34,206 nucleotides of DNA from IMG/VR virus record IMGVR_UViG_3300047552_001772, positions 1 through 34,206 of that record, one strand, 5' to 3'. Below are positions 1-34,206 of the stretch, in pieces. The DNA comes from a virus. Each line of letters starts with the position of its first letter. Positions within the stretch are counted from its first letter, which is position 1. The translations under genes and the position numbers were made by a program. A model generated the notes under the pieces. It did not search any database and was not told the origin of the DNA. It worked only from the letters and a program-made list of their open reading frames with translations.

Positions 1-1
1 C

Positions 2-778
2 CAGGCAGTCAAGACTCACTGTAGCCTAATGCGTACTACGAAGGCACGCAGCGAGCGTCAGGGCTACCTATCGCAGAAAGATACTTATCTAAACTGTAAG
101 ACAGCGGCTCAGACTCTTGCTGACGCAGGCTCACAGCTCCTAATTCAGGACATCAAGCAGAATGACTCTGATGGCGTCATCAAGTGGTTCCAGCCTTGGG
201 CTCTAGCGTGTCTAGTCGCTGGCGCACGTGGTGGTTCACCTGTCGGTCTCCCCATGACCAACAAGTACCTCAACTGCTCAGGTATTCGTCAGACAGGTCA
301 GCTTCTAAGTGTGGCTGATGCGGACATCGTCGAAGATTTCAATCCTGATACTCAGTATGAGGATGCAATTCGCAACGGCATCACCTTCCTTGAACATCCA
401 CAGAGCGGCGGTTTCCGAGTTGTTGTGGACAATACCACCTATGGACGCGACGGGAACTGGGTATACAACCGAGCACACGTTCTTTATGCTGCCGACGTTC
501 TTGAGTATGACTTCCGTACTCAACTACAGAGCATCTACGTCGGTGTTAAGAACACTGTTGCGGCTGCTGAAGTTGCTCAGACTTGCGAGAGCATTCTAGC
601 AACTTACTTGGCGCAAGGCTTGACGGTCTCAACGCCGGATGCGAAGCAGGGATATAAGCAGCTGACAGTCCAGATCAATGGCAACACCATCGATATCAAT
701 GTCACTGTTAAGCTAGTTGAAGGCATCGACTTCGTCCTCTCAACTCTAAACCTACAGCGCGCAACCTCAACAATCTAA
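2..778 (+). CDS. Contractile tail sheath protein, C-terminal part (5' end outside window)
   Basis: The frame is open to the left edge, so only the last 258 or so residues are visible; an internal ATG at 29 is probably not the real start. The sheath is the contractile outer cylinder of myovirus tails. The call rests on the C-terminal domain: a segment reading GRDGNWVYNRAHVLYAADVL, then a DFRTQLQSIYVG stretch, then a beta-rich tail ending in NLQRATSTI. Sheath proteins usually end with a compact, conserved domain of this kind, in which an aromatic 'WxYNRxHVLYxADVL' strand precedes the sheath-to-sheath contact arms. The next structural gene on this strand is the tube, the expected neighbour of a sheath. 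A strong hairpin terminator follows 20 nt after the stop. The sheath role is likely; the N-terminal domains cannot be assessed. Confidence 0.8.
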   Translation, partial: QAVKTHCSLMRTTKARSERQGYLSQKDTYLNCKTAAQTLADAGSQLLIQDIKQNDSDGVIKWFQPWALACLVAGARGGSPVGLPMTNKYLNCSGIRQTGQLLSVADADIVEDFNPDTQYEDAIRNGITFLEHPQSGGFRVVVDNTTYGRDGNWVYNRAHVLYAADVLEYDFRTQLQSIYVGVKNTVAAAEVAQTCESILATYLAQGLTVSTPDAKQGYKQLTVQINGNTIDINVTVKLVEGIDFVLSTLNLQRATSTI

Positions 779-797
779 TTAGATAAGACGTTAAATT

Positions 798-838
798 AAG
801 AAAGCTCCCTAGATTAATTTCTAGGGAGCTTTCTTTTT
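798..838. terminator. Bidirectional rho-independent terminator between sheath gene and antisense gene
   Basis: A perfect 15-bp stem (798-812 with 821-835) has an 8-nt loop and is followed on the plus strand by a T run at 834-838. The stem core is AAAGCTCCCTAG and its complement. It ends 1 nt from the stop codon of the minus-strand gene (837-839), so convergent transcripts from both sides would end here. Confidence 0.88.
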
Positions 839-1139
839 AGAAATACCAAGATTTCCACTCTACGTTATAGAGTCTTTTATATCTTGAGGGGTCATTCAAC
901 ATATCCATAATTGGAAAGTCTTCTATTTGTCGGTTATAGTGCTCAATAATTTTTGATGACAAAAGCTTATATATAACCCTTGGCTGATCCTGAATAGAAA
1001 CAGCAGAAACAAGAATTTCTTGTAAGCTAATATTAAATATGATTGGTCCCATCTCTATTGGAGCTATGATTTTCACAGAGAAATTCTCGGCCACATGATC
1101 TGAAAAAACTCTAACCATTTCAGCTTCAATAGAATCCAT
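837..1139 (-). CDS. Hypothetical protein, antisense gene inside the tail operon
   Basis: A 100-residue protein with no family I recognise. It is soluble-looking, with a mixed alpha/beta pattern, a hydrophobic central stretch (about residues 22-60) and a charged, aromatic C-terminus (YNVEWKSWYF); there is no signal peptide or membrane segment. It lies opposite to all neighbouring genes, between sheath and tube. Two features suggest it is real: a minus-strand TACAAT -10 box ends 8 nt before its ATG, matching the spacing at several other starts here, and the shared bidirectional terminator begins 1 nt after its stop. There is no convincing SD, as expected if the mRNA is leaderless. It may be a moron-type accessory gene. 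Function unknown. Confidence 0.6.
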   Translation of the reverse strand: MDSIEAEMVRVFSDHVAENFSVKIIAPIEMGPIIFNISLQEILVSAVSIQDQPRVIYKLLSSKIIEHYNRQIEDFPIMDMLNDPSRYKRLYNVEWKSWYF

Positions 1140-1147
1140 ATGAATTT

Positions 1148-1153
1148 ATTGTA
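1148..1153 (-). promoter_or_regulatory. -10 box for the antisense gene, leaderless spacing
   Basis: The minus strand reads TACAAT here and the hexamer ends 8 nt before the ATG at 1139. No SD lies between, so initiation would fall at or next to the start codon. No convincing -35 box is visible. Confidence 0.45.
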
Positions 1154-1176
1154 CAGATATTTAATCTTTGATGTGT

Positions 1177-1228
1177 TATAGTGGAAATGTAGTTAAATTC
1201 ACGGTAATGGGAACCGAACCCTAGGAGA
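1177..1228 (+). promoter_or_regulatory. Promoter, leader and SD of the tail tube gene
   Basis: A TATAGT -10-like hexamer at 1177-1182 would give a leader of about 48 nt. The leader ends with a strong SD, AGGAGA (1223-1228), 9 nt before the ATG at 1238. Unlike the leaderless-type starts nearby, this leader fits a gene that must be made in high copy. Confidence 0.5.
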
Positions 1229-1237
1229 AATATTTTT

Positions 1238-1789
1238 ATGGCAGGCAAAGTACCTAGCTTCGTAACGGGAGCTACAGCAAAGATTAAAGCAGGCGGACTT
1301 ACGTTCGCTTACGCACAGGATGTTAGTTATCGAGTCAACGTAGATACGATTCCGGTTGAGACTATGGGTCGCTACGAAGCGGTGTCAAATGAGCCCGTAA
1401 ATTACAGTGTTGCTGGCGAACTATCAGTTGTTCGATACACAGCGATAGCACAGACTAACGGCATGCCTGGTGCAGCGGCAGGTGGTAACGGTTTAGGCAA
1501 TGCAAACTGGCTTACTGGCGGTAAGGGTTCCGATGAATTTAACCCCGGCAACCTAATTACATCACAGACTTGGGATCTAGCTGTATTTCAGAAGGTCACA
1601 AGTGGTTACAACACTCCTGTCAGTGATGCGAAGCAAGTAATTACTATTACTGATTGCCGTTTTAACAACAAGGGTGCTGGTCTAAACAAGCGCGGCATTC
1701 TTGTTGATCGTCTATCCTTCGTCGGCATTCTCGCGAGCGATGACAGCTTCACCGCAACCAACTCAGGTGATGCGGATCTATCACAGTAA
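1238..1789 (+). CDS. Tail tube protein (first of three tube-fold paralogs)
   Basis: The 183-residue product is the likely major tail tube subunit, which stacks in rings inside the sheath and forms the DNA conduit. It begins MAGKVPSFVTGATAKIKAGG, passes through a beta-rich segment (YAQDVSYRV, then VAGELSVVRY) and ends with a LNKRGILVDRLSFVGILASD strand. The next gene's product shares this layout (TGATAKI near the N-terminus, FQKV in the middle, GLNKR near the C-terminus). It follows the sheath, is the shortest of the three paralogs, and has the strongest SD of the three plus its own terminator, all consistent with a high-copy structural subunit. The terminator isolates it from downstream genes. 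Whether it or the next gene is the main tube subunit is inferred from expression signals. Confidence 0.75.
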   Translation: MAGKVPSFVTGATAKIKAGGLTFAYAQDVSYRVNVDTIPVETMGRYEAVSNEPVNYSVAGELSVVRYTAIAQTNGMPGAAAGGNGLGNANWLTGGKGSDEFNPGNLITSQTWDLAVFQKVTSGYNTPVSDAKQVITITDCRFNNKGAGLNKRGILVDRLSFVGILASDDSFTATNSGDADLSQ

Positions 1790-1812
1790 ATTTTAAGTTG
1801 TTCGAGAAGGAG

Positions 1813-1844
1813 AAGCTCCACTAAGATTTTTAGTGGAGCTTTTT
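1813..1844 (+). terminator. Rho-independent terminator after the tail tube gene
   Basis: An 11-bp perfect stem (AAGCTCCACTA at 1813-1823 with 1831-1841) has a 7-nt loop and runs into a T tract at 1840-1844, 24 nt after the tube stop. It would also stop antisense transcripts started from the palindromic -10 element just downstream. Confidence 0.85.
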
Positions 1845-1861
1845 CGTTGTCGAATCATTTA

Positions 1862-1875
1862 TACATTATAATGTA
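1862..1875. promoter_or_regulatory. Perfectly palindromic -10 element before the second tube-like gene
   Basis: TACATTATAATGTA is an exact 14-bp palindrome. It carries TATAAT on the plus strand (1867-1872), ending 9 nt before the ATG at 1882, and the same hexamer on the minus strand. No SD lies between the box and the ATG. Plus-strand transcripts would be leaderless or nearly so; minus-strand transcripts would run straight into the terminator at 1813-1844. Confidence 0.55.
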
Positions 1876-1881
1876 ATTACT

Positions 1882-2556
1882 ATGGCTGGAATTAAACCAA
1901 CTTTTCTCACAGGTGCTACGGCAAAGATTCGTCTGAATGGTAAAACATTAGCGTTTTGCCAGGATTTTAGCTGCTCTGTTCAGATATTAACAAAGACACC
2001 AAAAGTATTAGGAAAGTACGAAGGTGATTCGGTCGAACCTCTTAGCTATATGGTAAGTGGAAGTTTTACTGTTATTAGATATGTGAAAGGTATCAGAGAC
2101 GTTCTTGGATTTCGTGCTCCCAATGGCTTAGCACAGAATGATGCCGGTAACGGAGTTGGTAACTGGGGCACACAATGGGGCGGAAAAGAAGGAGATATAT
2201 TTGCTCGTAATGGCTTTGGTAATGATGGTCGAGCACATGAAGCTTTAGATCCTAGCAAGTTCGGCTCTGGCACCACTTTTGATATCCAGATTTTTCAAAA
2301 AGTAGCCAAAAACTCTAATCGTACAATAAATGAAAATCCTCTTACCGCAGTGACAGAGGCGCTATCTGGTTCTGCGAATCTTGGTCCAGGTAGTGGACCA
2401 GATGTAGATTATCTGGGTGTACTAAATATCCGAAATGCTCGTATTACACAAGCTGATTTTGGTCTAAATAAGCGTTCTCTTGCGTCTGAACGTTTTAACT
2501 TTGTAGCACTTTACGTTGATGGCGACGGCTTTGTAGCCAATGCGAGTGGCACCTAA
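1882..2556 (+). CDS. Tail tube-like protein, second paralog
   Basis: A 224-residue paralog of the preceding tube protein. It shares the N-terminal MAGxxPxFxTGATAKI pattern, the CQDFSCSV strand, the YMVSGSFTVIRY strand, the TFDIQIFQKV strand and the C-terminal DFGLNKRSLASERFNFVAL segment. It is longer because of a Gly/Asn-rich insertion at about residues 75-130 and a loop near 155-175. It could be a tube cap, a tube initiator or a minor tube variant. The start is the ATG 9 nt after a TATAAT box; there is no SD. Its stop overlaps the next start (TAATG), so the two genes are probably translationally coupled. Homology to the first tube protein is clear by eye; the specific role is inferred. Confidence 0.65.
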   Translation: MAGIKPTFLTGATAKIRLNGKTLAFCQDFSCSVQILTKTPKVLGKYEGDSVEPLSYMVSGSFTVIRYVKGIRDVLGFRAPNGLAQNDAGNGVGNWGTQWGGKEGDIFARNGFGNDGRAHEALDPSKFGSGTTFDIQIFQKVAKNSNRTINENPLTAVTEALSGSANLGPGSGPDVDYLGVLNIRNARITQADFGLNKRSLASERFNFVALYVDGDGFVANASGT

Positions 2557-3185
2557 TGACAACTGGATTCCAAAACGTTCCTGACGTTGGTCAGCAACTT
2601 ACAGATAACGTGCTTGAAGGAAACCTGGGCGGAATTTTCTCGACTCGTCCGAGTGCGAAATATTTATCTGGAGCTAGATGTATCTTAAAGATCAATAATA
2701 GACCAGTTGGTTTTGCATTTGCCGTTCAGTGGCGAATAGATACATTGTACGCGGAAATTAATGCCGTCGACAATCCTCTGCCAGAAGAACTTGTACCGAA
2801 AGCAATAAAAGTCTCTGGTTCTATTTCTGCTCTTCACATTCCTGGACAAGGTGCTGGTGTACAACTCTGGCAGCCAGATGTTTTAAGTTTCTTGTTTCAC
2901 CAATATCTAACTATTGAAGTAAGAGATAGGACTACTGGTTCACTTTTATTTTTAGCGACAAAGGCAGTTATTACTAGTCGTCAAGAAGATATACGAGTAG
3001 ATGACTTAGCTCAAGTTAGTTTGAACTTTCAAGCTATTGGCTATCAGGATGAGAAGGTTCCCGCTGTTCCTGAAAAATCTCTTACTCAGAGTAGTGCAAC
3101 ATCACTAAACAATGGCGATATAAACACTGAGCCTAAAGAAGACATCAATTCAGCATCAAGGTTGATTACAGGTCTCTTAGGTTAA
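2556..3185 (+). CDS. Tail tube-fold structural protein, third and most divergent paralog
   Basis: A 209-residue protein. From about residue 38 it follows the tube layout: SGARCILKINNRPVGFAFAV matches the TGATAKIxxNGxxxAFxQD strand pair of the upstream protein, IKVSGSISAL matches its MVSGSFTVI strand, and LAQVSLNFQAIGYQDE matches the closing strand. An N-terminal extension of about 37 residues and a polar C-terminal tail (from about 165) are extra. It may be a tube terminator, a tube-to-baseplate adaptor or a minor ring. It starts on the overlapping TAATG, so it is probably co-translated with the previous gene. The tube-like fold is moderately certain; the role is not known. Confidence 0.55.
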   Translation: MTTGFQNVPDVGQQLTDNVLEGNLGGIFSTRPSAKYLSGARCILKINNRPVGFAFAVQWRIDTLYAEINAVDNPLPEELVPKAIKVSGSISALHIPGQGAGVQLWQPDVLSFLFHQYLTIEVRDRTTGSLLFLATKAVITSRQEDIRVDDLAQVSLNFQAIGYQDEKVPAVPEKSLTQSSATSLNNGDINTEPKEDINSASRLITGLLG

Positions 3186-3220
3186 TTAAGTATAATAACT
3201 TTAGTATACATATTTTGGAG
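3186..3220 (+). promoter_or_regulatory. Promoter and SD for the tail assembly chaperone genes
   Basis: TTAAGTATAATA (3186-3197) contains TATAAT at 3191-3196 and is identical over 12 nt to the divergent promoter at 32057-32068. A TTGGAG SD (3215-3220) lies 5 nt before the ATG at 3226. The expected start near 3203 gives a short leader of about 23 nt. Confidence 0.5.
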
Positions 3221-3225
3221 ATAAA

Positions 3226-3615
3226 ATGGATCTACCATCGACAGAGACAGTTTTTGATTTTGAATTTACTAGTGATCTTGGCAGGAAGTATGACGGCCGT
3301 TTCACTGTTCGTTGTTTGCTCAATATGAAGCAGAAACACCTGTTGGAGCTAGAGAAGACTCGTCTCCTGGGTAGTTACACGAATCCGACAGATGAGCTTG
3401 CCGGGATCGCAGTAATTCTAGCAAATCTTCGCAATCGAATTATCGATGGTCCTCCATGGTGGGTACAAAGCGATGGTGGATATGAAATTTCTGATATCGA
3501 TACACTGACAGCGCTTTATAATAAGGTTCTAACTGCGGAGACGGAATGGCGCAACAAGCTAAAAGAGAAGACCAAGAAGCTTCCGGAGACGAGCCCAACG
3601 TCGTCGAATGTATAA
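3226..3615 (+). CDS. Tail assembly chaperone, first frame (G-like)
   Basis: A 129-residue protein directly before the tape measure region, the standard place for the tail assembly chaperones that hold the tape measure while the tube polymerises around it. It starts with a beta-like segment (VFDFEFTSDLGRKYDGRFTV), then a helical, charged middle (KQKHLLELEKTRLLG), then a helical tail (TALYNKVLTAETEWRNKLKE) ending in a Ser/Pro-rich stretch. A second open frame in -1 overlaps its last 90 nt, the arrangement seen in lambda G and G-T, where a fraction of ribosomes shift to make a fusion. The identification comes from position, size and the overlapping frame, supported by the downstream frame's sequence. 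Confidence 0.65.
   Translation: MDLPSTETVFDFEFTSDLGRKYDGRFTVRCLLNMKQKHLLELEKTRLLGSYTNPTDELAGIAVILANLRNRIIDGPPWWVQSDGGYEISDIDTLTALYNKVLTAETEWRNKLKEKTKKLPETSPTSSNV
3525..3615 (+). other. Overlap of chaperone frames; candidate -1 programmed frameshift region
   Basis: The -1 frame opens after a TAA at 3522-3524 and the zero frame stops at 3613-3615, so a shift must occur between. The best candidate is the zero-frame run AAG CTA AAA GAG at 3556-3567, where a tRNA on AAA can re-pair with AAA one base back. This is not a canonical X XXY YYZ heptamer, because the P-site codon CTA does not re-pair well with GCT. Independent initiation at the ATG at 3546, with GGAG at 3537-3540, is an alternative. Confidence 0.4.
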
Positions 3616-4037
3616 AAGCTATAGCGGCTTATAACGCTAGAGCCGACATTACTACAGAGCACCAAATGACTCTTTTCTTAAAGAGTTGGTGGTCTAATAC
3701 TTATAATCGACCCTTAAAAGATCCGCTCCTCGAGAGTTATACACTCGAGGAATTGTTGTATGAATTCTATGACAAGTTGGAACGTCAGAAGGCCATCGAA
3801 GAGAGAACCGTCAAAGAAACCGAGAAAGCAGAAGAAGTCAAAGAAAAAGAAGTGCTTGATTGGGCCGAAGCAGAAGAAAAGAAAGAGCTTGAAGAGATGC
3901 GAAAGGCTGCTGAAAAGGTCAGTGATCCAACCAAAGATCCTGAGAACATTAAGTGGATGGAACAACAATTAGAAGCAGCTAGACACATTCATGGTGAGAC
4001 TTTTGGCGAAGACATTGAAGTTAATTTTGATGAATAA
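3546..4037 (+). CDS. Tail assembly chaperone, second frame (T-like), -1 frame
   Basis: A 163-residue product if it starts at the ATG at 3546; the frame is open from 3525, so it may be made only as a fusion. Residues 40-78 carry the segment WWSNTYNRPLKDPLLESYTL followed by EELLYEFYDKLER, a pattern I associate with tail assembly chaperones of large myoviruses. The second half (about 80-125) is a long Glu/Lys-rich helix, probably a coiled coil, in keeping with a protein that binds the helical tape measure. The tape measure gene follows after 73 nt. GGAG at 3537-3540, 5 nt before the ATG, would allow separate initiation. Chaperone role likely; mode of expression unresolved. Confidence 0.7.
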   Translation: MAQQAKREDQEASGDEPNVVECIKAIAAYNARADITTEHQMTLFLKSWWSNTYNRPLKDPLLESYTLEELLYEFYDKLERQKAIEERTVKETEKAEEVKEKEVLDWAEAEEKKELEEMRKAAEKVSDPTKDPENIKWMEQQLEAARHIHGETFGEDIEVNFDE

Positions 4038-4062
4038 AAAGTCTTAATAAGTCAGATAATGC

Positions 4063-4104
4063 TACAATAGAAGCTATTGAAGGCTGTTTCAATAGAACTG
4101 AGGA
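4063..4104 (+). promoter_or_regulatory. Promoter, leader hairpin and SD of the tape measure gene
   Basis: TACAAT at 4063-4068 is a -10 candidate. CAATAG (4065-4070), CTATTG (4074-4079) and CAATAG again (4090-4095) can form two alternative hairpins; the downstream one has an 8-bp stem (4074-4081 with 4088-4095) and a 6-nt loop. The SD GAGGA (4100-4104) lies 6 nt before the ATG at 4111 and just outside the stem. Confidence 0.4.
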
Positions 4105-4110
4105 TGAGCT

Positions 4111-7100
4111 ATGGCTGTTAATAAAAAGGGTGGCAGCGTCAACACATCGTTGTCTGATTTTGATGACTTCGGGTTAGCCGATATCGGTCGATTAGAAGAG
4201 TTGTATGAGCAAGAGCCGATTGCTGTTCGCGAACTACGACGTCGGGCCACCAACCTACATGAACAGCGCGAGGCGATGGATGAGCTCATAAGGCAACAGC
4301 CAGCAGTGGCCAAGACTCCTGAATATCGGACCTCTCTAAAGCAAAATCGAAAAGATCTCGCGGGAGTATCAAACCGTCTTCGCATTAATAAGACTGCTAC
4401 CAGAGAACGATTAAATACACAGGCAGTCAATATCATCGGCCGCGGGTTTTCAGAAACCTCTATTGGTTCATATGTAAATGAGAACATAAACTCTTTAGAA
4501 GCTCAATCTGGAGGCATGCAACTTGCAAATCAGGGTTGGAAATCTCTCGCCGAGCAGAAGTCCGGGATCTTAAATCAGATGCAAGGGTTGCGGCAAGAGT
4601 CAATGCAAGCCGCAGGTAGCTATCTTCAGGGGCATGGTGTTAATGCCAGTGCGGCTTTAACTATTCAAGACAATGCGGGGAAGATGAAGGAGTTGGCCAA
4701 TCAGCTCATTCCTATTACTGTCGCTATGCAACAACTTAAGACAGTAGGTCACGATCCCCTGAGTAAGCAGAGAGAACTACTTCACTCGGGCGATAAGGCT
4801 GCTGGCCTACTCTCTTACAATAAACTTGAAGATGAGATGCGATCTGGCAAGGGTCTTGGAGCACTTTCGCAGCAAGATCTTCGCAAGAAAGAAACAGAAG
4901 CAGCTGAAAAACTTGTTAGAGCACTTGACGCTCTTCGTGATTCTGCCGGCAAGACGAAAGAAGAACTAGAGGCACTTAACAAGAACGCTGAAGAAGCAGC
5001 ACAAGAATTTGAAGATATGTCTGAGGCCGCTAAGATGGGAGGCGGTGGAGGTGGAGCGAGCAAGTTACAAATAGGGTCGATCATCACAAGCGCTGTAGCT
5101 CAAGCAGCAAACATTGTTAGCAATGCTATTCAGGTCATAGGTATCGAACAGCCGATGAGAAACGTGGGCAATATTGCTGGTTTTGCTAATATAGAAAATC
5201 AGAAATATGACATGTGGACAAGTGCTGTAGCCGGCAACATGACCGATCGGTTGAATCTAGCGGGTTGGGCAGAAGCCGAGAATTTCGGCAGTGTAATGGC
5301 CAGTAGAGCAAATAAGGCTGTCATTGCGCGTGAAATCGGTTATGGTGCTGGAACTCTAGCAGCAGGTCTTCAAGGAGCTGACGTGCTGGCCTCAGCAGTT
5401 CAAGGTACGGGTGCTAGTAAGCTGGGCATCAAGGATGCAAATACTGTTCAGCAAGTAGCTGGTGCCACTATAGCCGTAGTAGAAAACGCGGCCGGTCTTA
5501 TTGCCACTGATCAAGATAGAGCTCAGAAGATATCAGAAAGTGAGGCAAAGAGAGCTGGCATCGAAAATATGATGAATGCGGTTAAGCAACTCAACCATGT
5601 TCCTGGATACCAATTACAGCAATACCGTGATTACGCAATGGGACTGCAGGGTAGCGCTATAGGCATGGGAGAAGCGGGAGCTGGATTTCTTAATAAAGCG
5701 GCTGGCACTGGCTTTATGGATCGCATGATAAAAGTTGGTGTTGGCATGGATGAAGTTGCTAAGATGTCTCAATTTGGTGTTGAGAACATGGGCTCAACAT
5801 TTGACGTCGATCAAGTGGTTCGCGCCAAGCATTTTGAAAATCAAGGATATGGATCTATTCAAGCCAATATGCAGCGACAAGCAATGCTTGCAGTAGGCGG
5901 AAGTCAAAATCCATCACAATCATACGAGAAGATATTAGAGAGAGCAGTTGGCTCTGGGCTCAGTAACGCAAAAGTATTAACTATGATTGCTGAAAATACA
6001 GGTCAGATGGCGGAACAAGCATATAGTGTTGGTGCTCAAGGCGATCTAACAGAAACAATAAGCAAATTGATCATCGGAGCTGTAAATAAGGACAATCCTA
6101 ATAAGGAGTACGCTTATAAGACAGCCGCTGATACCTTTAAGAAGGAAGAGCAGTGGAAGACAAATACCAGTGCGAGTCTATTCGGGATGATCAACGTCGA
6201 TCGAATGACACGCAGTCTCAATGTCGATTCTATTACCGCACTAAGAATGACAGAAGAGTCTTCCGTGCAGATGAATGATTGGCGTCAGCGCTTACTCAAA
6301 GATCCAAGTCAAAAAGCAAAAATTATGAATGAAGCGCTAAATAAAGGTATGGATTGGCGCGAGAACGAACTTTTTAATGCGGATCCGAATAAGTTTTTTG
6401 AGACAGTATTAGAAAATCGTACGATGGGACAGTTGGAACGCGGCGGAAAAGGTACTCAATTTAATGCGGTACAGGCAGCCTCTAAATTAAAAAATTGGGC
6501 CGGAAGCGATGGAGCAAGAAGGAAGGCGGTTTTGATGGGAGAAGACTTAGAAGCATTAGGTGCCTCTAAAGACATTATTGATGCTAAGCTTGCTCTAGCT
6601 CGAACTTTCACAATAGGCGGTCAAGACAATCCATATGCCGTGATGGCTGACATTGGTACACAATGGGGATGGAGTGAAGCTGAAGTAGCAAAAATGGCGG
6701 CTGAGGGAGAACAGCAGAAAAACGTGGTAGGAGATAATCAAAGAGAGAAAATCCGTGGAGAGAGAAATAGGACTAAGGCGGCACAAGCGGCTGTAAAAAT
6801 TCTCGGTGCGGACGCATCGGGAGCGGCTGGTATTGGAGCTGTCACAGCGTCTGGCGATGTTGCTGAGAAGGTATTCGGTGACAATCCTCAACAACAATTC
6901 ACTGGCGCGGCGGCGCGGTCCGCGGCCGATTTAGGCGCTTCAGCAACACAACTAAATTCAGCCTCAGGTAAACTCTTAGAAGCAGCTAATAAACTTATAA
7001 GCACTTCTGGATTGCCGGGAGCAAGTACAACTCAAGTTGAAAAATACTTCGATAGAATATCATCGGGTTTCGATGACCTAAAGGGTACATTAGATAAGAT

Positions 7101-7245
7101 CAAAGATGTATTGGGCAGCAAACCAGGAGAGCGTCAGCCTTTTGATCCCATAAAACCTGGAGAATCGGGACGTCAGGCTTTAAAGACTCTAATGGAGTTG
7201 TTTGACAAGCAAAAGTTAAATGATGGATCCGGCGACCCAGGATAA
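4111..7245 (+). CDS. Tail tape measure protein
   Basis: This 1044-residue protein is the longest, most helical one between the chaperones and the baseplate hub. Tape measure proteins fill the tube lumen and set tail length. The first 310 residues are charged and coiled-coil-like (LEELYEQEPIAVRELRRRAT, KLVRALDALRDSAGKTKEEL). A hinge of six glycines lies near residue 310, followed by an Ala/Gly/Ile-rich hydrophobic region (about 320-470: IITSAVAQAANIVSNAIQVI, GYGAGTLAAGLQGADVLASA), then another helical, charged half ending in a Pro/Gly-rich tail. Hydrophobic central segments are usual and may act at the host membrane. I see no lytic transglycosylase or peptidase motif. At about 0.15 nm per residue it predicts a tail near 155 nm. 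Confidence 0.85.
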   Translation: MAVNKKGGSVNTSLSDFDDFGLADIGRLEELYEQEPIAVRELRRRATNLHEQREAMDELIRQQPAVAKTPEYRTSLKQNRKDLAGVSNRLRINKTATRERLNTQAVNIIGRGFSETSIGSYVNENINSLEAQSGGMQLANQGWKSLAEQKSGILNQMQGLRQESMQAAGSYLQGHGVNASAALTIQDNAGKMKELANQLIPITVAMQQLKTVGHDPLSKQRELLHSGDKAAGLLSYNKLEDEMRSGKGLGALSQQDLRKKETEAAEKLVRALDALRDSAGKTKEELEALNKNAEEAAQEFEDMSEAAKMGGGGGGASKLQIGSIITSAVAQAANIVSNAIQVIGIEQPMRNVGNIAGFANIENQKYDMWTSAVAGNMTDRLNLAGWAEAENFGSVMASRANKAVIAREIGYGAGTLAAGLQGADVLASAVQGTGASKLGIKDANTVQQVAGATIAVVENAAGLIATDQDRAQKISESEAKRAGIENMMNAVKQLNHVPGYQLQQYRDYAMGLQGSAIGMGEAGAGFLNKAAGTGFMDRMIKVGVGMDEVAKMSQFGVENMGSTFDVDQVVRAKHFENQGYGSIQANMQRQAMLAVGGSQNPSQSYEKILERAVGSGLSNAKVLTMIAENTGQMAEQAYSVGAQGDLTETISKLIIGAVNKDNPNKEYAYKTAADTFKKEEQWKTNTSASLFGMINVDRMTRSLNVDSITALRMTEESSVQMNDWRQRLLKDPSQKAKIMNEALNKGMDWRENELFNADPNKFFETVLENRTMGQLERGGKGTQFNAVQAASKLKNWAGSDGARRKAVLMGEDLEALGASKDIIDAKLALARTFTIGGQDNPYAVMADIGTQWGWSEAEVAKMAAEGEQQKNVVGDNQREKIRGERNRTKAAQAAVKILGADASGAAGIGAVTASGDVAEKVFGDNPQQQFTGAAARSAADLGASATQLNSASGKLLEAANKLISTSGLPGASTTQVEKYFDRISSGFDDLKGTLDKIKDVLGSKPGERQPFDPIKPGESGRQALKTLMELFDKQKLNDGSGDPG

Positions 7246-7248
7246 CAA

Positions 7249-9030
7249 ATGGCTACGATAACAAATCATTCGATTAAGACACCTCACGCCGCTGTAAAGA
7301 TTTGGAATTACGAAGAGCGCATGACAGCTACTGGTCCAAGTATTAATGTTCTTGCTGACGCTGATACTCGGACAGTAATTCAGACTGCCTACTCTAATAC
7401 GGTGAGCGAGCAAATAATCAGCACACTTTCATTGGTCAATATTCAGACTAATAAAAGTAAAGGAAATCCAGTTGGCACATTTAACTTTACATTGGCTCCA
7501 ACTAGAAATTGGGTATCGGTTATCACACCGGGGAGCTGGTGTGTCATTCTTATGTCCAACAACCCTATTACTAAACAATCTTTTGAAAAAGCTGATATGA
7601 CTCAAGTGAAGATGTTTGGCCGTATCGATACTATAAGAGTTGAAGTGGTTGTCGATGATGAAGGTGCTCGTCAGACTCGCTATCTAGTATCAGGTCAAGA
7701 TTGGGGCAGTATCTTTAACAATCATCTCTACGTAGATCCTCTCATTGCTGATCCAAAGGATATTCAGGGACGACAGGGCAATGCTCTATTTCAATTGATC
7801 AATAACTATCTGCTCTCAAAAAGTAATACACCGTCCGTGTACAAAATTCCTGGAAATTTGCGGGCCCTATTATCAGTATTTGGATCTCCGCTGCCAGTGG
7901 AACAGACAACTAGATTGGCAAAACCTACCCATCGAATTCTCATCCCACAGGAAGCTTTAGATTTTTTTGGCTTCATCGACGAGACAGATAAAAAGGCCTC
8001 AAGCACCGATCTTTCAAAAATTATAGCATTACAGACTGGTTCTCTCAACACATCTGAAGGAGAGTACGATACTGAAATACAAGAAGGCAGAGGCTGGATC
8101 AATCCATTTACCTTGGTTGGTCAACATACTTTGTGGTCCGTCTTGATGGATAACAATAACTATGTCTTAAATGAACTATATCCAGAGTTTCGTTGGAAAG
8201 ATCAACATAAACCACAATTAACTCTATATAACCGAATTAGACCCTTTTCCTTTCAAAAATATCCTCTTACGGGCATCGATGCTAACTTACGATCTAAGTT
8301 TGAAAATGTAGTAACTCACCCATTAGACAATAAGACAATCAACTCTGTCAATGCTGGAACTAATTGGGCCGATAAATATAATTTTGCAGAAGTAAAACCT
8401 GAATTTCAAGAATTGAATATAAACGAAATATTTGTAAAGTTGAAAGCACAAGTGTTTCAAAAAAGAGAAGATGGTACTGCAATAACAAGTATATTTGATC
8501 GTGAGGGCTTTAGACCTCTGATTCTTAGTATCAAGCAAATTCCTGCAAAGAACGACGGAGAGGCCGCGGTAGATAACTTTGACATCGACTTATTCAGCGG
8601 ATGGGTTAAAATATTACAAGAGTGGTATTTCGACACTCACCGGCTCTTAAATGGTCGATTGACCATGACTGGCAGTTCTGAGTATATACCAGTAGGTGAC
8701 AATATACTCTTTGATGCTGGCCTAGTTGGCGTATCGCATAACTACAACTCTGGAGCATTAGAAGAAAAAGAGTGTTATGTTCTTGCTCATGTGGAATCTG
8801 TGTCGCATTCTTTTTCTGTCAGTTCTGATGGTGCTAGAGCCTTTCAGACCACTATTCAATTCGTTAGAGGAATCATAACCGATAAAGATAAGCAACTGAT
8901 CGGTGAAGGGACTATTGATTCTTTGAGCTCATCTCTATCGCGCGAAGATTCAAGAAATAATATCACAACAATAGCGACTCCTGCAACAACAAACGACATC
9001 GAGAAAGAAAGTAATAAAGAGGGATTCTAA
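7249..9030 (+). CDS. Baseplate hub protein (gp27 / gpD / Mu gpP type)
   Basis: A 593-residue protein lying between the tape measure and the OB-fold spike, where Mu and P2-like phages place the hub that caps the tube and holds the spike. It is beta-rich, with an N-terminal region containing GTFNFTLAPTRNWVSVITPG and a ring-like strand pattern around FGRIDTIRVEVVVDDEGARQ and YLVSGQDWGSIF. The C-terminal part has SGWVKILQEWYFDTHRLLNG and AHVESVSHSFSVSSDGARAF, resembling the 'VxSVxHxxxxx' strands that close gp27-type domains. An AGGA SD (7238-7241) sits in the end of the tape measure gene, 7 nt before the ATG, so the genes are coupled. No enzymatic motif is seen. Hub role inferred from fold pattern and position. 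Confidence 0.75.
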   Translation: MATITNHSIKTPHAAVKIWNYEERMTATGPSINVLADADTRTVIQTAYSNTVSEQIISTLSLVNIQTNKSKGNPVGTFNFTLAPTRNWVSVITPGSWCVILMSNNPITKQSFEKADMTQVKMFGRIDTIRVEVVVDDEGARQTRYLVSGQDWGSIFNNHLYVDPLIADPKDIQGRQGNALFQLINNYLLSKSNTPSVYKIPGNLRALLSVFGSPLPVEQTTRLAKPTHRILIPQEALDFFGFIDETDKKASSTDLSKIIALQTGSLNTSEGEYDTEIQEGRGWINPFTLVGQHTLWSVLMDNNNYVLNELYPEFRWKDQHKPQLTLYNRIRPFSFQKYPLTGIDANLRSKFENVVTHPLDNKTINSVNAGTNWADKYNFAEVKPEFQELNINEIFVKLKAQVFQKREDGTAITSIFDREGFRPLILSIKQIPAKNDGEAAVDNFDIDLFSGWVKILQEWYFDTHRLLNGRLTMTGSSEYIPVGDNILFDAGLVGVSHNYNSGALEEKECYVLAHVESVSHSFSVSSDGARAFQTTIQFVRGIITDKDKQLIGEGTIDSLSSSLSREDSRNNITTIATPATTNDIEKESNKEGF

Positions 9031-10124
9031 TGTTTTCTGAATTTGACAATGTAAAAGATAGCTCAATTTGGTTTCAGACATCATCTCTCAAGATGATCAA
9101 CAATCTTGATAATCGTTTATATATAGGTATTGTGCGCGAAGCGCACAATGATGCAAATACCAAAGAACTACGCTACATTGTTGAGATTCATCACAAAAAC
9201 GATATCATTTTGAGCAATTGTCGCATGTTGCGTAGATGGGGTGGCGTTTATAACTATGAAGACTATATCATGCATGGCTATAACCACAACTCTACAAGTA
9301 ATAACCAAAATGGTGTCGCAGCGGTACCTGGCGATGTAGTCTTAGTGAGTCAACTTGGTGGACAAGGTCGCGAGGGAATTATCTTGGGTGCTATGACCCA
9401 CGTCGCTCGCAAGAACTCCTTAGATACAAAAGACGGTCCACAGTATAGATCAGAATTTAACGGCATCGAAACAAGCATCAATAAAGATGGTGAGTGGATC
9501 TTGACATTTAAAGGACAACCCACCAATCTATCTAAGTTAGATCAGACGCCATCTGAGCCTGTTCCTGCCCCAGAATACGATACCGATGTCGGTACGTCAT
9601 ACATGAAGTGGGACAAGACGGGAAGTTTCACACTAAGTGACGAAGCAACTGATGGAGATAAGATCCAACGACTGTTCATCGACAAGAAGAACGGGACTAT
9701 CGATATCGATTCGGGCAAGATCAATTTACAATTTATAAAGAAAGATCAGGCAGTTACTTTAACTTGTAAGAAATTTGTCGTTGAAGGCGAAAAGATTCGA
9801 CTAGGCGAAGAAGGTGCCAGTGATTGGCTTATCTTGGGATCTAAGTTCCGCAAAGAGCAGAAATCTATGAATAACACTGTCAGCCAAAAACTAACAGCGG
9901 CTAGGATCGCGTTGACAGCAGCCCAAGCCCTACTTTCTACAGCGGGTGCTGCTATGGCCGTACCAATCGCAGGTGCGATTGCTGCTGGACCACAAATTAC
10001 CTCAGCGGCTACTTTAATAAATCAAGCAGCTTCTGCTCTTGGTGATGCTGGTACCGCTATTTCGACCTTTGAGAGCAATGGTCTTCCCCATGATTATCTA
10101 TCTGAGATCTCAAAGACCAAGTAA
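9030..10124 (+). CDS. Baseplate spike protein, OB-fold (gp5 / gpV type)
   Basis: This 364-residue protein starts on a TAATG overlap with the hub gene. Residues 29-125 look like the gp5/gpV OB-fold: RLYIGIVREAHNDANTKELR, a WGGVYNYEDYIMHGYNHNST segment, then AAVPGDVVLVSQLGGQGREG and IILGAMTHVAR. The pattern 'PGDxVxVxxxGGxxxxGxIL' is typical. Residues 145-275 form a repetitive beta region (DKKNGTIDIDSGKINLQFIK, LTCKKFVVEGEKIRLGEEGA), likely part of the trimeric spike. The last 90 or so residues are Ala-rich and partly hydrophobic (AALLST.. and AVPIAGAIAA). There is no lysozyme domain, unlike T4 gp5. A PAAR tip protein was not found in this window. Spike assignment is confident. Confidence 0.8.
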   Translation: MFSEFDNVKDSSIWFQTSSLKMINNLDNRLYIGIVREAHNDANTKELRYIVEIHHKNDIILSNCRMLRRWGGVYNYEDYIMHGYNHNSTSNNQNGVAAVPGDVVLVSQLGGQGREGIILGAMTHVARKNSLDTKDGPQYRSEFNGIETSINKDGEWILTFKGQPTNLSKLDQTPSEPVPAPEYDTDVGTSYMKWDKTGSFTLSDEATDGDKIQRLFIDKKNGTIDIDSGKINLQFIKKDQAVTLTCKKFVVEGEKIRLGEEGASDWLILGSKFRKEQKSMNNTVSQKLTAARIALTAAQALLSTAGAAMAVPIAGAIAAGPQITSAATLINQAASALGDAGTAISTFESNGLPHDYLSEISKTK

Positions 10125-10132
10125 ACCTAAGT

Positions 10133-10142
10133 TATAATTGTA
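10133..10142. promoter_or_regulatory. -10 element before the baseplate gene at 10146, near-symmetric
   Basis: TATAATTGTA reads TATAAT on the plus strand (10133-10138), 7 nt before the ATG at 10146, and TACAAT on the minus strand. No SD lies between. The plus transcript would begin almost exactly at the ATG. The preceding bases (CTAAGT) resemble the TTAAG before TATAAT at 3186 and 32057. Confidence 0.5.
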
Positions 10143-10145
10143 ATC

Positions 10146-11081
10146 ATGAGTGATAACATTCTTCCTACAGTAAGTCAAGGTCCCCAAAAAGAACTAGTAG
10201 ACTGGTTTTACGCAAATGCTGATTATCAGCCAATTCTCAGCAATTGGTTCACTGCTAAACCATATGGTTTTCGCTTTACTCCTAAGAATGGTGAAGCGAA
10301 AGTGATGTATTTGCCAATTGGACCGAGCAATCTATCTATTACTACATATTTCGCTACTAATATTGTGCCAACAATATATGGAACGGTCGAAGAGCACTCG
10401 CCTGTTCGCTATTACGACATCGTGATAGAAGGTACGACAGGCATGGGACCCAAATTTGTCGCCCCTATCAACGCGAATGTAAAACCTGATTTGAAAAATG
10501 GATCACAGAAGTCTGGTCGGTCGTCATTCGCAATTCAACAGAGCATGACTTCAGGCTTCTTTTCAAAGACATTAAGTACCCTTGATAAGACCTTTCGTGA
10601 CATAAGTGCCTTGACAGGAAAGACGGCGCCCGCAGTGACTGGTCTACAATTGGATCAGACTGGCTATCTTGCGTTTCACAATCTTTATCGCTTCTTCTTG
10701 AAATACAAGAAAGATGCCTCTGGTACTGATCAAAAGAATGACACAACTGCTCGACCTGAGAATGCTAAACATCCATTGGTGTTCTTTAACTATAAAGATA
10801 ACAATGAATACAATGTAGCAATTAGGTCTTTTTCTCTTCGTAGAGATAAAGAAAATCCAATGTTGTATTATTACAACATTACTATGAGAGGCTACAATCT
10901 CAATGAGATTAGCAATTCAGATAGTGTTCAAAATGTAGAGAGTCAAGAATCGATGCTTGCCAAGTTAGGTCTTGATGGAGTCAAGGGATCTAGCTTTTTG
11001 ACTTCAGCTAAGAAATTTGCGACTCAAGGCAGGGACATTCTGGGATCAGTGGCTAATGGTGTGAACCAACTAGGACGATAA
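10146..11081 (+). CDS. Conserved baseplate or tail structural protein, function unassigned
   Basis: A 311-residue protein between the spike and the gp25-like wedge. Residues 38-110 hold the most distinctive part: YGFRFTPKNGEAKVMYLPIG, PSNLSITTYFATNIVPTIYG and VRYYDIVIEGTTGMGPKF. The second half includes YLAFHNLYRFFLKYKK and a beta pattern NPMLYYYNITMRGYNL. Paired strands with 'YYDIxIxGTTG' and 'YYYNIxMRGY' suggest two similar beta sandwiches, as in tube-initiator or hub-adaptor proteins, but I cannot name the family. In Mu-like order, this slot sits between spike and wedge genes. The start follows a TATAAT box by 7 nt, with no SD. Structural role likely; exact role unknown. Confidence 0.6.
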   Translation: MSDNILPTVSQGPQKELVDWFYANADYQPILSNWFTAKPYGFRFTPKNGEAKVMYLPIGPSNLSITTYFATNIVPTIYGTVEEHSPVRYYDIVIEGTTGMGPKFVAPINANVKPDLKNGSQKSGRSSFAIQQSMTSGFFSKTLSTLDKTFRDISALTGKTAPAVTGLQLDQTGYLAFHNLYRFFLKYKKDASGTDQKNDTTARPENAKHPLVFFNYKDNNEYNVAIRSFSLRRDKENPMLYYYNITMRGYNLNEISNSDSVQNVESQESMLAKLGLDGVKGSSFLTSAKKFATQGRDILGSVANGVNQLGR

Positions 11082-12671
11082 ATGGCTACGGTAGACAACA
11101 ACACACTTCAAAGTTCTGCCAATCTTAGCCTGTGGTTTAAGGTTCAGTCTGGCGATGCGCTCACTCTAGCTGACATTCCTGAGATTATTCCACTGCGATG
11201 GAACTATTTTAGAGATAATTGGCCCTTTTTAAGGACGAATCTTATTAGATCTGCGCCTGGCACATTTGATCCAGACTACTTTCGATTCACTGTAGATGAT
11301 TTAACTGACTTTATAGCTAAACAGCAATTAGACACAACAGACATCAATCCTTTCACATCAAATAGTATCTATTACAGGTTTTATCCTGTTTTTGAGGCCT
11401 TAAGACTAGACAATATTACGTTAACCAATGACGAGCGTACAATTGTTGCCAATAAGAGACTCGCTGTTAATTCTTACTCTAAGATACATTTCTTAAATAT
11501 AAAGAAGACACTTCGTGAGTACCGTGATCAACTGGCTGATCTTGTTGGCTTGAGTGATGATGATTATAATGCCATCTATGATCGTGCTCCAATTGAGTCT
11601 AGCGCTACAGCCTCAATTACTGACTTAAAGTTGATGAATGTGATTGAAAAGCAGATAAGTGCTGTAGACTTTGTTTTAGCTAATCTGTTTGCGATAGACG
11701 CTGCCATTGACCCATTCGCCTTAGCCCGAACAAATGCCAACAACCCAAACATAGATATTGGCCAATATAAGTCAGGAAGGTTGGTGAAGTTGAATTCTAA
11801 AGAAGATCTTCCGAGTCTCGCTAAGCGTATATTGGGCAATGCTGACAAGTGGATCGATATTGCTATCGCCAATGGACTTAAAGATCCATATGTTGATGAA
11901 ATTGGCCAACAACTCTATTTCCTGACTAATGGCAGCACTAATCAGATCAATATAGCCGCTAAAGATACTTTTGGAGCTGAAAATATCAACAAGTTTTATA
12001 TAAACCAGCTCGTTCTGATTCAATCGGATACTATTCCTTTTCCAACACAGAGACTTATTACTGGTATTAGGCAAATTCCGCTGTCTAATGAGATCATTTT
12101 GACAGTAGATGGAGATCTAAACATGGGATCATACCTACTTGCAGAGAACGCAAGCATTAGAATCTTTAAGCCCAACACTATCAATAGTTCGCAGTATATC
12201 CTCATTCCTTCAGAGCAATCTAAGGCTAATCCGCGCGACGACGAAATTCCATGGTTTCTAGTTGGAAAGGCCGCAGACGAGAAAAATACCAAAATCGATC
12301 TTGCTATTGATGCGGATGGAGCTCTTCTTCAGGGATCTACAGGTGACTTAGCTTTGAGTTACGGGTTAGATAATGCTGTTCAAGCCATTAAGGCTAAAAT
12401 TCTTACAGAACTGGGAACAAACGCTCGCCACCCTGGTTTTGGGCTTATCAATCTAGTCGGTACTCCTACTACTCAGTCTGAAGATGTTAAGGCTGCATTA
12501 GTAGCATCGATCAACACTCAAGTATCGGCAGATACAAGATTTGACCGAGTTCAAAGTCTAGATGTGACAAAGAATACCACCACAGATGCTGTGGCTTATG
12601 ATATCACTCTAGTCGTAAAGTTGACTGGTTCAAACACTTTCTTGCCTATTACCTTTACGGTAAATACTTAA
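11082..12671 (+). CDS. Baseplate wedge protein with C-terminal gp25/W-like domain
   Basis: A 529-residue protein. The last 125 or so residues match the gp25/gpW wedge family: IDADGALLQGSTGDLALSYG, then AIKAKILTELGTNARHPGFG and a closing segment AYDITLVVKLTGSNTFLPIT. Free-standing gp25 proteins are about 130 residues, so this is a fusion with a long N-terminal part. Residues 232-270 (LVKLNSKEDLPSLAKRILGN, then KWIDIAIANGLKDPYV) resemble a LysM-type fold. The first 200 residues are helical and not recognised. gp25-type proteins nucleate sheath assembly on the baseplate, and the J-like gene follows directly, as in P2 and Mu. An AGGA SD at 11072-11075 lies 6 nt before the ATG at 11082. gp25 part confident; LysM-like part tentative. 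Confidence 0.75.
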   Translation: MATVDNNTLQSSANLSLWFKVQSGDALTLADIPEIIPLRWNYFRDNWPFLRTNLIRSAPGTFDPDYFRFTVDDLTDFIAKQQLDTTDINPFTSNSIYYRFYPVFEALRLDNITLTNDERTIVANKRLAVNSYSKIHFLNIKKTLREYRDQLADLVGLSDDDYNAIYDRAPIESSATASITDLKLMNVIEKQISAVDFVLANLFAIDAAIDPFALARTNANNPNIDIGQYKSGRLVKLNSKEDLPSLAKRILGNADKWIDIAIANGLKDPYVDEIGQQLYFLTNGSTNQINIAAKDTFGAENINKFYINQLVLIQSDTIPFPTQRLITGIRQIPLSNEIILTVDGDLNMGSYLLAENASIRIFKPNTINSSQYILIPSEQSKANPRDDEIPWFLVGKAADEKNTKIDLAIDADGALLQGSTGDLALSYGLDNAVQAIKAKILTELGTNARHPGFGLINLVGTPTTQSEDVKAALVASINTQVSADTRFDRVQSLDVTKNTTTDAVAYDITLVVKLTGSNTFLPITFTVNT

Positions 12672-12684
12672 GTCTTGCAATTAC

Positions 12685-12707
12685 CATAGTAGAATGGAGT
12701 TACTATG
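12685..12707 (+). promoter_or_regulatory. Start region of the giant wedge gene: -10 box, SD and start-codon hairpin
   Basis: TAGAAT at 12690-12695 is 9 nt before the ATG at 12705, and GGAG at 12696-12699 is 5 nt before it. CATAGTA (12685-12691) and TACTATG (12701-12707) are perfect inverted repeats enclosing the SD in a 9-nt loop and burying the start codon. A transcript started from the -10 box would lack the left arm; a read-through transcript would have both arms. Confidence 0.4.
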
Positions 12708-15700
12708 TCAATAGAGATAAAGTCGTTCAATCAGATATTAGGTGGTATGGTCCGGAAAATCATTGCCGAGACTCCCCTAAGTGATGTCAACCCAGGTTCT
12801 GTCTTTCTTTCGCTACTTGAAGCGTGCGCCAGTCAAGATTTTGACAACAATGTCGCTATTTTGAGCATTCTTGAGCTACTAAATGTAGATGCAATCAGGA
12901 ATAATGATCTGGACAATAAAGCTGCCGATTTGGGTCTAGAGCGAAAAGCAGCCGTTGCAGCAACTGGTACAGTACGAATCAAGAATACCAATATAGTAAA
13001 GCAGAGCACCTCTCTTTATAGCTTGAAGCCAGCTCCCATTTCGGGACAAACAGTCTTATTTGTTAACAACACGAGTGGCTGGACAGCATCTGGTTCGCTT
13101 TACATAGGGCGTGGGACGAATTCCTTTGAAGGACCTATAGTCTATACGAGCATCACTACGTATCCAACATATTCAGAGATCACGCTAGGCACTGCTCTCC
13201 AGAAAGACCATCTTGCCTCTGATCTTGTAGTCAATGCACAAGGACAACCAGACAGAGTCATCAATGCAGGCACCATCGTTAAGATTCCAGCCAATAATCA
13301 GAACCCAGAGATCGTGTACAACACGATCCGCGATGCCGTTATTCCTGCCGGCGAAGACTATATAGATGATGTATTAGTTGTTGCTCAGTCTCCTGGAACA
13401 CAGGGCAACGCTTTACTTAACACTATTAATCAATTTGACACCGTACCATTTATTGGAGCAGCGGTCACTAATACTGTTGCGTTTACTACTGGTTCAGATA
13501 TTGAAACAGACGTTGAATTACGAAATCGAATTAAAGCATATGCTTCATCATTGGCACGTGGAACAGCACCGAGCATCTTGAGCGCTGTCATCGGTCTCTC
13601 TGATCCTGATGAGAATAAGCGAGTAGCTTCTGCAATTTTGTCGCAGCCAGTCTCAGTTAATGCCCCATCAATTCTTTATATTGATGATGGTCGAGGTTTT
13701 CAGCCTTCACAAGCAGGACAGGCCATCGACGTTCTTCTTGCAAGAGCAAATGGCACAGAGGAGTTTCTCCAGTTAGCCAACTATCCGGTTCCTAGAGTTC
13801 AAGTTGTAAATGATGCTTCAGGTCCATTTGAACTTGTTGACCAAATGTTCTTGCGCGTCGCGGTTGATGGCGTAGAAGAAACAATCATCTTTACAGAGAC
13901 AGATTTTTCTAACATTTCGGTGGCTACTCTTGCTGAAATCGTCTCAGCCATTAATGATAAATCAATCTCTTTTAAAGCTCGTCTTACGGATGATTCCTCT
14001 CACATCTTACTATTTGCCATCGATCCTGATGCTGAGACAATTCAAGTAGCGCCTATCAAAGCATCAGATAATGAGGCACTCTACTCAAACAATATTCTTA
14101 ACTTTCCAGTTAAAGAAGTTAGTTACATTGCCTTGTTTCAGAACAGTACAAGACTGCGCCAGCGGGAAAAAACGGCGACTGTAGAGACGATTCCATTTGC
14201 TTTCTGGAATCTATTATCAACAGGGGATTTAGGCATATCTGTAGACGGAACCCCCACTCAGACTCAAACTTTCAGTCTATCCGATTTTCCCAATGCATCT
14301 TCGTTTTCACTACTGACTATCGACGATTGGGTATCAGCCTTTAATAGAAAGTTTGCCGGAATTACAGCTTCTTCGACGCCTAATCAGACGATGCAGATCA
14401 GTAGCAACAAGCAAGGTTCGACGGCCACTGTTGAAATAGTGGGTGGTAGCTATAAAAATCAAATGTTTGGTGCAAACGCAGTTTCTGCTACTGGCCAATC
14501 TTCGCAATTTGAGATCAACCGCTCTACTGGTAACATTCGCCTCCTCACAGATGTAGTATCTGGCGATGTCGTTAGTGCTGGTATTGCAGATGCTAAAGGT
14601 TTTATAGTATCTACAGTTACGACATCAGGTCTATATAATTTTGATGTTGATACAAATGGTCGACAAGCACAGATGGTAATTTGTTCAGATGCATCGATCT
14701 GTAAAAAGATCGACCTAGATCTATCAATTGATCAAACTTTAGTTATAACTAATCAAGGTAGCAGTGTCATGCGTATCAAAGCTGATAACATTGACACGTT
14801 CCGTTATATTCAACCTGGTCACTATCTCTATATGGCTTATCGAAGTGTTGGATCGGGATGGATAAATCAGGCAAATAGTGGTCTTTTTAAGGTTATTCGA
14901 CGTGGTGCTCACACTAATGCAGGCACAGACACTTACATCGAAGTACTGAATGGTGGAATTATTGGTGAAACCGTAACTGTAGCAGACATCACAGATATGG
15001 TTGCTTTTCAAACAGATGTCTATCCGCAACTTTGGACTTCTTCCTATCTAACAAATCCTCTTGCTGCTTCATTAGATGATGTTGCTTCGTCAATCAATGA
15101 CTCGCTGATTGGAATCAAGGCGTCAATTTTTAGGACTAATTCTGTAAAGATCACTTCTACAACTGAAGAGAGTGGAAGTATTGCCATACCCGTCTCTATC
15201 GGTGCAGCGTCTACAATCTTCATCGCGACAGAAGATTTGCAAGTTAATAACGATCCATTAATTGCTAACAAAATTTCATCAAAAGACATGACAGGATTCA
15301 TTAAGTTTCCTGCTATAATTTCAAGCAATACTTACTTGGGTCGAGCAACCTATCCAACAGTGTTTGCTTCACTGTCGGCAAGCGCCGTTCCAGATGCCTA
15401 TCCATACAGTGGAGCATATTCTGAGACTCTCACGGCCGCCGCATTGACAGATGCTAATGTAAACCTGTCCAACATTGTCTCTTTTGAACGAGGAAGCAAT
15501 GAGGGATTGACTCGTTCTATTGCTGCCAAACCAACTAATACAACAGTAGGCACGCAGCAAGGACTACCTCGAACTCTATTTGATCATGTTATAAATGATA
15601 AAGTACAAGTTTATAACTCATTGCAGATGGCCCAAGATGACAACATTGTCATTGCTATGGATAAAGATGTAACTACTAAGACAATTACGATACCGATAGC

Positions 15701-18700
15701 TAGAACAGGACGAGTTAACTCGGGAAGCAACCTGCTCTCCTTTATTCCCAATAGTACGGAATTTTCGGCGTCAGATAATGACAATGAGCCAGGAGTCGAT
15801 TTTAGCACGGTGAATGTCTGGGGTACGAGCCTCAATGGCACTGATTTTAGCGACTATCGTCTATTGATGCGCGCTCGCAATTGGTACGCCAGCGGCGGAA
15901 CTACATCCGGTAATGGAAAATTCATGGTTAGATCGGCAGAATTCGGCACAAATGGAAATTTATTCCGCTTCGCTATTAATTATCCCGCACTGCCAAATCT
16001 AGACAACACAACTGTGTTGTCTAATACTCCTTCTCATAATCAACTGGTTTATAAATTTGCTTCAGGCTCAGATCGAACGGTTGGACTTGGACTCAGCACC
16101 GTTGTTAGCATAACTGGTCCATATAGTAACGATAGTATCAACTTTCCTGGTGGAGCTTCAGATGGCCCGTCGGGTGAATATTTTGACTTAGCATGGGGAA
16201 CTGGTAACTTCACTACTGTTCAAGTAAATGATGTTTTGAGTACTTTCAGTGGTAGCGGGTTTTCAGGGACCCTTTTAGGTCAATTTGGAATTAAAGCTAA
16301 GAGCGGAAACACGATCCGGATCTTTCACCCTAGTGGAGTTGTAGGTTCGGTGACAGTTACCAATCCAGATCTCGTACATTTCTTCCCGTTACAGAAGACT
16401 ACGGTAGCAGACATAATAAGTAAGATCAATGAATCGAATATCCTTGTGGCAGCCGCGATTAGTCTTCCAAGTGCAAGCATTGTAACTTCTACACTTGAAG
16501 ATCAATATAACTACACTACCGATGCGACAGCATTAGGGCACGATCACAATCCTACTGATGTAAACGTGCGCTCGTTCGTATCGCTATTCGATGGTGTAGG
16601 TGACATTCGATCATTCTCTAACGCCAATCCTAACTTTACACTTAAGACAGGTCTCGTTCTTCCAAGCACTGGCGTATCTTCGTCGATCTATAGAATGGAT
16701 ACGACAGTGAATGAAGATTCTACTGTGGGTGAATATTTCAAGTTAGTTCCAAGCACTATTAAGAACATTCATCACCACTTTACGCAAAAGGCGCTTTCTC
16801 AACTACCTATCGTTGCAGATGTATCGATAGCTAATAACAACAAGCGTGTGCAAATCGTGTCTAAAGAGCTAGGAAGTAAAGGAGCAATTGAGATTCTTGG
16901 TGGCCAGGGAAATGTGGCTCAAACATCAATTATAGGTCAAAGCATTGTTACTTCTGATACTAGCGGAAGCTACTTATTAGCTTCTATTTCGGCATTCCCG
17001 AATACTTATTCAGTAGGTGATGTAGTTAAGGTCACGAATTCACGTGGCGTTCAGAGAGCGACACAATTTGCCTCTTCTAGTACTTTAGATGTTTCTGCTC
17101 TAGTCAGCAATAGAGCAGAGTACTACTGGAATCCAGTGACAACGAATTTTGGAGCTACAACGACTTTCGCAATTACAGATGTGTCTAGTTCATATACTGA
17201 TTACAACGGCTCTCCTCTATCTGCTGGTATCGTCTGGCGTTGGACGCATAGCATAGGAAATGCAGAGACGCTTTCTGCAGTTCAACCAGGTCAACAGGTC
17301 ATAGCCTTTGATTGCACGGGTTGGAAAAATACCAATCAAGCTAAATTACCCGGCGATGGAACGACCGTTGGTTTAATAATAATCAATGTGAATGACGTTT
17401 CTCACTACTTCGACGTCGTCAATCCTTTTGGTCAGGCAATGGGAGCAACAGCAATAGGAACTGGAACTGTAAGTATCTGTCCAGTGCCGCGAAATCGTTG
17501 GAATCTTGCCCACGCCTCTCCTACTCCTATTAGTTCTTTACAACGTGCCAGCAACGTAATCACTGTACAAACCACAACTTCGCATAACATGAATTCTGGT
17601 GATAGCGCAGTCATTAACGACAGTTTGAGCATTGTAGCAGATGGAACTTATGGTCCAATTACGGTAACTGGTCCACAGACATTCACGTTTGCTGATACAG
17701 GTCCTAACCTAACTGAACTCAATATTGGCGCAACTACTATAAAATCAACATTCACGAGATCTTCATATCGGTTGCAAAAAATGGGTTTTGGAAATCTAGT
17801 TCAAATTTCTCACACTACTGGTGATTCACCGAGATTTGCAGACTGTGGCGTAGCCGTAGATGACTATCTGATCCTCCAAGGAAAGACCTTCAACAGCTCA
17901 AACAATGGTGTTTATAGAATTGTTGCTGTAGATAACACGTCAATTGTGTTTGAACACAAAGGTGCGATAGATAACCGAAATCTGACAACTCTTTTTAACC
18001 AGAATTCGATTGCGGCACAATGGACAGCAAACAGTAATATTGTAGAAGGTAGCGCAGGAACATTCAAGCATCTCGTAACTGGTAGATGGGTAAAGAAAGA
18101 AGAAGATAGTGATGCTCTATATCTACAGGTCACGGGATGCGATACTAACGATTATTCGACAGCAACTAAGATCTTTTTAGGTCAAACTTATAATGGTGTC
18201 ACTGGTTCTGCTCTCGGAATATCATATAATATGGTCACATCATATGATCTTGGTGTTTATCTAGATACTATTGACGACATCTTGATCTATGAGGGTGATT
18301 CGGCTTTTAAGACCGATAAACTAAACGTTCAAACAGTTACAGATGCTACATGGTTTGATCCTAACAATACAGGTCAGTTCGATATCATCGAGATCGGGAA
18401 CAATCCTTCAGATCGTAGACCCTTTGTGCGCGTGAATAATGCAGTCGCTGTAACACAAATCAATAGACAATTATCAGCCACCCCTCAAGGGTTTTATGTT
18501 GTCGAAAATGACACCTACAAATATTCAACTTATCGTACAGTTGCAAACTCTGTCATCAGTGACACAAACAATCTACGACGCAATCTATATCTACTTCCTG
18601 ACGCTCGCGCGTATAAAATTGACAGCGCTAATGACTCCATTATTCAACATGTGGGTAAACTTGGTTACGATTTAATCACCGCTACGGGCACTGATGGATA

Positions 18701-19094
18701 CCTATTCTATACAGGTTTACTGCGTCGAGTTCAACGAACAGTTGATGGATTCAGTCCGGATCCAATTACATATGCTGAACGAAGAGCGGTCGGTTCTCGC
18801 ATTGAGATCTTGCCTCCTCTAATCAAGAACATCTCTTTGGTTCTTACGATTACAACCAATGAAGGATCTTCAGTTCAGGATGTATCGAACAATGTCAAGT
18901 CATCTATTATCGACTACGTTAATGGTCTTGGTGTTGGAGATGATGTGATCTTGTCTGCCATCATCGCAGCCGTAATGAAAGTAAAGGGTGTTGCCGCTGC
19001 TACTTTCAACAGTCCAGTGCCGTCGACTGAAAGAATAACAATTGCTTCAAACGAAAAAGCACTCATCTTTGCTGATATGATTGGTATTATCTAA
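12705..19094 (+). CDS. Giant baseplate wedge protein, J/gp6/Mu gp47 type, 2129 aa
   Basis: The first 330 residues follow the Baseplate_J plan (DLDNKAADLGLERKAAVAAT, a GTVRIKN strand, RVINAGTIVKIPA, then TDVELRNRIKAYASSLARGT). The last 140 resume it (AVGSRIEILPPLIKNISLVL, VNGLGVGDDVILSAIIAAV, VKGVAAATFNSPVP). Usual family members are a few hundred residues, so about 1600 residues are inserted between. The insert holds repeats of a 'TxxDxxxxIN...IxAxxxxxxxxIxSxxxGSxxxIxIxGG' type near residues 407, 537, 788, 1232 and 1355, like flagellin-hook IN motifs, and several 'GDxIxI...NGxYxVxxVDxxTxxF' beta modules (about 704, 1614, 1717). Wedges join hub to fibres, so the insert may form an outer baseplate arm. 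It is flanked by gp25-like and I-like genes. The J identity is firm; the insert function is unknown. Confidence 0.8.
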   Translation: MSIEIKSFNQILGGMVRKIIAETPLSDVNPGSVFLSLLEACASQDFDNNVAILSILELLNVDAIRNNDLDNKAADLGLERKAAVAATGTVRIKNTNIVKQSTSLYSLKPAPISGQTVLFVNNTSGWTASGSLYIGRGTNSFEGPIVYTSITTYPTYSEITLGTALQKDHLASDLVVNAQGQPDRVINAGTIVKIPANNQNPEIVYNTIRDAVIPAGEDYIDDVLVVAQSPGTQGNALLNTINQFDTVPFIGAAVTNTVAFTTGSDIETDVELRNRIKAYASSLARGTAPSILSAVIGLSDPDENKRVASAILSQPVSVNAPSILYIDDGRGFQPSQAGQAIDVLLARANGTEEFLQLANYPVPRVQVVNDASGPFELVDQMFLRVAVDGVEETIIFTETDFSNISVATLAEIVSAINDKSISFKARLTDDSSHILLFAIDPDAETIQVAPIKASDNEALYSNNILNFPVKEVSYIALFQNSTRLRQREKTATVETIPFAFWNLLSTGDLGISVDGTPTQTQTFSLSDFPNASSFSLLTIDDWVSAFNRKFAGITASSTPNQTMQISSNKQGSTATVEIVGGSYKNQMFGANAVSATGQSSQFEINRSTGNIRLLTDVVSGDVVSAGIADAKGFIVSTVTTSGLYNFDVDTNGRQAQMVICSDASICKKIDLDLSIDQTLVITNQGSSVMRIKADNIDTFRYIQPGHYLYMAYRSVGSGWINQANSGLFKVIRRGAHTNAGTDTYIEVLNGGIIGETVTVADITDMVAFQTDVYPQLWTSSYLTNPLAASLDDVASSINDSLIGIKASIFRTNSVKITSTTEESGSIAIPVSIGAASTIFIATEDLQVNNDPLIANKISSKDMTGFIKFPAIISSNTYLGRATYPTVFASLSASAVPDAYPYSGAYSETLTAAALTDANVNLSNIVSFERGSNEGLTRSIAAKPTNTTVGTQQGLPRTLFDHVINDKVQVYNSLQMAQDDNIVIAMDKDVTTKTITIPIARTGRVNSGSNLLSFIPNSTEFSASDNDNEPGVDFSTVNVWGTSLNGTDFSDYRLLMRARNWYASGGTTSGNGKFMVRSAEFGTNGNLFRFAINYPALPNLDNTTVLSNTPSHNQLVYKFASGSDRTVGLGLSTVVSITGPYSNDSINFPGGASDGPSGEYFDLAWGTGNFTTVQVNDVLSTFSGSGFSGTLLGQFGIKAKSGNTIRIFHPSGVVGSVTVTNPDLVHFFPLQKTTVADIISKINESNILVAAAISLPSASIVTSTLEDQYNYTTDATALGHDHNPTDVNVRSFVSLFDGVGDIRSFSNANPNFTLKTGLVLPSTGVSSSIYRMDTTVNEDSTVGEYFKLVPSTIKNIHHHFTQKALSQLPIVADVSIANNNKRVQIVSKELGSKGAIEILGGQGNVAQTSIIGQSIVTSDTSGSYLLASISAFPNTYSVGDVVKVTNSRGVQRATQFASSSTLDVSALVSNRAEYYWNPVTTNFGATTTFAITDVSSSYTDYNGSPLSAGIVWRWTHSIGNAETLSAVQPGQQVIAFDCTGWKNTNQAKLPGDGTTVGLIIINVNDVSHYFDVVNPFGQAMGATAIGTGTVSICPVPRNRWNLAHASPTPISSLQRASNVITVQTTTSHNMNSGDSAVINDSLSIVADGTYGPITVTGPQTFTFADTGPNLTELNIGATTIKSTFTRSSYRLQKMGFGNLVQISHTTGDSPRFADCGVAVDDYLILQGKTFNSSNNGVYRIVAVDNTSIVFEHKGAIDNRNLTTLFNQNSIAAQWTANSNIVEGSAGTFKHLVTGRWVKKEEDSDALYLQVTGCDTNDYSTATKIFLGQTYNGVTGSALGISYNMVTSYDLGVYLDTIDDILIYEGDSAFKTDKLNVQTVTDATWFDPNNTGQFDIIEIGNNPSDRRPFVRVNNAVAVTQINRQLSATPQGFYVVENDTYKYSTYRTVANSVISDTNNLRRNLYLLPDARAYKIDSANDSIIQHVGKLGYDLITATGTDGYLFYTGLLRRVQRTVDGFSPDPITYAERRAVGSRIEILPPLIKNISLVLTITTNEGSSVQDVSNNVKSSIIDYVNGLGVGDDVILSAIIAAVMKVKGVAAATFNSPVPSTERITIASNEKALIFADMIGII

Positions 19095-21379
19095 TGGAAA
19101 ATAAAACAAAAGCAGACAGAATATTTGATCTCCTTCCAAAATATTTCAATGCCCGAGCTGACCAAAATTGGAGCAGTCTTATTTCAGCAATTGGTTCAGA
19201 AGATGAGAGACTGGCTCAATTGGCGGAACAAGTTAGAAAACAATTCTTTATTAAGACCGCTGAGAGACCATATATTGATCGACTGGCAGCAAATAACAAT
19301 ATTAGTAGACCTAGATTTGTTGGCATGAGCGATACAGATTTTCGTCGATTTGTCCCAATTATGTCTTATCAGCCCAAGCAAGTCAAAAAGATCATTGATG
19401 AGTTACTAGATCTCTTCTTTTTTAAAGATGCGACTACCGCATTCTTATCAAGTGGAACTTATGAACCATTTGCTCTAAAAGATACTTGGAATTTAGATAT
19501 AACTGTTGATAATCTATATCAAGAACACATTGTTTTTAAGACATCTGACTTTACTAATATTGCCGCTGCTACGGCCATTGAAGTGGCAGCGGCCTACAAT
19601 CGTCAAGCAAAGCATTCTTACGCTATCAACTATTATGACAGCACGACAAAACAAACCTACTTAAGATTTTTTAGTAATACTATTGGTGCTCAAGGCTCTA
19701 TGCTTGTAACTGGAGGCTTAAGCAATATCGCGTTTGAATTAAATGGATTTTTGTCTGATCTAGGAACGGGAAGCAATACTCAGTGGATTGTTACCAAGAT
19801 TGGCAATGAAATCACCTTTACTTATAACGGCGGTACTCAACCTGGAGTCGAATCGCTACTACCAGGTGATATCTTTTTCTGTGATATTTCTGGCAACGTG
19901 GGTTCCTTTGTTGTAACAAAAGTCGATATAAGATTGCTCAACTTTTCTTTTATCAACATTTTGGGATCAACGGGGACCTTTACTCAAACAAATAACAAAC
20001 AGGCTAAATGGTCACGGCCAGTATACGTTACCTCCTTTAGTGCTCCTCGACGTGCTTTAACTTGGGAAACAGCGATTGGAAAAACGTCAATTGAAATGCC
20101 TGCTACACCTCCCATTGTTTATCGTGGAGCTAAGGGTGGTTTTCACATAAATGGCGAATTTGCTATAGTCACAGAAATTAATTCACCCACTAGTCTAACT
20201 GTCAATGATGCTCTTAATATGCCTACTTCTGGTAACTTCATTATTGAGCCCATTGAAGCCATTACTGCTCGGCTCATTGGTGGAACAGTTGAAGACATCA
20301 AGACCAATACGATGAATGGTCGAGTCATTTCTAATTTTACGCGCTATTCATACACCAATAAGACTGGTAATGTTATAACTGGTATCACTCCGGATCTGCC
20401 GGCAGTAACAGCCTTACAAGAGATCACGATAAGTGCATTAAACAGAACTGGTAATGTTATCACATGCTTAGCCGCGAATGATTTTGCGGCTGGTGATACT
20501 ATCTTTATTCATGGCAGTAGTGGAATTCCGATTCTTACAACATCTGGAACAACATCTAATGGCTCATCCACCATTAGTAGTATATCTGCTTTGACGGGAG
20601 TATCTCCGGGACAATTGGTCTCAGGTACGGGATTAGCAGCGGGAACTAAGGTAGTACACATAGTAAACGCAACTACTATCACTATTAGTCAGCCTGCCAC
20701 TGTAAGTGGCTCGACTTCTCTTACTTTCAGCGAAGATACCAATGGACCGTGGGAATTGGCATCAACAAGTAGCACTCAATTCACGATTAACCAAATTGGC
20801 AGCAATGGTGTTGCTTCAATACCAGGAGTTGCATCGAAAGAGCAACGACTTTTAGCACCAAATAGCTTTAAAATAATTTCAACAACATCAATTAGCTCTG
20901 ATATCAGTAAAATTAAGGGTCCATATATTTGGGATTTGAACGCACCCTTTACATTAGGGGCTGACACCACCACGACATCTGAAAAAATTGTTGCCGGCAA
21001 GATGTATAAGTTGCTTACAGTTAATACTAACAATATGCCCGACGGGCCAGGATATATAGTTATTGACTACGGAAAGAACAATCAAGAAGGTCCCATTCGA
21101 TATCTATATAAAGCCGCAGAAAATATATTAGCTATTGATACTTCTTACACTTTTCAGCAATATCATGATCTAGGTGCTTCCGTTGTCACTGTCAGTAAAT
21201 TAGGTCCACATGCACCAGTAGGAAAGGGGGACGAATATCCGCCGTATGTCACCAATCCACCGGATGCGCGCAAGCTATTACAAGATCTAATCGTGTCGGT
21301 TGCAAGTGCTGGTATTTTTATTGATTTTATAATCCGCTATCCAAATCAACTATACGGCACCATTGATGTTTATGACTGA
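19094..21379 (+). CDS. Baseplate wedge protein, I-like (P2 gpI / Mu gp48 position)
   Basis: A 761-residue protein that starts on a TAATG overlap with the giant wedge. Its N-terminal 130 residues are helical and match the I-type opening: ADRIFDLLPKYFNARADQNW, then PYIDRLAANNNISRPRFVGM, SDTDFRRFVPIMSYQPKQV and a hydrophobic LLDLFFFKDATTAF. Residues 153-215 repeat the IN-type module seen in the wedge. Residues 300-385 are a beta segment (SFSAPRRALTWETAIGKTSI); residues 447-562 hold a Thr/Ser-rich module with GDTIFIHG and TITISQPATVSG. The C-terminus (PPDARKLLQDLIVSVASAGI) is helical again. I-type proteins link the wedge to the fibre, and fibre genes follow. P2 gpI is about 180 residues, so this protein is also strongly expanded. 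Confidence 0.6.
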   Translation: MENKTKADRIFDLLPKYFNARADQNWSSLISAIGSEDERLAQLAEQVRKQFFIKTAERPYIDRLAANNNISRPRFVGMSDTDFRRFVPIMSYQPKQVKKIIDELLDLFFFKDATTAFLSSGTYEPFALKDTWNLDITVDNLYQEHIVFKTSDFTNIAAATAIEVAAAYNRQAKHSYAINYYDSTTKQTYLRFFSNTIGAQGSMLVTGGLSNIAFELNGFLSDLGTGSNTQWIVTKIGNEITFTYNGGTQPGVESLLPGDIFFCDISGNVGSFVVTKVDIRLLNFSFINILGSTGTFTQTNNKQAKWSRPVYVTSFSAPRRALTWETAIGKTSIEMPATPPIVYRGAKGGFHINGEFAIVTEINSPTSLTVNDALNMPTSGNFIIEPIEAITARLIGGTVEDIKTNTMNGRVISNFTRYSYTNKTGNVITGITPDLPAVTALQEITISALNRTGNVITCLAANDFAAGDTIFIHGSSGIPILTTSGTTSNGSSTISSISALTGVSPGQLVSGTGLAAGTKVVHIVNATTITISQPATVSGSTSLTFSEDTNGPWELASTSSTQFTINQIGSNGVASIPGVASKEQRLLAPNSFKIISTTSISSDISKIKGPYIWDLNAPFTLGADTTTTSEKIVAGKMYKLLTVNTNNMPDGPGYIVIDYGKNNQEGPIRYLYKAAENILAIDTSYTFQQYHDLGASVVTVSKLGPHAPVGKGDEYPPYVTNPPDARKLLQDLIVSVASAGIFIDFIIRYPNQLYGTIDVYD

Positions 21380-21391
21380 GTAGATAGGTAA

Positions 21392-21406
21392 AATTGTAGT
21401 ACAATT
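21392..21406. promoter_or_regulatory. Palindromic -10 element before the first fibre gene
   Basis: AATTGTA-G-TACAATT is a perfect 7+1+7 inverted repeat. It presents TACAAT on the plus strand (21400-21405) and on the minus strand (21398-21393). TAAAAT at 21389-21394 is a second possible box. The plus transcript would carry a leader of about 45 nt. Confidence 0.45.
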
Positions 21407-21407
21407 A

Positions 21408-21450
21408 GCGGGGATATGCCGCGATAATCCCAATAAAAATCGCGGGAGGA
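21408..21450 (+). promoter_or_regulatory. Leader with two mutually exclusive hairpins overlapping the SD
   Basis: CCGCGAT (21419-21425) pairs perfectly with ATCGCGG (21439-21445), whose last two bases are the first bases of the SD GGGAGGA (21444-21450), 7 nt before the TTG start at 21458. GCGG (21408-21411) can instead pair with CCGC (21419-21422), freeing the SD. This could be a translational switch or chance; no ligand or protein is implied. Confidence 0.35.
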
Positions 21451-21457
21451 TACTAAC

Positions 21458-24400
21458 TTGGCAGTCTTAGGCAGAGTCTTACTTAACAGTGCAGAACGAA
21501 TCGATCTTCCTGATCTACTCTCTATTGATAGTTATGCTGCTGGAGACTGGCGGTACTTCATGCAGAGCTTGGTTGGTGCAACCAAACCTTACATTCTTTC
21601 TGGTTTTGACGTCATCAATCCTGGAAACGCAATAGGTTTGCCAACTTGTTCATTTCGAGTAGCAGACTCAATTGTTTACTATCCAGGTTCAGCTGCTGGA
21701 CCTTTCTTTTATGGTCTACCAGAAGGCAATGAAGCCTCTGTTCCTCTAATTCCTCAGTTGCGAACTAATGCAACTAATTATGTCTATCTAACGCTGTCTA
21801 CATTCGACACGGCCGTTGATACCCGAGCTCTCTGGGATCCTGATCGCAACGGTGGCGATGGTGGTGAATTTACACAAGACATCAATACCGAATCAGTAAT
21901 CCAAGCACAATTGAATGTGTCTACCGGGTCTTTTCCTGTTAATACAGTACCTTTGGCAATTGTGGTTATGGGACCAAGCGCAATTATCTCAATCACAGAT
22001 GCTCGAGATATGATGTTCCGACTGGGTAGCGGTGGTATTGCTCCCAATCCTTTAAATACTTTTGCTTTCCCTTCGTTGCCTGATAATACATATTCTCGTC
22101 TAGAGCCAGCTGGAACAATGGTCTCTCTCACAGACCCAAATCCATTCCAAGGTGGCGATAAGAATATCAAGACGATGAAACAATGGATGGATGCTGTAAT
22201 GACCAAGCTCAAAGAGATTGGTGGCACCACCTATTGGTACGAAGATACAACGACGTTTACACTATACAAGATATGGCATGATACTCTTGCTACCACATGG
22301 AAGAGCAAGGGTTCATATACACACTCATCTGCTACACCGGGTGAATTATCGTGGTCAGAAGATATCTATGTAAAAAGTGTGACAAGTCCAGTTGATGTTG
22401 TTATTCGAGCTTCTGGTGGATCACCAATAACATTGAATAATGATCAAGTTGCATTTTTGGCCTTAGTCAGAGATCAACCAATAAACTCACTAGATCAACC
22501 AGTCTCCTTTGTTAATGGACAAGCGTATGTTAACTCCGCAACAGGCGCAACAGGAATGTTTGCGGAGTTAAATAAGGGCGACTGGATTAAGAAGACTACT
22601 GACAATGATACCCTATTTTTACAAGTAAGAGAATTCTATAATGCGGCTCAATCTCCGGGTCCCATATTAGGAACGGTCACGACGCCCGCAGATGCTCGAT
22701 CAATCATTCTTAGTGGTACTTATCAGGGCGCCTCTAGCAGTGTCTCAGGCGATCGCGCCCGATATATCAAAGGTGAATATCTTTCAAGTGATATTGAAGT
22801 TGTTGATAGAACTGATGGTCTCTTGGATTCAACTGGCGGCGATTTGATGTGGTTTGCGACTCGCAGTGATACTGTAATGAAGATCTCTTCAATTTCAACA
22901 GTGTCGCTTTCTGGTTCAATCACATTCGCTGATGGAACTGGAGCAACAGTATCTTCTACAAGCCATGGACTGATCGACGGAGATAGAATTACAGTTACAG
23001 CGCCAGGCGCTCAAGCAGGTACATACTCTGTTGATGTAGTTGATGCTAATACTTTTACGTTCAAGACAACTAATACAACGACAGGTGCTTTTACTGCCTT
23101 TTATGGTTTAGCGACTACTACTTCTTTCTCACTAGATGGTTTTCAAATAGAATCTGCCAACCATGGATTCGATTCTGGCGAATCAATCACTGTATCTTCT
23201 ACAACCAACTTTAACGGCGCACATACCATCAATGTCCGATCGGCAACACAATTTCAGTTTCCAATGGGAGCCTCTTATGCTACAGAGACCACCGGTTGGG
23301 CAACATTAGCAAGAATGGATGTGCGATCGGAAGAGGGAATCACAAAGGTAGTTCAAGGAGAGACGATCGAGATCGGTTCAGGGACGATCGAAAACATGCA
23401 GGCCTTCATCGGTATGACCTCCCTCGATCAAACGTATCCCGTGTACAACCTGCCTGGTTCTTATGGCACATTTAACAACGGCGCTAATTACAACAGTGCT
23501 CTCACGGATAATCTCACTGCTCGTGTTTCCAAAAACACTGCGATGTTGATGGATAAGGCACAAGACAAGACGATCAAGTACCTAACAAATGCTATTGAAG
23601 CTTTTGTTGAAACTGATGTTACTCCAACCTTACAAAACTTAAGTTTTACTCCTCCGGGCAGTACACTTACAATTTTACAGCCTGGTTCTCCTGGTAGCGC
23701 AACAGTAACTTTACCTGATATTGGTTCACCACTACAACTTGCTGTGAACCAAAGCATATATGTCGTCATTGATCGCAATGCTTCTTCGACTCCTGGTTAT
23801 GTTATCGCGGACACAACGGCAGTACCAGTCGCTGAAAACGTATTTGTATTAGCATCTCGCCTCTCAGGTCCAGAGGTCTATTTATGGAACAGTGAGTGTA
23901 TCTTAGATACGGTTCCACTCGCACCTGCTGACATACCACTTGTTGAATGTGATTATTTTGATCCGCTAACCACAGTATTACCAACTGGCACTGTCACTGT
24001 CGATAACGCAACGGTGATGGAAGATGACCTGGTTCTGTTCGGCAATCTAACTGTCAATCCTAATCGTATCTGGAAGGCCGTTGGTGTTGGATCGAACATC
24101 TCAGGTTGGGTGGCACTCTACAAATTCGAAGGTCGTCAAGATCCGGTTTTAGCAGATACTGTAATCGTTCGTTCGGGTCAAGGTTTTGCGCTTCAAGTTG
24201 GTAAGTTCAATGGAACCAATTGGGTATTTAACAACTATGTTCGCTACTTTAACGGTGCGGATTATTGGGAACAATCTAATTTAATCAGTGCGGCACTTAG
24301 TGATAATACTACGGCTGCCGTATTTACAATGCCTTGGGCTGGCAATGAGCATATGATCATCGATTTCTCGATCGTTCGATCAACAGAAAGAGAAACAGGA

Positions 24401-25066
24401 ACGATGCGAATCGTTACTGATGGCGTGTCAGCAGAAGTCTCAACCGACAGTTCATATGTCAATGGAAACTCTGGTGTCACCTTTTCGGCATCAGTGTCGG
24501 GAGCCAATCTAACGCTCTCATATACGACTACCTCTACGGGGGTCGCTGCGGCGCTTAAATACTCTATTCGTCGATGGAGCTCTTCGCCTGGTGGTCCAGC
24601 TGGAGTTCCAGTGTATACGGGAGCCGCTCCTGCTCCAACACCCGCTGCTGCACCAGTCGGTGCAATCCAATTTAACTCTGGTGGTGTGCTCGCTGGCAAC
24701 TCCAACTTCGCAATTGATGTAGTTGATCTAAGTATGACTTACAATGGATTGCGTCAAGGAGTGTTATCGAGTGGAATCACGATCGTAAACAACCAACCTT
24801 CGTTTACTAACTTGTTCTTGATGGATACATCAAACCCATTTATCGTAATTGAATATTCAATAACAAAAGAAGGTTTTGCACGAGTTGGTCATTTAAACGT
24901 TGCTTATGATGGCACCAATCTTGTCTGTAATGATTCATACGTTGAGACAGGAGCGACGGGTGTAGTGTTGCAAGCAATCCTATCTAGTGGCATTCAATTT
25001 CAATATACAAGTACAAGCGGTTCTGGCGACGGTACCTTTAAATATGCATGGCGTAAGTGGGCATAA
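21458..25066 (+). CDS. Distal tail / fibre-type protein, 1202 aa, with duplicated C-terminal domain
   Basis: It starts at TTG, 7 nt after a strong GGGAGGA SD. The N-terminal 250 residues (VLLNSAERIDLPDLLSIDSY, RVADSIVYYPGSAAGPFFYG, ISITDARDMMFRLGSGGIAP) resemble a conserved structural protein found after the baseplate genes of large myoviruses, probably the fibre-baseplate attachment part. The middle (374-604) has beta modules also seen in the giant wedge: a 'DWIKKTTDNDTLFLQV' segment, then two 'HGxxxGDxIxV...GxxxVxxVxxxTFxF' units. The C-terminal region holds two copies of one beta domain (about 966-1036 and 1130-1202), each ending in a 'xKYxxRxW' strand, separated by a Pro/Ala linker near residues 1040-1062. 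Terminal beta domains of fibres often bind receptors, but binding is inferred. Confidence 0.75.
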   Translation: MAVLGRVLLNSAERIDLPDLLSIDSYAAGDWRYFMQSLVGATKPYILSGFDVINPGNAIGLPTCSFRVADSIVYYPGSAAGPFFYGLPEGNEASVPLIPQLRTNATNYVYLTLSTFDTAVDTRALWDPDRNGGDGGEFTQDINTESVIQAQLNVSTGSFPVNTVPLAIVVMGPSAIISITDARDMMFRLGSGGIAPNPLNTFAFPSLPDNTYSRLEPAGTMVSLTDPNPFQGGDKNIKTMKQWMDAVMTKLKEIGGTTYWYEDTTTFTLYKIWHDTLATTWKSKGSYTHSSATPGELSWSEDIYVKSVTSPVDVVIRASGGSPITLNNDQVAFLALVRDQPINSLDQPVSFVNGQAYVNSATGATGMFAELNKGDWIKKTTDNDTLFLQVREFYNAAQSPGPILGTVTTPADARSIILSGTYQGASSSVSGDRARYIKGEYLSSDIEVVDRTDGLLDSTGGDLMWFATRSDTVMKISSISTVSLSGSITFADGTGATVSSTSHGLIDGDRITVTAPGAQAGTYSVDVVDANTFTFKTTNTTTGAFTAFYGLATTTSFSLDGFQIESANHGFDSGESITVSSTTNFNGAHTINVRSATQFQFPMGASYATETTGWATLARMDVRSEEGITKVVQGETIEIGSGTIENMQAFIGMTSLDQTYPVYNLPGSYGTFNNGANYNSALTDNLTARVSKNTAMLMDKAQDKTIKYLTNAIEAFVETDVTPTLQNLSFTPPGSTLTILQPGSPGSATVTLPDIGSPLQLAVNQSIYVVIDRNASSTPGYVIADTTAVPVAENVFVLASRLSGPEVYLWNSECILDTVPLAPADIPLVECDYFDPLTTVLPTGTVTVDNATVMEDDLVLFGNLTVNPNRIWKAVGVGSNISGWVALYKFEGRQDPVLADTVIVRSGQGFALQVGKFNGTNWVFNNYVRYFNGADYWEQSNLISAALSDNTTAAVFTMPWAGNEHMIIDFSIVRSTERETGTMRIVTDGVSAEVSTDSSYVNGNSGVTFSASVSGANLTLSYTTTSTGVAAALKYSIRRWSSSPGGPAGVPVYTGAAPAPTPAAAPVGAIQFNSGGVLAGNSNFAIDVVDLSMTYNGLRQGVLSSGITIVNNQPSFTNLFLMDTSNPFIVIEYSITKEGFARVGHLNVAYDGTNLVCNDSYVETGATGVVLQAILSSGIQFQYTSTSGSGDGTFKYAWRKWA

Positions 25067-25069
25067 CAA

Positions 25070-25080
25070 TATAATGAGGA
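25070..25080 (+). promoter_or_regulatory. -10 box and SD before the second fibre gene
   Basis: TATAAT at 25070-25075 begins 4 nt after the preceding stop and is followed at once by GAGGA (25076-25080), 6 nt before the ATG at 25087. A transcript from this box would begin only a few nt before the ATG and lose the SD; read-through mRNA from the previous gene would keep it. Confidence 0.4.
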
Positions 25081-25086
25081 ATTAAG

Positions 25087-27306
25087 ATGGCTAATAATAG
25101 CTTTAAAATAAACAAAAGTGTAAATTTCAATCCTCAACCTGGGACACCTGCCAATCCTGTCGATGGCGATTTTTTTTATGACTCAGTAGCTCAGTCATTT
25201 GCCTACTATCACAATGGTTCGTGGGCGAACTTTGATTCTGTTGGAGCTGTAGCAGCTCAAGCGACTATGACAGGTGCACAGTTTACTCCTGCCATTGTTC
25301 GAAACTCTATCATCAAAATCACTGGAACTGGACCTACAAATATTTGCGGCTTTTCATCGAGCTTCTCTGGAAAGACGATCTCTATCTATAATGCAACAAA
25401 CACATTCATTGTGGTTGAATATCAAAGTGGATCAGAACCTACCACCAATAATCGAATTTTAACTCCATCAGGCGGCAATATGAATATTGTTGCCGGCGAG
25501 ATTGCCGTCTTTACCTATGATGTTGTTACGAACCGTTGGCTTCTAGTCTCTATCAGTTCTCAGGCTGGAGCTCAGATTCCGGCAAGCACTACAAACAACG
25601 GTATTGTCACTCTTCATAGAACATCTACTACCCCTACTGCTCCAGTAGTACTTTGTGCCGAAGACTTGAATGCAGTAAGTGGTGTTGTGGGTCTTGATGC
25701 CAATAAGGCAGCCTCTATTACTCCTACTGGCAACGTGCCTGCATTAACACTTACTGGCACGAACGTCGGTAGTGGCTATGCACTTCAAATAAATGCGGGT
25801 GATGTAGTATTTACTGGTGCTCAATATCTTAAATGGGGTTTTTCAACTATTACTGGAAGTTCTGACTCTTTCATTAAAGCGCAATTTGGAATAACTGACG
25901 GTTCTTCTTTTTTGGAGTTGACGCGCGAGTCGTCAACACAAGCCTCAATGCGCATCAATTGTTTTGATGACACAATTGAAGCTAAAATAACTACAAATAT
26001 TTCTAGTAACTCAGTTATCTTTGGAAGCGTAACAACCAACGCGTATTTAGGTTTTGAGACTAGCGATGGAACTCCAAGCGAAAAGTGGAGAATATCTGCT
26101 AACGGTGTGTTGTCAGCGCAAGGAGGAAATAGGGCCATCCAAAATGTCCTAGATCCTGTCAATGCTCAAGATGCCGCAACACGTATTTATGTAAATACAT
26201 ATGCAAACGGTATTTCAGAGCCCAATTTTATTGTTAACGGTAATTTTGATATTTGGCAAAGAGGCACTTCCATTGTAGTTACGGCACCCGCATCAAGTTT
26301 TAATTTTAAGTATCAACCGGATCGTTGGAATTGCTATCTTACCGAAACTAGTGGCGGAAGTTCTGAAACAGCGACTTTTGCAAGAATTACTAAGTCCCCA
26401 TCTAGTTCTGCATGGACAACAGCAACACGATATGCTGCACGAATTACTAAAGCAGCAGCAGCTGGTGCTTCTCAAGCTGGTACGGTAGCTTTAGTTCAAG
26501 AAATTGACCGACGTATGATTCCATATTTGCGCAATCGTAAAGTAGCACTTTCTATGTGGCTTAATGGCAGCGGTTCATATCCAGTTAATGTCCGACTTGT
26601 TGCTGGTACTGGAACTGAAACTGAAAGATGGTATCAGCCATATACGGGAACTACCAACGTAATAAATGATACATCTATTTCTTCGCTTACAAGTCTTGGC
26701 ACTGCTAGTGAAATTTCCTTTACTCCCGTGTATCCACATGTTTTTACATCAGCCAGTTTAGTACCATACAATACCACTACACTAGCCGTTGTAATAAGTT
26801 TCGACTATGATGATACAACAGCTGGTACAGATTATCTAGAAGCAATGGAAGTTCAACTTCGAGCAGTGGATGATGTGCCTCAACCTTCTGGATGGATAAA
26901 ACAATTTACGTACGCTGGAGGTACGCGTGAAGGCGAATTCTTAATCTGTCAGGCATTTTATGAAAAGTCAAATAATGAAGATACGGCACCGGGCACTGGA
27001 ACTTATCCTGCCGGCGGCAATTCATTTTTTGCAGGACCAATTGTCGCAACCTCTACAGCGAACGGCTCACCATGGCCAATGTCACATCCAAAATTTAAAG
27101 TCACCAAGTGGCAAATACCCAGTATTGGTATCTGGGATAGCAGCAATACAACTCTCAGCTGGACATTAGATACTGCACGAGCGTCTTTAGCAGACAGAAT
27201 CAATCAAAGTGGATTCGTTGTTGTTAACAATACCGGTGGTGCCGTAACACCTGGAGCTCCATCTTTATATATTGGTGGTAACTGGGTTGCAGATGCTGAA
27301 ATTTAA
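25087..27306 (+). CDS. Tail fibre protein with C-terminal carbohydrate-binding-like domain
   Basis: A 739-residue protein. The N-terminus carries the fibre-type NPVDGDFFYDSVAQSFAYYH segment. Residues 70-155 form a beta module (GKTISIYNATNTFIVVEYQS, ending FTYDVVTNRWLLVS) similar to the repeats of the next gene's product. A middle region ends with the LDPVNAQDAATRIYVNTY motif, common before receptor-facing domains in phage fibres. From about residue 377 a separate domain starts with EPNFIVNGNFDIWQRGTS and YQPDRWNCYL, a pattern I associate with carbohydrate-binding-like domains of phage fibre tips, followed by DTSISSLTS and ending near TLDTARASLADRIN. AGGA at 25077-25080 lies 6 nt before the ATG. 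Fibre role is confident; sugar binding is inferred. Confidence 0.75.
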   Translation: MANNSFKINKSVNFNPQPGTPANPVDGDFFYDSVAQSFAYYHNGSWANFDSVGAVAAQATMTGAQFTPAIVRNSIIKITGTGPTNICGFSSSFSGKTISIYNATNTFIVVEYQSGSEPTTNNRILTPSGGNMNIVAGEIAVFTYDVVTNRWLLVSISSQAGAQIPASTTNNGIVTLHRTSTTPTAPVVLCAEDLNAVSGVVGLDANKAASITPTGNVPALTLTGTNVGSGYALQINAGDVVFTGAQYLKWGFSTITGSSDSFIKAQFGITDGSSFLELTRESSTQASMRINCFDDTIEAKITTNISSNSVIFGSVTTNAYLGFETSDGTPSEKWRISANGVLSAQGGNRAIQNVLDPVNAQDAATRIYVNTYANGISEPNFIVNGNFDIWQRGTSIVVTAPASSFNFKYQPDRWNCYLTETSGGSSETATFARITKSPSSSAWTTATRYAARITKAAAAGASQAGTVALVQEIDRRMIPYLRNRKVALSMWLNGSGSYPVNVRLVAGTGTETERWYQPYTGTTNVINDTSISSLTSLGTASEISFTPVYPHVFTSASLVPYNTTTLAVVISFDYDDTTAGTDYLEAMEVQLRAVDDVPQPSGWIKQFTYAGGTREGEFLICQAFYEKSNNEDTAPGTGTYPAGGNSFFAGPIVATSTANGSPWPMSHPKFKVTKWQIPSIGIWDSSNTTLSWTLDTARASLADRINQSGFVVVNNTGGAVTPGAPSLYIGGNWVADAEI

Positions 27307-27320
27307 AGTGAGAGAAAAAT

Positions 27321-28757
27321 ATGAACGCAGCACTAACTAGTACGTTTAAGGGAAGCCGCCTGAGCATCAGCAAGACTGTCACAGCTAACTATACTTTTGA
27401 CGAACAAATAGAAATAGTTAATGCTGATGCCACGAGTGGTCCTATAACAATTACACTTCCATTAATCAGCACGAATAATTTTCGATCAGTTACTGTTAGA
27501 AAAATTGACTCCAGTGCTAACACTGTCACCGTTGCAGGTAATGGGTCTGATTTATATCAAGGTGGCGCATCATTTGTATTAAGTTCGCAATGGGATGTAA
27601 AGACCGTTAACAACAATGGAGCTCAATGGTTTTCGACGGGTGCCGGTGGAGGTGGATACACTCCTCCTGCCGCTTATTCAGGCTCTCCGTTTCTTGTAAC
27701 AGCTGCTGGATTAACTATCCCTTCAAACTACGAATTGGTAGTCTTAAAGTCTACAATTGGCGACGTTGTTATGACTGGCACACCGTTAATTCAAGCAGGT
27801 ACAACAATTGGCCAACGATTGACATTACTTATGGCTAGCGACTCTACTGGCAGTATTGACATTGGAACTGATGCCACTTTTAAACCAACATCTCTATATC
27901 CAGGTACGGGTATTGTGCGTCTTATACATGATGAAAATGGATTGGGCATACATCAAGCTATTCAACTTGTTTGGGGTCCAGGTCCTGCTTGGAGACAAAC
28001 TTCGTTTCAAGTAGAGGCCACCTTACGACAAGACATCGACAGTGTTTCAGTGATTGCTGCAAATTTAAACAATACGGGACAAATAAGTCTTTCGGGACCA
28101 CAAACTTTTACAGATCCACTGGACAGCGATATATTTAATGTTCAAACCCCGATTCCTACTTCTCAAGTAGATATTGAATTAACAACAGCCGATCTGGTAC
28201 TAACAGGGACGCCAAATTTTACTGCTTCTCAATATGGTCTTTTTTGGTTAAAAAATAGTTCAACATCAAGTTTCAATCTCACTATTCAAGATGAATCTAT
28301 TTTAGTAGGTTCTAATTTAAAACTACGATCGGCAACTGTTACTCTAAAACCTAGTGAAGCCATATTGTTTCGAGGTGACACTGGAGGTGTTTGGGTTGAA
28401 ATGGCGCGAGCTGTTGTTCGCGAACGTATTCAAACTCTAGACGTTTTGACCGCTACTACATTAGCAATTGGCAATAATGTTGACACCATGATGATTACCT
28501 TGTCGGGTGGTTCTGCAACACCCACAACACCAGCCTTTTCGAGTGCTTTAACTTTAGATGATGGTCATGAAATCCTGGTAATGGTAGATCCAGCAGAAAC
28601 CAATTCTCTAACTTTAGAAGATGAAGGTACAACGGCGGGCAGCGCTCTACGACTTTCGGCCACCTCATTGGTATTAACACCAGGTTCAAGCGTCAAGCTA
28701 CGCTGGAATGCAACCGCAGCTAAATGGTTTGAAGTAGCAAAGACTATACTAGTCTAA
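27321..28757 (+). CDS. Tail appendage protein made of four tandem beta modules
   Basis: The 478-residue product is almost entirely repeats of roughly 90-110 residues: about 15-110, 125-235, 275-365 and 385-478. The later copies end alike ('SxLKLRSATVTLKPSEAILF .. WVEMA' and 'ALRLSATSLVLTPGSSVKLR .. WFEVAK'), and the first ends with a parallel QWDVKTVNNNGAQWFSTG. A related module occurs in the preceding fibre protein (about 70-155). It has no enzymatic motif, membrane segment or signal peptide. It is the last gene of the plus-strand tail operon, so it is likely a fibre tip, fibre chaperone-like cap or decoration protein. The weak SD GTGAGAGAA lies before the ATG at 27321. Its stop overlaps that of the convergent minus gene. 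Confidence 0.6.
   Translation: MNAALTSTFKGSRLSISKTVTANYTFDEQIEIVNADATSGPITITLPLISTNNFRSVTVRKIDSSANTVTVAGNGSDLYQGGASFVLSSQWDVKTVNNNGAQWFSTGAGGGGYTPPAAYSGSPFLVTAAGLTIPSNYELVVLKSTIGDVVMTGTPLIQAGTTIGQRLTLLMASDSTGSIDIGTDATFKPTSLYPGTGIVRLIHDENGLGIHQAIQLVWGPGPAWRQTSFQVEATLRQDIDSVSVIAANLNNTGQISLSGPQTFTDPLDSDIFNVQTPIPTSQVDIELTTADLVLTGTPNFTASQYGLFWLKNSSTSSFNLTIQDESILVGSNLKLRSATVTLKPSEAILFRGDTGGVWVEMARAVVRERIQTLDVLTATTLAIGNNVDTMMITLSGGSATPTTPAFSSALTLDDGHEILVMVDPAETNSLTLEDEGTTAGSALRLSATSLVLTPGSSVKLRWNATAAKWFEVAKTILV
28741..28755. repeat. Short inverted repeat at the convergent gene junction
   Basis: AGACTA-TAC-TAGTCT, a perfect 6-bp stem with a 3-nt loop, covers the last codons of the plus gene and the stop of the minus gene. 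There is no U tract on the plus side and only a TTTG on the minus side, so terminator function is doubtful. Confidence 0.35.
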
Positions 28758-29140
28758 ACATCTTCCATAGCAGATTGAAAGAAAGCTGAAGAGGCATCTA
28801 ATACCAATGTCTCTTCGCAATTATTGGTCTGAATAAAGAGCTGCGACCATTTGATCTCTACTACTGGATTGCTTCCATCATCTGGCTTTCGAAAAGAAAC
28901 ATAGCATTTTCGATCTAGAGAGCGCAATTGAAGTTCTAATTTATTTACTGCTAGATGGGTAAATGAAATAGAATATGGAGCGGAATTTTCATCCATTTTT
29001 TTAATTTTCTCATATTCTGTAAAGAACTCTGCTACCCAGTTTGCGACCGTTTTTTGACGTGAGACCTGTTTAGACAACATCTTTTTGCGAGCAACTTTTG
29101 CCTCAATCTCCTTCATCAGATCACGTTTCACATTACTCAT
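28754..29140 (-). CDS. Hypothetical protein at the end of the replication operon
   Basis: A 128-residue protein with no recognised family. The first 45 residues are helical and very basic (KRDLMKEIEAKVARKKMLSK), possibly a nucleic-acid-binding or coiled-coil part; the rest is mixed alpha/beta (CYVSFRKPDD, VVEIKWSQLFIQ). An AAGGGA SD lies about 7 nt before the ATG, and the start overlaps the primase stop as ATGA, so it is translated together with primase. Its own stop overlaps the fibre gene stop on the other strand. Being last in a helicase-primase operon suggests a replication accessory role, but that is context only. Confidence 0.6.
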   Translation of the reverse strand: MSNVKRDLMKEIEAKVARKKMLSKQVSRQKTVANWVAEFFTEYEKIKKMDENSAPYSISFTHLAVNKLELQLRSLDRKCYVSFRKPDDGSNPVVEIKWSQLFIQTNNCEETLVLDASSAFFQSAMEDV

Positions 29141-30012
29141 CTCTGAATCCCTTGTAAGTTCTTTAAGAAACGCTGAGCGAGTGCTTCATGTCCTTCTTGT
29201 CTTAAGACATCATTCCAATCTCTCTCATCATCAAGAGTGGATGAATAGTGAGACAAACATTTGTTCTTAACAGCCTTAGCTAGACCTTCGCGACCCGCCT
29301 CATCCGCATCATATGCTCCAATGACTTTGATATTAGAAGTAATCAATTCTTGAAGCACTTCTTGATGGTGCTTAGTCACATTGCATCCAGAAGTACAGAT
29401 AAATTTCCAAGGGTTCTTAGCAACTCCGCCATACTTAATATTAAATGCCTGCTGAAGACTGATAGCGTTGAAATATCCTTCGCAAACACCGACCGCCTTA
29501 ATGTTTGTAATGAATGGACCTTGATTCCATAGACCGAATAACATTCCTAGGCGAGTACCAGGAAGAGTGTCCATCTTTTGTTCATCACCATCTTTATTTA
29601 TTTTTGTTTTCAGAAATCGAATCTGAGCACCGCAAAAATGATCTTGAAAATAGTATGGAAATACTATTCCTTCGCGCTCTAGATCGTAGTACATATCTCC
29701 GTCGAGATTTAGACCACGGCTTTGTACATACTTGGTACCCTTCTCCGCTCTAGGATCAGAGAGTGGGATGAATTTAACTGGCCACTTCATCACCTGTAAT
29801 TCATTTGGCGTGGCCTCCTTAAAGTCAAAATCACCTTTTAAAAAATCTGGAAGGGAGATATCCCCTAAGTAACAATATTGCCGAAGAGAATAACCGCGCT
29901 GGCAAACACCTTTACAGTAGCACCAAATGTCACCCGTTTCGGGGTCTTTGTGCCAATAAATTGTATCGTTGGGACGCTTGCAAATTAAGCATTTCTTAGT
30001 CGAAAGACTCAT
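29137..30012 (-). CDS. DNA primase, DnaG-type with zinc-binding and TOPRIM domains
   Basis: The 291-residue product would synthesise RNA primers for lagging-strand DNA replication. An N-terminal zinc-binding segment has C8-x2-C11 and a C31, C33, C37 cluster. A middle region (GIVFPYYFQDHFCGAQIRFL) corresponds to the primase core strand pattern. The TOPRIM signature is clear: E178 in GVCEGYFNAISL, and D235 and D237 in IGAYDADEAG, the metal-binding acidic triad. Length fits a small phage primase lacking the helicase-binding domain; the DnaB-type helicase is a separate gene just upstream with an ATGA overlap. AGGA about 10 nt before the ATG serves as SD. Primase call is confident. Confidence 0.88.
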   Translation of the reverse strand: MSLSTKKCLICKRPNDTIYWHKDPETGDIWCYCKGVCQRGYSLRQYCYLGDISLPDFLKGDFDFKEATPNELQVMKWPVKFIPLSDPRAEKGTKYVQSRGLNLDGDMYYDLEREGIVFPYYFQDHFCGAQIRFLKTKINKDGDEQKMDTLPGTRLGMLFGLWNQGPFITNIKAVGVCEGYFNAISLQQAFNIKYGGVAKNPWKFICTSGCNVTKHHQEVLQELITSNIKVIGAYDADEAGREGLAKAVKNKCLSHYSSTLDDERDWNDVLRQEGHEALAQRFLKNLQGIQR

Positions 30013-31079
30013 AACTTTAATCCTGCCTTATAATCTTCTCCAGCTAATTGTTCACCTTCTAGTTTATCTGTCAGCGTATTTAATTCTTTTTCGGCTCTAG
30101 CCCGTTGAATCTTTTGACGACGTAAGACCATCTCGGATTCCGATAACTGCTTTAGATATCTACCCTTTTCAAATGGGCATATGAACTTTCTACCAGCAAC
30201 ACCGAATCGGTCTTTGTGAATAATAAAGTCAGTCGTACTTTCATCGAAGTTTGGAACTGCTTCTATGATAACGGTAGCAGGTTCAACTACGGCAGAACAT
30301 TCTTTGATTCTAGCGTCGATATCTTTTACACCGCCCTTCTTACCCATCGAGTAGAGTTGAGCAAACAAACACACAGGTAATTCACACTTCTTGATGAATC
30401 GTCCTAACCAGACACGGAAATCATTAAGAACATCGTACCGAGTACGAGACTTATCTTTCGTTGAGTCTTTAATGAGTTGATAATAATCGATCAAGACTGC
30501 GTGATAGCCTTTTCCGATTACTGCTTCAAGTGCTGCCTGAACACCCTCAATCTTTGTTGTCAGACCATCTTTCCATGAGACATCTAAAACCTTCACATAC
30601 TTCATGATGTCTGGAAAAAGCTTGATACAATTTCGCTGCATCTCTTCAGACATCAGACCCTTTTTATAATCATTAAAATTATAACCTAGATCCAGCGCCG
30701 CAATACGCATTAGAATATCATGGCTAGTCTCTTCATTAGAGATGACCAGAATCTTCTTCTGTTGTTTCCACAGCGGATACGAGATATTTGCGGCAATGGT
30801 TGACTTACCCGAACCTGAAACAGCACAAAAGAGATAAAGACTTTCTTTAGTAAATGGAATAGCAGCAGTTAGTGTCTCGTTAATAAGAGTGATACGCTGC
30901 TTCATGATTCTGTTGTAGTCAGAAAGATTCTGAACGTTCTTTGTGAACGATTCTAGATCTCCAAAGCTGTCAATTTCTTCAAAAGAGACATCAATATTTT
31001 GTGCTGTATTGACACCGACTCTCTTCAACAGAGCCTCTTGTTCCTTATCACTTAGAATTGCCACTTGTTTTGGCTCCAA
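30009..31079 (-). CDS. Replicative DNA helicase, DnaB-type RecA-fold ATPase
   Basis: A 356-residue ring-helicase candidate that would unwind the fork and work with the primase encoded just downstream. Walker A is AVSGSGKST (residues 86-94, K92), a catalytic Glu lies in ISNEET (near 116), Walker B is HAVLIDYYQLI with D198, the Gln of motif H3 lies in LFAQLY (about 238-243), and HKDRFG (about 288-293) fits the arginine-finger strand. The DnaB N-terminal domain is absent; the first 80 residues are short and helical. The frame opens after a TAA and has no early ATG: the start may be TTG at 31079 or GTG at 31064, the latter with GGAG 9 nt upstream. The gene overlaps its upstream neighbour by about 30 nt and ends in an ATGA overlap with primase. 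Confidence 0.85.
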   Translation of the reverse strand: MEPKQVAILSDKEQEALLKRVGVNTAQNIDVSFEEIDSFGDLESFTKNVQNLSDYNRIMKQRITLINETLTAAIPFTKESLYLFCAVSGSGKSTIAANISYPLWKQQKKILVISNEETSHDILMRIAALDLGYNFNDYKKGLMSEEMQRNCIKLFPDIMKYVKVLDVSWKDGLTTKIEGVQAALEAVIGKGYHAVLIDYYQLIKDSTKDKSRTRYDVLNDFRVWLGRFIKKCELPVCLFAQLYSMGKKGGVKDIDARIKECSAVVEPATVIIEAVPNFDESTTDFIIHKDRFGVAGRKFICPFEKGRYLKQLSESEMVLRRQKIQRARAEKELNTLTDKLEGEQLAGEDYKAGLKL

Positions 31080-31575
31080 AAAGAAAATTTACTTCTTCCA
31101 TGGGATCGTAGTTCTCGTATAGTTTCTTCTCGAGTTCTGTCGTATCCATCACTGGAAATGAATCTGCGTACTCGCGTTGCATCTTATATTCTTTTGCGGT
31201 CATACTTCCATAAATAATCGGCTGATCTCTCTCTTCATCTTTTTTTGTCTCAAGTGGAAAGATGTTAAAGAATGCGACATTTGCCTTGTCAGTGATATCC
31301 TTCACCCACTGTTCTTCAAATTCTTGTTCATTAGAACAATAAAAATTTGAATTGGTCTTCAACTTCTTAAACATCGCCTTAACAAGGCTAGGTGCAGGGG
31401 AATGGGCTTTTATTGCTTTTGGTAGATATTCATAAGCACTCTCTAGCACCAATCCTTCTAGTCGCAGTGTCTCGAAAAAATCCTCGAAATTTCCTTGAAT
31501 AGCTGGAGTACGTCGATCACGATCAATAAGTGACGTCTTCCATTGCTCAAACAATAAATCGTATTTAGAAGTCAT
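31048..31575 (-). CDS. Hypothetical protein upstream of the helicase (possible helicase partner)
   Basis: A protein of 175 residues from the ATG at 31575, which has GAGGG 4 nt upstream; an in-frame ATG at 31593 (181 aa) has no SD. It is acidic and helical, with segments DFFETLRLEGLVLESAYEYL and PSLVKAMFKKLKTN and an acidic end (TTELEKKLYENYDPMEEVNF). I do not recognise the family and see no catalytic motif. It overlaps the helicase by about 30 nt, so the two are likely translated together, and phages often encode a small helicase loader or replisome adaptor in this place. That role is a guess from context. Confidence 0.6.
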   Translation of the reverse strand: MTSKYDLLFEQWKTSLIDRDRRTPAIQGNFEDFFETLRLEGLVLESAYEYLPKAIKAHSPAPSLVKAMFKKLKTNSNFYCSNEQEFEEQWVKDITDKANVAFFNIFPLETKKDEERDQPIIYGSMTAKEYKMQREYADSFPVMDTTELEKKLYENYDPMEEVNFLFGAKTSGNSK

Positions 31576-31621
31576 TAATCCCTCATTAATCAAATTGCGG
31601 ATTCATTCCATATGATACGTG

Positions 31622-31649
31622 AATAAAAGAAGGGCCTAATTAAAGCCTT
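31622..31649 (-). terminator. Probable terminator after the SNase-like gene
   Basis: On the minus strand a stem AAGGCTT with AGGCC(C)TT (about 7 bp with one bulged C, covering 31630-31649) is followed by CTTTTATT. It begins 11 nt past the SNase stop, so the nuclease may be partly uncoupled from the helicase-primase genes downstream. Confidence 0.45.
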
Positions 31650-31659
31650 AAAATACTTA

Positions 31660-32043
31660 TTATTTTTTATATGGAACAGCCAACTCGCCAACAAGTAATT
31701 GAGTAGCAAGATCCATTTTCGTGCCAGAGGCATCGAAAAAAGACACTGATGCTAGCCAGCGTCCAAAATTATCTGGATCTTTCTTGGTCTTGACAAGAAG
31801 GGTCCATTCTTTGTTGTTAAGGTCAGGTTTCAACCAATCCGAAGTTGCCTTTTTGGCAATTGCAGCAATTAATCTTTCTTCTGGAACTTTAGAATTCATC
31901 TCGGGCGTATTAACGCCCAAGATCCTAAAACGACCAGTGAAGGTGACGTGAAAACCTATATCAACATATAGATCTACTGTGTCTCCGTCTACAACATTCA
32001 AGCATCGTGCTCTAAATTCTGTCTCTGGAAATTCAATTGGCAT
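31660..32043 (-). CDS. Staphylococcal-nuclease-like endonuclease (SNase fold)
   Basis: The 127-residue product has the SNase core: VVDGDTVDLYVDIG (D19, D21), RFRILGVNTPEMN with R40, T46 and E48 corresponding to R35, T41 and E43 of staphylococcal nuclease, and DNFGRWLASVSF with R95 for R87. The D40 position is Asn (N45), as in various SNase-like relatives, so activity is plausible but unproven. There is no signal peptide, so it acts inside the cell, perhaps in host DNA breakdown or DNA processing. AAAGGA lies about 9 nt before the ATG. The gene is divergent from the SF2 helicase with only 31 nt between the starts. Confidence 0.82.
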   Translation of the reverse strand: MPIEFPETEFRARCLNVVDGDTVDLYVDIGFHVTFTGRFRILGVNTPEMNSKVPEERLIAAIAKKATSDWLKPDLNNKEWTLLVKTKKDPDNFGRWLASVSFFDASGTKMDLATQLLVGELAVPYKK

Positions 32044-32056
32044 GGTTACTAGTCCT

Positions 32057-32070
32057 TTAAGTATAATATG
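32057..32070. promoter_or_regulatory. Divergent promoter with overlapping symmetric -10 boxes
   Basis: TTAAGTATAATATG holds TATAAT on the plus strand (32062-32067), 7 nt before the ATG at 32075, and on the minus strand TATTAT and TATACT overlapping it. TTGGCA at 32037-32042 is a possible plus -35 with a long 19-bp spacer. Only 31 nt separate the two start codons. The minus gene has an SD; the plus gene has none. Confidence 0.55.
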
Positions 32071-32074
32071 TTAA

Positions 32075-33484
32075 ATGAACGTCACTATCACGAATGAAAA
32101 ACTCGAAATCATAGATCCAACAGATGAGATCGTCGCTTTTGCTAAAAAGCATCTATCTTATGTTGATAAAGCAAAACAATATCAACTAAAAAGAATGTCC
32201 AAGAATCCTTGGATGCGGACTTCACCTGCGTATGTTGCTCTTCAGCGAGAAATTAAAGGGCAGGTCTACAAGCTCGAAAGTAATGTGCTCACAATTCCTT
32301 CTGGCTTTATTAATTCATTCAATGAATACCTCTCTGGATCATCTTATACTGATAAACGTCAAGAGACAGGACGACGACTTGTGCTTCCATGGGAAACAAG
32401 ACCTTACAATTTGAGACCATATCAGTCAGAAGTGGTAGATATGCTCTTAGATCCTCTAAGATATCGTGGCATCGTGAATTTTGCGACAGGTCTTGGAAAG
32501 ACTCTCACTGCTCTACATTTTATCAAGTTATATCAGCGAAATACTCTTATTGTGTGTCCATCTGATTCTGTAGCGAAACAATTCTACACACAATGCGTAG
32601 ATGCGTTTGGAAAGAGTGTAGTAGGTTTTTATGGCGGTGGAAAAAAGAAGATAAACGACATCACGATAGGTATCGCGGCCTCTATCACGAGAAATGTAGA
32701 TGATTTTAAAAAGGCAAACTTTGGAGCGATAATTTTCGATGAAATTCATCACATAGCTGCCGATACTTTTTTTAATATTGCAGAAAACTTAACTGAAGTA
32801 GGAAAGGTGTTTGGGCTTACAGCTACCGATTATAGATCTGATGGCAAAGATATCATGATCACTGCGGGTTGTGGACCCGTCATCGCGAGACGAGATGTCA
32901 AGTGGGGAATAGAGAACAAGTTTCTTGCGGAGCCATACTTTATAGTTAGAGAGGTAGACACTGGAGGTAAAGACTTCAAAGACAATAAGCTTAAGAACTA
33001 TAAAGAGCATGTACTCAATAATTCCATCATGAAGAATAAGATATATAATGATGCACTTAACATGATCAATTCAAGTCGAAGTGTACTAATATTAGTAGAT
33101 GAGGTAGAGCATGGAAGAGAGTTATCTCAACTACTTAGTATTCCTTTTGCAACAGGGCAAGATTCTAAATCACAAGATTATGTTGATCAGCTCAATGAGG
33201 GAAAGATCAAAGGCCTCGTGGGAACAGATGGCCGTATCGGTGAAGGTACAGACACACAAAATGTGGATGTTCTCATTCTTGCTAACTTTGTTGCATCCAA
33301 GGGACCCGTTATACAAGCTGTGGGCAGAAGCCTTCGCAAAACAGTTACAAAGTCTAAGTGTTTAATTCTTGATTATATTCCATTGGGCTCAAAACAGTTG
33401 ACTAGACATGCCTGGAATAGGGTCGAATATTACAAAGAAATAACAGAAAAGGTGAAAATCATTCATGCTACTGACCAAAACTAA
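32075..33484 (+). CDS. SF2 DNA/RNA helicase (UvsW-like)
   Basis: A 469-residue superfamily 2 helicase. Motifs in order: Q-like RPYQSEVVDML (114-124), Walker A ATGLGKT (137-143), Walker B DEIHH (222-226), motif III LTAT (248-251), motif V GRIGEGTD (386-393) and motif VI QAVGRSLR (414-421). The N-terminal 110 residues are a separate domain of the kind found in T4 UvsW, which handles branched DNA and recombination-dependent replication; this gene is likely a UvsW-like relative, though a repair helicase is possible. The ATG lies 7 nt after TATAAT and has no SD, so a leaderless mRNA is likely. Its end overlaps the next small gene by 20 nt. Confidence 0.85.
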   Translation: MNVTITNEKLEIIDPTDEIVAFAKKHLSYVDKAKQYQLKRMSKNPWMRTSPAYVALQREIKGQVYKLESNVLTIPSGFINSFNEYLSGSSYTDKRQETGRRLVLPWETRPYNLRPYQSEVVDMLLDPLRYRGIVNFATGLGKTLTALHFIKLYQRNTLIVCPSDSVAKQFYTQCVDAFGKSVVGFYGGGKKKINDITIGIAASITRNVDDFKKANFGAIIFDEIHHIAADTFFNIAENLTEVGKVFGLTATDYRSDGKDIMITAGCGPVIARRDVKWGIENKFLAEPYFIVREVDTGGKDFKDNKLKNYKEHVLNNSIMKNKIYNDALNMINSSRSVLILVDEVEHGRELSQLLSIPFATGQDSKSQDYVDQLNEGKIKGLVGTDGRIGEGTDTQNVDVLILANFVASKGPVIQAVGRSLRKTVTKSKCLILDYIPLGSKQLTRHAWNRVEYYKEITEKVKIIHATDQN

Positions 33485-33692
33485 AGAACAAATTGCTTGG
33501 GATGCTCATTCTGCGGCCCTGCAAGCCATCAAAAATCACGCCTCTATGAATGGCTTAGGTTACAACTTATCTTCCCACTCACTGATGGGTCAATTAGCTG
33601 ACCTAATAGCTACAGCTGTCCAAGCCGGAGTTACCGAAGTTCTTAAGAACACCTATACAAATGAAGAGTTTGAGAAAGACATCGGACTCTAG
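33465..33692 (+). CDS. Small hypothetical protein between SF2 helicase and endolysin
   Basis: A 75-residue protein whose ATG lies within the last codons of the helicase, with a weak AAGGTG SD (33449-33454) 10 nt upstream. Helical, with a moderately hydrophobic segment (LMGQLADLIATAVQAGVTEV, about residues 40-60) and an acidic end. That segment is too polar for a clear membrane helix, so a holin reading is weak even though the endolysin follows. I do not recognise a family. Confidence 0.5.
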   Translation: MLLTKTKEQIAWDAHSAALQAIKNHASMNGLGYNLSSHSLMGQLADLIATAVQAGVTEVLKNTYTNEEFEKDIGL

Positions 33693-33698
33693 CTATGG

Positions 33699-33704
33699 TA
33701 AAAT
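33699..33704 (+). promoter_or_regulatory. -10 box before the endolysin gene, leaderless spacing
   Basis: TAAAAT ends 9 nt before the ATG at 33714, with no SD between. A small hairpin (ATAGT 33703-33707 with ACTAT 33711-33715) overlaps the start codon. Lysis would then have its own promoter, apart from the helicase. Confidence 0.4.
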
Positions 33705-33713
33705 AGTCTCACT

Positions 33714-34166
33714 ATGAGACAACTGAACCAGACTGGACTTGACTTAATTGAAACCTTTGAAGGTTGTGTCTTGCATCCTTATAAAGACATCGTGGGAATT
33801 CCCACGATTGGAATCGGTACCACAATGTATCCAGACGGCAAGAAAGTAACTCTACAAGATCCTCCTATCTCAAAGGAGAGAGCCTATGAGCTCTTGCGAG
33901 CTTATCTGAATAAGGATTGTGCCTCTATAGAGAAGATGGTCACAGTTCCTATCAATGACAATCAATTTGGTGCGCTTGTCTCATTTGCATACAACTGTGG
34001 AATCAAAGCGCTAGCCAATTCAACACTACTGAAGCGACTGAATGCTGGTGAATATCAAAAAGCCGCTGATGAATTCCTTCGATGGAACCGAGCTGGCGGT
34101 GTTGTGGTCAAAGGTCTTACTCGTAGACGAGAAGCAGAACGAGCGTTATTCCTACTTCCAGTTTAA
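33714..34166 (+). CDS. Endolysin, GH24 lysozyme family (T4 / P22-type)
   Basis: A 150-residue muramidase that would cut the glycan strands of the host cell wall at the end of infection. The catalytic triad has the exact GH24 spacing E-8x-D-5x-T: E16 in ETFEGC, D25 in YKDIVG and T31 in PTIGIGTT. Later segments are also typical: NDNQFGALVSFAYNCGIKAL, NAGEYQKAADEFLRWNRAGG and GLTRRREAERALFL. Its length matches phage T4-like and P22-like lysozymes. There is no signal-arrest-release helix at the N-terminus, so a holin should be needed to release it; none is clear in the window. The start has no SD but follows a TAAAAT box by 9 nt. Confidence 0.92.
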   Translation: MRQLNQTGLDLIETFEGCVLHPYKDIVGIPTIGIGTTMYPDGKKVTLQDPPISKERAYELLRAYLNKDCASIEKMVTVPINDNQFGALVSFAYNCGIKALANSTLLKRLNAGEYQKAADEFLRWNRAGGVVVKGLTRRREAERALFLLPV

Positions 34167-34206
34167 GTAGTTTTGATTAAGTAGAGATACTTAGGATGAG
34201 TAGCAG

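Follow-up and report, generated by a model that had tools for sequence, protein, structure and literature searches.

Promoters of the Thermus phage phiYS40 consist of a single -10-like element. Most of the middle and late mRNAs of this phage are leaderless (PMC3594737), and leaderless cases have also been predicted in the Cluster O mycobacteriophages of the Corndog group (PMC4351075). Leaderless phage expression is thus already known; the case described here has unusually good comparative support. In bacteria, notable proportions of TA-led genes have been reported from Deinococcus-Thermus, Aquificae, Actinobacteria, delta-Proteobacteria and Acidobacteria (PMC3160421), and in Deinococcus promoter activity is exerted by hexamers that adjoin ORFs (PMC12340547).

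We analysed a virus record of 34,206 nucleotides, referred to below as the window, in which six genes carry a -10 hexamer next to their start codon. At least five of the six hexamers are very probably real sigma70-type, -35-independent -10 elements, giving predicted leaderless mRNAs with leaders of 0-3 nt. The arrangement resembles that of the TA-led genes of Deinococcus-Thermus and other bacteria, in which a TAnnnT motif lies about 6-7 nt before the start, no Shine-Dalgarno sequence (SD) is present and GGAG-led genes occur alongside (PMC12340547, PMC3160421). However, in those bacteria the motif is TANNNT and about a third of the genes are concerned, whereas here the genes belong to phages, the motif is TATAAT and about 7-11% are concerned. 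The Cluster O cases are confined to a few promoters of actinophages, whereas here the feature is recurrent and conserved among orthologues, and the actinobacterial marker whiB had no match in 22 records.

The window and its relatives

The window has a GC content of 42% and, judging from its predicted gene content, derives from a myovirus. The structural and lysis products comprise a cut tail sheath, tail-tube-like proteins, a baseplate, a tail fibre and an endolysin, and a product of 1,044 aa is probably the tape measure; the DNA-related products are a primase, a DnaB-like helicase, an endonuclease and a helicase. No nucleotide match was found when the first 25 kb of the window were compared by megablast to 50,697 phage records. 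The nearest cultured relative found was Myxococcus phage Mx1, with protein identities of about 29-33%. Uncultured relatives were recovered via the sheath (41 contigs) and via the 10146 protein (23 contigs), several of them being 147-177 kb long. In the sheath tree, the window and other signature-bearing contigs group together with good support; the deeper forks are poorly resolved, and a single origin of the leaderless trait is therefore not established.

Hexamers adjoining start codons in the window

The initial annotation had reported TAnnAT-type -10 hexamers 7-9 nt before six ATGs, and all six were found where it had placed them (Table 1). Its statement that five of these genes lack an SD was borne out by the sequence, the exception being 12705, with a GGAG 5 nt before its ATG. 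The genes 1238, 3226, 4111 and 21458, described in the same annotation as leadered with an SD, are indeed of this type. The predicted leaderless set includes a helicase gene as well as structural and lysis genes. Leaders of approximately 0-3 nt are predicted, with a 5'-ACU-AUG at 12705 and 33714 in addition to 1882.

Table 1. Hexamers adjoining start codons, their genes, and promoters of leadered genes given for contrast (gap: nucleotides between hexamer and ATG)
Feature	Position	Strand	Remarks	Basis
-10 hexamer TACAAT	1148..1153	-	gap 8 to ATG of gene 1139(-); 3/3 orthologues leaderless	sequence
Gene 1139(-), predicted leaderless	837..1139	-	100 aa, no assigned function	
-10 hexamer TATAAT	1867..1872	+	gap 9 to 1882 ATG; predicted 5' end ACU-AUG; 15/23 orthologues leaderless	
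Gene 1882, predicted leaderless	1882..2556	+	224 aa; 32%-identity paralogue of SD-led gene 1238	
-10 hexamer TATAAT	10133..10138	+	gap 7 to 10146 ATG; 20/20 orthologues leaderless, gap 6 in 19	
Gene 10146, predicted leaderless	10146..11081	+	virion structural protein (phrog_1011)	
-10 hexamer TAGAAT	12690..12695	+	gap 9 to 12705 ATG; GGAG in between; hybrid case	
Gene 12705, leaderless or SD-led	12705..19094	+	baseplate wedge protein (phrog_6); gap 7-9 in 7/17 orthologues	
-10 hexamer TATAAT (GTATAAT)	32062..32067	+	gap 7 to 32075 ATG; 10/10 orthologues leaderless	
Gene 32075, predicted leaderless	32075..33484	+	DNA helicase (phrog_16)	
-10 hexamer TAAAAT (GGTAAAAT)	33699..33704	+	gap 9 to 33714 ATG; 8/9 orthologues leaderless	
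Gene 33714, predicted leaderless	33714..34166	+	endolysin (phrog_7)	
Contrast promoter, -10 TATAGT preceded by TGT	1177..1182	+	leadered gene 1238	sequence
Contrast promoter, GTATAAT	3191..3196	+	leadered gene 3226 (SD GGAG)	sequence
Contrast promoter, TGC-TACAAT	4063..4068	+	leadered gene 4111	sequence
Contrast promoter, GTACAAT	21400..21405	+	leadered gene 21458 (SD GGGAGG, TTG start)	sequence

To count spacings, the starts of the window were curated and a strong hexamer was defined as a TAnnnT word that differs from TATAAT at no more than one position. Such a hexamer was present at a gap of 7-9 in 6 of the 24 window genes, a large excess over the mean of 0.55 obtained with dinucleotide shuffles of the 60 nt upstream of each start; none of 2000 shuffles reached six. 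A control based on internal ATGs gave an expectation of 0.15 at gaps 5-9.

A separate observation concerns the leader of gene 1238, in which the loop length alternates between 7 and 8. Because of this alternation the MAFFT alignment misplaces the 3' stem, and the stems were counted by script.

Spacing in related phages

In the relatives, gene starts were obtained with a simple ORF caller that retains long, largely non-overlapping ORFs from their first ATG and is blind to any motif. Among the 1,103 genes of five near-complete genomes of 147-177 kb (G003, G022, G023, G024 and G026), the hexamer occurred at a gap of 6 nt in 71 genes, with 5 at gap 5, 12 at gap 7 and between 0 and 15 at each of the remaining gaps in the range of 0-24 nt. 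The gap-6 peak was likewise seen in G027 and G028. The share of genes with the hexamer at gaps 5-9 was 7-11% in each near-complete genome and about 13-29% in fragments of 20-70 kb, which are centred on tail genes. The start codon was ATG in 93% of the gap-6 starts versus 77% of the SD starts. In phiYS40, used as a positive control, 17 of 152 genes had the hexamer at gaps 5-9, again with a peak at gap 6. At the same gaps it was found in none of the 167 genes of Mx1, which has an annotated sigma factor gene, and in none of the 53 genes of a T4 region. In a sister lineage (G009, G011 and G016) the hexamer was found in a single gene out of 194.

The majority of genes follow an SD or directly adjoin the preceding gene, and the proposal of a phage-wide leaderless strategy was not upheld, as only about a quarter of the window genes and 7-11% of those of the near-complete relatives show the arrangement. 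The window gaps of 7-9 are 1-3 nt longer than the main gap of 6 in the lineage, and leaders of 1-3 nt are therefore likely in the window. Leaders of this length can be translated less well than a bare AUG.

Conservation among orthologues

The leaderless signature was present in 207 of 1,835 genes. For orthologues with less than 80% identity, the probability that a gene is leaderless given a leaderless orthologue was 0.66, compared to a base value of 0.11. In the 10146 family, TATAAT is the best-conserved upstream block, most of the flanking sequence being divergent. Several leaderless members of the 1882 family sit after a terminator, and several of its SD-led members lie directly after the preceding gene. 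Some genes of the sister lineage combine the box with an SD leader, as do the 10146 orthologues of G007 (TATAAT-TAGGTAGGAGGTTTT-ATG) and G016 (TATAAT-ATGAACAGGAGATTTTTACG-ATG) and the 33714 orthologue of G007 (TATAAT-AGCTTACAGGGAGTAAGTT-ATG); other sister orthologues have no obvious box. Two translation modes thus coexist, as had been suggested, and single genes switch mode between related phages, as seen in the 1882 family and the sister orthologues. The spacing excess and the gene-by-gene conservation in relatives also support the earlier idea of probable leaderless transcription, with starts predicted from sequence.

Gene 12705 differs from the other five and appears to be a borderline hybrid, in which the promoter is present and the GGAG could serve read-through transcripts; across its orthologues, leaders range from 1-3 nt up to tens of nucleotides. 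It is quite possible, if somewhat doubtful, that this gene alone is SD-led, its box being part of a promoter that only incidentally gives a short leader. Besides the position of its GGAG, this is favoured by the closest relatives, which use GTG after a GAGG-like SD, and by G002, in which the same TAGAAT lies well upstream. However, the box lies 7-9 nt before the ATG in 7 of 17 orthologues, and a start 7 nt past the box would leave the GGAG outside the promoter-proximal transcript.

Promoter structure and proposed mechanism

The consensus of the leaderless boxes in the lineage is (A/G)G-TATAAT, and that of the leadered promoters of these phages with an exact TATAAT is TGG-TATAAT. The hallmark of the leaderless boxes is the G immediately before the hexamer. 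The classical TGn extended -10 motif was rejected as a hallmark, as its frequency of 18-19% is the same for leaderless sites and for the full set of candidate leadered sites. Convincing -35 boxes had been described as absent, and indeed no clear enrichment of a -35 element was detected: of 178 leaderless sites in the lineage, 33 had a best TTGACA match with at most two mismatches at spacers of 15-19, compared to 26 at control spacers of 27-31. In the leadered GTATAAT promoters, a pyrimidine-A step was found at 7 nt past the box with a frequency of 0.38, versus 0.07-0.25 elsewhere, and this position is that of the A of the ATG in gap-6 genes. The common start position suggests that leadered and leaderless promoters may be served by one polymerase with one start rule.

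An SD was found in 4 of 178 leaderless versus 626 of 1,299 other genes, a depletion that is partly built in, the box taking up the place where an SD would lie. Several relatives have a terminator whose T-run reaches right up to the box, one example being CCCCGCTGGAAACAGCGGGGTTTTTGTATAATTTGTACATG in G003, so that a leader would have no room. Leaderless genes can also form divergent pairs, as is the case around G002 6595 and G003 67853.

According to the proposed mechanism, RNA polymerase would start about 7 nt past the hexamer, the 5' end of the mRNA would be the A of the AUG or lie at most about 3 nt before it, and translation would proceed without an SD via recognition of the 5'-terminal AUG, presumably in a 70S/AUG step. 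Seemingly the same promoter type (TGG-TATAAT) would drive other genes via SD leaders of 20-90 nt. As to the polymerase and sigma factor that read these promoters, whose identity we infer, a host sigma70-type holoenzyme would be the simplest reader.

Specification of the promoters by a phage-encoded factor rather than by host sigma70 alone, either in a T4-late-like manner or by a region-4-displacing factor that favours -35-independent promoters, appears unlikely. Such a factor would fit the absence of a -35 element, and one favouring extended -10 promoters, gp39 of phage P23-45, is known (PMC7403470). A candidate would be a conserved phage protein of ~135 aa with a weak sigma region-4-like helix-turn-helix (HTH) and several conserved cysteines, but this protein is also carried by the non-leaderless phage G009. 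Furthermore, the Pfam models detected no sigma region 2 in G022-G026 and no region 4 in G003, although gp55-like factors are divergent and might escape these models, and a multisubunit RNA polymerase had no match in 12 records, several of which are fragments. The motif also differs from the gp55-dependent T4 late promoters: it is a TATAAT that lacks their extension, the TATAAATA element is absent here, and A/T is not conserved beyond the sixth base in the lineage logo. The ~135-aa HTH protein might modulate the host holoenzyme.

It is highly improbable that the AT-rich box acts in translation, as an unstructured or S1-binding stretch of longer transcripts, rather than as a promoter. Stretches of this kind upstream of genes without an SD have been considered as S1 sites (PMC5397173), but the exact TATAAT, the G at -13, the fixed spacing, the terminators ending right before the box in relatives and the position of TATAAT further upstream of an SD in the sister phages all speak against it. 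Chance, by which AT-rich DNA before starts would give TAnnAT words at any spacing, could draw on the GC content of the window and on the frequency of loose TAnnnT words (shuffle mean of 2.1 at gaps 7-9), but is already refuted by the shuffles, by the spacing kept among orthologues and by a gap-6 peak sharp to one nucleotide in relatives, the AT-rich T4 region also giving no case.

Comparison with phiYS40 and host clues

Read as leaderless promoters, the boxes of the lineage recall those of phiYS40: many genes are leaderless, the same spacing test gives an identical gap-6 peak, the promoters are likewise -10-only without a -35 element, and no phage multisubunit RNA polymerase was found in 12 records. 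However, the phiYS40 boxes lack the G at -13 that is present in the lineage, and phiYS40 has a thermophilic host and mapped 5' ends, whereas the starts of the window phage are predicted. Common descent was not supported, as phiYS40 was absent from all sheath (3 records) and terminase (19 records) hits; nor was it among the baseplate matches listed. The lineage would work like phiYS40, and kinship is not indicated by sheath, terminase or baseplate.

Ribosomal protein S21 had no match in 14 records. Three sheath matches were found in GTDB, all in Bacteroidota MAGs. In a 4 Mb Cytophagales MAG, 11 of the 18 GTATAAT-N6-ATG sites were located on the 147 kb phage contig itself, and a Saprospiraceae MAG contained 15 such sites versus 22 at the gap-12 control. 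A Bacteroidota host was therefore not retained, since beyond the phage contig neither of these two MAGs carries the signature.

Implications

In a large lineage of uncultured myoviruses of 147-177 kb, leaderless starts may well represent a stable, clade-specific expression mode, genes switching between leaderless and SD-led forms among relatives while the promoter is kept, in step with operon structure and possibly with a change of host to an efficient leaderless translator. Until now, a Thermus phage was the main known example of a phage that expresses many of its genes without leaders; in the present case this mode appears to be a heritable trait, shared across a widespread uncultured lineage and nearly missing from a related one. 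The orthologues constitute natural leaderless/SD pairs, some of them around a retained promoter, and when and why leaderless starts are favoured therefore becomes directly testable. The adjacent-box signature also offers a cue for host prediction and a rule for start-codon annotation in such phages.

Structured leaders of genes 1238 and 21458

The 5' leader of gene 1238 is structured, and its structure is kept across about 30 relatives. A GGTA box is followed by a hairpin and then by AGGAG; the stems of this hairpin vary widely among the relatives and its loop is near-fixed as AACC(G/A)NA(A). A pseudoknot could be formed by pairing of GGU with the ACC of the loop. A search of the Rfam database with this leader gave no match, and we consider it a candidate new RNA element. 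Gene 1238 is led by a Shine-Dalgarno (SD) sequence and a structured leader, whereas its paralogue 1882 is predicted to be leaderless.

The hairpin in the leader of gene 21458 extends into the SD sequence GGGAGG, and its pairing is retained despite base changes in the related phages G002 (CCGCGAC...GTCGTGG) and G004.

Features of the window and of related phages
Feature	Location	Remarks
Structured 5' leader	window 1189-1237	upstream of SD-led tail-tube-like gene 1238
Leader hairpin of 21458	window 21419-21457	TTG start; CCGCGAT...ATCGCGG
ORFs 3226-3615 and 3546-4037	window 3226-4037	overlap in -1 frame
GroEL-like chaperonin (phrog_5725)	L020:7338-9056 (G003 107338-109056)	E 1e-92
tmRNA call	L017:2544-2692 (G003)	ARAGORN
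~135-aa protein, weak sigma region-4-like helix-turn-helix	L021:13109-13549 (G003)	
Phage contig in MAG	L142; G031 contig C305 (LNEN01000305.1)	147 kb

Other genes of the window and its relatives

The two overlapping ORFs lie directly upstream of the probable tape measure gene 4111 and are candidates for G/GT-like tail chaperones with a programmed frameshift. The related phage G003 carries, besides the chaperonin, IMP dehydrogenase and ribonucleotide reductase genes. The tmRNA call in this phage, possibly a false positive, comes with an unusual tag, ASQKGQCWVTA.

Contig C305, which is listed under a Cytophagales MAG, represents a phage from the window's lineage. As the promoter signature is concentrated on this contig and not in the remainder of the MAG, its assignment to that MAG may be wrong.

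The ~135-aa protein contains several cysteines and a weakly supported helix-turn-helix like that of sigma region 4, and has orthologues in G009, a phage of the sister lineage, and in G022-G024 and G026-G028. This conserved protein is a possible phage transcription factor.
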